DNA of 57,418 nt from a virus: IMG/VR virus record IMGVR_UViG_3300029319_008709, positions 1,127 to 58,544 of that record. One strand, written 5' to 3'. Shown one piece after another: positions 1 to 57,418 of this stretch (positions are counted from its first letter, which is position 1; every line of letters begins with the position of its first letter). Position numbers and translations under genes: made by a program. The notes beneath the pieces were generated by a model. That model saw only the letters and a list, made by a program, of their open reading frames with translations, was not told the DNA's origin and did no database searches.

Positions 1-729
1 ATAAACGCCTGCATCTTCCTTGACAATCTTTTGCAGAAGAGCAGAGTTTTGATTTAGTGTGGATCCAAGAAGAGGTACAGAATTACGACCGGCAACCACA
101 GCATCAAACACACCCTCCACCAAAACAATGTCCGAACTCCAATCCACAAACAAATCGTTGAATATAATGTTCTTACTTGCCGGCGGGTTCTTATATTTTG
201 GATACGCTCTCTTATCATACGACCGGGAGATAAAGTAGTTGAGGTCACCTTCATCATCGAACGAAGGAATCACAACGCGGCCTTCATACTCTCCACTGCT
301 ACAATAGCCCATTTTCCACCAAACAATATCTTGCTTGGAAATACCGCGCTTTCGTAGATAGTTTCGCGCAGCAAATCCGGTAGGCGGAATATCTTTATTT
401 GCCAAAGATACAAAACCTTCGGGCATGTTAAGTATTTGTTTTTCTACTACTTTTTCGGCAAAAAGATCTTCAAGCTTGTCGTAGTCAACAGTCTCTGTAA
501 TCTCACGCCACTGTGCTTTATCATGATTACTGCCGAAGCGGCGAATAACACGATAGATATTTTTACCACGCGTGTCGCATACCCAGCACTTGTAGTAGCC
601 CTTAGCCACATTAACAGAAAATTTGCGCTTATGATGCTTACAGTAAGGACAAGTAAAAAGATGCTCATCGTTTGAGCGATAAGATGCTCCGAGAACATTT
701 GTTAAAATCTTAAGTTTCTTTGCTTTCAC
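1..729 (-). CDS. DNA primase (DnaG/T4 gp61-like), 3' end cut by window
   Basis: Reading the minus strand from base 729 gives 243 codons without a stop, so the gene runs off the left edge. The N-terminal part has a zinc ribbon with CPYC followed by CWVC about 18 residues later. A basic linker follows, and then a TOPRIM-like segment with VEGVFDAVVAG near visible residue 205, the catalytic Glu motif of primases. This fits a T4 gp61/DnaG-type primase that makes RNA primers for lagging-strand synthesis with the replicative helicase. No ATG lies before the zinc ribbon. The best start is GTG at 729, preceded by GGCGGGAT, which overlaps the resolvase gene by 20 bases. Family assignment is firm; the rest of the catalytic core is outside the window. 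Confidence 0.85.
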   Translation of the reverse strand, partial: MKAKKLKILTNVLGASYRSNDEHLFTCPYCKHHKRKFSVNVAKGYYKCWVCDTRGKNIYRVIRRFGSNHDKAQWREITETVDYDKLEDLFAEKVVEKQILNMPEGFVSLANKDIPPTGFAARNYLRKRGISKQDIVWWKMGYCSSGEYEGRVVIPSFDDEGDLNYFISRSYDKRAYPKYKNPPASKNIIFNDLFVDWSSDIVLVEGVFDAVVAGRNSVPLLGSTLNQNSALLQKIVKEDAGVY

Positions 730-1231
730 GAATCAATCCCGCCTTTGCTATCACATAACTATCCGAACGGTCAGCGTAGCCAGCCTTCGGATTTCCATGT
801 CTTGTGTATTCTATAGCAAAGGAGGGGACGTTGTCAACAACAAATTGAAGAGCGACATCTTTTGCCTTCTGTCCCTTGGGAACCTTGATGCCGCATAGCT
901 TGCGGGCAGATGTGGCTGCAATGTATTCTGGCTCAATTCCAAAAAGATTATAACATATCCACGAAACAATGCCATTTATTTTCGACAACAGAGACAATGT
1001 CTGTGCTGATGAAAAGCCAGAACGGAAGGATTGCAAAGATTGCTCTACATAAATATGTTCAATGAAGTATTCGTTTCGTATTGCAGCTAGTCGACCTTCA
1101 ACAGCAGAGCATTTCAGAAAGAAGTTCTTTTCTTTGCGAAGGTCTATATGGTTGCAAACAATAATATTGCCGTCGTTGTCTAATATGGTATAACCAGTGA
1201 TGCTGGTTGAAATGTCAAGTCCTAAAATCAT
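710..1231 (-). CDS. RuvC-like Holliday junction resolvase
   Basis: This 173-residue protein has the RNase H-fold signature of RuvC-type resolvases. It starts with GLDIS (Asp6), then YVEQSL (Glu63), and ends with YADRSDSY (Asp154 and Asp157), giving the usual four acidic metal ligands in order. The length matches bacterial RuvC. It would cut branched recombination or replication intermediates before packaging. T4 itself uses gp49 (endonuclease VII) for this job, so a RuvC-type enzyme is an alternative solution seen in many other phages. It lies directly upstream of the primase gene, which overlaps its last 20 bases, suggesting translation coupling within a replication/recombination unit. Confidence 0.85.
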   Translation of the reverse strand: MILGLDISTSITGYTILDNDGNIIVCNHIDLRKEKNFFLKCSAVEGRLAAIRNEYFIEHIYVEQSLQSFRSGFSSAQTLSLLSKINGIVSWICYNLFGIEPEYIAATSARKLCGIKVPKGQKAKDVALQFVVDNVPSFAIEYTRHGNPKAGYADRSDSYVIAKAGLIRESKET

Positions 1232-1243
1232 ATCCGAATAATA

Positions 1244-2455
1244 TCAGATGTCGAGCTTAATCTTAAACGTGAAGTCTCGCTCTACGGTTTTCTTTACTGG
1301 TGTTGCAACCTTAGCAATGCCGATAAGGTTTTTGTCTTCATCGTAGATACCGATCTTTGAGATGTACGTTACTTTCTCAAACGACCCGGTTGGATCAGCG
1401 TATGCTGAACTAACCACGTTTTTAACCTTTCTTGTGGTCAGCTCTAGATAAGACTGTGAACTTGTAGCCGCATAGTTGCCGGCTGCGTATTCTAAATAGG
1501 TTGGGTTATTTGAGTGGTTTAGGTCACCCTTCTGCGCAGTGGCAAACATTGTTAGTGTCTGAGTGTATGATGTGCCACTCACTTCCATAATATACGATGA
1601 GCTTTGGGCCGTGATCGCGCCCGAAATAGACTGGGCAAAATAAACCCATTTTGGATTGTCCAAGGTACCCACTTCATATTCATCAGTGCTTGCGTTAAGA
1701 TTTGTAGTGCCCGTTAGCAGCATAAGCCCTTCTGTGTACAACGCCAATCCAATTGCAGATCCTGAATCCTCTCCGTATGTTGAATACAACACCCCGTCTT
1801 CGTTGGTATCCTGGGCGCGCGCGATCAAAGTACCTGTGAAATAATATTCAAGATTAATAGTCCCCTTTTTAATCTGGGATCCATAAAATACGGATGGGAT
1901 GTTAATCAGACCCACCTCTGCCGTGTTAAAGTCTCTTTGATGTAAAGATGAAGAATAAGCAAAATGCGGGTTTACATAGCTATAGTGGTTAATTGTGTTC
2001 TTTAGCGCGCGTAGATGAGAAACATATCCATCTGTCGAGGACGTAACAGTTCCTACTCTGGCGGTGGTCGTATCATAATATTCTTTTGCTATACTAGACG
2101 TGTAAGGATAAGCTCCCATAAGAACGTCTCCGTACGAAGCAGAATTAAAAGATGCATCGGTGGATGATCTGAAACCTATCCTTGTACCATTTTTTACAAC
2201 CCAAGAATAAATCAATCCGCTATCATCTACCTGACCGATTGTTCTTCCGGTTGAAGAAGAAACTCTATCGACATTCAGTTCATACAGCGATAAGTGTCCA
2301 GCGTCTGTCAGCCTAATAGGATCCGCAAAGGCGCCAGAAATATTGGGTGTGTTGTTATAAAACGCCGATCCAGAATAAACTACAAATTTAACGCTTGGAT
2401 GAGTTTTTAAAGTATTTTTGAATACTTCATTGCGTTTAAACTTATAGTAAGGCAT
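1244..2455 (-). CDS. Virion structural protein, tandem paralogue 1 (tail fibre/baseplate type)
   Basis: This 403-residue protein is rich in Ser, Thr, Tyr, Asn and Gly with almost no Cys, which is typical of beta-rich phage appendage proteins. It is clearly related to the next upstream gene (2476-3570). Both contain an IKKG segment mid-protein, a region with a bulky ILYAT/VLYST motif, and the same closing block, here IAKVATPVKKT followed by FTFKIKLD. It closes the structural run before the replication genes. No receptor-binding or enzymatic motif is recognisable. The start at 2455 has only a weak ribosome-binding site (AAGCGG). Function is inferred from neighbours and composition. Confidence 0.6.
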   Translation of the reverse strand: MPYYKFKRNEVFKNTLKTHPSVKFVVYSGSAFYNNTPNISGAFADPIRLTDAGHLSLYELNVDRVSSSTGRTIGQVDDSGLIYSWVVKNGTRIGFRSSTDASFNSASYGDVLMGAYPYTSSIAKEYYDTTTARVGTVTSSTDGYVSHLRALKNTINHYSYVNPHFAYSSSLHQRDFNTAEVGLINIPSVFYGSQIKKGTINLEYYFTGTLIARAQDTNEDGVLYSTYGEDSGSAIGLALYTEGLMLLTGTTNLNASTDEYEVGTLDNPKWVYFAQSISGAITAQSSSYIMEVSGTSYTQTLTMFATAQKGDLNHSNNPTYLEYAAGNYAATSSQSYLELTTRKVKNVVSSAYADPTGSFEKVTYISKIGIYDEDKNLIGIAKVATPVKKTVERDFTFKIKLDI

Positions 2456-2475
2456 AGCATAACCGCTTAATCACT

Positions 2476-3570
2476 TTAATAATCTAATCTTACTTTAATA
2501 GTAAACTCAGTGCTTGGGTCTTTCTTAACCGGTTCTGACAACTTAGCAATTGCCAGTAGCTCGTTGTCTGGCGAATAAAGACCCACAGTAGTTACATAGG
2601 AAACAGGCAGATCTTGAGAGTTTGTCTTTACAACCATCTTGCTTGATGAAAGGTAAGTTTGGTTTGAAGAGTAGTTAAAATCTGTGTTGTTTACACGACA
2701 GAAATAAAGAGTAGAGTGCAATTCTGTAGTATTGTTAAAGGAAATATTATTAATTCTGTGCCTAATAGAATCAGCGTTCAAATTAATGGATGAACCAGTC
2801 AAAACTGCATCACTATCTTCTCCGTCCGCGTTCATTTCGGCATCTGTCGCTAGAAGTCCCTGGAACAGCGAAGAAGTTAAAACAGCCACTCCAGCTTGAT
2901 AGTAAAGTAGTCCAGCTTTTACATTTCCGTTAGCATCCGGAGTAACGTCGCCGCCGACCAGTGCGGAACCAGTGGCATATAGAATACCATATTCACCAGC
3001 TGGCGAGTTAACCTTATAGCCGTCTGACCCACTGTAATCAGTTACACTAACCAGTAGATCCGTGCCGGCGCCGCCAAACGGAGTAGCATGGGTACCACTC
3101 ATTCCGAGACTTAAAGTAAATGAACCTTTCTTAATCTCATCTTTAGTCAAAAGGCGAGTAAAGTTAAAGAAATAAGCATCTTGTATCCTTGTACCATCAG
3201 TTAGATCCCCATCTTCATCAAACTCTCGAATGGCGCCATTTTCGTCAAACCCAACAAGAACTTGGGCCATCTGGTTGTAGATGTTAATCTTCTTTTCCTG
3301 CTGTGCTGAGGCAGGCAACCCGGATGATTTAGATAAAACAGAATTTGCTGAATATCCACAAGTTAGATCAAATATGTGATTTGCTGAGGAACTGAGGAAT
3401 GGGTAATCATAGACTGACTGAAACATGCCATGATTGAATTCTTTGATGTTTCCATCATCCGTATAGGTACCGGACACTATCGTGCCGGTGATCGGAATTG
3501 CTTCGTGAAGTAGGTTCCTTGTAACCGTAGAATCTGTTGCTGATTCTAACTCTTTAAATGAAGTTGCCAT
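2476..3570 (-). CDS. Virion structural protein, tandem paralogue 2
   Basis: This protein of 364 residues shares with its downstream neighbour (1244-2455) an IKKGSFTLSL segment, a YGILYATGSAL segment and the C-terminal pattern IAKLSEPVKKD then FTIKVRLDY. The two look like a gene duplication that has diverged widely. Composition is Ser/Thr/Asn/Gly-rich, as in tail fibre or baseplate decoration proteins. No signal peptide, membrane segment or catalytic motif is seen. AAGGAT lies upstream of the ATG at 3570 as a ribosome-binding site. It probably belongs to the same assembled structure as its paralogue, but which one cannot be read from the sequence. Confidence 0.6.
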   Translation of the reverse strand: MATSFKELESATDSTVTRNLLHEAIPITGTIVSGTYTDDGNIKEFNHGMFQSVYDYPFLSSSANHIFDLTCGYSANSVLSKSSGLPASAQQEKKINIYNQMAQVLVGFDENGAIREFDEDGDLTDGTRIQDAYFFNFTRLLTKDEIKKGSFTLSLGMSGTHATPFGGAGTDLLVSVTDYSGSDGYKVNSPAGEYGILYATGSALVGGDVTPDANGNVKAGLLYYQAGVAVLTSSLFQGLLATDAEMNADGEDSDAVLTGSSINLNADSIRHRINNISFNNTTELHSTLYFCRVNNTDFNYSSNQTYLSSSKMVVKTNSQDLPVSYVTTVGLYSPDNELLAIAKLSEPVKKDPSTEFTIKVRLDY

Positions 3571-3585
3571 TATAATATCCTTTTA

Positions 3586-4545
3586 TTAACTAGTCTTCTT
3601 AACAAATCTTACTGGAACATCCAGAGTATAACCCGTAGAAACACCTGAGATTCTCACCGTTGAATCAATAAATCTGTAGTTTGCAGCCGACAAAGTATTG
3701 GCACCACTAGTGATGTCATCGGTACCTGCAGATCCTAGTTGATTAAACAAGTGTGTACTTGTTCTTAAGTCTAGTGATGCGGCAATCTTAAACTGAATTC
3801 TGGTTCCTATGGGACCATTTATGGATGATGCAGCTCCTGCGCCCGGAGAAGTGATAATTCCCGTGTTATCGTTTGAAGAAAAAATATAAGTTGCGATGTT
3901 GTCATCATCAACTGAAGAAGGTTGTAAACCAGCAATTGATGCCGCGGCAACGGATCGTGGACTCGAATGAGTTCGTAACTGTCCAAGTCTGTTATCAATC
4001 TGAACGAAATATTGCGTCTCAACAAGAGTGGAGTCAATATCTGCTAGCGTTTGCTGATTGCTTATTTCTGTGGTGTCTAATCCCTGATCGGCTGCCACAA
4101 AGCGCACACCCTGATTTGGCTCATAACCGTTTAAGATTCCATTGGCTAAGGAGGAGCCGTTTGTTGGTGTTAGGGCATCGACCGTGGTCTCATCAACCAG
4201 CACAACATAAGAGCTTAGTCCAGATAAAAAGGGCTGAAGGTCTGTGTTGGTCAGTATGACTGGTAAGTAAAGTAGGTCATTTCTGGAGTAAGACAACAGA
4301 CGAGACTTCATGCTTGACATATTGTTGGTAAAAGATTCTAAAACAGGAGTTTGTAGAATGTTTAGATCGTAGTAGGATGATCCACTTGGATGGTTTTTGT
4401 CATACAGACCATAATCTATCTCATCATCTCCTAAAGCAAATTTCGTAATTTTAAATCTGCCGTTACCCTCTGCTAAGCGCTTTCTGCCTAAATCGGTCAA
4501 AACAGCGTCTAAAATAATATCACCCGAATTGTCTAAGAAACCCAT
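3586..4545 (-). CDS. Virion structural protein with conserved N-terminal VLTxxGR motif
   Basis: The 319-residue product begins with a short module, AVLTDLGRKRLAEG then FALGDDEIDYGLYD (residues about 14-50). The same pattern opens the protein at 9967-10887 (VLTNYGRDKLAAG then AFFDDDVQYD). The remainder is Ser/Thr-rich with no recognised domain, ending in a short segment with VPVRFVKK. The shared N-terminal module suggests that both proteins dock onto the same type of partner in the tail or baseplate. AGAGGA serves as ribosome-binding site before the ATG at 4545. Its exact position in the virion is unknown. Confidence 0.6.
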   Translation of the reverse strand: MGFLDNSGDIILDAVLTDLGRKRLAEGNGRFKITKFALGDDEIDYGLYDKNHPSGSSYYDLNILQTPVLESFTNNMSSMKSRLLSYSRNDLLYLPVILTNTDLQPFLSGLSSYVVLVDETTVDALTPTNGSSLANGILNGYEPNQGVRFVAADQGLDTTEISNQQTLADIDSTLVETQYFVQIDNRLGQLRTHSSPRSVAAASIAGLQPSSVDDDNIATYIFSSNDNTGIITSPGAGAASSINGPIGTRIQFKIAASLDLRTSTHLFNQLGSAGTDDITSGANTLSAANYRFIDSTVRISGVSTGYTLDVPVRFVKKTS

Positions 4546-4585
4546 ACTATTGTCCTCTTCATATAAATAGTGTTAAATTCTGTTA

Positions 4586-7282
4586 TTAACTTGGATTTGT
4601 AACCCCTGAATTTTTGAAGGTAATATTTAAATCCATTTTTCTACCAGTCTTTTTACTTGTTATCCTAATTTTAAACTCTTCTTGCCAACATTTGCTGTCA
4701 GCAACCCCCAGCAATCCATCCTGCGGCGTTACATCTGTATTAGGCGGCTCCAAAATTGTCGTATTTTGATCCAAGGCGACTTGCTGGAAGCTCGGTTCAA
4801 TGTAAATAAATCTTCTGCCTTGCTTGATGTATGTTGGCTTTTCCTGTTTAAAAGTAAATACTTCCTGTCTTAAATAGATTTGACCTTCGTTATTAAACAT
4901 CTCTATCTCAAAAATATAAGTTGGGTTAGAAATATTACCGTGAATATCCACAGATCTAGCGCAATAGTAATATTTTCTGTTTGGTATAATGATATCTTCA
5001 AAATAGCCGGGGGTGCCAATATCTGGATTGATCTCAACAAAATTATTATTAAAATCTTCGTAAGAGGTCGGCTCTGAATTGATTCTAAATAACTGATACC
5101 TGTCAACTGGGTCATCGGATGTATATCTAATTTTACTTCCCGAGGATCTTATCTCTTCGTATGCTTGATCAATACCTGTCTGTCCAAAATATTCCTCTTC
5201 GATAAATTGTTTGTCAGAGTCTAGGATAGCAATCGGCTTATCCATATAGTCTCCTGTGCTAGAGTTTAAGAGCACCTTTACTCTTGTATCCACGCCTTTA
5301 AGCGGATAGAAAGATAGTTCCGGTGACACGGGCGGCTTATCAATTACTGAGACTTCAATTCCGTCGAAACTATAAGGCACCAATAAAGCCTTTATAGACA
5401 AGTCATTGATATAATTTGCTAGAACGCCAAAGCTTGCCGGGGGCGGATCAACGCTTATAGTGTTAAACTGATAGCTGTTTCCGAATACCAGAACAACTTT
5501 CTTAATATCATATCGATACTTTTGATTATATTTTATTTGTGAATCATAATAAACTGTGTCTAATGGTGCCGATGGTGTAAGTTTTGGAGAAATGTAAAAG
5601 GTTTGAACTAGCTCATCAGCAGCTCCCGGGGCGCCGGCTCTATATTTTTCCACGACATAGAGCAATGTCTCTGTGTGACACGGATCTCCATTGTAAACTT
5701 CTTCAAGCGTCCTTTTGAACTTTGAAAGATAGTTGCCAGCATAATATCCACACTCCACCTCATTAGCTGCAGCAGGATCAACATCAAACTCAGTTTTTCC
5801 AAAATAATCTTTTAAAAATTTTACATTTGAAAGCGAATTCAAATTAATTTCCTCCGCTGACGCAATGGAAAAATTAAAAGATGTATTAACAGAGTTTAGA
5901 AGAGATTCTAAATCAAATAATATTGGATAGCCTCTTTCTTGTGAATTTAAAGATAAATTGTCCGCGGAAGGGGTAGATGTTAATCTTGTCACCTCTTTGG
6001 TTAAAAATGAATATCCAGAATTACTGTCAAAACTGTCACTTGAAATTAGTTTTATACAGTGGGCTTGTAGAATGTCAATAAAATCTTTGGTATTAGGATC
6101 GTTAATCAAAGTTTGCAGGTAAGAATCCGGGGTTGGGCCGGGCTGGACTGATTCCGTCTCATACCCAATAGTTATCTTATTATAGAACGGTATTGTTTCT
6201 GTCGCGATAGAATCTTCATTTAAAACTGCGAGATCTGAGTATAAAACTGCCAGATCGCCATTGTTTGCCTTCATGGTAGGCAGAGATATGGATCCATTTG
6301 CCAAAGCGTTAAGAATATTATCGGAATACCTATTGTAGTAACTATCGTTGCTAATTTCAGTGTTTGTTTGAGAACTAAACCAAGATACTTGATTATCAAT
6401 AGTCAAAGCTACATTGTGGTATTGATCTAGATAATTTGACGAAGTATTTCGCAATTCTAATTGCAAATAATATGAATTTGCAATCAAATATTCTTCAACA
6501 CTTGGATCTCCAATTACATCTTCGTAGTCTGGATTTGAAGCAACATAAAAATTATAAACTGGTTCTATATCGGTTGTTACGTTCGAAGCCTGCCTGATAG
6601 AACGATCGGAGGAAATAAGATAATGCCTAGAGGTGTGGTCTAGTTTTGGTTTCTTTATAAAATTGCTATTGTTCAAAAGACCGGGCCAACGATATTGCTC
6701 TCCACTTGGTGGCGGCCGGTCAAAGTTCGGAATTCTTTCTTGATCGTCCGGGTTAATAGCACCTTCAACATACTTTACAAATTTATTTCTGTACCACTGC
6801 CCGGGATTTGGGAAGAACGGAGACGTTTCATACGAATCCCACCCAGCGGTTGATCTTTGCAGGGTTAGCTCTCCGGTGCTTTCAGAGAAACTTACTACAT
6901 TGAATATTATGTTTGTTCCGTTATTATCGCCGGCTAATTGTCTAGGTAATTTACCGGTTCGTTCCGACCCGTTTTCATTTCGATCATATGCCCCTATATC
7001 AGGAGAACGACCATCTCTTAGGTTCTCCAAGAGAGTAGAATAGTTTATTAACGTTTCACCTAGGTTGCCTCTATATTGCGTATAATAGCTTCCAAGGACA
7101 CCTCTTAGAGGATCCTCTGTGCCCCAATTCTCCCTTACCATCGGGTGAAAATCAACGACGTTGCCTTCAATTATAGCATTATTCGGCGTAAACGGTTTTA
7201 CGCCGCGGTCCCTTACGCCAACCTGTGACGCGTCAACAATTAAAAGTTGGTCTTTAAATTCTTTATTTTGTATAATCGCCAT
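4586..7282 (-). CDS. Large virion structural protein with FN3-like C-terminal region
   Basis: This 898-residue protein is acidic and rich in Asn, Tyr, Ser and Pro, with no membrane segment. Around residues 690-790 the sequence resembles fibronectin type III or related beta-sandwich folds: YQLFRINSEP, then RKYYYCARSVDIHGNIS, typical of the FN3 strand containing Y-x-C/Y-A-R-x-x-D. Such domains are common on phage tails, where they bind surfaces or act as spacers. It lies in the baseplate/appendage run, four bases downstream of the next structural gene. No homologue with a known role is recognised, so the structural call rests on context and the FN3-like segment. Confidence 0.6.
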   Translation of the reverse strand: MAIIQNKEFKDQLLIVDASQVGVRDRGVKPFTPNNAIIEGNVVDFHPMVRENWGTEDPLRGVLGSYYTQYRGNLGETLINYSTLLENLRDGRSPDIGAYDRNENGSERTGKLPRQLAGDNNGTNIIFNVVSFSESTGELTLQRSTAGWDSYETSPFFPNPGQWYRNKFVKYVEGAINPDDQERIPNFDRPPPSGEQYRWPGLLNNSNFIKKPKLDHTSRHYLISSDRSIRQASNVTTDIEPVYNFYVASNPDYEDVIGDPSVEEYLIANSYYLQLELRNTSSNYLDQYHNVALTIDNQVSWFSSQTNTEISNDSYYNRYSDNILNALANGSISLPTMKANNGDLAVLYSDLAVLNEDSIATETIPFYNKITIGYETESVQPGPTPDSYLQTLINDPNTKDFIDILQAHCIKLISSDSFDSNSGYSFLTKEVTRLTSTPSADNLSLNSQERGYPILFDLESLLNSVNTSFNFSIASAEEINLNSLSNVKFLKDYFGKTEFDVDPAAANEVECGYYAGNYLSKFKRTLEEVYNGDPCHTETLLYVVEKYRAGAPGAADELVQTFYISPKLTPSAPLDTVYYDSQIKYNQKYRYDIKKVVLVFGNSYQFNTISVDPPPASFGVLANYINDLSIKALLVPYSFDGIEVSVIDKPPVSPELSFYPLKGVDTRVKVLLNSSTGDYMDKPIAILDSDKQFIEEEYFGQTGIDQAYEEIRSSGSKIRYTSDDPVDRYQLFRINSEPTSYEDFNNNFVEINPDIGTPGYFEDIIIPNRKYYYCARSVDIHGNISNPTYIFEIEMFNNEGQIYLRQEVFTFKQEKPTYIKQGRRFIYIEPSFQQVALDQNTTILEPPNTDVTPQDGLLGVADSKCWQEEFKIRITSKKTGRKMDLNITFKNSGVTNPS

Positions 7283-7285
7283 GCC

Positions 7286-9967
7286 TTAATAGCCCGTGTT
7301 AGATGTTGGTGTTGCCGTTGTTGTACTAAATAGCGGAGCGCTTAAATTATTAATACTTGAAGCTTGTTGTACTGTTACCTGAGATGCAACGGATGTCATA
7401 GGCAAGTTCTTAGAATATAAAACACTCACATCATTTAAAGTGCTTGAATCAGCCTCCTGCAAAACAGCATCTCTTACAGATGACACTAGTTCATTTGGTC
7501 TTATTGTAATCCCGTTTCCAACTGAGGGGGTGCCCAAAACAAACAAACTAGACATTGGTTCCATTTCTAAGATATCGCCTGTCCCTATAGCGTCCGAAAC
7601 TTTAACTAGCTTACAAACTAAAGCCTGTGCATTTTGCTGTGCGTTGTTGTATTTTTCTTCAGTTAGAAGGGTCCAGTTTTGCTCACCGACGCCGCGACCG
7701 GGAGTATAGCCCTCCAGGTAATGCACTCTAACAACAGAGTTAAAGTTTATAGCCTTACTAGCCGCGGTTGAAATTTCTAAGAAATCACTTTGCTCATTTA
7801 GTTTTTGAGACGCTGGAGACCCATCAAGCATCTCTGTATTGGTAATCGTAGTTGGTTTACTAAACAAGGTGATTGTGCTATCAATTATATCACTAGATAG
7901 GGCACTATTGAAAATCGGACTTACCTTGCTAAGACCAATATTGACTTGCTTTGAGCCAGAGATTGACTGGTCCGGGGTCGTTTCAAATACAAATTCAGAT
8001 GTTGCTGAAAAATATTCCTCTGAATCTAGTGTTCTAGAAAGTCTTCTGTTGCTTGCTAAGTTATCCCTCAGTGGAATTAGATTTTTAGTGAACCCTACAC
8101 CTAGAGAGTTGAAGATATCTCTTTTACTATTGTCACTTCCCAGACTTGTGTTAATTTCAAAGCTTCTTCTGTTACTAACCTTGGCAGAAACAATTGGCAA
8201 CACACTGTCATTGGTAACCGTAGAATTATTCGTGCTGACCTCGACAGGGTTTGGCGTCATATTTAAGGACATGGGTGATAGAAATCCGTACGGATTAAGT
8301 GTGGCCACTTGAGTATTGACAATTTCATATTTTGATAATTCAGATGTCGCCCTTTCACCATAGTCTGCAAATGAAACGGCAGGGATGATGCCTTGCCCAT
8401 CTCCAATCATCTGATCAACGTAATCAAGTCCATAATTTTTTGTACCAACAAATTGATATATTTCTTTAAACTGTTTTACAACTTTTAAAAATCTGTCCTT
8501 CTGAGAATTATAAACTTTGGACTTATCTCCAATGTTTGACTCAGACGGTGCGTATTGCGCTAGTATTTTTTCTAGCTTAAGAATGTACTGACTCATAGTG
8601 GACAAAAATAGGTGTTTGTCAGAGTCATAGTTTGGGTTAAACCGGTTTATAAGAGATAATAAATTTTTTCTCCAGAACAAGGATGAAAATGTGGAAAATG
8701 GCAAGTTGCCAAAAATCGTTCGGAGAGAGGCTAAGTAATCAACAATTATATCATTATAGATATCTAAATCATCCTCAATTTGCTTAACATCATTAATCAT
8801 TTTTATGTTTCTTTTAAGAGAACTAATAGAATTAATTACTAATTGATCCGTGTTGTCATTCAAAACAATCTCTACTTCATACTCGGCTTGTCCAGAATTT
8901 ACATCCGTTGTTGTATCATCTAAAAAGAATATTTCGTAATATTGCGGTTGTTGTTCATTAATATTTTTAACTATCTGACAGTTCTTGCCTAGACTAGCCA
9001 CTGCTTTAAATGGGTTTGTCTCTTTCAAGCCACACGATTCACTCGTACCCGGAGTTAAAGAATTTCCTTTAGCGTCCCTGCCGACTACTCTTTGGTAAAT
9101 TACAATATCTTTTATTGCTACTGATGCAAGCAAGGAAGTTGAGTTCTGTATAAGTCCTCCAAGCTTAGAATTATTTTTAGCATAATTTAATAAATTAAAC
9201 GTAAAAGATCCGTTTATTACACCTGACTTACCTCTCGACAACGTTAGTGGAGAAAAATAAGTTTCCTGTACTGTTGTAAAATTAAAACTTAAACCTCTGG
9301 CAGCTTGCACAACCCTTAAGTCTTTTAATCTTACATTCATGATACTTAGCTTAGAAAGGTTTGGGTGTTGCTCAGCAACGTGAGTATTACCAGCCATGAC
9401 CTGATTGTTATGAACATGCGCTGATCCAGGCCACACAGAATTAATAGATCCATAAGGTTGCACTGTTTCAGCCAACGAATAAATATCGGCTGTCACAGGA
9501 CTTAGTCCATTGCTTAATATTGTTTCTTTAGCAACATTTCCAATAATAAAATTATTTCTTCTTTCTAGAAAGGTGCATGCTAAAACATATAAGTTTGGAC
9601 TCTGTTGTAGTCTAAACTGCTTTTGGTGAAAGAAGTTGTAAATTTCTATGCCACCTTCGGCGTCAGCTTTGTATTTAAAATCCTCTTTACCAACGTTAAA
9701 GAAAAATTTGTTTTTAGGGTTTTTCTTTATGATGTCTGTTAAGATTAGATTATCCGAAGCTATAGCGTCTATTTCAGACTTATCAGACGAGAAGTAAATA
9801 AAATTACCAAAAGACGCATTTCTTATATCCCTGCCATATGTTACTGTCTTTTCATTGGACAACCCTACAGTGAGAATAAATTCGCTTTCTTTATTGACAT
9901 CAAAGCGAATATCTTGAATTGTAATAAAAGGAAGTCCTGTTTGGTAGGGTCCTAGTGAAATAGCCAT
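7286..9967 (-). CDS. Large virion structural protein of unknown role
   Basis: The 893-residue product has no domain I recognise. Features visible are a His-rich stretch HVHNNQ...THVAEQH near residue 185, a predicted helical middle (about residues 375-520) rich in Leu, Ile and Lys, and a Ser/Thr-rich C-terminal third. ATG at 9967 is preferred over an in-frame TTG two codons earlier. It has GAGGAG eight bases upstream and overlaps the preceding stop in a TAATG junction. Neighbours on both sides are structural, so a baseplate or tail-tube-associated role is likely. The central helical block could be an assembly or oligomerisation region. Confidence 0.55.
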   Translation of the reverse strand: MAISLGPYQTGLPFITIQDIRFDVNKESEFILTVGLSNEKTVTYGRDIRNASFGNFIYFSSDKSEIDAIASDNLILTDIIKKNPKNKFFFNVGKEDFKYKADAEGGIEIYNFFHQKQFRLQQSPNLYVLACTFLERRNNFIIGNVAKETILSNGLSPVTADIYSLAETVQPYGSINSVWPGSAHVHNNQVMAGNTHVAEQHPNLSKLSIMNVRLKDLRVVQAARGLSFNFTTVQETYFSPLTLSRGKSGVINGSFTFNLLNYAKNNSKLGGLIQNSTSLLASVAIKDIVIYQRVVGRDAKGNSLTPGTSESCGLKETNPFKAVASLGKNCQIVKNINEQQPQYYEIFFLDDTTTDVNSGQAEYEVEIVLNDNTDQLVINSISSLKRNIKMINDVKQIEDDLDIYNDIIVDYLASLRTIFGNLPFSTFSSLFWRKNLLSLINRFNPNYDSDKHLFLSTMSQYILKLEKILAQYAPSESNIGDKSKVYNSQKDRFLKVVKQFKEIYQFVGTKNYGLDYVDQMIGDGQGIIPAVSFADYGERATSELSKYEIVNTQVATLNPYGFLSPMSLNMTPNPVEVSTNNSTVTNDSVLPIVSAKVSNRRSFEINTSLGSDNSKRDIFNSLGVGFTKNLIPLRDNLASNRRLSRTLDSEEYFSATSEFVFETTPDQSISGSKQVNIGLSKVSPIFNSALSSDIIDSTITLFSKPTTITNTEMLDGSPASQKLNEQSDFLEISTAASKAINFNSVVRVHYLEGYTPGRGVGEQNWTLLTEEKYNNAQQNAQALVCKLVKVSDAIGTGDILEMEPMSSLFVLGTPSVGNGITIRPNELVSSVRDAVLQEADSSTLNDVSVLYSKNLPMTSVASQVTVQQASSINNLSAPLFSTTTATPTSNTGY

Positions 9968-10887
9968 TAGCAAGGCTCCTCATTTTCTGTCGAGTAAAGA
10001 TCTCTGTTAAGCTTAAGTCTAGAGGCATTTGTAGATACAGCGTTATCACTAATGTTTAGCTCCCTGATGACCTCTTGAGGTATCTCTCCATCCACTAAAA
10101 CATTCATCCAATATTCTATGTTGCCTTCTGTGGGTGAAATAAATTCCGTGTCACTTTGCGGAGCAGAGCTTAATTGCACATATTGTCCATCTGAGCCAGA
10201 ATGGAGGACTTCAATATCAAAGTTCTGCTTCTCAAAAGGGGTATTGTTTTCCAAAAGCTCTATCATTAAGTAGTTCTCTTTTAAAGCAAGAAAAATGTTT
10301 CCTGGTGGATCACCGAGATATCCAGTAATGGAATCAGAAGTTATCTGTCCCTGTTTAAAAAATGTCTCGTAATCAATTGTTATATCAATTTGTGGGATGG
10401 GTTGTATAAAATCATCTTCGTTTAGGAACCTCTGCCCCGAGGAAGAGGATGGATTAGAAAGTATTTCCATTTGCCAAGCTGGTGCATTTTGCGTGTTGTA
10501 GGACGATCGCCCTAGCGGATAGGCGTCTAATTTACCTTTGTCGCCATAAGGTTGTTGTTGAAAAATCTCAACATTATTAGCTGGATCTGATGAGTGCCCG
10601 CCTATTACCGCATTGAAAGAAGAAGAGACATTATCAATAAACCTGTTGACTCTTGTTTCTGCGCCCTCTCTTGTTGGAATAAGCTTTAATTTTGGTGTGT
10701 CACTTTGAATTCTAGATTCAGACGAATTTTGATTTTCAGTATAACCAGAACCACTCACATCGTATTGAACATCATCATCAAAAAACGCATAAAAAGTTGG
10801 GTTAAATTGCCCTGCAGCGAGCTTATCTCTTCCATAGTTTGTAAGAACAACTTCTAAAACTTCTTCTTTTTTGTTAAAGAATTCCAT
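9967..10887 (-). CDS. Virion structural protein with conserved N-terminal VLTxxGR motif
   Basis: This 306-residue acidic protein opens with VLTNYGRDKLAAG and AFFDDDVQYD, the same N-terminal module as the protein at 3586-4545; the rest of the two proteins is not obviously alike. It starts in a TAATG overlap with the stop of the 2795-residue gene, so the two are probably translated together. It has no transmembrane segment or enzyme motif. The position next to the giant LamG protein suggests it is a connector or adaptor for a large appendage; this is inference. Confidence 0.6.
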   Translation of the reverse strand: MEFFNKKEEVLEVVLTNYGRDKLAAGQFNPTFYAFFDDDVQYDVSGSGYTENQNSSESRIQSDTPKLKLIPTREGAETRVNRFIDNVSSSFNAVIGGHSSDPANNVEIFQQQPYGDKGKLDAYPLGRSSYNTQNAPAWQMEILSNPSSSSGQRFLNEDDFIQPIPQIDITIDYETFFKQGQITSDSITGYLGDPPGNIFLALKENYLMIELLENNTPFEKQNFDIEVLHSGSDGQYVQLSSAPQSDTEFISPTEGNIEYWMNVLVDGEIPQEVIRELNISDNAVSTNASRLKLNRDLYSTENEEPC

Positions 10888-13800
10888 TACTCAAGGTCCC
10901 CAAGTTCAGGCGTTATAGTATTATTTGGCGATACGTCGCGTGATGCGTACTGCACTGTCTCGTCAATCTTAACTAGTTCTACGAGCGAGAAGTAATCATA
11001 TGGCCAGTTGTAAGAATAAGGTCCTATGTTGTCCTCAATGGCACTCGTATCCTCTGTGACCAAAGATCTTCTGTACTTCTCGAAAGACTTGTTGGCGCGC
11101 TTTTTAACCTTGAAGACGAGCCACTGAATGTCTTCGGCATTTCCGATCAACAAATCAAGAATTTGCCTATCATCTATGACAACCTCCTTTTGCTCAAACT
11201 TTTCACTAATATCGGGAGGCAAGTTTTGCCACATATCAGCGATGTCTTGCTGAGTTAGCTTAGCGGAGAATTCAAAAGCATACATTAAAATTGGCTCAAC
11301 TGTCTTATTTAACAGGAAATCAAATTTTGGCGGGAATACATACTTTTTAAGATTTGTTTTGATATTCTGGTACTCCGGATTGTTTTTGTCGATTCCGAAG
11401 AACTTTCTTCTGTTGTTGACAGTCTTGAATGGGATAGCTACAACTGCCTCCTCAAGAAGTCCAGCCTCCTTAACTTCCCCCACCCTCCGAGGTGTTCCGG
11501 TGCTAAAGCCACACACATCTGCTAATGAAGAATTAGACTTTGTATCTTTCAGCGTAATAAATACCCCTTCACGAGAGCTGGCTGGTATGTTTCCATATCG
11601 GTGCCACATCCCGCCAGTATTTAATTCTTCCGCTGTAGTGAGTCCAGTGCCGACAGTGCTGGAGACAGTCTTAGTGGCACTAACACCCGCAAAATTTAAC
11701 ACTGGTGTTTCGAACTTGCTCTGAATCAGCCACGACTTGAATTGCGAATTTGTTCCGGCTGGAACGGTGCCGAAATATTCTGTAAGGTTTAGGCATGAAT
11801 CTACGTTCATTCTGAAATCTGATGGGGAAGACCCACTCACATCTCGATCATATGCAAATGTTGCCCGGGCTAAAATGTCATCCAAAGTTGGCTTTCCAGT
11901 AGCGGCTGGGACATATGTTATGGTTACTTTCGCGGAGCCTGAAAAATAAGGCGGCGTTACGTGGTCAAAGGCAGCAGCACCCGCCGAAGAGCCAGTAGGC
12001 GACAGAGGATAGCCAAATGCTGATTCTCTATCATACATGTTAAAAGAACCAGTATCAACTAGAATGTGTTTCCCAGATCCGACACGAGTTCTGAAAATCT
12101 CAACTTCCATATCATATGTGGACCCACTTGTTACATGACCAAACTGATCCTCACGATTCGATACAAAAGCAGCTGGAGAGTTTGTGAAAAACTCTGTTGT
12201 GGCGCACAAAAAGTTGTCAATTGCATGACGATAAAGCTTTTTACCATCCATAAACTTAACATACAATGGACCACCACTGTGTCCAATGTCAAGTACTGAG
12301 TTGTCATCTACACCATTATCATAAATGGCGCCCGAGCCACTTAGATAATCTTGGGATAAGTAATTTTCAGGGCGGTATACGGTTTCAAACGGCAATGTCT
12401 GGAGGGTTGACCCGGAAGCATTGAGGTCGCTCATCACTCCATTTGTTAAAGCATATTGTACTTTAACCTTATTATACTTAACCGTTCCTTCGAAGAGTGG
12501 AGTAGTTATACCGTTAGCTAGAAGGTTATTATTGAATCCTGTCCCGGGATTTAGAGTAACTGTATCTGCATCTGATCCTGTGTTGACCACGACAGGGTAG
12601 CTCACAGCAATTCCAGACTTAATTGTGTTACAGAGAATTCCCGGGGACATGATTGGTTCAAGCAATGTCCTGTACGCCTGTTGTTTTGTGACCGCGGCGC
12701 CGACATTCGCGACCATCTGGGGAGCATAAGATTGGGAGAATAGAGTACCTAGTTCTACCACTCTTTCTGCTGGGTAGAAACCCTTATATGGCAGGAACTT
12801 GACCATGGCATTGCATCGAAGCGAAACTTTATCTCTTTGGATCTTTAAGTCCCCAGAGCGTTGATCATTAAGATCATCATCAATCACAGAGAAATACTTT
12901 AAGAAATCAGAATTTGTATAGGTCTTAAAGAAGTCCCTCTGAGCACTGTCTGTTATGTGGGCGCCTGTTAAATTAAATACATTATCTATGTCAGCTAAGA
13001 AATTGCCACCATTGTCTTCTGCGTAAGTCTCAAACAATTCACTAATTCTAAATTCCGGAACAATAGAGTGATCTTTACCTACTAAAGCAATATGCTGTGA
13101 GTATGTTGAGTAACTTTCGTAAGGAGTTTTTCCTGATTGGGTGCCCGCTTCCCACAGTGCATCTCCTGCATAAACTTTGTCTCCAGCAGACGTTTGACCA
13201 ACTGGAATTCTTTGAGCGTATGTAACTGCTGGTGTTATTCTCGGTGCGGCGGGGGCATATCTTGAATATGCGTTTAACAATTCACCAGCGCCGTCGTCTG
13301 CTACGATAGATTGGGTAGTAGCAAAATCGAGGTGCCCATCCAAAGGCCAGACAGAAGAGTTGGAAATTACCACCCCCTGCGAATTGGCAGCGCCCCCATA
13401 TGTATTAGATCGGGCTTCACGATCATCATCCCAAATGTTTGTAATAGTGAAGTTCGTTCTTCTACGAACAATGTTATTAAACATGTTAACATCTGATGGA
13501 TATAAAGCCTCTGTGTAAGTAACGGCTGTGCTGTAGCTGCTGCTAATAGTAAAGTCTAATATCGCCTTATAAGAGTGCAGATCTGAAACATCAGACTTAA
13601 GATCATAAAAATTGTTCAATTCGTCATGAGAGAAGTAATCAATCTGGTTTCTAAACGGAACAGATACCTCAATGTTGTTTCTGGTCTCTGATTCCTCTGT
13701 GTTATCTTCAAAAATAAATGTTATCGGAGAAGAGTTTACAGAATATGGAGCCTCAAAGAAATCAATAAAAGAATTTGGTCGCTTAGGAATTACCGCGCCA

Positions 13801-16800
13801 TTGCTATTTATCAACCTCTTTGGCGGAATAGCATAACCAATCTTGTTTGTTTCTCTCAATTTTCTCGCAACTTTAGTTTCTCCCGTGCGGATTTGTTTCC
13901 AAGTTGGATATCCATATGGTCCGTTTCGCATTGTCATAAGGACATTGAAATAATCCTCATCGTTATCAAAAGTAGGATGCTCCCAGTAGAGGGCATTTTT
14001 ATATGAAGAAATATAATCTGAATCCAGCGGGAAGCCCAAGGTATGGGTAGATACTGTGAGGTCGTCTTCAACATTAGTAGTGAGCCCCACAAAGGCTGTA
14101 TCATGATAGGTGCCCGAAACAATAAGTTTATCAAGTACACTTGCACTAAAACAAGATGGTCTATCGTTGCCGTAGATAATTTCTCCTGAAGCTAGAGATG
14201 AGGTGACCCACGAATACTGCTGAGTGGACCGCGGGATCGCGTGGTGTATAAATAGGTTGTCAAAAACCTCTTGAGTAAAGAAGCCTGCCGAGGAAGAAGC
14301 AATCCGACGTTTACGATTTCTGTTGGTTTTATGCCAAGATGGAACCGTAACATAAGTGTTAGCTGGAACAGAGCCGAACACAGGGTCGTGACCGAATGCG
14401 CCGGCATGCAGGGTGGCTAGTTGGTTTAACCCTCTCGGCTTACCAAGTTGGTCTTCTACTCTAACAGAGCCTGTTAATGTGTTGTCCGTATTAGACCCAG
14501 ACAGACCTCTGTTGATAACACCAAGGTTTCTGTACGGAGAGGCGTTGTATACTGACAACTCCTCGTGTGCTGGATCCCTGTAGCCTCTAGACAACACCTC
14601 ATATGAACCTGGGGACGAGAATAGATTAACAAATACTGTCTCGTTTGAGTTTGCGCCAGATCTATCTGGCAATTCATAATCTAAATCACCACCAGTATTT
14701 TCCGTTGTATCCACTACAAGTGGGAAGCGCCCTCTTGTTGCTAAAGTTTCTTGATTGGCGGCGAAGCTAAATGTTTGCTCACGGAAAAATAGATCATTTG
14801 TAGTTCTACCAGCAGTCTGAATAACCTGATAGTTCTTTTGGTAGTTTCCAATTTGGTTGTGTACCAAAACTCCTGAAAGTCTTGTGCCGACAGAGGCGGT
14901 TGTCATCAGGATGTTCTTAATATTAACAGGACGCTTCGCTGTTTCATCACGGAAGCGTTGACCAGTTGCAACGTCTGGAAGCCAACCGTGCGGCGCTGAG
15001 CCGGCTGGGGAGTCTAGGAAGGGGTAGTTAGGCGGAACGACACCCAAAGCACCAGAGGCGCCTGTTGGTATCTCTGCACTGGATGGATTTAGTCCAAGTG
15101 CCAGTCTAAATCCTTCGGCGCGGGACTCTCTTGTATCATTTCCGTCGTTCAGTTCCGCGTGGCGGTAGAAACGTCCACCAACAAACTTCTCCGTAAACGG
15201 ACCCTGGGCTGGTATTCCTGTGTCGAATACAAAATCGTGGTGTAAGTTGGTGACCATCGTTCCAGACTTGTAGTTTTCAACAACCTGACTGTTGTAGCCA
15301 GTGGTTACAGAGGAGCTGTATAAACTGAAGGGTCCGTAAGTTTTACCATAGTTGTTTAAGTCTTCTGATCCAGACTTGTTTATGGATGGATTAATACCGT
15401 AAGAAAGTTTAGTTTTTCCTCTTTGATTCCTGACATCTGTGGTATTGAGTAGCTCTTCGACGTCCGTGTCAAACGACAACATAATGTTTAATGGAATATT
15501 TGAAGAAGCGCTAACTGGCCCATACGGCTGCGTTGCTTCGAAAACGAAGTTGGGGTCATAGTTTGAGTATTTAGTTACCCCACCATGAGGGAAAGAATAA
15601 TTTGTTCTGAGTTTGATCGGGGATTTAACAAAATCTGAAAACTTTCGCTTAACGACATCAAATATCTTTTCTCTGTCCCCGGTCTTTTCTTTTTTGTATT
15701 TGTGCCACGGTCTATTTTCATCATCCGAGCCATCTGTAGGAGGAGCTTCATAAGGTCCCGAATCTATTTCGGAGCTGGCGTTGGTGTTTCCACCATAATT
15801 AGAATTATAAGGAATAGTTGGACCACCCGGAATTGTTGGCTCACCGGGTGCTGTGGCTGGCAGGACAGCGGCTACAAGATCTTGGGCTCCCACTTTCTCT
15901 AAGAATGGGAAAATATTTCTATACTTTGGTCTCTCTAGCGCGTGGTTCTCGATGACTGTCTTTACGTTGTCGGAGAAATCAGCTGAAGCTGGTATCAATT
16001 GTCCCAACATCAAAGATAACGAAGAATCAAACCATTTATAAAACTCGTAGAACTTATCAAAGTCGAGTTCATCATTGCTTACCTTCTCAAAAAACTTCTG
16101 GCGCATGAACTTCATTTGTTTGTATTCAGGGCGCCAACGTTCTACAGAGTCACCGACAAGGTTGTGTAAGTCTTTTAAGGTAGCAAAATAATTGATCATT
16201 TCTTCTGAAATGGTCTGATACATGCTCTTTTCGAATGCAAAGAAGTAATTTATTGGACGTGATTCTGTTGTGAACACATCCTGATCCTCTGCGGATAGGA
16301 CTCTAACCATGTCTGCCGCTTGAATATTCTCGGGAAGATTTAGTCTTGAGGAAACAACAAAATCTTTATCAATCGCACTTGTGGAGGATACATCGAAAAA
16401 GTCTCCCCTAGCCGTGTGCTGCTTATTTAAGATGTTTCCTAAATCACCAAATCTTGTAAGGGTTGCGGATCCTGAACTGATATCGTCTACAATAAATCGA
16501 CCGCTAGCGTCGGATCCGGTGTTATTTAAGAACTCCCAGTTAAACACTAGAGTATCAAGTTTTGATATGTCTCCATAAGATGCTGACGTGTCGAATGGAT
16601 AAGCATAAAAATGCGGCTGAAGAGCACCATAATTTTCAGTATCCAGAATATGTCCCGCTAAAGCTTCGTCTTCAATAAAATCTAACCAATAACGGCAAGC
16701 GTTTATCTTGACATCAGTAGACTCCCGGGTGGAACCAGTAAAGTTGGTCCTATGAGCGCCAGCAAAAACTCTCTTACTGCCAGTTAAGAAACCACTCGGC

Positions 16801-19274
16801 GGGCTTGTCACGGTTCCAGAAACTGTAAACTCTTGAAGAATTTCTCCCGCTTCCACTTGAATGCCATGAAGCTCAACAACATAATCCGAATTTGTGCCAG
16901 TTACCAAGCCTTTAAGCGGGAATTGTTCTGGTCTGATTCTTACTGCCAAATTCCATCTAGTGTTGCTATACACGTCCTCGTATAATGAGGATGTAAGTTC
17001 AGGAACGTAGCCGCCGGTGGTGCCGGTCAAAACAAACTTAACGTTTGTTGATTGTAGTTCATCTCGGACGGCGAAGACCTGGAAGTTTACTGCATCAGAG
17101 GATGCCCAGGTCGTATCGGTCCCGGAATCGACTGTTCCGTGAAGACCAAACAGTGAAGCACTAATTGTATTTGTATCAATATATGCAATTGATGATGGAT
17201 CCAGTTTTTTAGGAAATAACAGTTCTGCTTCTAAAGTCGTCGCATAACCATCTACCAGACCAGTGCTTGATGTTATAAAGCCAACAGAATTAGCATTTGA
17301 GGAGTCAGTATAGTTATAAACTGTCCCGGTGCCGTTTCCGGACGTATTAAAATTAACAAACTTATCGGCTACAAGAACGTTTCTTCTGTTGTTCCGCATT
17401 TCATACTGAACGTTGTTAGCGTAAACATTAAATTTTATTAGCTCGTCATCAATACCAAAGCAGCGAATTAGATTTCTAAATGATTTCTCGGTTCCCTTTG
17501 ATTTATAAATGTAGTTAAGGTTGTTGTAAATGTTTTGGTAAATAAGATTTTTAACATCATGGAGTGACTTTTCGTACACTCTGTCTTCGCTTCTATCGGC
17601 AAGCTTTTCAAGAACATCGGCGTCCAAGAATATTTCTGGCGCCACAAATCCGTATGATGAAAGAAGTTTTTCAGCAAACGGCAGCGGCTTGTCGCTACCA
17701 CTTAAATACGCAATATCCTTAAGACCATTCAAATTGTCTATTTGAAGGTGTAAAGTATCAAAATAACTTGAAATTATCTGTGTGAGGTATTTAACATTCT
17801 TTGTTCCTTCTTCGTCTTCTTCCGTTATCCACGAAGGAATAGAGTTGTAGATAGAAGCATTATTACTTACATCGTGCGCCGAGCCTGACGTTTCCAAGTT
17901 TGACGATAGCGTTACAACGTCCGGATGGAAAGAATAAATAATCGGATCTCTAAACTCGCTGACGGCTGCGGTCGAAAGAACAATGGCAGATCCAGTGTTC
18001 CTAGAATTGGATCCGTAACCGGTCCACGTACCATTTGAGAAGCGTCCTGAGTAGTCTAAGACTGTACTGTCAGTAGCTGTTACTCCCGTGATTCCTTCAT
18101 TAAACTTAAAGTAAACCCCCAAATCTACATTGGCTGATTCTTCGGTTGTCGTAAATGGGGTTGGGTCGGTATTAACGCCGCCACCAACTTGTGTAAACCA
18201 AAAACGACCAATTTCCTCTGAGGTTCTCTGAGTCTTCCAATACCTTAATTCATCAACTGAACCTGAGAGTTTACCCGAGCCGACCATGTTGACGCCAGTA
18301 AATGCGTTTCCAGAAACGGCAGTTATTAGCGCGCCAATATGCGCGCGCAAACCGGAAGAATCTGTGTCATCAATCCCAGCTGAACCCAGCGTTGATTCGT
18401 TATTTAACTCTCCGTCGACATAAAACCTTGTTGTAACACCAGCTGAGGCAGACTTAACAGTAACCGCGTAGTGGTGCCAATTGGAATCAGCAACTGAGGC
18501 TGTAGTAAAAGTGGAAGCAGCTACGCTTTGTTGGTAGAACCCAGTGGTTCCGGAAAGGACCGTAAGTAAGAAAGGATCAGCGCCGTCAGCTGCACCAGTT
18601 AATTCCAATCTAAAGCGTAGATAATCAGCAGAAGAAGATAGTTGGCCGTTCCAAAGATCAAAAATTACTTCTTTCTCTGTGTTGGCAACTAAGAATTCTG
18701 TCTTATTTAGCCAGAACTCTAATGAAGCGCCTTGAGATGAAAGGTCAAATTCTAAATTAGAACCTCTGTTTTTATCTGGCTCATAATAGTTGGAGCCCGT
18801 AAATTGCGTTGATACTGGGGACATCCCATCTGGGTTTGGGTTTGGTCCACCCTTTACATAGATGTATTCCAAATCGCCTGATAAGCCATAGCCAGCTGAG
18901 TCTGGTGTGCCACTACCCCAACCATCAGCAGAAAAAATAGCGTAACCATTTGTTCTTGGATAAAGATTATCAAAAATATGTAAATCAATGTAAGTAGATT
19001 CGTTACGCCACTCTAATTTTTCTCTTAACGACCCATCATATGGATACTGGTTATAAATTCTTTTTATAGCTTGGTCATAGTATTCTACAGCTGATCCATA
19101 GCGAGCAAAACTAGCCGGCTCAGAAAAGTTTACTCTTGGAATAAACCTTTCCTCGTTAACAATATCTTGTTCGTGATATGCAACAGACTCTACTTGAGAG
19201 CCTATTTCATCTGCTGTCTTACCGGAGAGTGCTTTAATGTTCTCAGTAATTTCAAAATACTTTTTAAGACTCAT
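10887..19274 (-). CDS. Giant virion protein with two LamG/ConA-like regions
   Basis: At 2795 residues this is the longest gene in the window. Residues about 140-360 form a LamG/concanavalin-A-like lectin domain, shown by SLEFWLNK, SNWHHYAVTV (about 264-273), RFYVDGEL and VDELRYWK (about 340-347). A second related beta-sandwich may cover about 630-885, with NTRWNLAVRI and CRYWLDFIEDEALAGHI. Between them lies a conserved helical block around 570-620 with IYKSKGTEKSF, and another follows near 1040-1130 with ERWRPEYKQMKFMRQKFFEK. The rest is Ser/Thr/Tyr-rich. LamG-type domains bind glycans, so the protein may be a large tail or baseplate appendage contacting the host surface. It sits between the DNRLRE-like gene and the adaptor-like gene at 9967. 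Confidence 0.7.
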   Translation of the reverse strand: MSLKKYFEITENIKALSGKTADEIGSQVESVAYHEQDIVNEERFIPRVNFSEPASFARYGSAVEYYDQAIKRIYNQYPYDGSLREKLEWRNESTYIDLHIFDNLYPRTNGYAIFSADGWGSGTPDSAGYGLSGDLEYIYVKGGPNPNPDGMSPVSTQFTGSNYYEPDKNRGSNLEFDLSSQGASLEFWLNKTEFLVANTEKEVIFDLWNGQLSSSADYLRFRLELTGAADGADPFLLTVLSGTTGFYQQSVAASTFTTASVADSNWHHYAVTVKSASAGVTTRFYVDGELNNESTLGSAGIDDTDSSGLRAHIGALITAVSGNAFTGVNMVGSGKLSGSVDELRYWKTQRTSEEIGRFWFTQVGGGVNTDPTPFTTTEESANVDLGVYFKFNEGITGVTATDSTVLDYSGRFSNGTWTGYGSNSRNTGSAIVLSTAAVSEFRDPIIYSFHPDVVTLSSNLETSGSAHDVSNNASIYNSIPSWITEEDEEGTKNVKYLTQIISSYFDTLHLQIDNLNGLKDIAYLSGSDKPLPFAEKLLSSYGFVAPEIFLDADVLEKLADRSEDRVYEKSLHDVKNLIYQNIYNNLNYIYKSKGTEKSFRNLIRCFGIDDELIKFNVYANNVQYEMRNNRRNVLVADKFVNFNTSGNGTGTVYNYTDSSNANSVGFITSSTGLVDGYATTLEAELLFPKKLDPSSIAYIDTNTISASLFGLHGTVDSGTDTTWASSDAVNFQVFAVRDELQSTNVKFVLTGTTGGYVPELTSSLYEDVYSNTRWNLAVRIRPEQFPLKGLVTGTNSDYVVELHGIQVEAGEILQEFTVSGTVTSPPSGFLTGSKRVFAGAHRTNFTGSTRESTDVKINACRYWLDFIEDEALAGHILDTENYGALQPHFYAYPFDTSASYGDISKLDTLVFNWEFLNNTGSDASGRFIVDDISSGSATLTRFGDLGNILNKQHTARGDFFDVSSTSAIDKDFVVSSRLNLPENIQAADMVRVLSAEDQDVFTTESRPINYFFAFEKSMYQTISEEMINYFATLKDLHNLVGDSVERWRPEYKQMKFMRQKFFEKVSNDELDFDKFYEFYKWFDSSLSLMLGQLIPASADFSDNVKTVIENHALERPKYRNIFPFLEKVGAQDLVAAVLPATAPGEPTIPGGPTIPYNSNYGGNTNASSEIDSGPYEAPPTDGSDDENRPWHKYKKEKTGDREKIFDVVKRKFSDFVKSPIKLRTNYSFPHGGVTKYSNYDPNFVFEATQPYGPVSASSNIPLNIMLSFDTDVEELLNTTDVRNQRGKTKLSYGINPSINKSGSEDLNNYGKTYGPFSLYSSSVTTGYNSQVVENYKSGTMVTNLHHDFVFDTGIPAQGPFTEKFVGGRFYRHAELNDGNDTRESRAEGFRLALGLNPSSAEIPTGASGALGVVPPNYPFLDSPAGSAPHGWLPDVATGQRFRDETAKRPVNIKNILMTTASVGTRLSGVLVHNQIGNYQKNYQVIQTAGRTTNDLFFREQTFSFAANQETLATRGRFPLVVDTTENTGGDLDYELPDRSGANSNETVFVNLFSSPGSYEVLSRGYRDPAHEELSVYNASPYRNLGVINRGLSGSNTDNTLTGSVRVEDQLGKPRGLNQLATLHAGAFGHDPVFGSVPANTYVTVPSWHKTNRNRKRRIASSSAGFFTQEVFDNLFIHHAIPRSTQQYSWVTSSLASGEIIYGNDRPSCFSASVLDKLIVSGTYHDTAFVGLTTNVEDDLTVSTHTLGFPLDSDYISSYKNALYWEHPTFDNDEDYFNVLMTMRNGPYGYPTWKQIRTGETKVARKLRETNKIGYAIPPKRLINSNGAVIPKRPNSFIDFFEAPYSVNSSPITFIFEDNTEESETRNNIEVSVPFRNQIDYFSHDELNNFYDLKSDVSDLHSYKAILDFTISSSYSTAVTYTEALYPSDVNMFNNIVRRRTNFTITNIWDDDREARSNTYGGAANSQGVVISNSSVWPLDGHLDFATTQSIVADDGAGELLNAYSRYAPAAPRITPAVTYAQRIPVGQTSAGDKVYAGDALWEAGTQSGKTPYESYSTYSQHIALVGKDHSIVPEFRISELFETYAEDNGGNFLADIDNVFNLTGAHITDSAQRDFFKTYTNSDFLKYFSVIDDDLNDQRSGDLKIQRDKVSLRCNAMVKFLPYKGFYPAERVVELGTLFSQSYAPQMVANVGAAVTKQQAYRTLLEPIMSPGILCNTIKSGIAVSYPVVVNTGSDADTVTLNPGTGFNNNLLANGITTPLFEGTVKYNKVKVQYALTNGVMSDLNASGSTLQTLPFETVYRPENYLSQDYLSGSGAIYDNGVDDNSVLDIGHSGGPLYVKFMDGKKLYRHAIDNFLCATTEFFTNSPAAFVSNREDQFGHVTSGSTYDMEVEIFRTRVGSGKHILVDTGSFNMYDRESAFGYPLSPTGSSAGAAAFDHVTPPYFSGSAKVTITYVPAATGKPTLDDILARATFAYDRDVSGSSPSDFRMNVDSCLNLTEYFGTVPAGTNSQFKSWLIQSKFETPVLNFAGVSATKTVSSTVGTGLTTAEELNTGGMWHRYGNIPASSREGVFITLKDTKSNSSLADVCGFSTGTPRRVGEVKEAGLLEEAVVAIPFKTVNNRRKFFGIDKNNPEYQNIKTNLKKYVFPPKFDFLLNKTVEPILMYAFEFSAKLTQQDIADMWQNLPPDISEKFEQKEVVIDDRQILDLLIGNAEDIQWLVFKVKKRANKSFEKYRRSLVTEDTSAIEDNIGPYSYNWPYDYFSLVELVKIDETVQYASRDVSPNNTITPELGDLE

Positions 19275-19284
19275 ACTTTAATTA

Positions 19285-20811
19285 TCATTCAACTCGAAAT
19301 TTAAACGTTTGAGGTTGCTCTTGCCAATCACCAATACTATCGTTGTAGTATGACAATCTTATTTCATACATGTAGTCTGCTTCTAACAATGACATGTCTA
19401 GATCAAAGAAGTTTCCTTCCTTATCATAAGATAGGTATGTACTAAAATTAGAGCCAGTCCCGTAAGGAATGGCGACCAAATTATCTGTTATCCGATGAAT
19501 GCTAAAAGACGCACTCTCTATAATATCAGTTGGATTATTGGCAGTTGCTACTGTATAAAGAGTCGGGGACCAGTTTTTATTACGGACAAAGAACCTAAAT
19601 CTTGCCGTGTCCTGTGTGGAGTAGACCTTTTTAAGATTTTTGCAAGATGTTATTCTATTAAACGTTGGGGCACTGTCATAAGTCGGCATTAGCTCCGGGA
19701 AAAAGGAACCGGTGAAATACTCCACGCCACCAGAGTGCCATACATCGTGTATCTCTTGTAAGGGCGTAGCAGCCGCTGTAAGAGATATATCACATGAATA
19801 GATGCCAGTGCTCACATAGCTGCCAGTAGCCTCTGTATCACCCGTAGAGACGGTGCTACCACCAGCCTGAAGGGATATCTTTGAGCCGGTCGGAGAGCCG
19901 TTAGAGCTAGAATAGAACGACACCAATATGCTATTGGTTCCAACTGCCGGGATGTTGTTTAGCCCACGGCGGCCATAGTTATAAAGCTGAAGCGTATTAA
20001 GATTATCTGCTGCTGTGGCTCGCGAAGAAGAGAAGAAAAAATTCTCTCTGTCGTCCATTGTGCGGGAGTCCCACCGAGCTTCAATAACGGGGCGCTTGAA
20101 AAAGAACTCCGTTGAGCGAGCAAAGAACTTTTTTGTGTAATAGGATTGGGTTGCTCCTACAGTATTATGAATTACAGAACCCAAATCAGCACCTGTGGAG
20201 GAAGAGAAATACGCCTCTTGTGAGGCGGTCAAGCGAATACCAAAACCATAATTGTTGTATTCTCCACCGGAGAATCCCTTAATCCAATTTTCCACCACCT
20301 CGGAAACATCTACTTCTAGGTTTTCATACCCTTCTGGGAAGCTAACATTAGAATTGTCTTGCGACAGATAATCACCGCCGATATTTGTCCAGCCAGTTCC
20401 TGAAGAGGCAGACAACCAATTAGAGGTACCAAAATCCTGATACTCATCCATATCAAGTCCTGTGCCCTCATTCCACGATTGTGAAATTGGTGCAACAACT
20501 AAATTAAAATCCTGGGGCAACGTAAATGGATGCTCAGCGTTAAACATCTTAAGATAAAACGATACCGACCCGGATGCTGGAATTGTATTTGCAGCTCTGT
20601 CTGCAGAAATAGTTGATACAGGGAACTGAATTAAAACTCTTGATAGTTCTTGTGACTGACCCGTCGAGCCCGATTCTTGCCCATAAATGGAAAATATCTC
20701 AAGAGAATCTGCATATCCCATGTTGGAGCCTGTGCCTCTTGTTACAAGATTGGCTTCGTAAGCGTTAGTAATTGTGTTATCGGCACTAGCTGTATATCTT
20801 AAGATGGCCAT
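19285..20811 (-). CDS. Virion structural protein with DNRLRE-like region
   Basis: The 508-residue protein begins AILRYTASADNTITNAY and continues with features of the DNRLRE beta-sandwich family. These are an LSRVLIQFPV strand, a paired strand FYLKMFNAEH, a Trp-rich SWNEGTGLDMDEY segment, GTGWTNIGGDY, and VSEVVENWIKG (about residues 165-180) before NNYGFGIRL. DNRLRE modules in other proteins mediate cell-surface or fibre assembly. Its start overlaps the gp6-like stop (TAATG), placing it in the baseplate translation unit. The role as a wedge-associated or fibre-attachment protein is inferred. The DNRLRE match is by eye and should be seen as moderate. Confidence 0.6.
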   Translation of the reverse strand: MAILRYTASADNTITNAYEANLVTRGTGSNMGYADSLEIFSIYGQESGSTGQSQELSRVLIQFPVSTISADRAANTIPASGSVSFYLKMFNAEHPFTLPQDFNLVVAPISQSWNEGTGLDMDEYQDFGTSNWLSASSGTGWTNIGGDYLSQDNSNVSFPEGYENLEVDVSEVVENWIKGFSGGEYNNYGFGIRLTASQEAYFSSSTGADLGSVIHNTVGATQSYYTKKFFARSTEFFFKRPVIEARWDSRTMDDRENFFFSSSRATAADNLNTLQLYNYGRRGLNNIPAVGTNSILVSFYSSSNGSPTGSKISLQAGGSTVSTGDTEATGSYVSTGIYSCDISLTAAATPLQEIHDVWHSGGVEYFTGSFFPELMPTYDSAPTFNRITSCKNLKKVYSTQDTARFRFFVRNKNWSPTLYTVATANNPTDIIESASFSIHRITDNLVAIPYGTGSNFSTYLSYDKEGNFFDLDMSLLEADYMYEIRLSYYNDSIGDWQEQPQTFKFRVE

Positions 20812-22610
20812 TATTGGATAGCTCCCTTGATGTCAACATTTGGAAACTTAAGCTCGAAGACTGCATTGTCATTACCTTCAATTCTTCGACCATCAGCTGA
20901 CAAGTTTGATTCAAAGTTATATGATGAATCAGTGTATGATACACCAGATTTTCCAACTATTTCCAAGTCCACGACATCAACGATGCCATTGACCTTCTGG
21001 AGCACCTTATAAAAATCTGTTATTAGAATTGATTCACCAATATCATATTGATTTCTTAAAAGATAATCTCTCAAAGCAGCATTAGCCCTATTGATCACGG
21101 TAAAGCGATTTGTATTTAGATCAATTGCCACAACGTAATTGATTCCAAAATTGACAATTTGAGCATCTAAAATATCAATTGTATCATTTACTACTTTATA
21201 CTGCAGAAGCCAATTTCTTAAATTATTTTTAAGAGTTATGTTGGCTGGTATCAATTTACCACTTGTGTCCTCGGAGATAACAAATATATTAAGATTTCTC
21301 TTAAACTCGTCAAAATCGCGCACCACAGCTGCTCTTTTAATAGATCCAAACTTAGCCGGCATGCCATAACAAATAGACTGATAGTCTTGAATTGTTACCG
21401 CTCTGTTTTGCGTGGCATAAAATCCAAAGACTCTTTGCTTGATCTCCTCTGAGGAAGGTAGCGAAATATCACCAACAAATGGTTCTTCGTTTAGAACTTC
21501 TAGGGAGGAGATAACGCTATTTCTAATATTTTGAGATAAGGATCCTTGAGATGCAAATCTAATTAGCGGTCTGTCTACTCCAGTGATCGTCTCGACAGCA
21601 GCATTTACATCGTTATTCAGATTAACTCTATACCCGATTCTTAGTGTTGTGTTAGAAGGGGCAATACCAAACTTATCTGTGCTGATTAGTTTAGTTGGAT
21701 CAAAATCTAAATCTGTAACATAATCTCGCCCGTTCAAATCTAAGACAAGATTAGATGGATCGACAACAGAATTTGATAGCAGTTCTGAGTCCGAACCATA
21801 GCCAAATTGCAAATATGTTGCCTGTCCCTCTCTCTCGACAACAAACCTTCTTGCTACTGGAACGGCCTTTAAAAGATTTCGAACTGTTGAGTTCGTTGAT
21901 GTATTTGTGTTGCGAATTGCTTTGTAAATAACATTTTGGGAAAGATGATCGACTTCGACATACTCGTGACCCTCCGAGTCCGTAACGGATAAGACCTCGG
22001 CAACCCTTGAAGTTTCTAAATCTACTCTTAAAAATCTTTGGAATTCCTCAATGTCAACTTCCTTGAACAGTGTTCTCCCCGATACGGCTCGTCCCTGGGC
22101 TCTAATGACAAAGTTTGTTGGGTTACCCGTCGAAGAGTCGACTGTGCCTACAACCACTTGGTTTGTGGGTACAGAAAAATCTACGTCTTCTATTAAAGTA
22201 TACAGCCCACCACCAGTTGAGGAAAATATTGAACCGGCGCGAAGGACCGGGGCGTAAGCCAAATTAGGACCCGCCGTATTATTGTCTGAGGGGACCTGAA
22301 CGTAAAAAGTTAAAATACCATAAGACGAAGGGCTTGTGTTTAACTTAAAACCCATCTGTCGTGCAAGACGAATAACGTTATTATATTCAATTGACGTCTC
22401 TAAAAATGATTCGTTCGCCTGATAATCTACGTAAAATGAGAGGATGTCTCCAATGTAGGAGACAGTATCCAACATCAATGCGCCAAAGGATGCCTTGTTA
22501 AAATCTTTGTAAGTATCTGGATAATATCTTTTTGCGTAGTTCTCTAGATCTCTACGAATAGAATCAAAGTCGCGACTTGTATAATCTATTGGTTGTAATT
22601 TTTTAGCCAT
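20811..22610 (-). CDS. 6: Baseplate wedge protein, T4 gp6/baseplate J-like
   Basis: This 599-residue protein starts with a block typical of T4 gp6-type wedge proteins: PIDYTSRDFDSIRRDL (residues 7-22), YYPDTYKDFNKASFG, and LMLDTVSYIGDILSFY, followed by the conserved ANESFLETS and RLARQMGF. T4 gp6 is 660 residues, so the size is close. gp6 forms the inner ring of the baseplate and holds adjacent wedges together. The middle (about 390-480) has VTIQDYQSICYGMP, the conserved baseplate-J segment. The gene follows the gp25-like gene with a 12-base gap, a pairing of gp25 and gp6 that is common in myovirus baseplate modules. Confidence 0.92.
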   Translation of the reverse strand: MAKKLQPIDYTSRDFDSIRRDLENYAKRYYPDTYKDFNKASFGALMLDTVSYIGDILSFYVDYQANESFLETSIEYNNVIRLARQMGFKLNTSPSSYGILTFYVQVPSDNNTAGPNLAYAPVLRAGSIFSSTGGGLYTLIEDVDFSVPTNQVVVGTVDSSTGNPTNFVIRAQGRAVSGRTLFKEVDIEEFQRFLRVDLETSRVAEVLSVTDSEGHEYVEVDHLSQNVIYKAIRNTNTSTNSTVRNLLKAVPVARRFVVEREGQATYLQFGYGSDSELLSNSVVDPSNLVLDLNGRDYVTDLDFDPTKLISTDKFGIAPSNTTLRIGYRVNLNNDVNAAVETITGVDRPLIRFASQGSLSQNIRNSVISSLEVLNEEPFVGDISLPSSEEIKQRVFGFYATQNRAVTIQDYQSICYGMPAKFGSIKRAAVVRDFDEFKRNLNIFVISEDTSGKLIPANITLKNNLRNWLLQYKVVNDTIDILDAQIVNFGINYVVAIDLNTNRFTVINRANAALRDYLLRNQYDIGESILITDFYKVLQKVNGIVDVVDLEIVGKSGVSYTDSSYNFESNLSADGRRIEGNDNAVFELKFPNVDIKGAIQ

Positions 22611-22621
22611 AATTTATTTCT

Positions 22622-23020
22622 CTAAATAGGTTGGTCAACATCAATTTGTAGCAATGTCGACAATTGAAGTGGCAATATTGTAAAAGATATTGAAACAGAT
22701 AAGTCATGTGGATACAAATCTGGGTTTCCTTCGGGAATTTGAAATTGTATATCATCTATCTGAATATAACTCAAGTATCTTTGAACCTGCTCATTAATCT
22801 TCGAAGTGATGTTAGAATACGTGTTACTGTTATTTAGTTCAAACAAATACCTTCTTAACCCCACTCCAAAGTTGGGGTCCATCATCCTTTCTCCTGGGAT
22901 GGTTAGGATAAGCATTTTAAGATTTTGCTTTGCTAGATCCTCAAAGTTCGTATTCAAATTATAGGCACCGAATACTTCACTTACAACAAGAGGTAACTGC
23001 GGTGATAAGCCAGAGGCCAT
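22622..23020 (-). CDS. 25: Baseplate wedge protein, gp25/GPW-like
   Basis: The 132-residue protein belongs to the GPW/gp25 family: T4 gp25 is also 132 residues. The key pattern is LTIPGERMMDPNFGVGLRRY (residues 39-58), containing the family's PGER...P-FG-GL signature, followed by helix-rich sequence with INEQVQRYL and a final strand LPLQLSTLLQIDV. gp25 is a sheath-initiator wedge component bound to gp6 and gp53. The downstream neighbour is gp6-like, matching the physical contact in the baseplate. It contains no lysozyme activity motif despite the old family name. Confidence 0.92.
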   Translation of the reverse strand: MASGLSPQLPLVVSEVFGAYNLNTNFEDLAKQNLKMLILTIPGERMMDPNFGVGLRRYLFELNNSNTYSNITSKINEQVQRYLSYIQIDDIQFQIPEGNPDLYPHDLSVSISFTILPLQLSTLLQIDVDQPI

Positions 23021-23036
23021 TTAAAAGACCCTCCCT

Positions 23037-24830
23037 TTATTCTGTGTCGTCACAGGATCCTGATAACAGATTCTGCGGTTCTGGTGTGCATTCGACTGCA
23101 TCGGCACTTTCAGTATTAGCGTTTGAAACATTTTCAGTTTGGTTTGTGACATCACTCTTAAGTAGTTCCAACAACAGATAAATTAACCCAAGAGGTGACG
23201 GCGGCATCATAAGCATTCCAGATACAGTGCCAGTAAAATCTATACCGTCGACAGAAACTCTTGGGAAGAAGTTTTCTGGAATTGACAATGGTGGCGGACC
23301 TTCAGCGGCTTCCTCCATACCCTGTTTAATGCCATAGTCAACTATGCAAAGTAGCAAAGTTAATAAATCTTCGCCGTTAAGATTGGGCTGGATTACGTTT
23401 TCGGTGGCGTTAGCAATCTCCTCATTCAAATTAGATGTTTGGATTACCTGATCCAGGGCACCGATGGCTTGATTAAAGGCGAATCCAGAACCAGTCTTAA
23501 TAACTTTTGAAATGGCAACGTGAGGATCTACTAGCTCTACAAGCCCCTTCAAAATATCGATTGGCGTCTTGATTATCATCTTTAAGATAAAATCGCGGGC
23601 AGATGAATTAAATCCTGCTTGCTGATCTTGCCCCGTCGCACTGGAGACAGCCGAGTTGGCGGCTGGGCGGCTAAGATTGGGAGTGGCGTCAAAATTATTA
23701 TCGTTTGCTATTGTAGAAATAATAATGTCCAGCGCCCTATCTTTTGGAGTCTGGAATGCATCTCCTACCCCCGCAAAGTATTCAGAAGTTAAATAAAAAT
23801 TATAAATTAACGGAATTACCGCCGTTAATTCGTTGTTAAAAGAATTTGAAAAAAATCTTTTGAACTCTGAGTTTGCAAGCAGCAAGTCCTGCTTGACACT
23901 GCTTGGAAGTGTGCCGATCTCAAATCCCACCTCTTCCAGTATTTCGTTTTGCTGGGCTGTGTTATATTCAGCAGCCCAGTCTGCTTGTTGATCTCTCGTA
24001 TCCCACAGATAATCAACCCCAGCAATAACGTTCTTAAATAATTTAGCGGCGTCGAGTGGGGTACCTATTGGTCCCGGGACATCTCCTATAAACGGCCGGT
24101 GCGCAATTTTCATAGGAGTGCGTGCGATGTTGCTACCAACTATGTGCCCATACAAAGAAGTGTGCAACGCAACCAATCTTGACCAAACTTTGTAAGTTTG
24201 CCACTCGTCCAAAACACCTTCATCGTTTAAAATAAACCACGTTCCGAGCGGGCGTGTAGCATCAGTAAAATCTTGTAGCTTATCTACTGAGGTGTTATAG
24301 CCACCACCTCCATAGAAGCTGTCCGTATCATATACGGAAACAACCACTGGATCGTTGCCCCAGACCTCATCCGAGTCGCCGTCGTTGTCCGGGTTCGTGC
24401 CCTGGAGCCACTCGTTACTCCATATTGCCTTGTACCTGCGCATTACTCTATCTGCTTTTGGCTTAAGTTTTAGCACACTATTGCCGGCCGACATTCTCGG
24501 CTGAGGGGATCCATCAACCTCAACATATATCTCAAGATCGCGGACATCTAAATATTTATTCCCACTGTATGTTATTTCTTCTTGTAAAGCAGAAGAGTAT
24601 ATGCTTCCATCATTTCCATGGAGAAAGTTGTTGAAGTGAATCAAAATTTCACCCCATTGTTGTCTAATATCTATAAAGCCGCCGCGGCCACCTAAAGTAG
24701 AATAAAGAGGGTCATTTGTGTCTTTATCATCAATTATAAATGAAGTTATCATTGACTCTTCTACTGATCCTTGACCCATCAGCTCGTCAATTTGCTCTGC
24801 TGTCAATACAGAATTACCGTAGTATGCCAT
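23037..24830 (-). CDS. Baseplate-associated structural protein (unknown)
   Basis: The 597-residue product is encoded directly upstream of gp25 and so is most likely a baseplate wedge or hub-associated protein; T4 places gp53 in such a position, but I see no diagnostic gp53 motif. The N-terminal third includes GRGGFIDIRQQWGEILIHF and LEIYVEVDGSPQPR. The C-terminal part is Asp/Glu/Pro-rich and ends with NLLSGSCDDTE, including Cys at 577 and 592. No transmembrane segment is likely. It could also be a wedge protein specific to this phage group. Confidence reflects position rather than motif recognition. Confidence 0.55.
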   Translation of the reverse strand: MAYYGNSVLTAEQIDELMGQGSVEESMITSFIIDDKDTNDPLYSTLGGRGGFIDIRQQWGEILIHFNNFLHGNDGSIYSSALQEEITYSGNKYLDVRDLEIYVEVDGSPQPRMSAGNSVLKLKPKADRVMRRYKAIWSNEWLQGTNPDNDGDSDEVWGNDPVVVSVYDTDSFYGGGGYNTSVDKLQDFTDATRPLGTWFILNDEGVLDEWQTYKVWSRLVALHTSLYGHIVGSNIARTPMKIAHRPFIGDVPGPIGTPLDAAKLFKNVIAGVDYLWDTRDQQADWAAEYNTAQQNEILEEVGFEIGTLPSSVKQDLLLANSEFKRFFSNSFNNELTAVIPLIYNFYLTSEYFAGVGDAFQTPKDRALDIIISTIANDNNFDATPNLSRPAANSAVSSATGQDQQAGFNSSARDFILKMIIKTPIDILKGLVELVDPHVAISKVIKTGSGFAFNQAIGALDQVIQTSNLNEEIANATENVIQPNLNGEDLLTLLLCIVDYGIKQGMEEAAEGPPPLSIPENFFPRVSVDGIDFTGTVSGMLMMPPSPLGLIYLLLELLKSDVTNQTENVSNANTESADAVECTPEPQNLLSGSCDDTE

Positions 24831-24846
24831 CTAACACATTCCCCTT

Positions 24847-27800
24847 TTACTGAATTATTATCTCATTGCCTAAGAATCCGGATTCCTCGTCTTCTTCGTC
24901 TGCTAAGGTCAGCTGCTCATTACCTAAGAATCCAGATCCGGAATCAGATTCGACTTCCTCTTCGCCCTCTTCACCTTCGGCGGCGGGTGCGCCTGATGAT
25001 ATGGCTATTTCATCAATTATTTTTACCAACAAATCGGTGCTCTGTAAACTTAGAGGGTCCAAGCCCAGTCCCTGCGTAGAGTAATTAAATTTATCAGCAT
25101 TTATGTATGAGTATAGCGAATATTTATAATTGGAAAATACTGAGTTACTTAATCTTGTTCTAACAATATAGAAGCCTTCTCTTCCATTAAACAATTCTCC
25201 GTTCACTACTAAGTCAATAAAGTTTTCTCTAGCCTGCTCAGTGAAATCACCATCGGTCAGCTGAGTATCATAATGCACAACAGGTATTTCGCTCAATAAC
25301 GCTTCCATGAAAGAACTTTGCTTTTTGCCGGGAATAGCCTTACTAATCGCATTATCAATTGATTTTCTGCTTCTCTGTAGGCGATCGGTCATCAAATATT
25401 CTATTATATCATCAAATCCAATAAATGTATTCTCGTCTGTAATTGAAAACTGTCCAAACTGTGTGCCTGATGGGAACGCAATGGACCCGTCATAATATGT
25501 TATGCCGCCCTTGTTAATAACGGTTTGCCTCTGTATTTTTAGATTGAAGTAGTTGACCAAATCTTGTCTTATCAAGCTGTTCTGCGATGGCTCTATGTTA
25601 TTAAGGTATCTTGTTAAAGAAGTCAATATCTGTGTTTTCACAAATGTAAAATAAAAACTGTCCGGACTTAGTATGTCCTCCAGCGTAAATGCCATTGTAA
25701 CAAAGATATTTTTTATTATTATTTCAGCGATGTGTATCTGTGCTAATAGCAAGTACATGCCAAGCTTGATAACGTTTCTGATCTTCGATGCCAGAGAAAT
25801 ATCATCGCCATTACAAGCTGATTCCTTATATTCGTCCATCATTTGCTGGATGATTCCTTCGATATCGAGAAAATCTGCTAATTCGGACGGAGGGCAGTTC
25901 TCATTTGAGGTAAATAAGTTTAGTGATTGTAAGGTGGCAGCATCAAACACACCATTCTCTAGAATAAAATCTAGCATCCTTTCTACTTGAATACCAAACA
26001 TGTAAGGATAGTAAGTATAGTATACGGATTTTGATATATCCAATGTGTCGGCACTGGTTAAGTTTTGTGCCTCAATAAACTCAATAATGGGTTGCGCAAA
26101 TTGTCTTACAAATAAATTATCATCCTGGAAGCCTACGCCTCCTAATTCTTCGTAAAACAACGCTTGCTGCTCCGACACCTGACCACCAAGAGATGAAATT
26201 TGTAAATTAATAAATTCGTCTTCGTCTTCATCGCCGGCGAAGTCGCCTAGATTTAGAAAAACTCCCAACTGGTTTGAATCCTCAGATTGACTTCTGTACT
26301 TGGGATAAACCAAGTTTATGTTGTTTCGCGACGTATCCGCTGAAAAGCCAAAAGTTAAAGACATGTTTTGATAGGAATCGCCCATTTCTGACGAGTCAAG
26401 TGTTATAACCGATGTTAGGGGTTCCGATAATGAAAGTTGAGCGTCACCTTGTCCATAAATTTCTGAAAGTGGGTGATCATGCTGAACGTAAACGCCATCC
26501 GGCATGAGGGTTTCGTGAACTGTGTCTCCTAGAATTGAATTGGCTGGGGGCGGTTCGGAGTTACTATGAATAACTGGGGATTCGTCAGGAAGGTTTACGA
26601 AATTATGAATGTGCTGGGTTGTCGATATTGAGGAAAACTCAATGGGGCGACCAGTCGAAGAGAAATAATATTTTTCAGTATTGGTATCGTAATCGCTTCC
26701 CGAAATTCCAAGTCCAAAGTCTGTTAAAGTTGGACCAATTGAGAATGTATCCATATCAATATAAGTTCTAAAATCTCTTAGGTAACTTTGGTTAAATTGA
26801 TATGATGTGAACACCGGAGGTGTTGGATCTGCCGCGGCATTTGTTGATAGCTCGCCAATCTTACTTGTTAGTCCGTTAATTGCGTTTGTAAAATTAGGAT
26901 CCTGTAAGGCGCCCGTCAGAGCGTTAATAACACTGCTGTTGACATTAAGCATCGCGTCCGCAGCAGGGAGTCCTAATAATTCACCAATATTAAGCGTTGG
27001 GCACGCTGCGGCAAAATCACTAATTTCAGATAAGCCTGCCAGGGTCTCTGTTATCTTCCCCAAGAAAGCAGGATCAAGTGAGGGACCGATAGGATCAGTG
27101 ATGCCGGCATTTTGAATATCACTTAATACTCTTGACTCATTCTTTAGCACAGGCTCCAATAAAATCTCTTTTGCTGACTCGGCTGAAGATATAAACTGAA
27201 GTTGTATTGTTTCGGCCAAAAAGTTGAAAGTTTCAGGAATTGTTTTTTGAATTGTCGGATCTAAAAACTTTGAGTCCGGACAATCCAGGTCAAGAGCTGG
27301 AGGATTGACAACCAATCCATTTTCAATTAAGTCCAAAAGCTCTCGAATATTCTCATCCTCAAGGTCACCCTCTGTCAAACAAACATTATCCTGATTGATG
27401 TTGTAAAGCTCATTTGCTATCTGGTTGCATAAATCTGAGACATCAACGATCGCGGACAGGTCCGCAAAGAAACCCATTATTGCAGATCTTACAACCAAGT
27501 TAGTTCTTACGGTTTCTAAACTGTAGTCTTGGTTGAAATCAATAACCCTATCAACCAAATCATCCGACGCGTCTTCACGGTTTAAGAATAGAATACAGAT
27601 ATCTATTGAACTTAAGATTGAAGACAAAGAACTTAAATAATCAAATATTTGCTGATTTGTCATCCCATTCTTAGATGCGATCTGGTCTATTCCGGAGCCA
27701 TCGCTAACAAATGGTAGCAACGAGTTCTCTGGGTTGGGGTTATTATCAATAAAATCAGTTATATCCCTACTACCATAATCGGTGGAACGTGGCGAATTTA

Positions 27801-29445
27801 GATCACAATTCTCTCTTAAAAGCTCAGCCAGCTTTTTGATAACTTCCAAGACTATATTTTGTAGTGCGTCGATAATGGCTTTCTCTATTTCTGGCCAGAG
27901 TGGACCAGAGATCGAGAAGGGCTTGAATAATTCCAAGTCTATCTTCGGTTTACTAATTGGAGAAGACTTCGGAAGATCTGGAGGATAATATATTGAAGAG
28001 CCCGCACGGACCAAAGAATTCTGAACAGCTTGATCAATCCTGCCGACTTCGAAATTGATTCCAAATGCCAGACACAGGAAAGCTTCCCTTGCTATTTCAT
28101 CTATACCCAACTGTCTAAAAAGATATGCAAGTTGTGGATTGGCCTTTGCTACAAGACCCATTGGACCTTCATCCAAGAAAGCTCCAATTGCTTTTGTAAC
28201 TTCTACTCCAGTATTAAGCACTTTTGCAGTTTGCGCTGCTTTAACTCTCATGAAGATGGCGGGGTTCTCTGCTACTTGTTGTCTTATTTTTTGCAGCTCT
28301 TCGGAACTGAAGAAAGTTGTAAATCCTTTTTCCAATGCCTCTGTGTTGTTGATGTCGATAAGTCCCTGCTCAGAGGCGACTCTTAACAGCTCATTGTCCA
28401 GATCTTTTTGCGGTTGTGGATTAAAATTGTCAAATATTGACCCTGTGGTTCCCAACGAATCCCTAACATCATCGCTATCCAAAAAATCAAAGAATGAATA
28501 ATTAGATCTATTATCTTTGGAAGATTGTATGGATTCCAACAGCTGACTATAATTCCTTAGTATTGCTAAGGTTAATGGATCTTGCAATAGCTTGTTGTGT
28601 TTTGCTATTGAGAAGTAACCAATTTTTAGGGGCCGGCTCTCGATTGACTGTTCAATCAAAAGGTAATTCATTCCATAAATCGCCAGCTTAGCGCCCTTCT
28701 TACCAAAGAATAGCGTGACCGTATCTGCTTCAGAGAAACTATAACTTGGAGTCTGGATTCTCATCTGTTTTGTTAATTCAGTAACAATAATGTTGAGTAT
28801 TTTTGTAGCGGCTATACTCATATACCCGAAATCAACGTTTAATTCTATCTGCCCCTCAAAGCCCTTGTACTGCGAGTCAAACGTCTTCAATCCGTTGTTT
28901 AGCAACTTGTTGTCAGTTCCTATGGTACCAACCGTTAAAGTTGTTTCCGCCACGGGACCGACTATCTCCTGTTGATTATTGAAAAACAAGAGGTTGGGCT
29001 CATACAAAGGCATATCATTGTTTGACTCCAACTCTTTTCTTTTGGAGTCTAAATCAAACGTTGTTTTTATGATTACGATACTTTTTCGGCTTGGAGGGCT
29101 TGTGTTGAAGTAAGATTCAATTGTAATACGATTTTTTAGTTCTTGTTCAAGATTTGTGGCTATATCAAGAATGTTGTTAGCACAAGGATCGCCGGCAGGG
29201 TATGGGTTGCACTCGTCCTGGAAATAGTCTGTGTCAAACAAGAAAGAGTAAAACTCAGGCAGATATGAAGTCACAAACTCTTGAAATCCAAGAGCGACTA
29301 GCTCCTCTGTTCTAGAGTTTAACTCGTCATCAGAGTTAATTTTGTCAACCTTAATTTTTACTTTATACGTCTGTACTTGGTCTTCGTAGAAAGGTATATT
29401 AAAGTCTTTGCTTTTATATTTTTTAGTTAAAAGTAATTCAGCCAT
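24847..29445 (-). CDS. 1532-residue baseplate/tail structural protein
   Basis: This very long protein has no domain I can name with confidence. It is mostly acidic and helical with Asp/Glu/Asn-rich loops. An HIH and HDH-bearing segment (about residues 925-970) could coordinate metal. The C-terminus carries two copies of SGFLGNE separated by an acidic linker (24864-24937 in DNA), ending in NEIIIQ. It lies between the spike-like gene and the baseplate gene at 23037, so a central hub, wedge or tape-like scaffold role is plausible. It is much larger than any T4 hub protein. The two-base gap to the upstream gene argues for coupled translation. Confidence 0.55.
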   Translation of the reverse strand: MAELLLTKKYKSKDFNIPFYEDQVQTYKVKIKVDKINSDDELNSRTEELVALGFQEFVTSYLPEFYSFLFDTDYFQDECNPYPAGDPCANNILDIATNLEQELKNRITIESYFNTSPPSRKSIVIIKTTFDLDSKRKELESNNDMPLYEPNLLFFNNQQEIVGPVAETTLTVGTIGTDNKLLNNGLKTFDSQYKGFEGQIELNVDFGYMSIAATKILNIIVTELTKQMRIQTPSYSFSEADTVTLFFGKKGAKLAIYGMNYLLIEQSIESRPLKIGYFSIAKHNKLLQDPLTLAILRNYSQLLESIQSSKDNRSNYSFFDFLDSDDVRDSLGTTGSIFDNFNPQPQKDLDNELLRVASEQGLIDINNTEALEKGFTTFFSSEELQKIRQQVAENPAIFMRVKAAQTAKVLNTGVEVTKAIGAFLDEGPMGLVAKANPQLAYLFRQLGIDEIAREAFLCLAFGINFEVGRIDQAVQNSLVRAGSSIYYPPDLPKSSPISKPKIDLELFKPFSISGPLWPEIEKAIIDALQNIVLEVIKKLAELLRENCDLNSPRSTDYGSRDITDFIDNNPNPENSLLPFVSDGSGIDQIASKNGMTNQQIFDYLSSLSSILSSIDICILFLNREDASDDLVDRVIDFNQDYSLETVRTNLVVRSAIMGFFADLSAIVDVSDLCNQIANELYNINQDNVCLTEGDLEDENIRELLDLIENGLVVNPPALDLDCPDSKFLDPTIQKTIPETFNFLAETIQLQFISSAESAKEILLEPVLKNESRVLSDIQNAGITDPIGPSLDPAFLGKITETLAGLSEISDFAAACPTLNIGELLGLPAADAMLNVNSSVINALTGALQDPNFTNAINGLTSKIGELSTNAAADPTPPVFTSYQFNQSYLRDFRTYIDMDTFSIGPTLTDFGLGISGSDYDTNTEKYYFSSTGRPIEFSSISTTQHIHNFVNLPDESPVIHSNSEPPPANSILGDTVHETLMPDGVYVQHDHPLSEIYGQGDAQLSLSEPLTSVITLDSSEMGDSYQNMSLTFGFSADTSRNNINLVYPKYRSQSEDSNQLGVFLNLGDFAGDEDEDEFINLQISSLGGQVSEQQALFYEELGGVGFQDDNLFVRQFAQPIIEFIEAQNLTSADTLDISKSVYYTYYPYMFGIQVERMLDFILENGVFDAATLQSLNLFTSNENCPPSELADFLDIEGIIQQMMDEYKESACNGDDISLASKIRNVIKLGMYLLLAQIHIAEIIIKNIFVTMAFTLEDILSPDSFYFTFVKTQILTSLTRYLNNIEPSQNSLIRQDLVNYFNLKIQRQTVINKGGITYYDGSIAFPSGTQFGQFSITDENTFIGFDDIIEYLMTDRLQRSRKSIDNAISKAIPGKKQSSFMEALLSEIPVVHYDTQLTDGDFTEQARENFIDLVVNGELFNGREGFYIVRTRLSNSVFSNYKYSLYSYINADKFNYSTQGLGLDPLSLQSTDLLVKIIDEIAISSGAPAAEGEEGEEEVESDSGSGFLGNEQLTLADEEDEESGFLGNEIIIQ
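24864..24937 (-). repeat. Imperfect tandem repeat encoding SGFLGNE twice
   Basis: Two imperfect direct copies of about 20 bases, at 24864-24883 and 24918-24937, each begin catt(g/a)cctaagaatcc on the plus strand. On the coding strand they encode SGFLGNEQ and SGFLGNEI at the extreme C-terminus of the 1532-residue structural protein, separated by an acidic Asp/Glu run. The repeat keeps the peptide, not just the bases. Confidence 0.8.
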
Positions 29446-29447
29446 GA

Positions 29448-30434
29448 TTAATTGGTGTTATTGTATTTGCTTAATATAAATAGACCTTTATCATTTTCTG
29501 TTGCCTCGGCACCGCCGGGAGTGTCCAAATAGTTTTGTTTAATGCCACTCATCTTTTGCATATGCAGCATCAGCTGTGCCTCTACATTTGTCACTGTATT
29601 GACAAGAACTTCAATCCCTTCAGGAAGAAGATTCTCAAAATCTGGAGAGGTTAGTTGACCGTAGAAGGGAGAGCGATGTGTATGGGTCAGAAGCGCCTGG
29701 GTTAGTGATCTGTTGTATTCCAAAAAGTTTTTAAACAACTCTCTTAAGTCATGCACCGCATCAATTGTTTCAATTAGGCATCTTTGCAAGTTCGCTCCCT
29801 TAACAAGCGGTTGTAAGTCTGAGTCGTCGTTCATAGCTATCAAATCAATCCCGTAGGTTTGAGTGGTGGCATTTGTTAGGTCACCGCCTTGTGAGTTCTT
29901 CTTGTCGGTTCTGGTAACCAGCTTAATGTTTTCTCGTGCTACAAATCGTAAAGTGTCTGCTTTCAGAGCAATTGTAGATCTTGGACTATCTTTTGTTGTA
30001 TTTCCAACCGTGCCTTGGGGCAACCCAAAATAAGAATCTACGTTTGCTTTTTGAGAAATATAGATTCTGGCGGCGTCCAACTTAAAGTTCGGATCTACTC
30101 TTAAAAGTTTATTCTTGTTATCTCTTCGGCGCGCGTGGTAGCCCACTCTACCCGCCACAATATCAATTGCAGCACAATGAGTGTCTTTAGAACCGCCATA
30201 GCCTGACACAATATTACTTGGACGATCCAGTCCAAGGACAATGTATGAATTGCCTTTGTTAACAACTTTCTCTTCTTTCACGGTGATGTATTCAGGTACA
30301 TCAATATCCTTTCTTGTTCCTTTGCCAAAGCCAAAAAACTCTGCTTGCCCTTGCTCGGATAGAGTGTCAAACACAGCCCTGTCTGCTGGGGGTATGAGAT
30401 TAATATCAATTGCTGGTTTTTTATTGTTTGCCAT
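29448..30434 (-). CDS. Spike-like baseplate protein with beta-helix-type segment and HxH
   Basis: The 328-residue protein resembles central spike or needle components. A region around residues 150-170 reads RSTIALKADTLRFVAREN then IKLVTR, similar to the alternating hydrophobic beta-prism sequences of gp5 C-terminal and gpV-type spikes. Further on is ALLTHTHRSPF (about 244-254), with an HxH motif that in other phage spike tips binds iron. A helical C-terminal tail follows. It lies between the DUF2272 hydrolase gene and the giant baseplate gene, as expected for a membrane-piercing spike next to its cell-wall enzyme. The structural call is fair; the exact fold is inferred. Confidence 0.6.
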   Translation of the reverse strand: MANNKKPAIDINLIPPADRAVFDTLSEQGQAEFFGFGKGTRKDIDVPEYITVKEEKVVNKGNSYIVLGLDRPSNIVSGYGGSKDTHCAAIDIVAGRVGYHARRRDNKNKLLRVDPNFKLDAARIYISQKANVDSYFGLPQGTVGNTTKDSPRSTIALKADTLRFVARENIKLVTRTDKKNSQGGDLTNATTQTYGIDLIAMNDDSDLQPLVKGANLQRCLIETIDAVHDLRELFKNFLEYNRSLTQALLTHTHRSPFYGQLTSPDFENLLPEGIEVLVNTVTNVEAQLMLHMQKMSGIKQNYLDTPGGAEATENDKGLFILSKYNNTN

Positions 30435-30442
30435 AAGTTATG

Positions 30443-31702
30443 TTACGCCAGCGGGTCTGACTTGATCTCTCCATTCTTTTTTAGTAAAACTTCATATAAT
30501 TTGCCATTGTAGACGTAGCTTGCATATCTTCCCCTCCCATCTAATGGTAGTTTAATATTTCCATGCGCGGTGTTTGAAAGGTTACCGCCGGTTAAATATG
30601 CATACCCATCCTCTATTTTATAAACTGCGTCTCCGTGTGTGAATGTGCGCTTTGCATTTTTGCCCAGGCGCGGCTTAACTAAGACATCACCTACTTGTGC
30701 TTCTATACGCCCCTCGTAACCTTTTGTCTTCCATAAAGACCAGTTGCCTTTTTTCTTTTTGGCTGCGTTGGCATAAAGATAATGCGCGCCCCATCTCGGA
30801 AATTGTGGATCTACTCTGCTTAAAATATATGATATATAAGCCGCGGACCACGCCGTTGAAGTTGTCCAGTTCTGCTTCTTCGGGTCTGTGTTGCTATACC
30901 CGCCGCCGCCGAGGTCATTCTCCCAGTAAAGTGTAAGCCTATCGTACGCCGCGGCAGTTGTTTCAGTTTTACCAGACCAAAAACTTAGTTCAGTCTGAAC
31001 CGCCCGGGCAAAATCATCACTAGAGATTGGATTGTCAGATGTCACATACTCGTTAGCGCCGAACTCCGGTAAGCCCGGAAGCAATACTGTATAAACTACG
31101 TTGTCGCTCGAATCTGAACTGCCGACAACCTCCGGTACTCCTTTTTTAAATTTTTTATTAAGCTTTTCTGAAGCAACGTTTTGAATCTGTATTGGACCAC
31201 CAATTTTTCTTACAATTCTAGGATTGAAAAGATTTTCTACGTCTTCAAACTTAACAGCGACCAAAGTTCCCAGTTCAATTATCGGTTCCTCATCTTCTAT
31301 GTCGCTGTAGACATCCGGATATGTAACTAAAACTGGATCATTATTGCTTACAGGCGCGGGACGTGGTTCGAGTTCTGGAATATATACCTTGTATGCAACG
31401 CTAGCATAATCTTGAGGTTTGTCACTTGCTGCGCTCTGATTTGGACTTTTAATTAAATATTCATTAAATAATGCTGTTTTATTTGAATAAGATGGGTATG
31501 CCACTGGGCGATAGCTAACAACGACTCCATTAAACTCTGTTACGTTGTTTAGGGTGTCTTTCGCAAACGCCGATTCAACAGCCATCCTAATTGCTGTTGT
31601 TGCCGAGGTTCTTCTTCTATCGCCAGATTCGCCTGAGTTTCCATCTTGAATGTTATTCAGGGATCCGAAAGTCAAATCGGACATCTTTATGTTTTTAGAC
31701 AT
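30443..31702 (-). CDS. Baseplate peptidoglycan hydrolase with OB-fold and DUF2272 domain
   Basis: The 419-residue protein has two parts. Residues about 50-170 look like a gp5-type OB domain (YKVYIPELEPRP ... GTLVAVKFEDVENLFNPRIV), which binds the hub. Residues about 225-415 match the DUF2272 family, with AWSAAYISYILSR at 284-296, HYLYANAA (His307), FTHGDAVY (His356) and the diagnostic GGNLSNTAHG. DUF2272 belongs to the NlpC/P60-like group of cell-wall amidases, so this enzyme probably opens peptidoglycan during DNA injection, replacing the T4 gp5 lysozyme domain. It overlaps the upstream small gene by eight bases and precedes the spike-like gene. Confidence 0.78.
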   Translation of the reverse strand: MSKNIKMSDLTFGSLNNIQDGNSGESGDRRRTSATTAIRMAVESAFAKDTLNNVTEFNGVVVSYRPVAYPSYSNKTALFNEYLIKSPNQSAASDKPQDYASVAYKVYIPELEPRPAPVSNNDPVLVTYPDVYSDIEDEEPIIELGTLVAVKFEDVENLFNPRIVRKIGGPIQIQNVASEKLNKKFKKGVPEVVGSSDSSDNVVYTVLLPGLPEFGANEYVTSDNPISSDDFARAVQTELSFWSGKTETTAAAYDRLTLYWENDLGGGGYSNTDPKKQNWTTSTAWSAAYISYILSRVDPQFPRWGAHYLYANAAKKKKGNWSLWKTKGYEGRIEAQVGDVLVKPRLGKNAKRTFTHGDAVYKIEDGYAYLTGGNLSNTAHGNIKLPLDGRGRYASYVYNGKLYEVLLKKNGEIKSDPLA

Positions 31703-32003
31703 CTTCTTTGCTCTCGTTTAATAAATCAAATAGCTGCTCTTTATCGTCATCTGTAAGTCCAGCCTGACCTGTCTTTTGACGTTGAAGAATCGCAGCGAGC
31801 TTCACCATTTGCTCATTGGATCTTTGAAGGTTTTCCACATACTTGGCTGCGATTGGACCCATCTCCCTTCTATCGGCGGGAGAGACCTTCATATCAGCCA
31901 TTACGTCCATTAGTAATGACTTGGCCATTGCACGATCTTCTTTAATGTTTGTCGTGGTTTCTTCGATGTAATGTTCTAAGCTTAGATCTCGCTGTTTTCC
32001 CAT
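31695..32003 (-). CDS. Conserved hypothetical protein, helical
   Basis: The 102-residue acidic, helical protein has no recognised domain. It starts at ATG 32003 within the end of the sigma-factor gene (22-base overlap) and its end overlaps the hydrolase gene by eight bases. It contains an RSNEQMVKLAAILQRQ segment likely to be helical and no membrane segment. Its place between a transcription factor and the baseplate enzyme is compatible with either a regulatory accessory or a chaperone, but the sequence does not favour either. It may be specific to this phage lineage. Confidence 0.6.
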   Translation of the reverse strand: MGKQRDLSLEHYIEETTTNIKEDRAMAKSLLMDVMADMKVSPADRREMGPIAAKYVENLQRSNEQMVKLAAILQRQKTGQAGLTDDDKEQLFDLLNESKEDV

Positions 32004-32668
32004 TTTGTCTTAAACGTCCTGTATCTCTTGCGGAGCTTGTTAAGATTATTGACAACCTGTTTGGTGTTTAGTCCCGTAAGTTCCCGAAGGTATAAGTAAA
32101 TAGCTTTTTTATTAAAAATTTCTATTTGGTCAGCAGAGTCTAAGAGAATACGAACAGCCATAAGAACCTTTTTTTCGTTTTCTTTGATCATAAACGAATC
32201 CCAGGTGTCTATCTCGCTGTTAAGAGACATCCAAAATTCCGCCTCGGATCTTTTGTCGTAGTAGCTTGGCTCTTCTGATACAAGGTTTTCGTCTGCTTCA
32301 TTAAGAACATCCTCCATAAAGACCTCGGTCTGAAGTCTCTTTTTAGTTCTCTTAACTTTATGGATAAACCAGTTCTTTGTTACAACTGAAAAATACGAAA
32401 AAGCTTTTGAGCCTTTGTTAGGATCGTATTTGTTTAGGATAGTGGTTAACCAAACTTTACAATCTGCTCTCAGATAGTCAATGTTTGGTAAGGTTGTAAA
32501 ACGATAAGTGTAGATTATCTTATCTACCATATCGTCAAATGCAGGCTGTATGTACTCCTCGTACAACTTGGATCGCAATTCCCTGTCATTTGTCAGGGCA
32601 TATTTAACTATTGCGTCTTCGTGTACCTGCGTAAAGTAATGATTTTTCTTGCTCTTCTTCCTCGGCAT
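31982..32668 (-). CDS. 55: Late-transcription sigma factor, T4 gp55-like
   Basis: The 228-residue protein is a short sigma factor of the gp55 type: a region-2-like block around residues 35-110 has EYIQPAFDDMVDKIIYTYRF, WLTTILNKYDPNKG, SKAFSYFSVVTKNW and KVKRTKKR, the core-RNAP and -10-binding part. A helical C-terminal region follows with IYLYLRELTGLNTKQVV, which could bind the sliding clamp-coupled activator. T4 gp55 is 185 residues. It would redirect host RNA polymerase to late promoters. AGAGGAAG lies just upstream of ATG 32668. The gene overlaps the preceding membrane-protein gene by 65 bases. The gp55 identity is the best match by motif order, not a database result. Confidence 0.78.
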   Translation of the reverse strand: MPRKKSKKNHYFTQVHEDAIVKYALTNDRELRSKLYEEYIQPAFDDMVDKIIYTYRFTTLPNIDYLRADCKVWLTTILNKYDPNKGSKAFSYFSVVTKNWFIHKVKRTKKRLQTEVFMEDVLNEADENLVSEEPSYYDKRSEAEFWMSLNSEIDTWDSFMIKENEKKVLMAVRILLDSADQIEIFNKKAIYLYLRELTGLNTKQVVNNLNKLRKRYRTFKTKWENSEI

Positions 32669-32972
32669 TTAATGCTTCCTCTAGTTCTTGTTCCAACTCA
32701 TCATCTATAGTATATTCAAATATTTGCCTAAAGTTAGAGATCTCGTCGTTTACTTCTCTAACTCTAGAAATTAATTCTTGTATTATTGGCTCTCCGTGGA
32801 ATGAATCCATGCTGTACATCTGTTTTACAAACACTTGAAAAGCTTTAGTTGTCAAAAATAAGTCGGACATATTCTCAGAGATAAACATAAGCTTCTGTAG
32901 CAGCCTATAGATGTACCAACCTAGAAAAACATTTACTATTAATAAGATGATTAGTGATGTATTTATGAACAT
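32604..32972 (-). CDS. Small membrane protein with one N-terminal helix
   Basis: This 122-residue protein has a hydrophobic segment at residues 4-25 (SLIILLIVNVFLGWYIYRLL), likely a membrane anchor, then a cytoplasmic helical domain and a strongly acidic stretch (EEALNAEEEEQEK) before a short basic tail. Its 3' end overlaps the sigma-factor gene by 65 bases in another frame, and the sigma start codon has its own good ribosome-binding site inside it. I do not recognise the family. Holin or spanin function is not suggested: there is only one helix and no lipobox or signal-cleavage site. Confidence 0.65.
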   Translation of the reverse strand: MFINTSLIILLIVNVFLGWYIYRLLQKLMFISENMSDLFLTTKAFQVFVKQMYSMDSFHGEPIIQELISRVREVNDEISNFRQIFEYTIDDELEQELEEALNAEEEEQEKSLLYAGTRRRNS

Positions 32973-33220
32973 TATCTATCTTTATTTAGTTCATTTTTTT
33001 GCTGTTGCAGTTCATGACGTGAATCTTCTATAAATTCTTCTGTAACTTGACCAGCCTTGTTAGATTTTGTTCCCTTTTTTCTCGTGGTAAATGTTGTTAA
33101 GAGCTTTACTAGGGTGGATCCTGAATCACACTTTGGGCAAGTTGATTGCGTCTCAGATGAAGGGTGATATATAGTTAAGATTTCTTCACACGCTTTACAA
33201 CGATATTGGTATCTCGGCAT
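32972..33220 (-). CDS. FmdB-type zinc-ribbon protein
   Basis: This 82-residue protein starts PRYQYRCKACEEILTIYH and continues to CPKC, so it has Cys8-x2-Cys11 and Cys28-x2-Cys31. This is the FmdB/putative regulatory zinc-ribbon pattern, in which the first residues MP-Y-Y-C--C are typical. The C-terminal half is basic and polar. In phages such zinc ribbons are thought to bind nucleic acid or protein partners; function is unknown. It overlaps the 53-residue gene upstream by one base (TAATG) and the membrane-protein gene follows immediately, so the three form one translation unit. Confidence 0.8.
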   Translation of the reverse strand: MPRYQYRCKACEEILTIYHPSSETQSTCPKCDSGSTLVKLLTTFTTRKKGTKSNKAGQVTEEFIEDSRHELQQQKNELNKDR

Positions 33221-33381
33221 TAGCGTTGTTTTTCAAGTTCCCTTAATCGCCTATCAATATCCATAAGATGCTTCTCTAGATCTCTGGCTTGCTCCCTAAG
33301 AGCGGTTCGAACAAGCTCATCGGCTAATTCTCGTGCTTGCCCCTCGGTGACGTACCGAGGTCCTTGTGTCTTCTTAAACAT
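33220..33381 (-). CDS. Small basic coiled-coil-like protein (53 residues)
   Basis: A short reading frame starts at ATG 33381 (TTTAAGAAG follows) and stops at TAA 33220-33222, which overlaps the ATG of the zinc-ribbon gene. A GAGG-type ribosome-binding site lies just upstream. The product is strongly charged, with a heptad-like helix from about residue 14 (QARELADELVRTAL) to the end (DIDRRLRELEKQR). It fills the only otherwise empty space between two small genes, and the stop/start overlap supports real translation. No family is recognised. Confidence 0.7.
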   Translation of the reverse strand: MFKKTQGPRYVTEGQARELADELVRTALREQARDLEKHLMDIDRRLRELEKQR

Positions 33382-33385
33382 TTTA

Positions 33386-33583
33386 TTATCCCTCCTCGTT
33401 GATTTCTACGTCGCCAAAATTAACAGTTGGCGGATTAGTGACCACCAACTCTGAGTGAGATGAATCGTCTGGACTTATCTGAAAATCCATCTCCTGCAGA
33501 ACAGGAACGATATCAGACTGCTCCATGAGTGATCTTTGTAGAGCCATCATCAGGGCTCCAACTGCTTGATTTGATAGTTTCAT
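33386..33583 (-). CDS. Conserved small hypothetical protein
   Basis: The 65-residue product starts KLSNQAVGALMMALQRSLM and runs EQSDIVPVLQEMDF before an acidic, Pro/Asn-rich tail ending in NEEG. This resembles short conserved proteins that recur beside glycan or structural genes in T4-like marine phages, but I cannot give it a function. The N-terminal third is amphipathic helix. It lies after the RmlB gene at the end of the sugar cluster and before the charged small gene. Confidence 0.65.
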   Translation of the reverse strand: MKLSNQAVGALMMALQRSLMEQSDIVPVLQEMDFQISPDDSSHSELVVTNPPTVNFGDVEINEEG

Positions 33584-33594
33584 TTTTTACTCCT

Positions 33595-34545
33595 TTACCA
33601 ATAAAACTTTTCTTTATAAAACTTTACTATTTTTGATATTTGAGAATCAAAATTAATTTTCGGCTCCCAACCTAGGGACCTTAGTTTGCTGTCATCTAAA
33701 GAATATCTCACGTCTTGTCCCGAGCGGACATGCCCAAAATCAACATATTCATACCAATTTTCATCGGTGCCAAAATATTCTCTAATAATAGACTTGACCG
33801 TTTCTTTGTTCTTTTGTTCAAATCCGCCAGCAACGTTATAAATCTCGTTTACAGATCCATTCTCTATTATTGTCATAACTGCTCGTGCTGTATCTGACGC
33901 GTGAAGCCAATTTCTTATTGGCTCTCCAGCGTCGTGAAGTCTAATTTTTTTGCCCCACTGTAGTAATTTAATGGCCAGAGGTACCAGTTTCTCATGATGT
34001 TGGTAAATTCCATAATTATTCGTGGGTCTAAAAATAATGTATTCTACCCCATAGGTTCTCGCCCATGCTTTTATTAACATATCAGACGATGCCTTGGAGG
34101 CTGAATATGGATTACTGGGGTTTAGAAGATCTGTTTCGGTATGTGAGCCGGTTTTAATATCCCCATATACTTCATCGGTGCTGAAATGAAAGAATACTGG
34201 TTTTTTACATATGTTGTCGGGCTTATTCCGAATCAGGTCTAATAAGTTTTTTACACCGGCAACATTGGTGTGAATAAAATCCGCACTATCCAAAATACTG
34301 TTGCCAACATGGGTTTCAGCGGCAGTATTAATAACGTAATCACAATCAGGCAAACTCTGCAGGTCTGCTATATCTTCTTTTAAAAATGTAAAATTGTTAT
34401 TTGCACTAAACTCGTGCAACAGCTCTGGGTTTGATGCATATGTACATTTATCAATTCCGTATACCTTCCATCCTTTGTCCAGGGCTTGTCTTGTGACATA
34501 CGATCCTATGAACCCTAAGCAGCCCGTAATAACTACCAATTTCAT
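33595..34545 (-). CDS. rmlB: dTDP-glucose 4,6-dehydratase
   Basis: This extended SDR enzyme would convert dTDP-glucose to dTDP-4-keto-6-deoxyglucose, the branch point to dTDP-rhamnose and dTDP-amino sugars. It has the glycine-rich GCLGFIG (residues 8-14), the dehydratase triad in STDEVYG (122-128), YSASK (147-151), RPTNNYG and RNWLHASD. I place the start at ATG 34545, with GGGAG just upstream, giving 316 residues; an in-frame start 20 codons earlier would overlap the cupin gene and lengthens a family that begins at the NAD site. RmlC, DegT enzymes and a formyltransferase are encoded upstream. RmlA is not in this window. Confidence 0.92.
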   Translation of the reverse strand: MKLVVITGCLGFIGSYVTRQALDKGWKVYGIDKCTYASNPELLHEFSANNNFTFLKEDIADLQSLPDCDYVINTAAETHVGNSILDSADFIHTNVAGVKNLLDLIRNKPDNICKKPVFFHFSTDEVYGDIKTGSHTETDLLNPSNPYSASKASSDMLIKAWARTYGVEYIIFRPTNNYGIYQHHEKLVPLAIKLLQWGKKIRLHDAGEPIRNWLHASDTARAVMTIIENGSVNEIYNVAGGFEQKNKETVKSIIREYFGTDENWYEYVDFGHVRSGQDVRYSLDDSKLRSLGWEPKINFDSQISKIVKFYKEKFYW

Positions 34546-34546
34546 A

Positions 34547-34912
34547 TTAATCTCCCTTTTCAATCCTGTGGGAGTCTTCATCGAAATGCTGAGTTGAGAA
34601 CTCAAATAGCTCCGTATCTTCTAGTGCCATCATCTGGTGGCGAAGTCCTCGATAAACATGAAAGTTGTCCCCTCGACCCAGTATGACCTCATTAGCATTA
34701 TCCAAGTCATCTTTATCAGAGTATTTAACCAAAACTTTTCCTGACTGTATATAGAAAACCTCGTCCTTCTTTACATGATAATGCCAAGAGCATTTTTTGC
34801 CCTTTGCAAAATAAAGTAATTTACCACAGTATTCCTCGTTGTTAACAATCCATTTTTCGAACCCCCAACCTTTGGGGACAAACTTAATCTCTTGCGTTGA
34901 AGAAGTCTTCAT
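34547..34912 (-). CDS. Cupin-fold protein, mannose-6-phosphate isomerase type II-like
   Basis: The 121-residue single cupin has CSWHYHVKKDEVFYI (about residues 41-55) with the H-x-H...E ligand set and a second-strand His in RGLRHQM (about 90). It resembles the C-terminal phosphomannose isomerase domain of type II enzymes and short cupins found in capsule clusters. It may interconvert or bind a sugar phosphate or nucleotide sugar. It overlaps the HAD gene by 29 bases and precedes RmlB. Mannose-6-phosphate isomerase activity is possible and would feed GDP-mannose to the epimerase genes upstream, but the family is too broad to fix the reaction. Confidence 0.7.
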   Translation of the reverse strand: MKTSSTQEIKFVPKGWGFEKWIVNNEEYCGKLLYFAKGKKCSWHYHVKKDEVFYIQSGKVLVKYSDKDDLDNANEVILGRGDNFHVYRGLRHQMMALEDTELFEFSTQHFDEDSHRIEKGD

Positions 34913-35210
34913 CGTTTATTCCTTTATCGTCTACGTATATATCTCCGGATGGTTTTCCTAAAAACAACGAGTGATACCTAACTCCCCAATCTTTGAGCTG
35001 CTGCTTTGTAAATTCGTAAAACTTAGCATATGCAAAAGACTCGGAATTATCACTGCGCCCCATTCCTCTAGCTGTTTGAAATATAATTTCATGCCCCTCA
35101 TCATATAGGGTATTCACTTTGTTTATTCTACTTTGCAAGGGCTTAGCAGTTGAATACTGCCCATCCGATACAGTACAGATTGTACCATCTATATCAAAAA
35201 CGTATGTCAT
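34884..35210 (-). CDS. Small HAD-type phosphatase of capsule/LPS cluster
   Basis: This 108-residue protein starts MTYVFDIDGTIC, with the nucleophile and acid/base Asp6 and Asp8 of the HAD superfamily. It continues with EIIFQTARGMGRS (the Thr of motif II) and ends with the acidic YVDDKGINDEDFF. It is short, about half a normal HAD, as in the compact phosphatases found beside sugar-nucleotide genes. The likely substrate is a sugar phosphate or sugar bisphosphate made by the adjacent kinase and adenylyltransferase. It starts in an ATGA overlap with the nucleotidyltransferase. It is not a typical GmhB sequence, so a heptose-bisphosphatase role is only suggested by context. Confidence 0.75.
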   Translation of the reverse strand: MTYVFDIDGTICTVSDGQYSTAKPLQSRINKVNTLYDEGHEIIFQTARGMGRSDNSESFAYAKFYEFTKQQLKDWGVRYHSLFLGKPSGDIYVDDKGINDEDFFNARD

Positions 35211-35596
35211 TGTCTCTCTAAAATTCTAGTGGTAGAGTAGCCGTCAATGAAGTTAAATATTCTCACCTCTGCAAGATCACTCCCTACAACGCGATCAGCT
35301 ACATAGTCCCCACCTTTGACTATAATATCAGGAGAGATACTCTTTATTAAGTTATAAGGTGTATTTTCATTAAACACTATAACTTCATCAACATATCTAC
35401 AAGACATTAAAGCAAAAATTCTATCTTCTTGCTTAAAGAAAGGGCGAGAAGGTCCCTTAAGGTCAGTCACGCTTGAATCGCTGTTCAGCCCCACTATCAC
35501 CCTTCCCAAAGATGAGCAATATCTTAGAAGCTCATAATGCCCTCTGTGAAGAATATCGAAACATCCGTTTGTGAATATTGTCCTAGTAATTTGCAT
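35207..35596 (-). CDS. hldC: HldE C-terminal-type sugar nucleotidyltransferase
   Basis: The 129-residue protein has the RfaE domain II signature: FTNGCFDILHRGHYELL (residues 8-24, with the HxGH nucleotide site), SVTDLKGPSRPF, KGGDY (94-98) and GYSTTRI at the end. In bacteria this domain adenylylates D-glycero-beta-D-manno-heptose 1-phosphate; the sugar kinase domain is usually fused to it in HldE. Here the kinase is a separate gene (36793). The gene overlaps the upstream SDR by 14 bases and is followed by the HAD phosphatase. ADP-heptose-like sugar is the best guess; another nucleotide-activated phosphosugar is possible. Confidence 0.85.
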   Translation of the reverse strand: MQITRTIFTNGCFDILHRGHYELLRYCSSLGRVIVGLNSDSSVTDLKGPSRPFFKQEDRIFALMSCRYVDEVIVFNENTPYNLIKSISPDIIVKGGDYVADRVVGSDLAEVRIFNFIDGYSTTRILERQ

Positions 35597-36509
35597 ACCA
35601 AGGGCTGTCTATTAAAGAGTAGGCTTTTATAAGTTGCTTAATACTCGTATCTAGATCATACAGGCATTCAAATCCCTTATCATAAATTTTCTGGCTACTG
35701 ACATTGTAGTCCCTAACATCTGGATCTTTCGTGAACTCTGCCTTGATAATTTCAAGCGGAAGATACTCGCCTATCTTTTCAGCTAATTGCAGCTTGTTCA
35801 TGTTCATCTCATCATGTCCAAGATTATAAGTTTCGTTTCTGCAGTCTTCCCAATTGTCTAGTAAAAACTTAAATGATCTACAGACGTCCCATATGTGAAC
35901 ATAATTTCTCATAAATTCGCATTCATACAACACTATGACACGATCTCTTAATGCCCTCAAGACAAAATTGTTTACGAGGAGATCCGTCCTCATCCTGCCC
36001 GAAGGACCACAGACTGTTGCAAGTCTAAACGTTGCACAATTTTCTGTTTCTCTAAAGATTGTCTCGGCCTCAACCTTGGTTTTGCCATAAAGCGAAACAG
36101 GATTTAGAGGAGACTCTTCTGTTACTACAGATCCATCAATACTCTTTCCATACCCTGAATTGGTGCATGGATATAACACAATCTGATCTAAGGATTTATT
36201 TTCGGCTAACCAACGATTGGCATTAAGATTTGTCTGTGTTGCTTCAACTGGCTTTCGATCGCACAAAGGAAATCCTACAAGAGCAGCTAACGGTATCACA
36301 ACATCATGGCTTGCAAGTAGCTTTTTATAAAGCGACGTATCTCTAACGTCTCCCTTGATAAAATTGAATTTATCGTTCTGAACATATCGTAGCAAGGAAT
36401 CATGCCCATACATTAAATTATCTAAAACTGTTACTTCATGTTGAGGCAGTAAAAATTGTACCAGCTCGCTACCGATATATCCTGCGCCTCCTGTAATCAA
36501 AATTTTCAT
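35583..36509 (-). CDS. NAD-dependent sugar epimerase/dehydratase (SDR, WcaG-like)
   Basis: The enzyme of about 308 residues is an extended SDR with GGAGYIG at the start of the Rossmann fold, IPLAALVG, PCTNSGYGKS and YGKTK as the catalytic Tyr-x3-Lys. I start at ATG 36509 rather than eight codons earlier; it has AGGGAGA upstream and an ATGA overlap with the DUF962 gene. It sits inside the HldE-like kinase/adenylyltransferase group, so an ADP-heptose epimerase-like step is one option, but it lacks the characteristic HldD sequence that I know. Its exact substrate cannot be read; UDP- or dTDP-sugar epimerisation remains possible. Confidence 0.82.
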   Translation of the reverse strand: MKILITGGAGYIGSELVQFLLPQHEVTVLDNLMYGHDSLLRYVQNDKFNFIKGDVRDTSLYKKLLASHDVVIPLAALVGFPLCDRKPVEATQTNLNANRWLAENKSLDQIVLYPCTNSGYGKSIDGSVVTEESPLNPVSLYGKTKVEAETIFRETENCATFRLATVCGPSGRMRTDLLVNNFVLRALRDRVIVLYECEFMRNYVHIWDVCRSFKFLLDNWEDCRNETYNLGHDEMNMNKLQLAEKIGEYLPLEIIKAEFTKDPDVRDYNVSSQKIYDKGFECLYDLDTSIKQLIKAYSLIDSPWYANY

Positions 36510-36796
36510 CGCTCTACTCTCCCTAGAATCCAATCTTTTAACATAATCCAGTCAGCCATTTTTGCAAATACGGGGTTGCTAAATGCGGCGGGCTTGTTTT
36601 TCTCATAAAAATAATGCCCTGACCACGCAAAAGGATAAACAACAAATGGCGAAAATACAATAAGAATTAACGGCAGCTTTGTCAAACATAGTATAACATA
36701 TAATATTGTAGATACCTGCCCCAAGACATGCAATCTTCTGTTTACTTTGTTCTGGTGCAGTGACAAATAGTGCTGGTAATACCGACTAAACGTCAT
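36506..36796 (-). CDS. Mpo1/DUF962-like membrane protein
   Basis: The 96-residue product, started at ATG 36796 in an ATGA overlap, has the DUF962/Mpo1 pattern: YYQHYLSLHQNKVNRRLHVL (residues 6-25) with His14 and His23, two hydrophobic helices, then FAWSGHYFYEKNKPAAFSNP with His61. The conserved His pattern is that of Mpo1-like iron-dependent enzymes, which in yeast oxidise 2-hydroxy fatty acids. It is roughly half the usual length. An earlier in-frame start at 36838 exists but would read back through the kinase stop. It is embedded in the sugar-kinase group, so it may alter lipid A or another lipid anchor of the glycan; this is inference. Confidence 0.72.
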   Translation of the reverse strand: MTFSRYYQHYLSLHQNKVNRRLHVLGQVSTILYVILCLTKLPLILIVFSPFVVYPFAWSGHYFYEKNKPAAFSNPVFAKMADWIMLKDWILGRVER

Positions 36797-37557
36797 AGCG
36801 TGCTTACGCCCCTCTGCTGTACAACCTTTGTTGCACATTCATTTGCATATTCAATGCTGATTTTAATATTGTTTGTTTCAATATATTTATGTACTAGTCC
36901 AGCTAAAAATGAATCTCCAGCACCAGTTAGATCCTTAACTTCAACTCTTTTCACTGGGTATGTGCCCTCTTTATACCTGCACCCTTTAGAACCTAGGGTT
37001 ACGATTAGGCTTTCTTGAATCCAATCTTGTAAATTCTCCAAAAGATGTTTACTTCTTTCATACTCGTATTCATTAACTTTAATAAATTTACAGTTTCGAG
37101 CGTATGAGCCGAGCAACTTTTTAGTATCCAAAAATACCATATCATGATTGCTAGATATAAATTCTATATCTTTTTCTGATAAGAAACCTTTATTGTAATC
37201 GGAAATTATGATGGCATCAAACTGTTTGATGTAGTTAACCCACTTCTGCCTGTCCTTTATTCTTTCGAAGATACGCTCGTCGCTCACGTCTCCCTTATCT
37301 AGACGCATAATCATGTGATTATTCTTATGCTCAACAAATCTAGTTTTTACAATTTTAGAAGCGTCATTGCATACAAGTTCGCATTCAAGTCCTAAGCTTA
37401 ATATATTTTCGTAAACATTCCCTGCCATTCCAAGATTAGTTTTGCGATGCACAGGAATAAAAACCGGAACAGGAGCAGCAGGGCAAAGCCTATCACACTT
37501 TCCATAAACATAAACATCAGTGCAGCCATCACCTACTACTAGAATCTTTACTCCCAA
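36793..37557 (-). CDS. hldA: PfkB-family sugar kinase, HldE N-terminal-like
   Basis: The protein of about 254 residues is a ribokinase/PfkB kinase with the ATP/anion-hole motif TGAGDSFLAGL (Asp215 acting as base) and N-terminal ILVVGDGCTDVYVYG. It phosphorylates a sugar phosphate, most likely the heptose step that in HldE is fused to the adenylyltransferase found at 35207. The start is uncertain: TTG at 37557 has GGGAG five bases upstream and is preferred over a TTG four codons earlier (37569). Family members usually start near the IL-VVGD strand. Its 3' end is ATGA-coupled to the DUF962 gene. Confidence 0.82.
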   Translation of the reverse strand: MGVKILVVGDGCTDVYVYGKCDRLCPAAPVPVFIPVHRKTNLGMAGNVYENILSLGLECELVCNDASKIVKTRFVEHKNNHMIMRLDKGDVSDERIFERIKDRQKWVNYIKQFDAIIISDYNKGFLSEKDIEFISSNHDMVFLDTKKLLGSYARNCKFIKVNEYEYERSKHLLENLQDWIQESLIVTLGSKGCRYKEGTYPVKRVEVKDLTGAGDSFLAGLVHKYIETNNIKISIEYANECATKVVQQRGVSTL

Positions 37558-37949
37558 CTGATCTCCCAATCTTTAAATTCAGCCGCAAGACAATCAATCT
37601 TGTAGTCTTTTCTGCCGCCAACAACTTCTTGAATTTTGTTTTTGGCGGTGTTTCGAATGCCATTTAATCCATGCGTTAATTCTAGATTATTTCCGTCTTT
37701 AATACCTTTACGATAATTTGATTCATTGTGCCAAATATGAAGATTCATTTGCGAAAGAACTACGATTGCTCGCAGAGTTTCAGCATCAACCTTCGCATCA
37801 GCTAGCAATAAATCAATATCATGTAAGATATCCTTTATCTCTTGGGCATATTCGTCTCTGTGTTCTGATATGAAAACCTCTTTTAGTTGGGCTATCGATA
37901 GCCGATCAATTAGTTCCGACAGAGTTGGTAAATATTTACGATTTGACAT
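37548..37949 (-). CDS. Hypothetical protein opening a glycan sub-operon
   Basis: The 133-residue protein has no recognised motif beyond an N-terminal LPTLSELIDRLSIAQLKEVF, which looks like a helical interaction segment, and an acidic middle. Its 5' end is the only gene start in this cluster preceded by a real gap (64 bases), which contains a candidate promoter. The gene overlaps the kinase by a few bases. It could be a regulator or partner of the sugar-activation group. A ribosome-binding site AAAGGTGAT lies upstream of the ATG. Confidence 0.6.
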   Translation of the reverse strand: MSNRKYLPTLSELIDRLSIAQLKEVFISEHRDEYAQEIKDILHDIDLLLADAKVDAETLRAIVVLSQMNLHIWHNESNYRKGIKDGNNLELTHGLNGIRNTAKNKIQEVVGGRKDYKIDCLAAEFKDWEISWE

Positions 37950-37977
37950 TTTTTTGTATCACCTTTAATTATAATTC

Positions 37978-38005
37978 AATATAACATCTTTTGACTAGAA
38001 TGCAA
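37978..38005 (-). promoter_or_regulatory. Candidate sigma-70-like promoter
   Basis: In the 64-base gap between the fucose-synthase-like gene and the 133-residue gene, the coding strand reads TTGCAT (38005-38000), a 16-base spacer, then TATATT (37983-37978). This is a plausible -35/-10 pair about 30 bases upstream of the ATG at 37949. No T4-type TATAAATA late box is present at this place. The call is based on pattern only and could be accidental in AT-rich DNA. Confidence 0.4.
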
Positions 38006-38010
38006 CTAGT
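37994..38010. repeat. Short inverted repeat next to the candidate promoter
   Basis: ACTAG (37994-37998) and CTAGT (38006-38010) form a perfect 5-base inverted repeat with a 7-base loop that overlaps the -35 box of the candidate promoter. It is too short to be a convincing terminator, lacks a U-run, and may be an operator-like site or chance. Confidence 0.4.
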
Positions 38011-38013
38011 AAA

Positions 38014-38976
38014 TTAGTTATATCCTTGCTTTTCCGCTTTATACCATTCTATAGTCTTTTTTAATCCATCTTCTATTGTTGTTGATGGAACATATCCGAC
38101 TGCCTCTTGAAACTTCTGCATATCATAAAATCGCCTAGGTTGCCCATCGGGCTTGCTCGTGTCCCAAACTATCTCTCCATCAAAGCCGGTAAGTTCTCCA
38201 ATGGCTTCCACCAATTCCCTAATAGTAGTCTCCACTCCGGTGCCCAGATTAAATGGGCCTGTCTCATTTACCCTCTCTGCCATGTCAATGATAGCCTGTG
38301 CTGTATCTACAGAATATAAGAACTCTCTGGATGCTACGCCAGTTCCCCACACTACCACCTTCTTATCTCCGCGTTCTTTAGCCTCGATAAACTTTCTGAT
38401 TAAAGCCGGAACGACATGCGATGTTTCTAAATCAAAATTATCATGAGGACCATAAAGATTAGCAGGCAACAAGATTACTGAATTGAAATTATATTGTTCT
38501 CGATATGTCCACGACTGAATTATCAAATTCTTCTTTGCCATAGAATACCCAATAGAATTTTCATCGGGCAAATCTTTCCAGAAGTCTTCTTCAGTATAAG
38601 GAACGGGTAACATCTTGGGATATCCGCAGCCGGCTGCCAATGCCACAACTTTCTCAGCACCATTAACATAAGCGTAGTGCATCACAAGGGAGCCCATCAT
38701 GATGTTTTGATAAAAGAATTCTGCCGGCCTTGCTTTGTTGGCACCGATTCCTCCCACTTTACCCGCCAAGTGTAGAATAATATCTGGTTTATGCTCGGAA
38801 AAGTACTTTGATACTTGTTCCTCTTTGGTAAGATCTACATCGTTTCTAGTTGGCGCAAGTATAACAAAATGATTCTTTTCCTGTTCTTTTAACAAAAGAG
38901 TCATTAAGTTTTTGCCTACAAAGCCATGAGCGCCAGTTACTAAGACTTTTTTACCTTTCCAGAAGCTACTATTCAT
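38014..38976 (-). CDS. fcl: GDP-L-fucose synthase-like SDR epimerase/reductase
   Basis: The 320-residue protein matches GDP-4-keto-6-deoxymannose 3,5-epimerase/4-reductases: GAHGFVG (15-21), HLAGKVGGIGANK, CGYPK, YSMAK (Tyr144, Lys148), PANLYGPHDNFD and TSHVVPALIRKF with His187. Cys117 and His187 correspond to the acid/base pair Cys109/His179 of the Escherichia coli enzyme. The residue aligned with its catalytic Ser107 is Ala115, an unusual loss. It would make GDP-L-fucose from the Gmd product; Gmd is not in this window. The GT11 fucosyltransferase at 43610 is a natural partner. A 64-base gap follows. Confidence 0.82.
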   Translation of the reverse strand: MNSSFWKGKKVLVTGAHGFVGKNLMTLLLKEQEKNHFVILAPTRNDVDLTKEEQVSKYFSEHKPDIILHLAGKVGGIGANKARPAEFFYQNIMMGSLVMHYAYVNGAEKVVALAAGCGYPKMLPVPYTEEDFWKDLPDENSIGYSMAKKNLIIQSWTYREQYNFNSVILLPANLYGPHDNFDLETSHVVPALIRKFIEAKERGDKKVVVWGTGVASREFLYSVDTAQAIIDMAERVNETGPFNLGTGVETTIRELVEAIGELTGFDGEIVWDTSKPDGQPRRFYDMQKFQEAVGYVPSTTIEDGLKKTIEWYKAEKQGYN

Positions 38977-39904
38977 TTATTTTTCTCCAAAAATTAGAAA
39001 CACTATATTGCTCCACATGCTTGTTAGCGGCTGTTACAATGCCCCAATATTTATCATAATTATTGTGAACATCATGTAGTATTTCTCTAAGATGATCGAT
39101 GTTTTCCCAATACAAAAAATGCTTATCAGGCTCAAACCACTCCTCAATAACTGAATATTTGTCCTTGTACATCAACATTAGCGTCATGGAGGCAGCGGAC
39201 TCAACCATTCTCGTTTTCATTTGCGGCATTGTTTCGCCTCTTAACATATCTTCAATTCTATTAGAAGTTTTATATTCTTTCAAATAAAAATCAGCGTGTG
39301 GAATAACTTTAGGAAAAATCATATTAATGCCAACACAGCTTTTAGATGAATTTAACAATCGCCATTTTTCAGGCGTTGTTAGATTATAGTTCGTTACCAA
39401 GCTAGCCAATTCTTGATCAATTCCATGAGAAGAAATTGTTGTAAACCTATGATTATATTTTGCAATCTCTTTTACCATTGGCTTATAAGAGTCATCGTGG
39501 ATTTGACCATAATAGATACAATCATATTTTTTATTTCTTAAAGACTCGTCGGCACCATAATACTTAAAAAACCTCTCCGGATAGGGGAAACACACCGCTT
39601 CCGAATTAACTCCGTTTAAGTTCAGCATCTCAGATGTCAGCGGACATATGGTATAAATTTTTGTAAAGTACCTAGCTTTCTCAATAAAGTCAGGTTGAGT
39701 ATCTAAAAAAGCACATGGAGAAGCAGTATCAAGAAAAATACGATGTTCATAATGTTTATATTTGTTCTTTAAATCATCATCTGAAAGGCATGCCCATCCC
39801 CAAAAGAAAACTTTGTTCTCTGAATGATTGGCGTACTCATTGAAGTTAAAGTATTTAACTATACAATCGGGATACTCTCCTCCCTCTTTTCTAGCAACAA
39901 TCAC
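38969..39904 (-). CDS. Glycosyltransferase, CgeB/GT1-like
   Basis: The 311-residue protein looks like a GT-B transferase of the CgeB or Glyco_trans_1_2 type. It has a Tyr/Asp/Lys-rich N-terminal Rossmann half with IFLDTASPCAFLD, the linker CIYYGQIHDDSYKPMVKEIA, and a C-terminal domain with TMPQMKTRMVESAAS (the Glu region binding the nucleotide) and KHFLYWENIDHLREIL. The sugar and acceptor are unknown. The start is GTG 39904 in a GTGA overlap with the epimerase stop. It is placed between the GDP-mannose epimerase and the fucose synthase, so it may use a GDP-linked sugar made by those enzymes. Confidence 0.65.
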   Translation of the reverse strand: MIVARKEGGEYPDCIVKYFNFNEYANHSENKVFFWGWACLSDDDLKNKYKHYEHRIFLDTASPCAFLDTQPDFIEKARYFTKIYTICPLTSEMLNLNGVNSEAVCFPYPERFFKYYGADESLRNKKYDCIYYGQIHDDSYKPMVKEIAKYNHRFTTISSHGIDQELASLVTNYNLTTPEKWRLLNSSKSCVGINMIFPKVIPHADFYLKEYKTSNRIEDMLRGETMPQMKTRMVESAASMTLMLMYKDKYSVIEEWFEPDKHFLYWENIDHLREILHDVHNNYDKYWGIVTAANKHVEQYSVSNFWRKINE

Positions 39905-40899
39905 GCACTTTCCTTAACTTGTTTTGAAATCCATTCGTAGGTCCTGCTCATGCCTTCTCGCAACGGCTCAGAAACCTTCCATCCAATCATCTCTTCATAA
40001 AGGTTGTTATCTGAATTTCTACCATGTACGCCCAGAGGCCCATCAATATTTTTAATGCCCAGTTCTTTTCCTGATAGATTGATCACCAAGCGAGCAAAGT
40101 TTTGAATGGTTATCATCTCTTCAGATCCAATATTTACTGGTCCCTCAAAATCAGACTGCATTAGGCGTCGAGTGGCTTCTATGCACTCGTCTATATAAAG
40201 GAATGATCGTGTTCGGCTTCCATCGCCCCAGACCTCAATCTCGCCACCATTATTAGCTTCGGCAACTTTTCTGCAAAAAGCTGCTGGAGCTTTTTCTCTG
40301 CCACCTTGCCATGTTCCCTCTGGTCCATAAATGTTATGATATCTAGCAATTCGAACATTTAGCCCGTGGTTACGAGCAAAAGCTAGATATAAACGCTCAC
40401 TAAATAGCTTTTCCCATCCATATTCTGAATCAGGTGCAGCTGGATAAGCGCTATCCTCTGAGCACTTAGGGTTGTCTGGATCTAACTGGTTGTATTCTGG
40501 ATACATACAAGCTGAGGAAGAGTAAAATACTTTTCCTACTTTTTGCTTTGTAGCATACTCAGCAACGAGAAGATTTATTAAAGCTGAATTGTGCATAATG
40601 TCTGCGTCATTCTCGCCAGTAAAGATAAAGCCGGCGCCGCCCATATCGGCAGCAAACTGATAAACTTCATCAGCAGCCGTATAAACTGGATAATCCTCTA
40701 CGGGACATAGAAATATTTTTCGAACAACTTCTGGATCTCTTAGGTCGCCTTGAACAAAATCATCGCAAACTTCTGTAATATCAAAAAAATCATGGCGCTT
40801 GATATCTACGCCGCGGACCCAATAGCCTTCACTTTTAAGTCTTTTGCACATCGCGCCACCGATGAATCCTCCCGCGCCTAAAACAACTGCTGTTTTCAT
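39901..40899 (-). CDS. gme: GDP-mannose 3,5-epimerase
   Basis: The 332-residue SDR is strikingly like plant-type GME: FAADMGGAGFIF, IMHNSALINL, YSSSACMYPEYNQL, DSEYGWEKL, RYHNIYGPEGTWQGGREKAP and RSFLYIDECI, then GPLGVHGRNSDN near the end. The four catalytic residues of Arabidopsis GME (Cys145, Tyr174, Lys178, Lys217) map to Cys131, Tyr160, Lys164 and Lys203, all with the same offset of 14. It should convert GDP-mannose to GDP-L-galactose and GDP-L-gulose. It is ATGA-coupled to the upstream dehydrogenase. ManC or another GDP-mannose source is not seen here. This enzyme is best known from plant ascorbate synthesis, so its use in a phage glycan locus is notable. Confidence 0.88.
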   Translation of the reverse strand: MKTAVVLGAGGFIGGAMCKRLKSEGYWVRGVDIKRHDFFDITEVCDDFVQGDLRDPEVVRKIFLCPVEDYPVYTAADEVYQFAADMGGAGFIFTGENDADIMHNSALINLLVAEYATKQKVGKVFYSSSACMYPEYNQLDPDNPKCSEDSAYPAAPDSEYGWEKLFSERLYLAFARNHGLNVRIARYHNIYGPEGTWQGGREKAPAAFCRKVAEANNGGEIEVWGDGSRTRSFLYIDECIEATRRLMQSDFEGPVNIGSEEMITIQNFARLVINLSGKELGIKNIDGPLGVHGRNSDNNLYEEMIGWKVSEPLREGMSRTYEWISKQVKESA

Positions 40900-41999
40900 T
40901 TTCTCTCCTCATATTTAAAAAGTTCACCATATATCTCACGTACTTGACTAATCGTGTCAGGATGCTCTTTGATAGTGACATCGTATCCTGCTTCTGCAAT
41001 CCCAACTGCAAAAGCAAGTTGTTGTGATTCTTCGATAATAGTCGTTCCCGGCTTATAAGTCACTGTGTCAAATTCTACAGGTTCTTGCGGTCTATGCTGC
41101 GACGTGAAGTTTGAGATTTGAAAATTTAGGTGTTTCTTATTAATGCTATCTGTTGCCGCGCTAATATCGGAGGGCATCTCAATATCATCCGCATAGATAC
41201 CCAGCGCCCGGTTGTCTCTCGGGAAGCATGGACCACCATATCCATAGCCGTATCCAAGATATCGTGTTCCAATTCTAGAGTCGCTGCCAATAGCTGATAA
41301 GACTGTATGGGGATCGCCTCCAGATCTAATCACAATATCCCCAACCATGTTGGCAAAGGAAATTTTTGTTGTTACAAAGCAATTCAGAGCGATTTTGCAA
41401 ATCTCGGCTTCAGTTCTCGTCATGCGGCAAATACGGGGCTCATTAGCAGTGTGATTTTCATAGATGTCCTGAAGTGTGTCTCCGATTTCTTTAGAGCCCT
41501 CGCCAATGAGCACCATATCTGGTCTTGCTTGATCTCTCAAAATTGTCCCCTGTGCGATAAATTCTGGGTTATAGCTAACTGTATAGTTATAGTCTTCAAG
41601 GCGCTGCTGCACAGTATCGCAGTAACCCGGCATTGTGGTGCAACATATTACTAAGTGTTTTTGCACTTGCTGGACTCCGAAAGTCTTTAATGTCTGGACT
41701 AAGCTATCAACTTGCGAATGATCATATCTTCCATTCTCCAGCGACGGAGTAGCAACCACTGCAAACAACACATCGGAATGATTAAGAACCTCGTCCATAT
41801 GCACAGTAGCTTTAAAGTTGACAGCATCGCTAAGCATATCTTCAACACCCTGCTCTGGGCTTTTAAGAGTCTTTTGATTGATCTGGCTTACGTGCTCGGC
41901 ATTAATATCGCATCCCACAACATCATATCCTGCTCTCTCCAAGGTTAAGGAAAAACACAGTCCAAGTCTGCCGACTCCAATTACAGATATTTTCTTCAC
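40896..41999 (-). CDS. Nucleotide-sugar 6-dehydrogenase (UDP-glucose/GDP-mannose type)
   Basis: This NAD-dependent oxidase would make a uronic acid nucleotide (UDP-glucuronate or GDP-mannuronate). It has GVGRLG (8-13) at the NAD site, SYNPEFIAQGTILRDQARPD, and the catalytic Cys258 in YGGPCFPRDNRAL. The C-terminal UDP-binding part is somewhat shortened. I start at GTG 41999, placed after a GGAGAATAGA site, rather than at the TTG four codons earlier. The gene is coupled to the NAD synthetase stop by a TAGAGTG junction and is followed by GME in an ATGA overlap. Substrate choice between UDP-Glc and GDP-Man is not settled. Confidence 0.85.
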   Translation of the reverse strand: MKKISVIGVGRLGLCFSLTLERAGYDVVGCDINAEHVSQINQKTLKSPEQGVEDMLSDAVNFKATVHMDEVLNHSDVLFAVVATPSLENGRYDHSQVDSLVQTLKTFGVQQVQKHLVICCTTMPGYCDTVQQRLEDYNYTVSYNPEFIAQGTILRDQARPDMVLIGEGSKEIGDTLQDIYENHTANEPRICRMTRTEAEICKIALNCFVTTKISFANMVGDIVIRSGGDPHTVLSAIGSDSRIGTRYLGYGYGYGGPCFPRDNRALGIYADDIEMPSDISAATDSINKKHLNFQISNFTSQHRPQEPVEFDTVTYKPGTTIIEESQQLAFAVGIAEAGYDVTIKEHPDTISQVREIYGELFKYEERK

Positions 42000-42000
42000 T

Positions 42001-42765
42001 CTATTCTCCAATCTTGTATACAGGAATACTCTTCATCTTGTGGGCATTCGATTGATTAAATTTATTGTATATAATAATAACTTCTTTTTGTCGATCAGTT
42101 AAGGAATAAGCTTGATTTTCCTCAATATATTTCATCGCCCATTCTAGCTCCTCATAAGACGCTCCAATTTGGTCCTCATCTGATCGAGCATCCTCCCAGA
42201 GCCCATCTGTTGGTGGCGCTTCTATAATCTCTCTAGAGATTCCTAAATGATCGGCAAGCTGCCTCACTTGCGTCTTTGTAAGATCTGCAATCGGAGAAAT
42301 GTCAACACCTCCATCACCATACTTGGTAAAGAAGCCTACTCCAAAATCTTCAATTTTATTTCCAGTCCCAACAACCAAGCCGCCCGAAGATGCTGCTAGT
42401 TGATATAAGGCCACCATACGCAATCGAGATTTGCTGTTAGCAAATCCTAAATCACTCTTATAATCTCCCACAACTTTTTTAAAAGCGGAGTAAACAGCAT
42501 CCAAGCAAATAATATCTGTGGTAACATTGTTAAACTTGTTTGTAAGCCATTCTAAATGCAAATTGGAAAGATCTGTATTTGTCTGTTCTGAGTTAAGCGG
42601 AAGATTAACGGCGACTGTTGTAACCCCTGTCATGGCGCATAAGGTAGACACCACAGCGGAGTCAATGCCCCCAGAAACGCCTACTACAAAAGTTTTTAAG
42701 CCACTCTTCTCCAAATATTCCCTAAGCCATGCTGATATGTCTTGCTGAAGTCTGTTAGTTTCCAT
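42001..42765 (-). CDS. nadE: NAD synthetase (ammonia-dependent NadE type)
   Basis: The 254-residue enzyme has the PP-loop SGGIDS (31-36), GTGNKIEDFGVGFFTKYGDG and the NadE motif EAPPTDGLWEDARSDEDQIG, all typical of ammonia-dependent NAD synthetases. It lacks a glutaminase domain. It would adenylate deamido-NAD and transfer ammonia to make NAD, or carry out an analogous amidation. I start at ATG 42765 (GGAGAAAAATA upstream, TAATG overlap with the methyltransferase) rather than the longer frame from 42816. It lies among NAD-using sugar dehydrogenases and epimerases, so cofactor supply is the simplest reading. A sugar-acid amidation role is possible because an uronate-forming enzyme is next to it. 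Confidence 0.85.
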   Translation of the reverse strand: METNRLQQDISAWLREYLEKSGLKTFVVGVSGGIDSAVVSTLCAMTGVTTVAVNLPLNSEQTNTDLSNLHLEWLTNKFNNVTTDIICLDAVYSAFKKVVGDYKSDLGFANSKSRLRMVALYQLAASSGGLVVGTGNKIEDFGVGFFTKYGDGGVDISPIADLTKTQVRQLADHLGISREIIEAPPTDGLWEDARSDEDQIGASYEELEWAMKYIEENQAYSLTDRQKEVIIIYNKFNQSNAHKMKSIPVYKIGE

Positions 42766-43613
42766 TATTTTTCTCCTCTTCCAATTATCATCGTATGCCA
42801 CCCCATCTCTTCGCATAAAGAATTATAATCTTGGCTTGACATATTTTTAAAACAATCTCTCACAACGTATTTTTTTTCAATATATGAAGGTATATCGTAT
42901 TTGAAAATATGATCTTTCCAAATAGAATCAACCTGTATCTGTCTGGACGACAAGATATCTTTAATTTCTTTAAAAGTGTATGTTACAGCTCTGGGGCACC
43001 CTACTTGGGCTTCAGCAAACTTTTGTATGACATCATCGCTTTTAGAAAAATCCCATATGTTTTCTAAGTGCATAAAATCAAAAAGCTTGAAGCTGTACTT
43101 TGAATATAACATGCATCGAAACTGCCCCTTATTTTTTAGCAACGTGCTTACATTATCAAATATCTTTTCAGGATGCTCTGCGTGGTGTATTACACCAAAA
43201 GAGTAAATTAAATCATATCCCTCTTCGACCTCTTCTTTAGGCAAAAAGTCAAACATATTTTCTGCATTTCCTAAGTGAAAATTTGCGCTTAAACCAAATT
43301 TTTCAAATCTCTGCTTAGCTATATTTAAGCTTTCTTCAGAAAGTTCTATACAGGTTAAGTTAGCGCCATAGCGAGCAAAATTCACACTATCGGTTCCAAT
43401 CCCGCAGCCAATTTCTAAAACTTTCTTGCCTTTCCATCTAGAGAAGTCTGCAAAGGGGGGTATATGAGGTTCTACAAAATATTTTCTTTTCTCTACTTCG
43501 TCAAAGTATTCTACTGTGCCTACTTCTTTATTGGAGTGCCTAATGTTGCACGGGCGACGATTCCAATAATCTTGTATTTCTTCAGTTAAAGCAGAGTTAA
43601 TTTTCTTTTTCAT
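42765..43613 (-). CDS. Class I SAM-dependent methyltransferase
   Basis: The protein of about 282 residues has SAM motif [13 protein letters not shown] (65-76), an acidic residue after strand two (CIELSEES), and [19 protein letters not shown] as motif post-II. It is of the class I type found in O-antigen and capsule loci, where it methylates a sugar hydroxyl or a nucleotide-linked sugar. I prefer ATG 43613, ATGA-coupled to the GT11 gene, over ATG 43625. The N-terminal region with [18 protein letters not shown] may be the acceptor-binding part. Substrate is unknown. Confidence 0.82.
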
Positions 43614-44485
43614 AATTTTTTCCATTCTTGCGGGTGAAAAGCCTCTCTAATCAGTTCTCTTTCGTCTAAGAAATAATACTTTGGAGCACACACAATTTTT
43701 TCTCTATTTTCATTAAGATAAGCAGCCCACCAGCCAAAAGACGTGCCATGACATGTAATATTGTGATCACAGTTTTTTATCATCGCGAAGTCTTGAAGTG
43801 TGCTATTTCCTTCGGAAAATACATATTCCTCGCCTTTGAAGACCTTCTTGCACCACTGGATATCTAGGGTATTGTTATTTCCCAGCCTACTACCACCCGA
43901 AAAAACAAGAAATTTTACTCTCTTATTACGAAACTGTTTTTTGGCTAACTCAAGGTAAGATCCAAAAATACTATTCTTATCAAAATTGTTGTTGTGACCC
44001 AAATAATTTATTTGTTCACCAGTTGTTCCATCTGTCAGGTCGCCTCTTCGAAGGTGTAAGCTAACTAATTCACATTTATGATCTTTTTTAATTTGTGAGA
44101 TTTTTGCTTTTGCTTCGTTTTCTATTTCTTTCTTTATAGTAAATTCTCTTCTGATCTGATCCTCATGAGATTCAAAATATTTAGTGCTCTGAAAAAACCC
44201 TGAGATGTTTGTATTGTCTGGTAAATTGATAATATTTGTGTCGTAACGATTGATATTGGGCTCGTTATAAGCATATTGAATAGAGTTGACATCTGACCGA
44301 TTCAAATAATCGCACTCTAGTGAAAAACTTTCTAGTAAGCATTTTTGCCCATGCCATTCGCACTCTGAAGGGTTGGGTATTTTAACCTCATATCCCTTAG
44401 TAAGTCCTAAAGATTTTAAAGCGGCGTATTGAAAAAGCTGATTTCCCAATCTACCCAATCGTCCCAACTGAATGAAAGTTAGCAC
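43610..44485 (-). CDS. GT11-type alpha-1,2-fucosyltransferase
   Basis: The 291-residue protein has the GT11 signatures [17 protein letters not shown] (11-27), [13 protein letters not shown] (near 141-153) and [15 protein letters not shown] (motif III). GT11 enzymes transfer L-fucose (or a related L-sugar) from the GDP donor in alpha-1,2 linkage to galactose. This agrees with the fucose-synthase-like and GME genes in the same cluster, as both can supply GDP-L-sugars. The start is GTG 44485 after a TAGA junction. There is no signal peptide, so it acts in the cytoplasm, probably on a lipid-linked or soluble glycan. Confidence 0.88.
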
Positions 44486-44486
44486 T

Positions 44487-45578
44487 CTATTTTCTCCAGT
44501 CGTTCAGGGTAGCTACTATATGATCTCGGTGTTGGGCAGTTAACCACCAACCAACCGGGATGTTCAAAAGGCTAGAGCAAAAATAATCACATCCCTTAAG
44601 GTTTTCAGATCTGTACTCTTTAAAAACAGAATACTTATCGTTCCTGACATGGACCACATCACTGGCGATCCCGTGCTCTGCTAGATACTGCTTAAGTTCT
44701 TGTGGACTGTCCACTAAGACCGAATAGATCCAGTATGCTGATTCTTTGTCGCTATCCTTTCGTAATTTTTTAATGTAGGGGTTATTAATTTCCCGATCAT
44801 AAAATATTCCATTACTAATGTGAGAGCCGATAATCTTTTCTAGGTGTGGCATCTGTGATAAGCCAATCGTAGCATTTATGTTATTCATGTGAAACTTATA
44901 GCCAGCTCGGTCTATATCCTGCTCCCATTTGCTTCCTTTATATTTCCTATCAAGCCCAAACCAGCGAAGCTTTCGAATTAAGTTGGCATCTTTAGTATTA
45001 TTGGCAAATATGGCCCCGCCATCTCCCGTTGTTAAGTGTTTAATTGCTTGAAAGGAAAAACAAACATAATCACTGTGGTTTCCAATATATTCTCCCTTAT
45101 ATTTTGAACCTAAAGCGTGTGCCGCATCTTCAATCACTTTTAAGCCATTCTCTTTTGCTATTTGACCAATTCCGTCAATATCAAACGGTAGTCCACTCCA
45201 GTGAACTCCAACAATAGCTACAGTTTTACTAGTTATTTTGTTTTTAACAGATTGTGGATCTATATTTCCTGTTTCTGGATCGACGTCAGCCCACACAATT
45301 TTTGCACCCATTTGGTGGATTGGCTCATTTGTAGCCATGCACGTCATAGGAGTAGAGATTACCTCTGTGTCTGGTCCAACACCCGACATGTCGTAAGCAA
45401 GTGTCAGAGCACTAGTGCAACTGTTTACTAAACAGCAATCATCATTGCCTATAAAATTTCCAAACATTTCCTCAAATCTATCCGACTTATCACCCTCGGT
45501 AATAAATCCAGATTGAAATGTTTCTTCAAGTGCTTTGCCTAAGTTTTCTGGTGTATGTACTTTAAATAATGGAATCAT
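44487..45578 (-). CDS. DegT/DnrJ/EryC1 sugar aminotransferase
   Basis: The 363-residue PLP enzyme has the DegT/DnrJ/EryC1 fold: VNSCTSALTL near 51-60 for PLP phosphate binding, VIEDAAHALGSKYKGE (Asp151 ring contact) and CFSFQAIKHLTTGDGG with the Schiff-base Lys180. It would transfer an amine to a 4- or 3-keto-6-deoxy nucleotide sugar, likely the RmlB product dTDP-4-keto-6-deoxyglucose. RmlC directly precedes it in transcription order. Its start overlaps the RmlC stop (ATGA). The formyltransferase just upstream and the acetyltransferase at 48794 could acylate the resulting amino group. Position on the ring is not known. Confidence 0.9.
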   Translation of the reverse strand: MIPLFKVHTPENLGKALEETFQSGFITEGDKSDRFEEMFGNFIGNDDCCLVNSCTSALTLAYDMSGVGPDTEVISTPMTCMATNEPIHQMGAKIVWADVDPETGNIDPQSVKNKITSKTVAIVGVHWSGLPFDIDGIGQIAKENGLKVIEDAAHALGSKYKGEYIGNHSDYVCFSFQAIKHLTTGDGGAIFANNTKDANLIRKLRWFGLDRKYKGSKWEQDIDRAGYKFHMNNINATIGLSQMPHLEKIIGSHISNGIFYDREINNPYIKKLRKDSDKESAYWIYSVLVDSPQELKQYLAEHGIASDVVHVRNDKYSVFKEYRSENLKGCDYFCSSLLNIPVGWWLTAQHRDHIVATLNDWRK

Positions 45579-46144
45579 GTGTTATCTCGCTTTTGAAATT
45601 TAAAATTGTTTATCGCCTTTCGCAAAGGTGGAGCGTTTCTGTCTTTTTGAGAAACAATGGGATTGCTAACTGACCAATCTATTCCAATATCTGGATCATC
45701 CCAAGCAAATGCTCTATCTAAAGACGAATCATAAAACTGGTCGATCTTATATGTTACGACCGTATTTGGAGCCAAAGTACACAAGCCATGTGCAAAGCCT
45801 GCAGGAATTAAAAGCTGTCTTTGATTTTGACTTGTCAAAATTGCTCCGACATACTGACCATAGGTAGGGGACCCGACCCTAATGTCCACTGCCACATCGT
45901 AAATTGCGCCGTGTAGAACCTTAACTAACTTTGTCATTGGTTTAGGGTTTAATTGATAGTGCAACCCTCGTACTGTACCTGCATGTAGGGAAAGCGACTG
46001 GTTGTCTTGGACAAAATTATAATCTAAGCCTAGATCTTTAAGTTTTTCCTTGTGATATGTCTCAACAAAATAACCACGATCATCGCTATGAACCGTAGGC
46101 TTAATTATCAAAACACCGTCAATTGATGTGTTAATAATTTTCAT
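45575..46144 (-). CDS. rmlC: dTDP-4-dehydrorhamnose 3,5-epimerase (RmlC)-like
   Basis: The cupin enzyme has the RmlC pattern HSDDRGYFVETY, GTVRGLHYQLNP (His62), AVDIRVGSPTYG and IPAGFAHG (His119). It can epimerise the RmlB product at C3 and C5, toward dTDP-L-rhamnose or an L-amino sugar. I start at ATG 46144, with AGGA six bases upstream, rather than TTG at 46150; the product has 189 residues. It is expressed just after the formyltransferase and just before the DegT gene. RmlD was not found, and the neighbouring DegT suggests the epimer may be aminated rather than reduced. Confidence 0.88.
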   Translation of the reverse strand: MKIINTSIDGVLIIKPTVHSDDRGYFVETYHKEKLKDLGLDYNFVQDNQSLSLHAGTVRGLHYQLNPKPMTKLVKVLHGAIYDVAVDIRVGSPTYGQYVGAILTSQNQRQLLIPAGFAHGLCTLAPNTVVTYKIDQFYDSSLDRAFAWDDPDIGIDWSVSNPIVSQKDRNAPPLRKAINNFKFQKRDNT

Positions 46145-46718
46145 TCTCAATCCTCTCTTTATACTTGGTAAATGAGGGTGACAATTTGTGAGTCCTCCTG
46201 TACATCGTAGGAGTCTGCTTAAAACAGTTCATCATTTCTTTTTTAGACAAGCTACCAAGCAGATCTAAGGCTGCACACACAAAGGGAGGCGCAACATAAA
46301 GTTGACGTTCATACAGGGACAACGGGGTATCTTTTTCAAAAACTGGATATGTTACTTTGCTTATAATCGGACCATGGTCATATTGGTCTGTCATTTTATG
46401 AAACGTTAATCCTTGTTGGTATTCTTTATTTTTGATTGTGTGAGCAAATATATCCCTTCCCCCATATTCTGGAAGGAGACCTGTATGCATGTTGTAGGCG
46501 TTATCAATATCAAGTATTTTTTTATTATACTGGAGTGATAATTTAATATCGTGTTCTACAGTGGTACTAACTTGTGGGATGGGCATTTTTCCTTCTATCG
46601 TTGGCCTATGCGAAGGGATATACCCCACTAACTGATAATTGCTATGGGCTAATAAATAATCACATATAACTTGAGAAAAATGTGAAGATCCATAAATTAA
46701 AACTTTATCTATTTTCAC
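46131..46718 (-). CDS. Sugar N-formyltransferase
   Basis: This 195-residue protein has the formyltransferase catalytic set: NMHTGLLPEYGG (Asn76, His78) and GLTFHKMTDQYDHGPIIS (Asp114). The N-terminal Rossmann part starts KIDKVLIYGSSHFSQ. Such folate-dependent enzymes formylate the amino group of dTDP-Qui4N, dTDP-Fuc3N or similar sugars in O-antigen pathways. The two DegT genes, RmlB and RmlC nearby supply suitable precursors. The start is GTG 46718, preceded by GGGAGGATAC, a strong ribosome-binding site. It lacks an obvious C-terminal ankyrin or other extension, so it is a minimal form. Confidence 0.85.
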   Translation of the reverse strand: MKIDKVLIYGSSHFSQVICDYLLAHSNYQLVGYIPSHRPTIEGKMPIPQVSTTVEHDIKLSLQYNKKILDIDNAYNMHTGLLPEYGGRDIFAHTIKNKEYQQGLTFHKMTDQYDHGPIISKVTYPVFEKDTPLSLYERQLYVAPPFVCAALDLLGSLSKKEMMNCFKQTPTMYRRTHKLSPSFTKYKERIENENY

Positions 46719-47367
46719 TGTAGTATCCTCCCACTACCATCGGGATGCCCTTGCTGGTAGATGTTTTGTGAAAGTCAGGATCATAATATTTTTTGGGCAA
46801 TATGCGAAAATCCATGCTCACCCTCGTGTTGCCTGTATCGTTTAATTTATTTCCATGAGTACAAGTATTTCCATTAAAAACTGCAAATTGACCCTTACAC
46901 ATATTCATTGGATGATAGTCTCCCAAGCCGGGTACAGACTCGATCCATATTGCACTACTATCTTTCATATCTGTAAGGGCTAAGACAATATTAATTTCTC
47001 CCAATTGGTGGTTGTAATCATAATCGCGGTGATATTCGCCAACAGATTTATTATTAGGAACCTGAACTCGAAACGTGGGCTTAGCCTGAAATACAAAATC
47101 AGAATGACCCATAACTGAAACAACTGTATCTGATATAAAATTATTGTACATCATCTCGAATTCTTTCCAGCCTTTGTTTAGCTTATGATAAAAAACTTTA
47201 TGGAACCACGTTTCATTATCATTTTCAAAATTTACAATTCCATAAGACTCTTCAGGAGGAAGCACCAAGTGAAGTTGCTCTAACGAATTAGCTCCCTCAA
47301 AGAGTCTTAAGATCATTGAAGAAAAATTGTATTTTTCATGATCGTAATTTTTAATAACTTCCGGCAC
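46705..47367 (-). CDS. 2-oxoglutarate/Fe(II) oxygenase, StrG/PhyH-like
   Basis: The 220-residue protein shows the 2OG-Fe(II) facial triad: YHRDYDYNH (His113, Asp115), CTHGNKLNDTG (His171) and RVSMDFR (Arg182 for 2-oxoglutarate). It is similar to small hydroxylases in antibiotic-sugar and capsule loci, such as StrG. It would hydroxylate or desaturate a sugar, lipid or other acceptor. The start is GTG 47367. It overlaps the formyltransferase gene by 14 bases and follows the GT at 47369. Nothing in the sequence tells the substrate. Confidence 0.78.
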   Translation of the reverse strand: MPEVIKNYDHEKYNFSSMILRLFEGANSLEQLHLVLPPEESYGIVNFENDNETWFHKVFYHKLNKGWKEFEMMYNNFISDTVVSVMGHSDFVFQAKPTFRVQVPNNKSVGEYHRDYDYNHQLGEINIVLALTDMKDSSAIWIESVPGLGDYHPMNMCKGQFAVFNGNTCTHGNKLNDTGNTRVSMDFRILPKKYYDPDFHKTSTSKGIPMVVGGYYSENR

Positions 47368-47368
47368 T

Positions 47369-48199
47369 CTATCTTACACCCATAAAAAAGTTTCGAATAA
47401 AATTGTCGTCCCTTAAAATGTACTGATACACAAGTTCAGACAAGCTACCATTAAAATTTGGTATACTAGGATACCTTAAATCAAGATCACAGTATTTGAT
47501 GTCTAACTCATCAGTATCGTTCAGTCCCGTTCGACTCCAAACATCAAAAGAATCGTAAACATTGGGATTACCGCTAGAAGATCCATGATGGTATACTAAA
47601 TCACCGTAGACACCAAAGAACAATGGGTGGACATCTACCTTGTTGCTTCTATACAATCCTCTTGTTGTGTATCCATTTTCCTCAAGCCAAAACTTCAATA
47701 ACGGTCCATAAGCTAAAACACCCTTCTGTACATCTCTTTCCCAACTTAGATTATTATCAAGCCAAAATTTAGCTTTAGCGGCGACAAACAATAAGTGAGG
47801 ATATGGCTTATGGTCGTCTGGCAGTAACGGTTCTAGGTTCTCTGTTCTGTAAACACAGGACAAAGCATTGTCCACCAAATGGGAGCGGACTTGCTCATCC
47901 CAATCCGCTATTGGAAAAGCATCCCCATCTAAAAATAGGAGAATATCATCCTCATGTATTTCTTCTCTATCTTTAATCATTTCTGTCAGGTAGTTCATCT
48001 TGACACCATGATCGTTTTTAACTCCAGAAAGATCAAAGAAATAATGTTTTGTAAAATATTGTTTTTCTCCATGAGTTTTTGACACTTCTGAAAGACCGCA
48101 ATACACCTTATAGTCTGTCCCTGTGTACTTCTGAAGATATTTTGCTTGCAGGTTTAGAAACCTATCATGCTTGTGGTGGTTTGTGATTACATATATCAT
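47369..48199 (-). CDS. Glycosyltransferase, GT-A fold
   Basis: This 276-residue protein starts MIYVITNHHKHDRFLNLQ and contains ILLFLDGDAFPIADWD, a GT-A DxD (about residues 91-93) that binds the metal and nucleotide. It continues with LLKFWLEENGYTTRGL and VYHHGSSSG, a late His that often completes the metal site in GT-A enzymes. It is likely a single-domain cytoplasmic transferase, with no membrane segment. It starts in an ATGA overlap with the short DegT gene, so the amino sugar produced there may be its donor. Family number and sugar are not known. Confidence 0.75.
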   Translation of the reverse strand: MIYVITNHHKHDRFLNLQAKYLQKYTGTDYKVYCGLSEVSKTHGEKQYFTKHYFFDLSGVKNDHGVKMNYLTEMIKDREEIHEDDILLFLDGDAFPIADWDEQVRSHLVDNALSCVYRTENLEPLLPDDHKPYPHLLFVAAKAKFWLDNNLSWERDVQKGVLAYGPLLKFWLEENGYTTRGLYRSNKVDVHPLFFGVYGDLVYHHGSSSGNPNVYDSFDVWSRTGLNDTDELDIKYCDLDLRYPSIPNFNGSLSELVYQYILRDDNFIRNFFMGVR

Positions 48200-48813
48200 T
48201 TCGAGTTGCCTTTGTCTTTAAATAACGTAAATTCTGTAAGATCGCGGTATGGAGGATCTTCTGGTATGTCTGGTACATGTTCAGGGTAATTCTGCATAAG
48301 CATAAGACCTCTAACAGCCTGCTCAGGAGTCATATACATGTTCCATCCCATGGAATCAATATCGTCGTCCTGATATCTAATTCCCTCACTCCTGCCTTCA
48401 TATCGTGCTTCTCGCACCCAATCAACAAGCTCTTTATTATCAGTAAGGATCATACCGCCTTTTCCAATTTTAAGATGCTTTTTAATGTGAAAAGATAAAC
48501 ACATATGAGATCCCGGGATGTACATGCCAGAAGTTAGACGCTTCGCAGCATCCCAAATAGGATAGGGTTTTAACTGATATGCCCCCTGCCACTTGACGTC
48601 CTCAAAATGAACTGTTCCGCCGGCCTGTATAATTGACTGTGGCACAGATAGATATGTTCGTCTTGGTATCGTAACATCTTTTACACCGAAATATTCACAG
48701 CATAAAAAAATAGCATTTGTGCAATTGTTTACAGAGACAGCATAAGGGGCACCAGTATAGTCTGCCATCTCCTCTTCAAACATTTTTACAATTTTATATG
48801 GATTGTGTCTCAT
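48196..48813 (-). CDS. Compact DegT-type PLP aminotransferase
   Basis: The 205-residue protein has recognisable DegT core motifs: VNNCTNAIFL near residue 28 (PLP phosphate), YPIWDAAKR with the Asp88 ring contact, and LSFHIKKHLKIGKGGMI with Lys112 as the likely Schiff base. Full DegT enzymes have about 360-400 residues, so the C-terminal small domain is mostly missing, and the large domain also looks shortened. It ends cleanly at an ATGA overlap, and both ends are coupled to neighbours, so it is not an obvious frameshift fragment. It may be a minimal enzyme, a partner of the full-length DegT at 44487, or a decayed but translated copy. Confidence 0.7.
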   Translation of the reverse strand: MRHNPYKIVKMFEEEMADYTGAPYAVSVNNCTNAIFLCCEYFGVKDVTIPRRTYLSVPQSIIQAGGTVHFEDVKWQGAYQLKPYPIWDAAKRLTSGMYIPGSHMCLSFHIKKHLKIGKGGMILTDNKELVDWVREARYEGRSEGIRYQDDDIDSMGWNMYMTPEQAVRGLMLMQNYPEHVPDIPEDPPYRDLTEFTLFKDKGNSK

Positions 48814-49204
48814 TATTTTTTTCCAATATGTAATATTGCTTTATAAATCCGCATTTTTCAAACAATTTTAAGCTAGCTTTGTTTTCCACTTTAACTTTCG
48901 CATATGCCTGTGGGTCGAGCTTCATTATATTTTCTATCATGAAGGCTCCTACACCTTGCCCTTGGAAATCCGGATGGGTCGCGACTCTGATATCGTGATT
49001 GATTACGCCAACGTATCCTGCAGGAGTGCCTTCCACAGTACAAATATAATACAAATGACCGTACTTTTTCATATATATTTTATGATTGTCGGGTTCAATG
49101 TGCTCTTGTTGAATAAAACCCTGCCTTACGCCATCCATATTTCTTAATTGTCGGATGAATTCCCAATAATCTTCTCTATTCTTAACAAAAAGTTTTAGCC
49201 CCAT
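48794..49204 (-). CDS. GNAT-family N-acetyltransferase
   Basis: The 136-residue protein has GNAT motif A, RVATHPDFQGQGVGAFMI (residues about 73-90), binding acetyl-CoA through QGQGVG, and motif B, VENKASLKLFEKCGF. GNAT enzymes in capsule loci acetylate amino sugars, so it may act on the amine introduced by the adjacent DegT enzyme, as an alternative to formylation. It overlaps the upstream and downstream genes by 10 and 20 bases. Protein or other small-molecule acetylation cannot be excluded. Confidence 0.82.
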   Translation of the reverse strand: MGLKLFVKNREDYWEFIRQLRNMDGVRQGFIQQEHIEPDNHKIYMKKYGHLYYICTVEGTPAGYVGVINHDIRVATHPDFQGQGVGAFMIENIMKLDPQAYAKVKVENKASLKLFEKCGFIKQYYILEKNNETQSI

Positions 49205-49992
49205 TGGTCTACTTGACTCCCAAACGGACTACCAGAATTTAGCCAGTAAGATGTAAGATACCCCCTTGTGTGTTTCCAGCCCTCCAAGTCCAACAGAGGG
49301 TTCAAGCAGGAGCCAATATCTAAAAATGTATTATTATTGTTATCTTTAAAGCATTCATAAATGACATAATTGGTTAATGACGCCGCAGAACAAAGTATAA
49401 CAGCATCTTGTATATTGTTATTGCTAATGTAGTTTTTTACTTCATCTACTGTATCGTAGTTATTTATCATGCAGTTTGATCCAATAATAAAGCTGTGGTC
49501 TACTTGAAATGGAAGCTTGCTAACGTTGGCGTTCTCGTTAACAACGTATAATACTTCACGATCCACGAGCGCTGGGATCATCTCTTCAATAAATCTTTTA
49601 TAGTTTGCATTAATGAGCAAATTAGCGTAAGTTAAATTTTCGTGATCGCCGCCATGACAATCAATCATCCAATCAAAGTTTTCTTTACCAACATGACCAT
49701 CTGTAGAGGTGCATATTCCCTTATAATAATGATCTTGATTGTGAATGTAAGATTCCATCAACTTATTGCGATAAAACCCATGCTGTTCAGGGTGGAACTC
49801 TTTTTGCTCCTCTATCGTGTAGATATTTGAGCCCTTAACATCTCCCGTTACATAATGATTTTGAGCCAAAACAACAGTTTTGTTTTGTAGTATGAATAGC
49901 TCACCATCAGAAAATCTAGTAAATGCAAAGTTTTCCTTATTTTTCAACTTGTTTAGCAGAAAGTCAAATGACTTTTTATAATCCTTCAGCAT
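49195..49992 (-). CDS. GT-D-like glycosyltransferase (putative)
   Basis: The 265-residue protein contains AFTRFSDGELFIL (residues 23-35), similar to the RFGDGE motif of the GT-D fold transferases once called DUF1792. It also has a later segment LDIGSCLNPLLDLEG that fits the conserved Asp of that family, and NQDHYYKGICTS mid-way. No DxD of GT-A or E-x7-E of GT-B is seen. GT-D enzymes extend glycans on glycoproteins in some bacteria. It starts in a TAATG overlap with the WecB gene, so UDP-ManNAc could be its donor. Confidence is moderate because the match is from the motif alone. Confidence 0.55.
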   Translation of the reverse strand: MLKDYKKSFDFLLNKLKNKENFAFTRFSDGELFILQNKTVVLAQNHYVTGDVKGSNIYTIEEQKEFHPEQHGFYRNKLMESYIHNQDHYYKGICTSTDGHVGKENFDWMIDCHGGDHENLTYANLLINANYKRFIEEMIPALVDREVLYVVNENANVSKLPFQVDHSFIIGSNCMINNYDTVDEVKNYISNNNIQDAVILCSAASLTNYVIYECFKDNNNNTFLDIGSCLNPLLDLEGWKHTRGYLTSYWLNSGSPFGSQVDQWG

Positions 49993-50984
49993 TAAAAACC
50001 CTCTGACAAAAGAACGTTACGAATCTTAACCCCTGAATGTCCATCTCCATATGGGCATTCGCCTTCCGGGATGTGATCATCAATTAATGATATAAAGTTA
50101 TCCCTTAAGTTTAAGGGTGTAGAAGTTACTGAGAACGTTCCCATTCCTTCTATTCTTTCAGTGTACTCTCTGCAAACGATGCATTTCTTCCTTAAGAATG
50201 AAGACTCTTCTTGTAGTCCTCCAGAGTCAGTAATAACAAGCCTACTATTAGCCAAAAGATCTATAAATTCATTATGCGGAAGTGGATCGACCACCTTAAC
50301 CTTTTCTAACAAATCACGGTGCCTCTGCACATTGGGGTTTGGGTGTATTGGTAGTATAAACTCGTACTGAGGGAATTCGTTCGCCAAATCTTCAAGTGCT
50401 AAGAACCACGTATTCATTATCGGATGGTTCTCTCTTCTATGAAGCGTGACTGTCACTTTATTCTGATAGCTGGTTTCCACCTCTGTGAGGTGATCTAAAA
50501 CTGTGTTTCCTACGACAAATATCTTTCCATCAACTTTTTCAGATCTTAGGTTTTGTGCTGACTCTTCTGTGGGACACAAATGAAGATCGGCCATAATTGA
50601 CACTGCTCTTCTATTAAACTCCTCGGGATAAGGGTGATCGATGTTATAAGAACGAAGTCCAGCCTCAAGATGAATAATTTTTATCCTCCTATGGAACGCC
50701 CCTAAAGCAATTGCAAAAACTGAGGTCGTATCCCCCTGTACCAAGACAGATGATACTCCATCAAATATATCCGGATTGGTGTTCATTAGGCTTTCCACAA
50801 TCGAATCGAGCCTATTTGGTCCGTTTACTATTGCTAGCTCTGTAATATCTTCATTAATATTGCTTAATAGATCTACATGTTGACCCGTAAAAAGTAGCTT
50901 GTAATCTATATGCCCCCTGATTGCTTCCAGAACTGGCTTAATTTTTACATACTCAGGTCTTGTGCCAAAACATATTAACATCAT
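49992..50984 (-). CDS. wecB: UDP-GlcNAc 2-epimerase (non-hydrolysing)
   Basis: The 330-residue enzyme shows WecB signatures: CFGTRPEYVKIKPVLE (5-20), TGQHVDLL, VQGDTTSVFAI (Asp85), HLEAGLRS (Glu107), HPYPEEFNRR and TDSGGLQEES near the end. It interconverts UDP-GlcNAc and UDP-ManNAc, a GT-B-like reaction by anti elimination. It is somewhat shorter than WecB (376 in Escherichia coli). A nucleotide-sugar dehydrogenase is present 8 kb downstream; together they could make UDP-ManNAcA as in enterobacterial common antigen and capsules. Its start is ATGA-coupled to the two-domain glycosyltransferase. Confidence 0.92.
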   Translation of the reverse strand: MMLICFGTRPEYVKIKPVLEAIRGHIDYKLLFTGQHVDLLSNINEDITELAIVNGPNRLDSIVESLMNTNPDIFDGVSSVLVQGDTTSVFAIALGAFHRRIKIIHLEAGLRSYNIDHPYPEEFNRRAVSIMADLHLCPTEESAQNLRSEKVDGKIFVVGNTVLDHLTEVETSYQNKVTVTLHRRENHPIMNTWFLALEDLANEFPQYEFILPIHPNPNVQRHRDLLEKVKVVDPLPHNEFIDLLANSRLVITDSGGLQEESSFLRKKCIVCREYTERIEGMGTFSVTSTPLNLRDNFISLIDDHIPEGECPYGDGHSGVKIRNVLLSEGF

Positions 50985-52600
50985 GATAACTTAACTCCTC
51001 TTACAGTTTCCCATCCCTTTGACAATCCCGTTTGTACGCACATATCTCTTTCAGAGAAAAACTGCTGATGAGATACAGAAGAATTTGTAGAGGTAGCCTT
51101 ATCATCAATACCTAACTCATTCCCCATAACGGACCCATGGAGGCTCAGATCGGCTGCTGGGTGCGGTGGACAGTAGGTTTTGATGTCCCCATATACCTTA
51201 GCCATAAAAGCGAACTGTATGTCCTCTCCGTTGTCCCAGGTGACTGGCTTCTCTTGCCATAAAAATCTTAACCATTCTCTCTTGAAAAACCATGCGTGCC
51301 CTACCAAATCCACCTCTGTTGTGGTTTCATTCTTAGTTGGCCAACCACATCGATCATGGTTAACATAACGATCGCTCTTTAGAATAATGCCGGCGCTTCC
51401 CAAAATACCCTCATTTGTTTTCATAGTATCCAAACAGTTTTCATGCCAGCGACTCCCTGGAACTGTATCATCATCATATATTGCAACGTATTCTGTATTG
51501 GCTAAAAGTGCAGCCGCAAACCTACCATAAAACTTCCAGTTAAAATCATTATTGAAAACGCGATCCACTCCCAATGATGATGGATCAAAATCTTTATTGT
51601 CTTCGTGATAGTTTACCCAAAGCCAAATTTGCTTTGGAGGAACAGACTGTGCCTTAAGGGCTTCAACCTGCATTTTTAGATTGTATGGTCGCCTATAGCA
51701 GTTAAGAATAACTGTGATATCGCCATCAGCTACGGCAGTCTTTTCTGGCAGACCTGTCGTCTCCTCAATCAGGGTGACAATTTGATCTCTTCTGGCGTCA
51801 ACAAAATCTATTAATTCCTCACCTTTTAGCTTTTTAAACCACGGCTCATAGGTACAGCCATTATTATTGTTTGTGACAATTTTACAACCAAGCATACGAG
51901 CTTCTAGAATTATTCTGCTGAATGTCTCTAGTGTCTGCGGGAAGAATACAAACGAACTATACTCTCCCAAGCACTCTATAAAATTATCGTAACTTTTCTT
52001 CTCTTGTAAATCAAAAGCTAACTCTTTCTCCTTGCAATACTTAATAGCATCCGGTGTTCCTTTAATCTTGTTATTATCATTAATAATATAAGCTTTATTG
52101 TTTTTATCTTTAATTGAATTCTTAATCTTTTTTAGCTGGTCGGACGTCCACAATGAACACCCTAAGTTGACTACATTATCAATCTCTAAGTTTAGATGCA
52201 AAACCTCAGCATGCTTTACAGATTGACAAAACACATTTTTAGCTGCACTATAAAATGCTTTATTTATGATAAATTGAGGGGGTGCTTTAAAGCCTGCAAA
52301 CACTGATGGGTTTCTGGTTCTTAGGTATTTGTGATCATGCTCCATGATCGAATAGAGACCCGGATTTAGGGTAAGATATTTTTTAACTTCCTCACTTAAA
52401 GTCACAAAATTAGAAATTAGAAATGTAAAACCACAGTCTTTATACAACTGAATATGCTTTATTGTTACTTCTCTGGACTTGAAGGAGCACACTTTCACTC
52501 CTCTTTCGCGAAGTTCGGAAATTAATACATCATCACAAATTTCGCCGCCGCCATTAATTTCATTAACAAAAAAATCAGATATAAAAACTAGTTTTTTCAT
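50981..52600 (-). CDS. Two-domain glycosyltransferase (GT-B-like plus GT-A/GT2-like fusion)
   Basis: The 539-residue protein joins two transferase halves. Residues about 1-285 resemble a GT4-type GT-B enzyme that lacks a full N-terminal acceptor domain: KKLVFISDFFVNEINGGGE and FVFFPQTLETFSRIILEARM with the E-x7-E region. Residues about 293-539 are GT-A: ITVILNCYRRPYNL, YVAIYDDDTVPGSRW with DDD 376-378, and DLVGHAWFFKREWLRFLW. The combination could add two consecutive sugars. It overlaps genes on both sides in ATGA junctions. The GT-A half resembles exostosin/GT64-like sequences more than typical GT2, but that is by eye. Confidence 0.7.
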   Translation of the reverse strand: MKKLVFISDFFVNEINGGGEICDDVLISELRERGVKVCSFKSREVTIKHIQLYKDCGFTFLISNFVTLSEEVKKYLTLNPGLYSIMEHDHKYLRTRNPSVFAGFKAPPQFIINKAFYSAAKNVFCQSVKHAEVLHLNLEIDNVVNLGCSLWTSDQLKKIKNSIKDKNNKAYIINDNNKIKGTPDAIKYCKEKELAFDLQEKKSYDNFIECLGEYSSFVFFPQTLETFSRIILEARMLGCKIVTNNNNGCTYEPWFKKLKGEELIDFVDARRDQIVTLIEETTGLPEKTAVADGDITVILNCYRRPYNLKMQVEALKAQSVPPKQIWLWVNYHEDNKDFDPSSLGVDRVFNNDFNWKFYGRFAAALLANTEYVAIYDDDTVPGSRWHENCLDTMKTNEGILGSAGIILKSDRYVNHDRCGWPTKNETTTEVDLVGHAWFFKREWLRFLWQEKPVTWDNGEDIQFAFMAKVYGDIKTYCPPHPAADLSLHGSVMGNELGIDDKATSTNSSVSHQQFFSERDMCVQTGLSKGWETVRGVKLS

Positions 52601-53874
52601 TCGAATTCCAAAACCAACTCGTTACTTTCCTTTTCTTCTAATGTCTCAATCGAGGACGAATCAAACCCTAGCACAGAATCAACAAATTGTTTGTGAATCT
52701 TATCGTGAGAAAATTTATCTAAAATATACTTTTGAAGAGATTTAGCCTTCTCACGGAAATGTTTTTCTTTATCTAAACTTTCCTGTAGAGCGCGTTTAAA
52801 GGATGACTCTTTTGCATATGCCCACTTAGCATCCTCAACAATAACATTGTTCCAAACAACTTCTTTCTGAACTTGTCTGATGTCATAGTCCACAGGTATC
52901 ACCATAGGCACCAGCTTTCCCTTCTTGTTTGGTTTGCAAATAAAGTCCATCTGTCCGGACCATGTGACTGTGATTAGCGGTAGTCCATGACATGCAGCCT
53001 CGAATAAGGGAAGCCCAAACCCCTCGCCGTGACCAATATTGATTAAGGCTTTCATTGTTGGGTGCTCATATAGCCATGCTAGACCGCCCGCGGGCAGCTC
53101 TCCATGAATTAAATAAACTGAGCACTTACGCTCACCTAGTGAATCTAATAGAATCTGCAGTCTATTTTGAGTAAACTCTCTATCCATTACAGTGTCTGAG
53201 GCTGTATTCGTTTTTACAACAAGCCCAACATCAGGATCATCTTTAAACTTTTCTACAAACCATTTAATGGTGTTTTCCAAGTTCTTTCGGGCGCCCCATT
53301 GAGAAATGGTAATAAAATTCTTGCTAGTCTTAAAATCAATATTAATTTCATTGGGCTCCGATACACGGACAGGATAGTTGATAGACTCCACAGGGACTTG
53401 AAGACCCCAACCTTTGTGTTCATTACCGGCCTGATCACGAAGATCATACTTCGTCTGTTCAAAAACCTTTTTTCCGTGCTCTGATACGGTAATAACTTTA
53501 TTAACTGCTTCGTTTGCTTTCGCAATCCACTCAGGCGCTACTTTTGTGGTTTCAATGCCAGCCGTATACCCAATGTTGATGGGTGCGATGGCTTCAAATT
53601 CGTTTGGTATTGTAACTTGTATCGATATGTCGAAAGCTGGTTGATTGTTGTTTTGCTGAATATGTATCGCGGTTCTATGCAGCGCTTCCCTTATGTAGTT
53701 TGTCTCTTCAGTAACTTCTGACTGCTGTCCTGTTCTCCCCCAAGGAATGTTCACTAGGTGAATATCAAATAAATCCTCGCGGGACCGGAGAGCCTTAAGA
53801 ATACATCTCGCCTGCTCGCCATAACCAGACCTAGATAACACAGGACCCTTAATTAAAACCTTTTTCTTAAACAT
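52597..53874 (-). CDS. GT4-family glycosyltransferase
   Basis: The 425-residue GT-B protein has an N-terminal acceptor domain and a C-terminal GT4 donor domain with EGFGLPLFEAACHGLPLITV, the E-x7-E signature at about 283-291. An unusual N-terminus begins FKKKVLIKGPVLSRSGYGEQ. The protein has no membrane helix and probably works on a cytoplasmic acceptor. It starts in a TAATG overlap with the upstream GT4 gene, so the two may be sequential enzymes. The sugar donor cannot be read from the sequence. The C-terminal tail ends in an acidic run with EEKESNELVLEFE. Confidence 0.85.
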   Translation of the reverse strand: MFKKKVLIKGPVLSRSGYGEQARCILKALRSREDLFDIHLVNIPWGRTGQQSEVTEETNYIREALHRTAIHIQQNNNQPAFDISIQVTIPNEFEAIAPINIGYTAGIETTKVAPEWIAKANEAVNKVITVSEHGKKVFEQTKYDLRDQAGNEHKGWGLQVPVESINYPVRVSEPNEINIDFKTSKNFITISQWGARKNLENTIKWFVEKFKDDPDVGLVVKTNTASDTVMDREFTQNRLQILLDSLGERKCSVYLIHGELPAGGLAWLYEHPTMKALINIGHGEGFGLPLFEAACHGLPLITVTWSGQMDFICKPNKKGKLVPMVIPVDYDIRQVQKEVVWNNVIVEDAKWAYAKESSFKRALQESLDKEKHFREKAKSLQKYILDKFSHDKIHKQFVDSVLGFDSSSIETLEEKESNELVLEFE

Positions 53875-55124
53875 TAGTATACCTTCACTTCGTATGATTC
53901 ATAGCCCTTACGATCTTCCCAAGAGCCTTTTTCTTCGTAAATTGACATAAATAAATCATCCCATGTTTGAATAAACTTATCAAAACTAAAGCGATCTTCT
54001 GTCCAAGCACGACCTGCCATGCCAAGTTCTCCTCTATCTTCAGGAGTCATTTCGTAAAGTTCCGTCAGGGCATTAATAAAATCATCTTTATTTAGACGAT
54101 CTTCGTAGATATACGGAACCTGTTGAGATCCAATAATTGCTTTTGAAGTGGGTTGCAAACCTATTCCAAAGAACTTTTCACCATCTGTTACCTGATCTTG
54201 GAGACCTCCTGTCATATTGACTAAAATAGGCGTTCCGCAAGATAGTGATTCTAAGGTTGAAAGACCAAATCCTTCTGCATCAGAAATACAAATAGTAAGA
54301 TCTGCCATATTGTACATCCCAGCAAGATCTGCAGCATCAACTTTATCTCTGGAGAATAATACCTGTCCATCAGTTAAACCTAACTCATGTATAATCGCTT
54401 CTAGATCCTGTCCATGCTGATCCTTTACATCTGTATGCATAATAAGACACGCATTGTCGTGACCAACCTTATCCAAGAAGTCCTTGAACCACCATATCAA
54501 TGTCCCAGATTGTTTACGTCGAGCGTTGCGGCTATTCCAAAAGCACACAAATTTATCATCTAAATTCTTAGACATTCTCCACGCCTTAACTTCGTCTGCG
54601 GTATGGGGCTTAAAAATATCTCCATCAACAGCATGCGGGATATAAGAGGAATCAACCTCTGGCGCCACGGTCTGAACTATGTCGTGCGTTACCTTAGAAA
54701 TGCAGGCAACATGATCATTGGAAAGATAAAACTTGCGATTAAACTTAGGGTATGGATAATTGTCCCAAACGTGGTAATAAACCATCGGAACGTGGGCTCT
54801 GATTTCATTCTCAACAGCCCACAGCCAATCATAGAACCTTGGGTCTGTCATAAACCAAACTATGTCTGGCTTTTGCTGGTGTATCATGGCGCGCACCATA
54901 TCCTGATTGCCGTAGCCATCTACAGGCCAAATAATCCAATCATCTCCCCATTGCTCAGTTCTTTGGGGCTGGTGATCTGGGTGCTTAATAGCCCCTCCAA
55001 ATGATACAAACTGATACTTACCAGTTTTCAACATCCCTTGGATAATATATTTTGTTTGAGTTCCGACACCACTCGGAGACAGCGGATGATCGCTGATGGT
55101 GAAAATCTTAATCTTATCTGACAT
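53874..55124 (-). CDS. GT4-family glycosyltransferase
   Basis: This 416-residue GT-B protein opens with IFTISDHPLSPSGVGTQTKY (the GxGT loop of GT4 enzymes). Its second domain carries FVCFWNSRNARRKQS and SDAEGFGLSTLESLSCGTP with the E-x7-E motif. It resembles large-phage and marine-bacterial GT4 proteins. It is the first gene transcribed in the glycan cluster. The ATG at 55124 is eight bases from the nuclease gene, with an AGG-type site overlapping the preceding stop. Donor and acceptor are unknown. Confidence 0.85.
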   Translation of the reverse strand: MSDKIKIFTISDHPLSPSGVGTQTKYIIQGMLKTGKYQFVSFGGAIKHPDHQPQRTEQWGDDWIIWPVDGYGNQDMVRAMIHQQKPDIVWFMTDPRFYDWLWAVENEIRAHVPMVYYHVWDNYPYPKFNRKFYLSNDHVACISKVTHDIVQTVAPEVDSSYIPHAVDGDIFKPHTADEVKAWRMSKNLDDKFVCFWNSRNARRKQSGTLIWWFKDFLDKVGHDNACLIMHTDVKDQHGQDLEAIIHELGLTDGQVLFSRDKVDAADLAGMYNMADLTICISDAEGFGLSTLESLSCGTPILVNMTGGLQDQVTDGEKFFGIGLQPTSKAIIGSQQVPYIYEDRLNKDDFINALTELYEMTPEDRGELGMAGRAWTEDRFSFDKFIQTWDDLFMSIYEEKGSWEDRKGYESYEVKVY

Positions 55125-55132
55125 TTAAGTTC

Positions 55133-55915
55133 CTATCTGCAGTGTTCAGTATTGCGCAACGAACAAGGAAACGGCTTGTGGCAATTAAGTCTGTTCTTAA
55201 TCGTGAAGCCTTTTTGGATATTGTATATTGCTTGGTATAAAAGTTTAAGAGCGTTCTCCGTTTTTCTGGGACCACTCGTTACCCTAAATATCTCCACTCT
55301 ATTCTTTTTGGCAGTTCTTTTTAGCAAAGCAAAGTGAGTTTCTACATCTTTAGGATCTAAATTATGCTTCTGACAGAAAAAATGCTTGTATAGAGTAAGC
55401 TGGTAAGTGACCATCTTTTCGGCCTTTTTGCGTGAGTCCCAGCCCCAAGAACAAGTCTTCCAATCAAAGATGTGATACTTATTACCTACCTTAACGACAG
55501 CATCTACAAAACCTTTAAAATGATATCCAAAGTTTTCTATTTCTTCGTATAGAAGCTCCTCAGAGGAATACACTTCATAATCTCCAAAGTAATCACCCAA
55601 AGCGTCCTCAACTTCAGCCAAGACTTCTGGTCCTGCTGTTCGCATTTGCTCAACGTTCTTCTGATTTACTTCGATATTTTTTTCCGCAAGTTTTTCTAAT
55701 TCCTTGTCAAAGCCGATCTGGAATACTTTTGCCTCATCAATATTCTCTCGCAGAAGCTTCTTCTCACAAACATCATGGATAGCTGTACCGAATGCAGTGT
55801 ACTCGTTGCCTTCGAATGAAGCAACCTTCTCAATCCAATTCTTCTTGTGGTAGTGCGGGCAGTGTGCCCAATCTTTTAGTTCGGAGTATGATATGTGTGT
55901 TTTCTTATTTTGCAT
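55133..55915 (-). CDS. Cas4/RecB-like PD-(D/E)XK nuclease
   Basis: The 260-residue protein is a PD-(D/E)XK nuclease of the Cas4/RecB type. It has TAFGTAIHDVCE (His47), FKGFVDAVVKVGNKYHIF with Asp138, DWKT with Asp151 and Lys153, and MVTYQLTLYKHFF with the family's Gln. Four cysteines fit a Cas4-like 4Fe-4S cluster: Cys19 near the N-terminus and Cys245, Cys251 and Cys259 at the end. Phage Cas4-like proteins are 5'-3' exonucleases linked to recombination or to defence escape. It overlaps the metalloprotease gene by 11 bases and stands just before the glycan cluster. Confidence 0.88.
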   Translation of the reverse strand: MQNKKTHISYSELKDWAHCPHYHKKNWIEKVASFEGNEYTAFGTAIHDVCEKKLLRENIDEAKVFQIGFDKELEKLAEKNIEVNQKNVEQMRTAGPEVLAEVEDALGDYFGDYEVYSSEELLYEEIENFGYHFKGFVDAVVKVGNKYHIFDWKTCSWGWDSRKKAEKMVTYQLTLYKHFFCQKHNLDPKDVETHFALLKRTAKKNRVEIFRVTSGPRKTENALKLLYQAIYNIQKGFTIKNRLNCHKPFPCSLRNTEHCR

Positions 55916-56531
55916 TTAGGGCTGCTACAACTTTCTGGTACAAGACCGGACTTATACTTTTAACATACCCAGGACTTTCTGTAAAGTACTTTTCAAAGCC
56001 GTTGGCAAAATATTCTTCAATTGAGGTGGCGCCATACGGAGAACAAAACAAACCCATCGTCAATGTTAACAATTTTGGATAACCCACCACGTTGGCTAGG
56101 AAGTCATCAAACATCTCATTGTATTCGAGCATCTCATATCGAATTAAAGGCATTTGGTCGTACCCCTCAGCCCGAAGAAGGTGATATAGTTTTTTTCTCT
56201 TTCCACGAAACTCGGCTTGTAACCTCTCATCGTAAATTGAATAAGGGTCTGTTGTCTCCACAGCATGAGCAACTTCATGAACAAAGTTCTCGATCATGTC
56301 GTCATTTGTCGGCTCATCGAGTTTCATGTAAATAGCGCCATCATTATAGGCAGCATTACGACCATCTAATTCAGGGTTATCAGAAATATAACAAACATCA
56401 ACATTTCGCAGAACTGATCTTGGCAACATCTGCTCTATCTGATGACAGAATAATGGAATATCCACGGCTGGTTCGGTTTCACCGAACACAAATACAGGGA
56501 TGTTGTGAATGTAATATTCTCTGCTAAACAT
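55905..56531 (-). CDS. Zinc metalloprotease (HExxH type)
   Basis: The protein of about 208 residues has ENFVHEVAHAVETTD with HEVAH (85-89), and then ATSIEEYFANGFEKYF (about 169-184), where a Glu and Tyr provide further metal and catalytic contacts. This spacing and the E-Y-F-A-x-x-F block resemble the Pro-Pro endopeptidase/anthrax lethal factor-type fold. No signal peptide is present, so its target is probably cytoplasmic or virion protein. I start at ATG 56531, behind a GGAAAAG site, rather than TTG 56552. It could mature a phage protein or attack a host protein. It is an accessory gene in a replication-gene neighbourhood. Confidence 0.75.
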   Translation of the reverse strand: MFSREYYIHNIPVFVFGETEPAVDIPLFCHQIEQMLPRSVLRNVDVCYISDNPELDGRNAAYNDGAIYMKLDEPTNDDMIENFVHEVAHAVETTDPYSIYDERLQAEFRGKRKKLYHLLRAEGYDQMPLIRYEMLEYNEMFDDFLANVVGYPKLLTLTMGLFCSPYGATSIEEYFANGFEKYFTESPGYVKSISPVLYQKVVAALNAK

Positions 56532-56760
56532 TTTGCTTTTCCATCGTTTCAACGTCGGCTAGCGCCTGTTCGTATCCACGAAGAAAATTCTCTTCTGCAA
56601 CTGCTAGCAAGAACTCTGGGAACTCAGCAGCAAATACCTCAACAGCCATATCAACTGTGATTTCCTCTGGTCCTGCTAGTCTTTCACCAATATAGTTAAC
56701 AACTAACTCTTTGAGTCCCGTATCGGTGCTCAAAGTCTCATTTAAATTATCATTTTTCAT
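56524..56760 (-). CDS. Small acidic protein of unknown function
   Basis: The 78-residue protein starts at ATG 56760, where GAGG lies just upstream; a longer frame from 56811 would overlap the PhoH stop. The sequence is acidic and helical, with ELVVNYIGERL and VDMAVEVFAAEFPEFLLAVA, and no motif I recognise. Its 3' end overlaps the metalloprotease start by eight bases, so they may be co-translated; a modulator or partner of the protease is conceivable but not shown. Confidence 0.7.
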   Translation of the reverse strand: MKNDNLNETLSTDTGLKELVVNYIGERLAGPEEITVDMAVEVFAAEFPEFLLAVAEENFLRGYEQALADVETMEKQNV

Positions 56761-56767
56761 TTTAACC

Positions 56768-57418
56768 TCACAAGTTTTGTGCGGCGAAAGTAGCAACTCT
56801 TGAGCGCTCACCCTTTAGAAGGGTTACGTGAGCAGCCAACTCAAAGTCTTTAAATTTCTCAACTGCGTGAGTAAGACCATTTGTTGTAGCATCTATGTAG
56901 ACGTTATCAATCTGTTCTACATCGCCAGTTAGCACAATCTTTGTTCCTTCACCAACTCTTGTTATTATAGTCTTTAGTTCGTGAGTTGTCAAGTTTTGTG
57001 CCTCATCAATAATAATAAAGGCTTTACCGATAGAGCGTCCGCGGATATAAGTGATTGCTTCAATCTCAATCGTGCCTTTTTCTAAATACATGTCAAGTGT
57101 TACCTTATCGTTGCCCATTAGGGTCTGAAGGTTGTCCTGAATAGGCATCAGCCACGGAGACATCTTCTCTTCCATCGTTCCCGGTAAGAAACCAATGTCC
57201 TTTCCAAGCGGCTGTACGGGTCTAGAAACGATTAGACGAGTGTAGATGGATGTTCTCTCGTCCAAGGTCTGCTCAAGCGCTGCAGCGATCGCACAGAGCG
57301 TCTTACCACTACCTGCCTTACCAATGGCAGTGATAACCTCAATGTTCGGATCCATAAGAGCGTCAATCAAGAAAGATTGTTCTTTGTTTCTCGGCTTGAT
57401 TCCCCATACGCCCTTTCT
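56768..57418 (-). CDS. phoH: PhoH-like ATPase, 5' end outside window
   Basis: The frame is open up to the right edge, giving 216 codons ending at 56768; the fragment begins KGVWGIKPRNKEQ, the block preceding the PhoH ATPase core, then IGKAGSGKT (Walker A) and KAFIIIDEAQNLTT (Walker B) and GEGTKIVLTGDVEQID. PhoH proteins are P-loop ATPases found widely in marine phages, with roles suggested in RNA or phosphate-stress metabolism. The GIKPRNKEQ block is also seen in PIN-PhoH (YlaK/PhoH2) fusions, so a PIN nuclease domain may lie upstream; this cannot be checked here. Confidence 0.9.
   Translation of the reverse strand, partial: RKGVWGIKPRNKEQSFLIDALMDPNIEVITAIGKAGSGKTLCAIAAALEQTLDERTSIYTRLIVSRPVQPLGKDIGFLPGTMEEKMSPWLMPIQDNLQTLMGNDKVTLDMYLEKGTIEIEAITYIRGRSIGKAFIIIDEAQNLTTHELKTIITRVGEGTKIVLTGDVEQIDNVYIDATTNGLTHAVEKFKDFELAAHVTLLKGERSRVATFAAQNL

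Follow-up and report, generated by a model that had tools for sequence, protein, structure and literature searches.

The sugar-gene cluster at 33595–55124 of the window (the whole 57,418-nt stretch analysed, from viral record IMGVR_UViG_3300029319_008709) is one allele of a fixed, exchangeable locus, whose conserved features are its site and two anchor glycosyltransferases, termed GT4a and GT4b. The carriers are a group of uncultured aquatic T4-related phages. Judged from the sequences, this is probably, if by no means certainly, a locus of the RM378-type (Far-T4) lineage in which GT4a, GT4b and the cassette behind them build a virion glycan.

A fixed site with an exchangeable interior

The cluster consists of 27 minus-strand ORFs of at least 60 aa, where the earlier note had counted 28 genes, and encodes nucleotide-sugar enzymes plus six or seven glycosyltransferases inside a genuine phage contig (Table 1). 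That note had described a contiguous run of genes on one strand and had allowed that they might be broken; all 27 ORFs are open, and they overlap or abut, with a single intracluster gap above 25 nt (64 nt, 37950–38013). The flanks are phage genes, again as described, with matches to PhoH, a PD-(D/E)XK exonuclease, a RuvC-like protein, a gp55-like sigma factor and a gp6-like baseplate protein. phoH is the upstream neighbour wherever the loci of relatives reach that far, the protein between it and the exonuclease has no family above cut-off in family searches, and the gp55-like gene is present in 46 of 50 records.

Table 1. Features of the locus and its flanks, in minus-strand order
Feature	Position	Strand	Evidence
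PhoH-like ATPase, 3' part; ORF extends past window	56768..57370	-	PF02562, phrog_2765
Candidate sigma-70-type promoter TTGACA-17-TATAAT, inside phoH	56964..56992	-	12/12 consensus match
Conserved protein between phoH and exonuclease	55905..56552	-	neighbour in relatives
PD-(D/E)XK exonuclease, upstream anchor	55133..55915	-	PF12705, phrog_69; 45/45 relatives
GT4a, conserved anchor glycosyltransferase (GT4)	53874..55124	-	PF00534 over curated cut-off
GT4b, second conserved anchor glycosyltransferase	52597..53874	-	phrog_2170; Pfam match below cut-off
Glycosyltransferase, GT2-like C-terminal part, block's first gene	50981..52600	-	PF00535 below cut-off
UDP-GlcNAc 2-epimerase, WecB type	49992..50984	-	PF02350, TIGR00236 over cut-off
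GT-D-like glycosyltransferase	49195..49992	-	PF22882 below cut-off
GNAT acetyltransferase	48794..49204	-	PF00583
Half-size DegT-type sugar aminotransferase (mini-DegT), ~200-aa family	48196..48813	-	family match, model
Glycosyltransferase by eye only, without family	47369..48199	-	no family match
Possible 2OG-Fe(II) oxygenase, sporadic carbohydrate cluster type	46705..47367	-	TIGR04324, 41 bits, cut-off 150
Short sugar N-formyltransferase	46131..46718	-	PF00551; top PDB match sugar formyltransferase, E 3e-8
RmlC-type 3,5-epimerase	45575..46150	-	TIGR01221 over cut-off
Full-length DegT sugar aminotransferase	44487..45578	-	PF01041; 4zwv E 8e-71
GT11, alpha-1,2-fucosyltransferase-like	43610..44485	-	PF01531 over cut-off
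SAM methyltransferase	42765..43625	-	PF13847
NAD synthase-family protein	42001..42816	-	PF02540, TIGR00552 over cut-off
Nucleotide-sugar dehydrogenase	40896..42011	-	TIGR03026 over cut-off
GDP-mannose 3,5-epimerase	39901..40899	-	2c59, 298 bits, E 1e-87
Weak glycosyltransferase	38969..39904	-	PF13524 below cut-off
GDP-L-fucose synthase-like	38014..38976	-	NF047922 287 bits, cut-off 500; 7ll6 207 bits, E 3e-60
133-aa helical protein	37548..37949	-	76–85% identical in eight relatives
HldA-like (RfaE domain I) sugar kinase	36793..37569	-	PF00294; TIGR02198 below cut-off
Mpo1-like protein	36506..36838	-	PF06127 over cut-off
NAD-dependent sugar epimerase/dehydratase (SDR)	35583..36533	-	PF01370
HldC-like (RfaE domain II) nucleotidyltransferase	35207..35596	-	TIGR02199, 139 bits, cut-off 181.5
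HAD phosphatase, EcbF/BcbF-like	34884..35210	-	TIGR01689 below cut-off
Cupin, possible sugar isomerase	34547..34912	-	PF07883
RmlB-like NDP-glucose 4,6-dehydratase, block's last gene	33595..34605	-	TIGR01181 318 bits, cut-off 365
Conserved 65-aa protein, downstream anchor	33386..33583	-	41/45 relatives
gp55-like late sigma factor, downstream landmark	31982..32668	-	phrog_234, E 3e-6

We read 45 relatives from the exonuclease through the gp55-like gene, a span of 11–28 kb. Exonuclease, GT4a and GT4b are each present in all 45, and the block behind GT4b is replaced wholesale; at a threshold of at least 40% identity, the window's 25 interior genes are found in 0 to 20 of the relatives per gene. 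Breakpoint mapping places the swap boundary near the GT4b 3' end, with sequence identity resuming at the 65-aa gene. A natural swap pair (G006 and G007) shows 96–97% DNA identity on both sides of the locus, including 26.6 kb downstream with a large adhesin-like gene, and carries unrelated blocks of 8.8 and 15.8 kb with no genes in common. Conversely, whole blocks are common to other phages although GT4a is only 56% identical. Across 210 pairs from 21 phages, the adhesin tracks GT4a (rho 0.79), and cassette sharing gives values of 0.05 against GT4a, −0.06 against the adhesin and 0.10 against the fibre. Cassette type is thus independent of adhesin type. Bacterial O-antigen and capsule loci of the galF–gnd type have fixed flanks and a variable interior and exchange whole cassettes through flanking recombination. 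The phage locus, when tested, showed the same fixed flanks and variable interior; unlike them, it has no Wzx or priming gene match and is flanked by phage genes.

The earlier note had raised the concern of an assembly chimera of bacterial and phage contigs, and a marine AMG survey set aside LPS-island contigs because they might be host islands (PMC11360552). However, the junctions repeat in 45 contigs (a few of them near-duplicates), and the isolates immuto and Mel-JY01 are arranged similarly, except that a small gene or GuaB lies between the exonuclease and GT4a. Since many contigs from other metagenomes show identical junctions, a chimera is refuted, with virtually no chance left to it, and the cluster is genuine. 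Passenger DNA that fills the head in headful packaging, with no selected function, was raised for cyanophage LPS clusters (PMC3037559). For the present locus this is very unlikely, given that all the ORFs are open and overlapping, that the anchors are conserved at the protein level, and that every one of the 45 records read has such a block between exonuclease and gp55.

Two anchor glycosyltransferases and their phage lineage

The order exonuclease–GT4a–GT4b recurs across 80 related viral loci, with GT4a in 79 and GT4b in 77, those without one or the other running off the locus end. The two proteins diverge in step (rho 0.86). GT4a was found in phages of Flavobacterium, Microcystis and Rhodothermus, hosts that belong to different phyla, and GT4b is present in the first two groups, with a weak match in the Rhodothermus phage. 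The Mel-JY01 annotation splits GT4a into two ORFs, and the gene may be disrupted in that phage. A search of 84,980 species genomes returned GT4a on eight contigs, seven with an adjoining phage exonuclease, and in all our searches GT4a was seen only with phage genes as neighbours. It was not found in Sf-CH8, the one cyanophage tested, or in pelagimyophage HTVC008M.

A near-full-length gp6-like match and near-full-length GT4a mark exactly the same six phage records, four of these being immuto and hence one species. GT4a is present in 8 of 8 RM378-type records, a circular count because GT4a or its neighbour had served to find them. In a FastTree phylogeny of 16 Gp23/Gp24 proteins, which omits G034 (partial capsid) and G010, G023 and G041 (no match), nine relatives group with RM378 (the sole Far-T4 reference), immuto and Mel-JY01, split from T4, Sf-CH8 and HTVC008M with support 0.997. 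By the capsid sequences of relatives such as G011 (gp6 89% identical), the window phage would therefore belong to the RM378 side of the Far-T4 clade. In the paper describing the Far-T4 RM378 group (PMC4360716), the string 'glycosyl' is absent from the main text.

Sugar chemistry of the window's allele

The earlier note had stressed a mix of formylamino-sugar, L-galactose/L-fucose, ManNAc, uronate and heptose-like chemistry. Matching enzyme families are indeed present: by family match, a formylamino-sugar set (RmlB-like, RmlC, DegT, formyltransferase), an L-galactose/L-fucose-type set (GDP-L-fucose synthase-like protein and GDP-mannose 3,5-epimerase), WecB, a nucleotide-sugar dehydrogenase and a heptose-like set (HldA-like, HldC-like, HAD). 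However, the comparison of 45 relatives makes this mix one allele of a swappable block. Among the cluster's family matches there is no RmlA/ManC-type nucleotidyltransferase and no GmhA-like isomerase, and Gmd is never the best match, so the sugar routes look incomplete without host input.

Seven glycosyltransferases had been proposed. Two exceed the Pfam curated cut-off (43610, GT11; 53874, GT4) and four match below it (38969, 49195, 50981, 52597), but the protein at 47369 has no match in Pfam, NCBIfam, PHROGs or PDB and no relative among the 45 cassettes. For the block's first gene, 3 of 45 cassettes have a relative that covers more than 60% of it, and the 133-aa helical protein has no match among 50,697 phage records. 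The mini-DegT family (195–241 aa) lacks the C-terminal small domain of the ~360–370-aa DegT/DnrJ/EryC1/StrS aminotransferases. Its modelled fold (pLDDT 89) matches PDB sugar aminotransferases, and D88 and K112, assigned by alignment with full-length DegT as the catalytic PLP aspartate and lysine of the large domain, are invariant across 13 sequences.

Virion, host envelope or DNA

Three products had been envisaged, namely a soluble or exported glycan, a virion decoration and altered host LPS; of these, virion decoration is the one towards which the comparative data lean. The main rival, possible but on the doubtful side, is that the enzymes alter the LPS core or O-chain of the infected cell and block superinfection, an interpretation published for pelagimyophages and jumbo cyanophages (PMC7029224; PMC9123017). 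The enzyme classes are those of LPS loci, diversity at a single locus would fit a shifting host surface, and cytoplasmic glycosyltransferases could extend the host LPS core on the inner leaflet, the host then flipping the product. In a simple promoter scan, 30 of 31 loci of close relatives score 11 or 12 of 12 at the same phoH codon position, and third codon positions within the promoter are 0.77–0.97 conserved, compared to a phoH gene mean of 0.55. Such a conserved sigma-70-type promoter points to early expression, and this would suit host modification no less than virion decoration.

Known phage serotype-conversion systems (gtr, oac) work through membrane proteins, however, and none was detected here. 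A hydrophobicity scan of 1184 ORFs in 46 loci found 83 with one segment and one with two, the latter a spurious minus-strand ORF; E. coli controls gave 6 (Wzy), 9 (Wzx), 8 (WzxC) and 3 (WcaJ), although in this simple scan the Mpo1-like protein also scored below two. Across 47 records, most of them fragments, PF02397, PF01943 (the one model used for Wzx) and PF00953 each had no match, with positive controls, and no priming transferase, Wzx or WecA-type enzyme was found. The earlier observation of a phage glycan operon with no visible Wzx, exporter or priming transferase thus extends to these records and loci. Also against host modification are the persistence of both anchors in phages whose hosts span phyla, the exclusively phage neighbours of GT4a, and the independence of cassette and adhesin types.

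Glycosylation of modified bases, protecting phage DNA, is improbable. Phage glycosyltransferases are reported to glucosylate DNA (PMC12619734), and immuto has 7-deazaguanine genes. But PF00303 (thymidylate synthase/dCMP hydroxymethylase, ThyA), which covers the hydroxymethylcytosine route only, matched 0 of 47 records (up to 203 kb, most being fragments), and a variable 25-gene sugar outfit seems excessive for base modification.

For a virion glycan, we envisage that host polymerase would read the operon early in infection and that the operon would draw on host sugar phosphates and nucleotide sugars. GT4a and GT4b would place the first sugars on a phage-encoded acceptor in the cytoplasm, most likely a virion protein, and the variable enzymes would build an outer glycan particular to each strain. 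The outer part would be exchanged through recombination in the conserved ends (GT4b 3' end, 65-aa gene), altering the particle surface type with adhesins unchanged, and near-identical phages would end up with different glycan coats, as from a phage 'serotype locus'. The lineage as a whole may well vary its own particles through such a serotype system, comparable to that of O-antigens, in which diverged phages exchange blocks of ~6–24 kb through recombination, independently of adhesin type.

Relation to known systems

Chloroviruses, which unlike these phages infect eukaryotes, are not known to gather their glycan genes in one swappable locus. Like the phage cluster, they encode sugar and glycosyltransferase genes for cytoplasmic capsid glycosylation, and their glycans are described as a conserved core with variation between viruses (PMC5408694; PMC7826918). 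The closest solved structure to GT4a is chlorovirus B736L, a virus glycosyltransferase (E 6e-16). Since NY-2A capsid glycans lack mannose, B736L may act on another protein, use another donor sugar or be inactive (PMC9614988).

Cyanophages P-SSM2, S-SSM7 and S-SM2 are described as having LPS gene clusters (PMC3037559), which are likewise large sugar-gene clusters in marine T4-like myoviruses, one near phoH, but lie in larger genomes and in differing places (near hli03 and/or phoH). The pelagimyophage host recognition cluster (PMC7029224), a hypervariable island with glycosyltransferases, likewise keeps to a fixed site in marine T4-like phages. It lies between VrlC and gp14 and includes tail fibres, whereas the present locus is apart from the large adhesin-like genes and begins with two conserved glycosyltransferases.

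Published accounts of LPS-like clusters in phages go back to at least 2010 (PMC3037559), with no consensus on what the clusters do, and one marine gene survey removes them because they might come from host islands (PMC11360552). Their role becomes a testable question with a locus at a fixed site that pairs two conserved glycosyltransferases with interchangeable blocks. Flavobacterium phage immuto, already isolated, has these anchors together with a sugar block, and from the natural pair, alike in adhesins but not in blocks, one would expect phages that are otherwise nearly identical to bear different glycans. If this is true, phage surface types would vary independently of receptor-binding proteins, with consequences for adsorption, decay, grazing and phage–phage competition.

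Conservation of the locus

We considered the best 80 of 90 viral stretches that match the exonuclease encoded beside the cluster (see Table). In these best 80 of 90 loci, the exonuclease is followed by the glycosyltransferase GT4a in 79 and by GT4b, behind GT4a, in 77; where a call for one or both is missing (three loci), the available DNA stops before or within the expected place. A search for gp55 covered 50 records from the 80 exonuclease loci, the other 30, with many short contigs or duplicates among them, being left out by our choice, and found the sigma gene in 46. Of these we read 45, omitting G028 as a duplicate of another viral locus, G027; the set retains the near-duplicates G005/G011, G033/G035 and G020/G022. 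The distance from exonuclease to gp55 ranges from 11.4 to 28.4 kb across the 45 stretches. The earlier note had allowed for a chimeric assembly of bacterial and phage contigs. This is not the case: the order exonuclease–GT4a–GT4b recurs across related viral loci, and the cluster is a phage locus.

Table. Coordinates of the features discussed
Feature	Position	Remark
Lectin-domain protein gene	10887–19274	virion region
gp55-like sigma gene	31982–32668	
65-aa gene	33386–33583	
Sugar-gene cluster	33595–55124	minus strand
ORF resembling RfaE-II	35207–35596	
Mpo1-like gene	36506–36838	
133-aa protein gene	37548–37949	
Half-size DegT gene	48196–48813	
GT4b	52597–53874	
GT4a	53874–55124	
PD-(D/E)XK exonuclease	55133–55915	
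phoH	56768–57370	
TTGACA-17-TATAAT	56992–56964	within phoH coding sequence
Second RfaE-II-like ORF	L003:1225–1791	beyond the window, upstream of phoH
Class II aldolase-like ORF	L003:2351–2962	beyond the window, upstream of phoH

Gene content

The IMG/VR record is linear, 62,578 bases long and hence possibly a fragment; the window covers its bases 1127–58544. The cluster contains 27 minus-strand ORFs, all open and overlapping. The earlier note was thus right in placing its genes on one strand, and its count of 28 is one too high. In coordinate order from 33595, family searches gave RmlB-like, cupin, HAD, HldC-like, SDR, Mpo1-like, HldA-like and unknown proteins; Fcl-like, GT, GME, sugar dehydrogenase, NadE-like, methyltransferase and GT11; DegT, RmlC, formyltransferase, a weak 2OG-oxygenase, an unassigned protein, mini-DegT and GNAT; and, up to 55124, GT-D-like, WecB, a GT2-like protein and the two GT4 proteins. 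The GME assignment is firm (298 bits to 2c59), as are those of WecB, RmlC and the sugar dehydrogenase, each of which exceeds its NCBIfam cut-off. Several other enzymes fall below curated cut-offs, and their substrates are therefore guesses. RmlA, ManC, Gmd and GmhA are not among the family-search matches of the cluster, so that the host probably has to supply precursors.

Several genes stand out individually. The Mpo1-like gene, which sits within a sugar cluster, belongs to a family tied to lipid alpha-oxidation; 8 of the 45 other cassettes contain a relative. The mini-DegT protein represents a half-size family of DegT-type aminotransferases (195–241 aa) that keeps the PLP lysine and the aspartate and lacks the C-terminal domain (model pLDDT 89); relatives occur in 13 of 45 other cassettes, in Flavobacterium phage immuto (43%), in one Synechococcus phage and in two large uncultured phages. 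Eight phages have the 133-aa protein at 76–85% identity, their GT4a being 55–76% identical to that of the window; such conservation is unusual within the variable block. A search of 50,697 phage records gave no relative of this protein, and its helical model (pLDDT 72) has no counterpart among PDB or viral folds at E ≤ 0.001. The locus may not contain all the sugar genes: on the far side of phoH, one ORF is a 28% match to the window's RfaE-II-like ORF and another resembles a class II aldolase, the latter assigned by eye only.

An exchangeable interior

All 45 relatives (29 close and 16 distant, divided by handle number) carry the exonuclease, GT4a and GT4b, and 41 carry the 65-aa gene. At a threshold of at least 40% identity, each of the window's 25 interior genes is present in 0 to 20 of the 45. 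The most widespread are HAD (20/45) and cupin (17/45); the 2OG and formyltransferase genes and the gene at 47369 have no relative among these loci. With G027 the window has 13 interior genes in common; with the distant locus G036 it has 6. From the GT4b stop to the 65-aa gene, the block measures 5.7–23.6 kb (42 loci including the window, both ends called). Among 1035 pairs compared, the four with GT4a 90–95% identical have a mean of 5% of interior genes in common. In 168 pairs, one or more interior genes with ≥60% identity exceed the GT4a identity by more than 8 points. All 17 interior genes of loci G009 and G010 are held in common with G045 at 54–87% identity, with GT4a at 56–57%.

A natural swap is seen in two loci from separate metagenomes, G006 and G007, whose GT4a and GT4b are 99.5% and 95% identical, respectively. 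Their upstream DNA is 96–97% identical up to 3.2 kb into the locus, the breakpoint lying inside GT4b about 97–124 nt ahead of the stop. Identity at the same level resumes ∼15 nt before the 65-aa gene and holds over the 26.6 kb compared, a stretch that includes gp55, baseplate genes and a large adhesin-like gene. Between the breakpoints lie 8.8 and 15.8 kb with zero genes in common. The window's own chemistry had been considered as the special feature; we dropped this idea because the G006 block carries different chemistry, encoding DAHP-synthase-family, cytidylyltransferase and sulfotransferase proteins.

We then compared block sharing with other parts of the genome in 21 phages (the window plus 20 of the 45, chosen partly for sharing blocks), taking the last ORF >1400 aa as the adhesin and the first as the fibre. 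Block sharing gave rank correlations of 0.05 (against GT4a identity), –0.06 (against similarity of the adhesin) and 0.10 (against the second fibre), and those with GT4a were 0.79 for the adhesin and 0.86 for the fibre; the 210 pairs are non-independent and include near-duplicates sharing everything, and these values are descriptive, not a test. One adhesin (G005) is clipped by the contig end. As block sharing is uncorrelated with adhesin or fibre, blocks are swapped without regard to which presumed receptor-binding proteins a phage carries. In the window, the virion region encodes a probable adhesin of 2795 aa that contains a lectin domain of the concanavalin-A-like type (PF13385).

Lineage of the anchor genes

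Megablast of the cluster against 50,697 phage records gave no match. At the protein level, GT4a and GT4b have matches in immuto (32% and 31%) and in Microcystis phage Mel-JY01, where GT4a is annotated as two ORFs. Both phages have a PD-(D/E)XK nuclease, one intervening gene, GT4a/GT4b and then sugar-related genes. Rhodothermus phage RM378 has a GT4a match and an adjoining gene that weakly resembles GT4b (94 residues, E 3e-6); a ribonucleotide reductase gene follows, and RM378 thus has no block.

In a tree of Gp23-family capsids, nine relatives group with RM378, immuto and Mel-JY01 versus T4, cyanophage Sf-CH8 and HTVC008M (split support 0.997). RM378 is a member of the clade that Roux et al. 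call Far-T4 (PMC4360716). GT4a occurs in 8/8 RM378-type records and 0/3 others, a circular count because the eight had been located through GT4a or its neighbour. Independently of that count, a match to the gp6-like baseplate protein covering at least 80% of the query is found in six phage records (Mel-JY01, four immuto records and one uncultured jumbo phage), the same six in which the GT4a match covers at least 80%; this coincidence may link the gene to the lineage, four of the six records being one species.

We searched 84,980 species, one genome each, for GT4a with two peptide patterns, which would miss remote bacterial relatives. Of the 79 stretches that the patterns retrieved, 8 were confirmed. 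The exonuclease is upstream of GT4a in seven; the eighth starts within GT4a, with GT4b next. The MAGs to which these contigs (L161–L168) were assigned bear the labels Maricaulis, Pelagibacter, Flavobacteriales, WOR-3, Neomarinimicrobiota, Woesearchaeota and others. One contig lies within a 2.8-Mb 'chromosome' with N runs on either side, from scaffolding or masking. The stretches have the appearance of phage contigs that were sorted into MAGs. Among solved structures, the GT4a profile matches B736L of chlorovirus NY-2A best (E 6e-16, over nearly the full length). According to a review, GDP-mannose is the ligand that B736L binds best, and its acceptor and function are not settled (PMC9614988).

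Expression signals

A perfect TTGACA-17-TATAAT, the consensus of a sigma-70 promoter, lies within phoH. At the same codon position, 25 of 31 readable close-relative loci score 12/12, five score 11 and one scores 8; five more end short of the site. Third codon positions within it are 0.77–0.97 conserved, compared with a phoH mean of 0.55 (30 sequences). Among distant relatives, an 11- or 12-of-12 match lies ≤120 nt from the exonuclease in 24/32 distinct upstream regions (shuffles, 0.5%), versus 1/31 close relatives. Most distant relatives have their best sigma-70 match just upstream of the exonuclease, and a few retain the phoH match too. From these motifs we infer that the locus is transcribed by the housekeeping polymerase of the host, probably at an early stage. 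No argument for a late promoter can be made, since the window has 4 copies of TATAAATA versus 4.95 expected.

Possible destinations of the glycan

Hydrophobic 19-aa segments are scarce: the 46 loci have 1184 predicted ORFs, of which 1100 contain none, 83 contain one and a single minus-strand ORF, itself probably spurious, contains two. In E. coli Wzy, Wzx, WzxC and WcaJ, the same scan found 6, 9, 8 and 3 segments. Of the three families searched in 47 records of up to 203 kb, PF02397 (priming transferase), PF01943 (Wzx) and PF00953 (WecA-type) were each found in 0/47, with 9/14, 13/14 and 12/14 control genomes positive; the lack of Wzx and an initiating transferase remarked on in the earlier note thus extends to the relatives. 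PF00303 was likewise found in 0/47 records (9/14 control genomes positive), which argues against hydroxymethylcytosine-based DNA glycosylation.

Sugar clusters in marine T4-like phages are already known (PMC3037559, PMC7029224). In searches of open papers, we found no account of a fixed site with two conserved glycosyltransferases, of allelic swap in near-identical phages, or of a block independent of adhesins. For other marine myophages, published authors prefer a change to the host surface (PMC7029224, PMC9123017). Here the corresponding reading, modification of the host LPS core on the inner leaflet, is the main rival and strikes us as less likely. The GT4a/GT4b pair accompanies the phage lineage across hosts of different phyla and was seen only beside phage genes. 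The Gp23-type capsids (L219–L227; 576–626 aa from the first Met) have a long, highly variable insertion relative to T4, a possible glycan-bearing surface. The pair also has no membrane partner that we could see, and a block of variable chemistry lies behind it. The simplest model, towards which we lean by a little, is that GT4a and GT4b would start a glycan in the cytoplasm, with a phage protein as the acceptor, and the enzymes of the variable block would complete it.

Follow-up and report, generated by a model that had tools for sequence, protein, structure and literature searches.

A compact predicted sugar N-formyltransferase gene linked to a sugar aminotransferase gene in viral glycan islands

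Sugars with an N-formyl group are rare, and the best-known examples occur in bacterial O-antigens. The stretch of DNA analysed here (the window, 57,418 nt) comes from a large aquatic phage and includes a glycan island, in which a gene for a formyltransferase (FT) lies among genes for sugar enzymes. Does this phage encode the synthesis of a formylated sugar and, if so, which of the neighbouring enzymes take part in it?

Gene order and integrity of the island

The window's glycan island begins after a PD-(D/E)XK nuclease. The genes considered here are transcribed from the minus strand in the order GNAT acetyltransferase, short DegT, possible glycosyltransferase, 2OG-Fe(II) oxygenase, FT, RmlC and full DegT, with neighbouring ends that overlap or adjoin in an operon-like manner. 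A GT11-family glycosyltransferase (43610..44485, minus strand; PF01531, 83.7 bits) is encoded directly downstream of the full DegT, and RmlB 10 kb downstream of that end of the group. The genes named in a first-pass annotation (RmlC, both DegT proteins, FT, GNAT and RmlB) are all present by their matches to Pfam or NCBIfam models, on the minus strand and in open, intact frames. The interval that it drew, 44487-48813, does enclose RmlC, both DegT genes and FT; GNAT lies just outside, and the oxygenase and possible glycosyltransferase genes within it had been missed.

A nucleotide-level search of the region against phages returned zero matches. A second phage contig (L137/L091) is syntenic with the whole island, with 64% identity for FT and 71% for DegT. 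It has been suggested for the LPS gene clusters of large cyanophages (PMC3037559) that such DNA may be non-functional "stuffer", here in decay, but with every frame open, catalytic residues invariant across divergent homologs and the island's synteny retained in a second phage, we regard this as highly unlikely.

The formyltransferase and its family

FT (46131..46718, minus strand) is a compact protein of 195 aa that passes the Formyl_trans_N model (PF00551) with 43.8 bits against a gathering threshold of 26.1. Its catalytic set, N76-x-H78...D114, is intact as first annotated, and is invariant in an alignment of 23 homologs; the 36-residue His-Asp spacing is known from GART. The AF2 model (pLDDT 94.6, pTM 0.90) has a confident formyltransferase fold and matches ArnA, QdtF, FdtF, WlaRD and Fmt (Foldseek/VIA), with ranks so close together (Z of 19.9 for Fmt, 19.0 for ArnA and 18.5 for FdtF) that this comparison does not distinguish Fmt from the sugar formyltransferases. 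The sequence-profile search placed QdtF, ArnA and WlaRD on top, above PurN and Fmt.

Since the fold is the same, FT might be a phage version of the formyltransferase that acts on GAR in purine synthesis or on initiator tRNA, with no connection to sugars, and cyanophage PurN genes are indeed known (PMC10436341). However, the PurN and fmt models give FT 30.2 and 36 bits against NCBI cut-offs of 150.1 and 201.5, and a GSS stands where PurN has a GNGTN-type loop. FT aligns up to about residue 238 of the ~305-residue Fmt chains and ends where the C-terminal domain of Fmt, which it lacks, would start. Together with a persistent linkage to DegT, these features make a GAR or Met-tRNA enzyme, the outcome that the first-pass annotation had named as fatal to its reading, very improbable indeed. 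FT probably attaches a formyl group to an amino sugar.

The linkage to DegT emerged from an IMG/VR scan that was seeded with FT alone and was blind to DegT. A single-sequence scan found nothing; the alignment-based scan gave 25 viral FT loci, 21 with complete flanks. A full DegT lies within two genes of FT in 16 of these 21 loci and within three genes in 20, whereas among 1472 genes of other viral glycan islands 2 encode a full DegT. Because the full DegT recurs near FT yet is rare in such islands, and given the active site, the fold, the profile ranking and the occurrence of this linkage in independent viral contigs, we consider an N-formylated nucleotide-linked amino sugar to be well supported. 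One locus, L145, has FT and no visible DegT.

True FT relatives were absent from 50,697 deposited phage records, and 84,980 species genomes yielded one. A glycan locus of Paceibacterota has FT fused to a GNAT, followed by DegT, and among 287 genomes surveyed from the phylum of this MAG, FT was found in that MAG alone. The two matches to FT in GenBank phages proved not to be relatives: that in Pseudomonas phage Y5 is an ArnA-type gene in an apparent host arn operon, and that in AG-341-P01 is a cyanophage PurN. FT represents a compact family, almost confined to viral contigs, whose gene has a sugar aminotransferase gene as a neighbour in some two dozen uncultured viruses. The earlier remark that such a sugar is unexpected in a phage needs qualifying, since about 20 uncultured viral contigs show this arrangement.

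With the bacterial sugar N-formyltransferases (QdtF, FdtF, WlaRD, VioF, WbkC and the N-terminal domain of ArnA) FT shares the Formyl_trans_N core, the Asn-x-His...Asp set, the fold and the company of DegT aminotransferase and dehydratase genes. It differs from them in its almost exclusively viral occurrence and in length (195 aa against about 254-417 aa for characterised chains), with ~75 rather than ~100 residues before the catalytic Asn, no C-terminal extension and about 18-23% identity in structural alignments.

Sugar supply and the nature of the formylated product

The full DegT (44487..45578, minus strand; 363 aa), a DegT/DnrJ/EryC1/StrS sugar aminotransferase with 46 viral homologs, matches PF01041 with 298.6 bits and retains the PLP lysine, in SFQAIKHLTTGDGG, and the aspartate, with the motifs EDAAH and SFQAIKH. 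Its nearest solved structures, AtmS13 and CalS13, match over the whole length, and its nearest relatives (these two, ArnB and PseC) make it a predicted C4-type enzyme. RmlC (45575..46150, minus strand; 191 aa), a dTDP-4-keto-6-deoxyglucose 3,5-epimerase, scores 222.2 bits against the TIGR01221 equivalog cut-off of 155.75; its motifs (RGLHYQ, KLV, AHG) and its PDB matches agree with this assignment. RmlB (33595..34605, minus strand), with 317.7 bits, falls just below the TIGR01181 equivalog cut-off of 365.1, but the motifs STDEVYG and YSASK and its nearest solved structures, which are dTDP-glucose 4,6-dehydratases, indicate a dTDP-glucose 4,6-dehydratase-like enzyme. RmlB and RmlC together make a dTDP-hexose the likely substrate.

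In the route that we propose, RmlB would convert dTDP-glucose, supplied by a host RmlA, to a 4-keto-6-deoxy nucleotide sugar, most likely dTDP-linked, which RmlC would probably epimerise at C3/C5. The full DegT would then place an amino group on C4, to which FT would move the formyl group of N10-formyl-tetrahydrofolate by means of Asn76, His78 and Asp114. The product would most likely be dTDP-4-formamido-4,6-dideoxyhexose; we infer its exact identity and stereochemistry, like the catalysis, the nucleotide, the ring position and the acceptor, from the genes, their motifs, predicted folds and linkage. Points against this route include the absence of RmlA from the 62.6-kb record and the distance and sub-cut-off score of RmlB. 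Of the N-acylated dTDP-amino sugar first proposed for this locus, the N-formylation is strongly supported and the dTDP-hexose likely. A C3-amino product (Qui3N/Fuc3N) was ranked lower, there being no match to an FdtA/QdtA-type ketoisomerase in our scans of island proteins, although the record covers a fragment of the genome.

The place of RmlC in this route deserves scrutiny. Most FT and DegT loci have a dehydratase adjoining DegT and no RmlC, and two contigs (L093 and L096) show the order RmlC-RmlB-RmlD-like-DegT; since RmlC occurs there with an RmlD-like gene, it may serve rhamnose. DegT would then use the un-epimerised RmlB product, the outcome being 4-formamido-4,6-dideoxyglucose or -galactose of the D-series, and RmlC would belong to a separate rhamnose-type sugar. 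Against this, both the window and L137 have RmlC flanked by FT and DegT, with gene ends that overlap or nearly abut, and we identified no RmlD-like gene in the island of the window. We hold an RmlC outside the route to be a real possibility, if the less probable one.

A pentose is a second alternative. FT loci usually also carry a 4,6-dehydratase or a UDP-glucuronate-decarboxylase-like enzyme: the partner dehydratases of six have STDEV[YF], and five have an SSSE[VI]Y SDR that looks like a UDP-glucuronate decarboxylase, the one tested (L156) having UDP-glucuronic acid decarboxylases as its nearest structures. Because of these five loci, the substrate of the FT family need not always be a hexose. 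AtmS13 and CalS13, closest to the full DegT, are aminopentose enzymes, and a UDP-glucose dehydrogenase-like nucleotide-sugar dehydrogenase in the window (40896-42011) could supply UDP-glucuronate for a 4-amino-4-deoxypentose, as in ArnA/ArnB. That system (UDP-Ara4N formylation) likewise combines an aminotransferase and a formyltransferase on a nucleotide 4-amino sugar, with a decarboxylase-like SDR as in some FT loci, but ArnA is a formyltransferase/decarboxylase fusion, whereas the window has RmlB/RmlC-type partners. AtmS13 and CalS13, unlike the window's DegT, are actinobacterial natural-product enzymes, and we know of no formyltransferase partner for them. As 4-keto-6-deoxyhexoses are the substrates of RmlC, the adjacent partner in the window, where we identified no UXS-type decarboxylase, we think a pentose unlikely here.

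A second aminotransferase and the meaning of the island

The short DegT (48196..48813, minus strand) has only 205 aa, yet passes PF01041 with 81.4 bits and keeps the PLP aspartate (Asp88) and Schiff-base lysine (Lys112), both present in 84 of 84 aligned copies. Its AF2 model (pLDDT 93.7) matches sugar transaminase/GDP-perosamine synthase with a Z of 20. We regard it as a widespread viral mini-aminotransferase, with an activity predicted from its sequence. Acyltransferase-like genes adjoin many copies, and a GNAT is the upstream neighbour in 10 of 83. The window's GNAT gene (48794..49204, minus strand; 136 aa; PF00583, 41.3 bits), which PseH and RimI models match weakly, overlaps the start of the short DegT, and its product is the predicted N-acetyl partner.

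The 2OG-Fe(II) oxygenase-like protein (46705..47367, minus strand; 220 aa) retains H113, D115 and H171, its HxD and H being invariant in alignment A5, and is encoded within three genes of FT in many loci. With 41.4 bits against a cut-off of 150 it resembles the "sporadic carbohydrate cluster" oxygenases of TIGR04324 and is not filed as a member; no solved relative was found by sequence. It may tailor the formamido sugar further. The 276-aa protein encoded at 47369..48199 (minus strand) has no Pfam or NCBIfam match and is conserved in the syntenic contig (a 403-bit relative in L137/L091); its FLDGDAF (DxD) stretch suggests a putative GT-A glycosyltransferase.

The conserved pairs are FT with DegT, often accompanied by a 2OG oxygenase and a dehydratase, and an acyltransferase with the short DegT; the initial reading, which put all five enzymes into a single module, is probably mistaken. 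The genes probably split into an N-formyl module (FT-RmlC-DegT) and an N-acetyl module (GNAT-short DegT), and we consider it rather likely that the enzymes of the island form two parallel routes, each leading to an N-acylated amino sugar. In the second, the short DegT would make another amino sugar for acetylation by GNAT, and the island's glycosyltransferases would attach both sugars to a glycan of the virion or of the host surface.

Mimivirus offers a viral precedent in its UDP-viosamine pathway (R141, L136, L142; PMC9614988), where a virus-encoded 4,6-dehydratase, PLP aminotransferase and N-acyltransferase likewise lead to a 4-amino-4,6-dideoxyhexose; there the sugar is N-acetylated rather than, as predicted here, N-formylated, and no phage is involved but a giant virus that infects amoebae. 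T4-like phages (cyanophages, PMC3037559; pelagimyophages, PMC7029224; Flavobacterium phage immuto) have similarly large LPS or glycan clusters of glycosyltransferases and sugar enzymes. The main texts of these two papers do not mention a formyltransferase. Phage immuto encodes a short DegT, and the island that contains it likewise starts after a PD-(D/E)XK nuclease; no FT relative was found in its record at our search threshold.

Our literature searches for N-formyl sugars in phages found no report, the nearest for a mobile element being a haloarchaeal plasmid formyltransferase. On balance, we favour the view that a largely virus-borne compact FT family acts with DegT and a sporadic-cluster-type 2OG oxygenase to make formamido sugars in aquatic phages, and that a separate 205-residue mini-aminotransferase serves N-acetyl or N-formyl amino sugars in many islands. 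With 195 and 205 aa, the two enzymes are small and tractable, and would serve to study how far the formyltransferase and aminotransferase folds can be reduced without loss of catalysis. If this view is true, phage glycans contain N-formyl sugars, and the near-exclusive occurrence of the family in phage contigs would suggest that phages are producers of these sugars. Our results suggest that phages use such unusual formylated sugars to decorate their own surface or that of the host; the sugars might disguise virions or remodel the host surface against superinfection.

Gene order in the glycan island

The window covers most of its 62.6-kb IMG/VR source record. Baseplate-like proteins, whose nearest annotated relatives are distant T4-type wedge proteins, occupy 1-30 kb, and a glycan island runs on the minus strand from ∼55 to 33.5 kb. 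Just beyond the window end, a PhoH gene of the source record (L005, ∼4546-4557) is broken by a run of unknown bases, a scaffold gap. The upstream edge of the island (53874-55915) encodes a PD-(D/E)XK nuclease and then two glycosyltransferases. Several IMG/VR contigs and Flavobacterium phage immuto share this arrangement, which marks a conserved position where variable glycan genes reside. The related immuto island likewise starts after these genes; in it, a short DegT gene precedes one for a PglD-like protein. A second phage contig (L137/L091) matches the island order of the window throughout, with 64% identity for the formyltransferase (FT) and 71% for DegT.

All the genes named in the first-pass annotation were located. 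Seven minus-strand genes, each overlapping or abutting its neighbor, are transcribed in the order GNAT (49204-48794), short DegT (48813-48196), a protein of 276 residues containing a DxD stretch (48199-47369), a 2OG-Fe(II) oxygenase-like protein (47367-46705), FT (46718-46131), RmlC (46150-45575) and full DegT (45578-44487), after which comes a GT11 glycosyltransferase. RmlB lies apart from this stretch (34605-33595, minus strand).

Other genes of the island include NadE, an NAD+ synthase (42001-42816) flanked by methyltransferase and UDP-glucose dehydrogenase-like genes, with a possible part in NAD supply or counter-defence. A split HldE-like pair (kinase, 36793-37569; nucleotidyltransferase, 35207-35596), together with a small HAD-like protein (all within 34884-37569), suggests heptose-type sugar activation. 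An Mpo1-like (DUF962) protein of a lipid dioxygenase family is also encoded here (36506-36838).

A candidate sugar N-formyltransferase and its gene neighbors

The FT has 195 residues. Alignment of 23 relatives showed N76-x-H78 and D114 to be invariant, as were G10-S11, D57, Q63-Y64, G80, L82-P83, G86-G87 and G116. Scores against the NCBI PurN and fmt models were far under cut-off, and, among solved structures, a profile of eight relatives placed QdtF (58.6 bits), ArnA (54.6), WlaRD (53.2) and WbkC (48.4) ahead of PurN (46.3) and Fmt (45.3). The confident AlphaFold2 model (pLDDT 94.6, pTM 0.90) had ArnA, dTDP-Qui3N formyltransferase, Fmt, WlaRD, FdtF and QdtF as top Foldseek matches. Since VIA-align likewise matched the whole formyltransferase superfamily (Z 15-20), the fold alone establishes a formyltransferase without fixing its substrate class. 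The sugar enzymes in these match lists have ∼254-417 residues, whereas the FT is shortened, mostly ahead of the catalytic Asn; unlike Fmt, it has no C-terminal domain.

An IMG/VR scan seeded with the full DegT returned 46 loci, with an FT relative in seven, all on distinct contigs. As the unbiased linkage test we used an IMG/VR scan seeded from FT alone, which gave 25 viral loci, including at least two near-duplicate pairs. Considering only loci with complete flanks, a full DegT lay within two genes of FT in 16 of 21 and three genes away in L140, L143, L159 and L160; L145 alone had none. Among islands fetched via the short DegT, the full DegT accounted for 2 of 1472 genes. The binomial value of 1e-32 ignores shared ancestry and so means only that the linkage is far from chance. 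The 2OG protein, which retains HxD...H, is encoded no more than three genes away from FT in the window, as it is in at least nine further loci. Taken together, sequence, fold and linkage give good support to the first-pass prediction that the FT would N-formylate a nucleotide amino sugar.

Among the partner SDRs, those of L140, L142, L143, L146, L154 and L160 have the dehydratase signature STDEV[YF], and those of L110, L152, L156, L157 and L159 have SSSE[VI]Y; the closest relatives of the L156 enzyme are UDP-glucuronate decarboxylases. With two signature classes beside FT, the family may thus act in hexose as well as pentose routes. We noted that the DegT genes of L140 (3485-5527), L143 (4553-6592) and L160 (4550-6592) have an additional N-terminal region of ∼300 residues, which in L140 includes a FLDPDFF stretch, and so resemble GT-A glycosyltransferase-aminotransferase fusions.

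Across 50,697 deposited phage genomes there were no FT relatives except two matches, a cyanophage PurN and an ArnA-type gene. The latter lies in the unverified record of Pseudomonas phage Y5 (L006, OQ572407), which is probably contaminated with bacterial DNA since it seems to hold a host arn operon. A scan of 84,980 species genomes with two short peptide patterns, which distant cellular relatives may have escaped, gave one match, a Paceibacterota MAG (L161) encoding an FT-GNAT fusion (6389-7513) and then a DegT within a cell-surface glycan locus; 286 further genomes of that phylum had no FT.

Predicted products and two proposed modules

The window RmlB has STDEVYG and YSASK motifs, and the ten nearest structures listed are all dTDP-glucose 4,6-dehydratases; its score is below the NCBI equivalog cut-off, and that of RmlC is above its own. 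The nearest relatives of the full DegT, AtmS13/CalS13 and next ArnB and PseC-like enzymes, point to amination at C4, and no FdtA/QdtA-type 3,4-ketoisomerase was matched among the island proteins scanned. Our best guess for the product is a dTDP-4-formamido-4,6-dideoxyhexose. It would be L-configured if RmlC participates, which is uncertain because in L093 and L096 RmlC is found together with an RmlD-like gene.

The short DegT is a member of a very large family of viral proteins (at least 587 confirmed relatives in IMG/VR). Asp88, Lys112 and Gly119-Gly120 are kept in all 84 aligned copies, including that of the window, and its model (pLDDT 93.7) aligns 198 of 205 residues with full sugar aminotransferases (Z 20), skipping large parts of the latter. 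Genes adjoining 83 copies included 20 in a hexapeptide-type cluster (representative just under the Pfam threshold), 10 GNATs, four in a cluster with a formyltransferase-like representative and 17 RmlB-like SDRs. Both kinds of module occur in L144, as DegT-FT-2OG and then a second formyltransferase-short DegT-GDP-mannose dehydratase. We therefore read the window GNAT-short DegT pair as a predicted N-acetyl module of its own; the five enzymes first proposed as a single module are present, but probably make up two.

Amino-sugar pathways encoded by a virus are already known from Mimivirus (PMC9614988), as are LPS gene clusters in T4-like phages (PMC3037559, PMC7029224). Judged against the open-licence literature, two things appear to be new: a compact FT family that is largely viral, and the almost constant linkage of this family with DegT.
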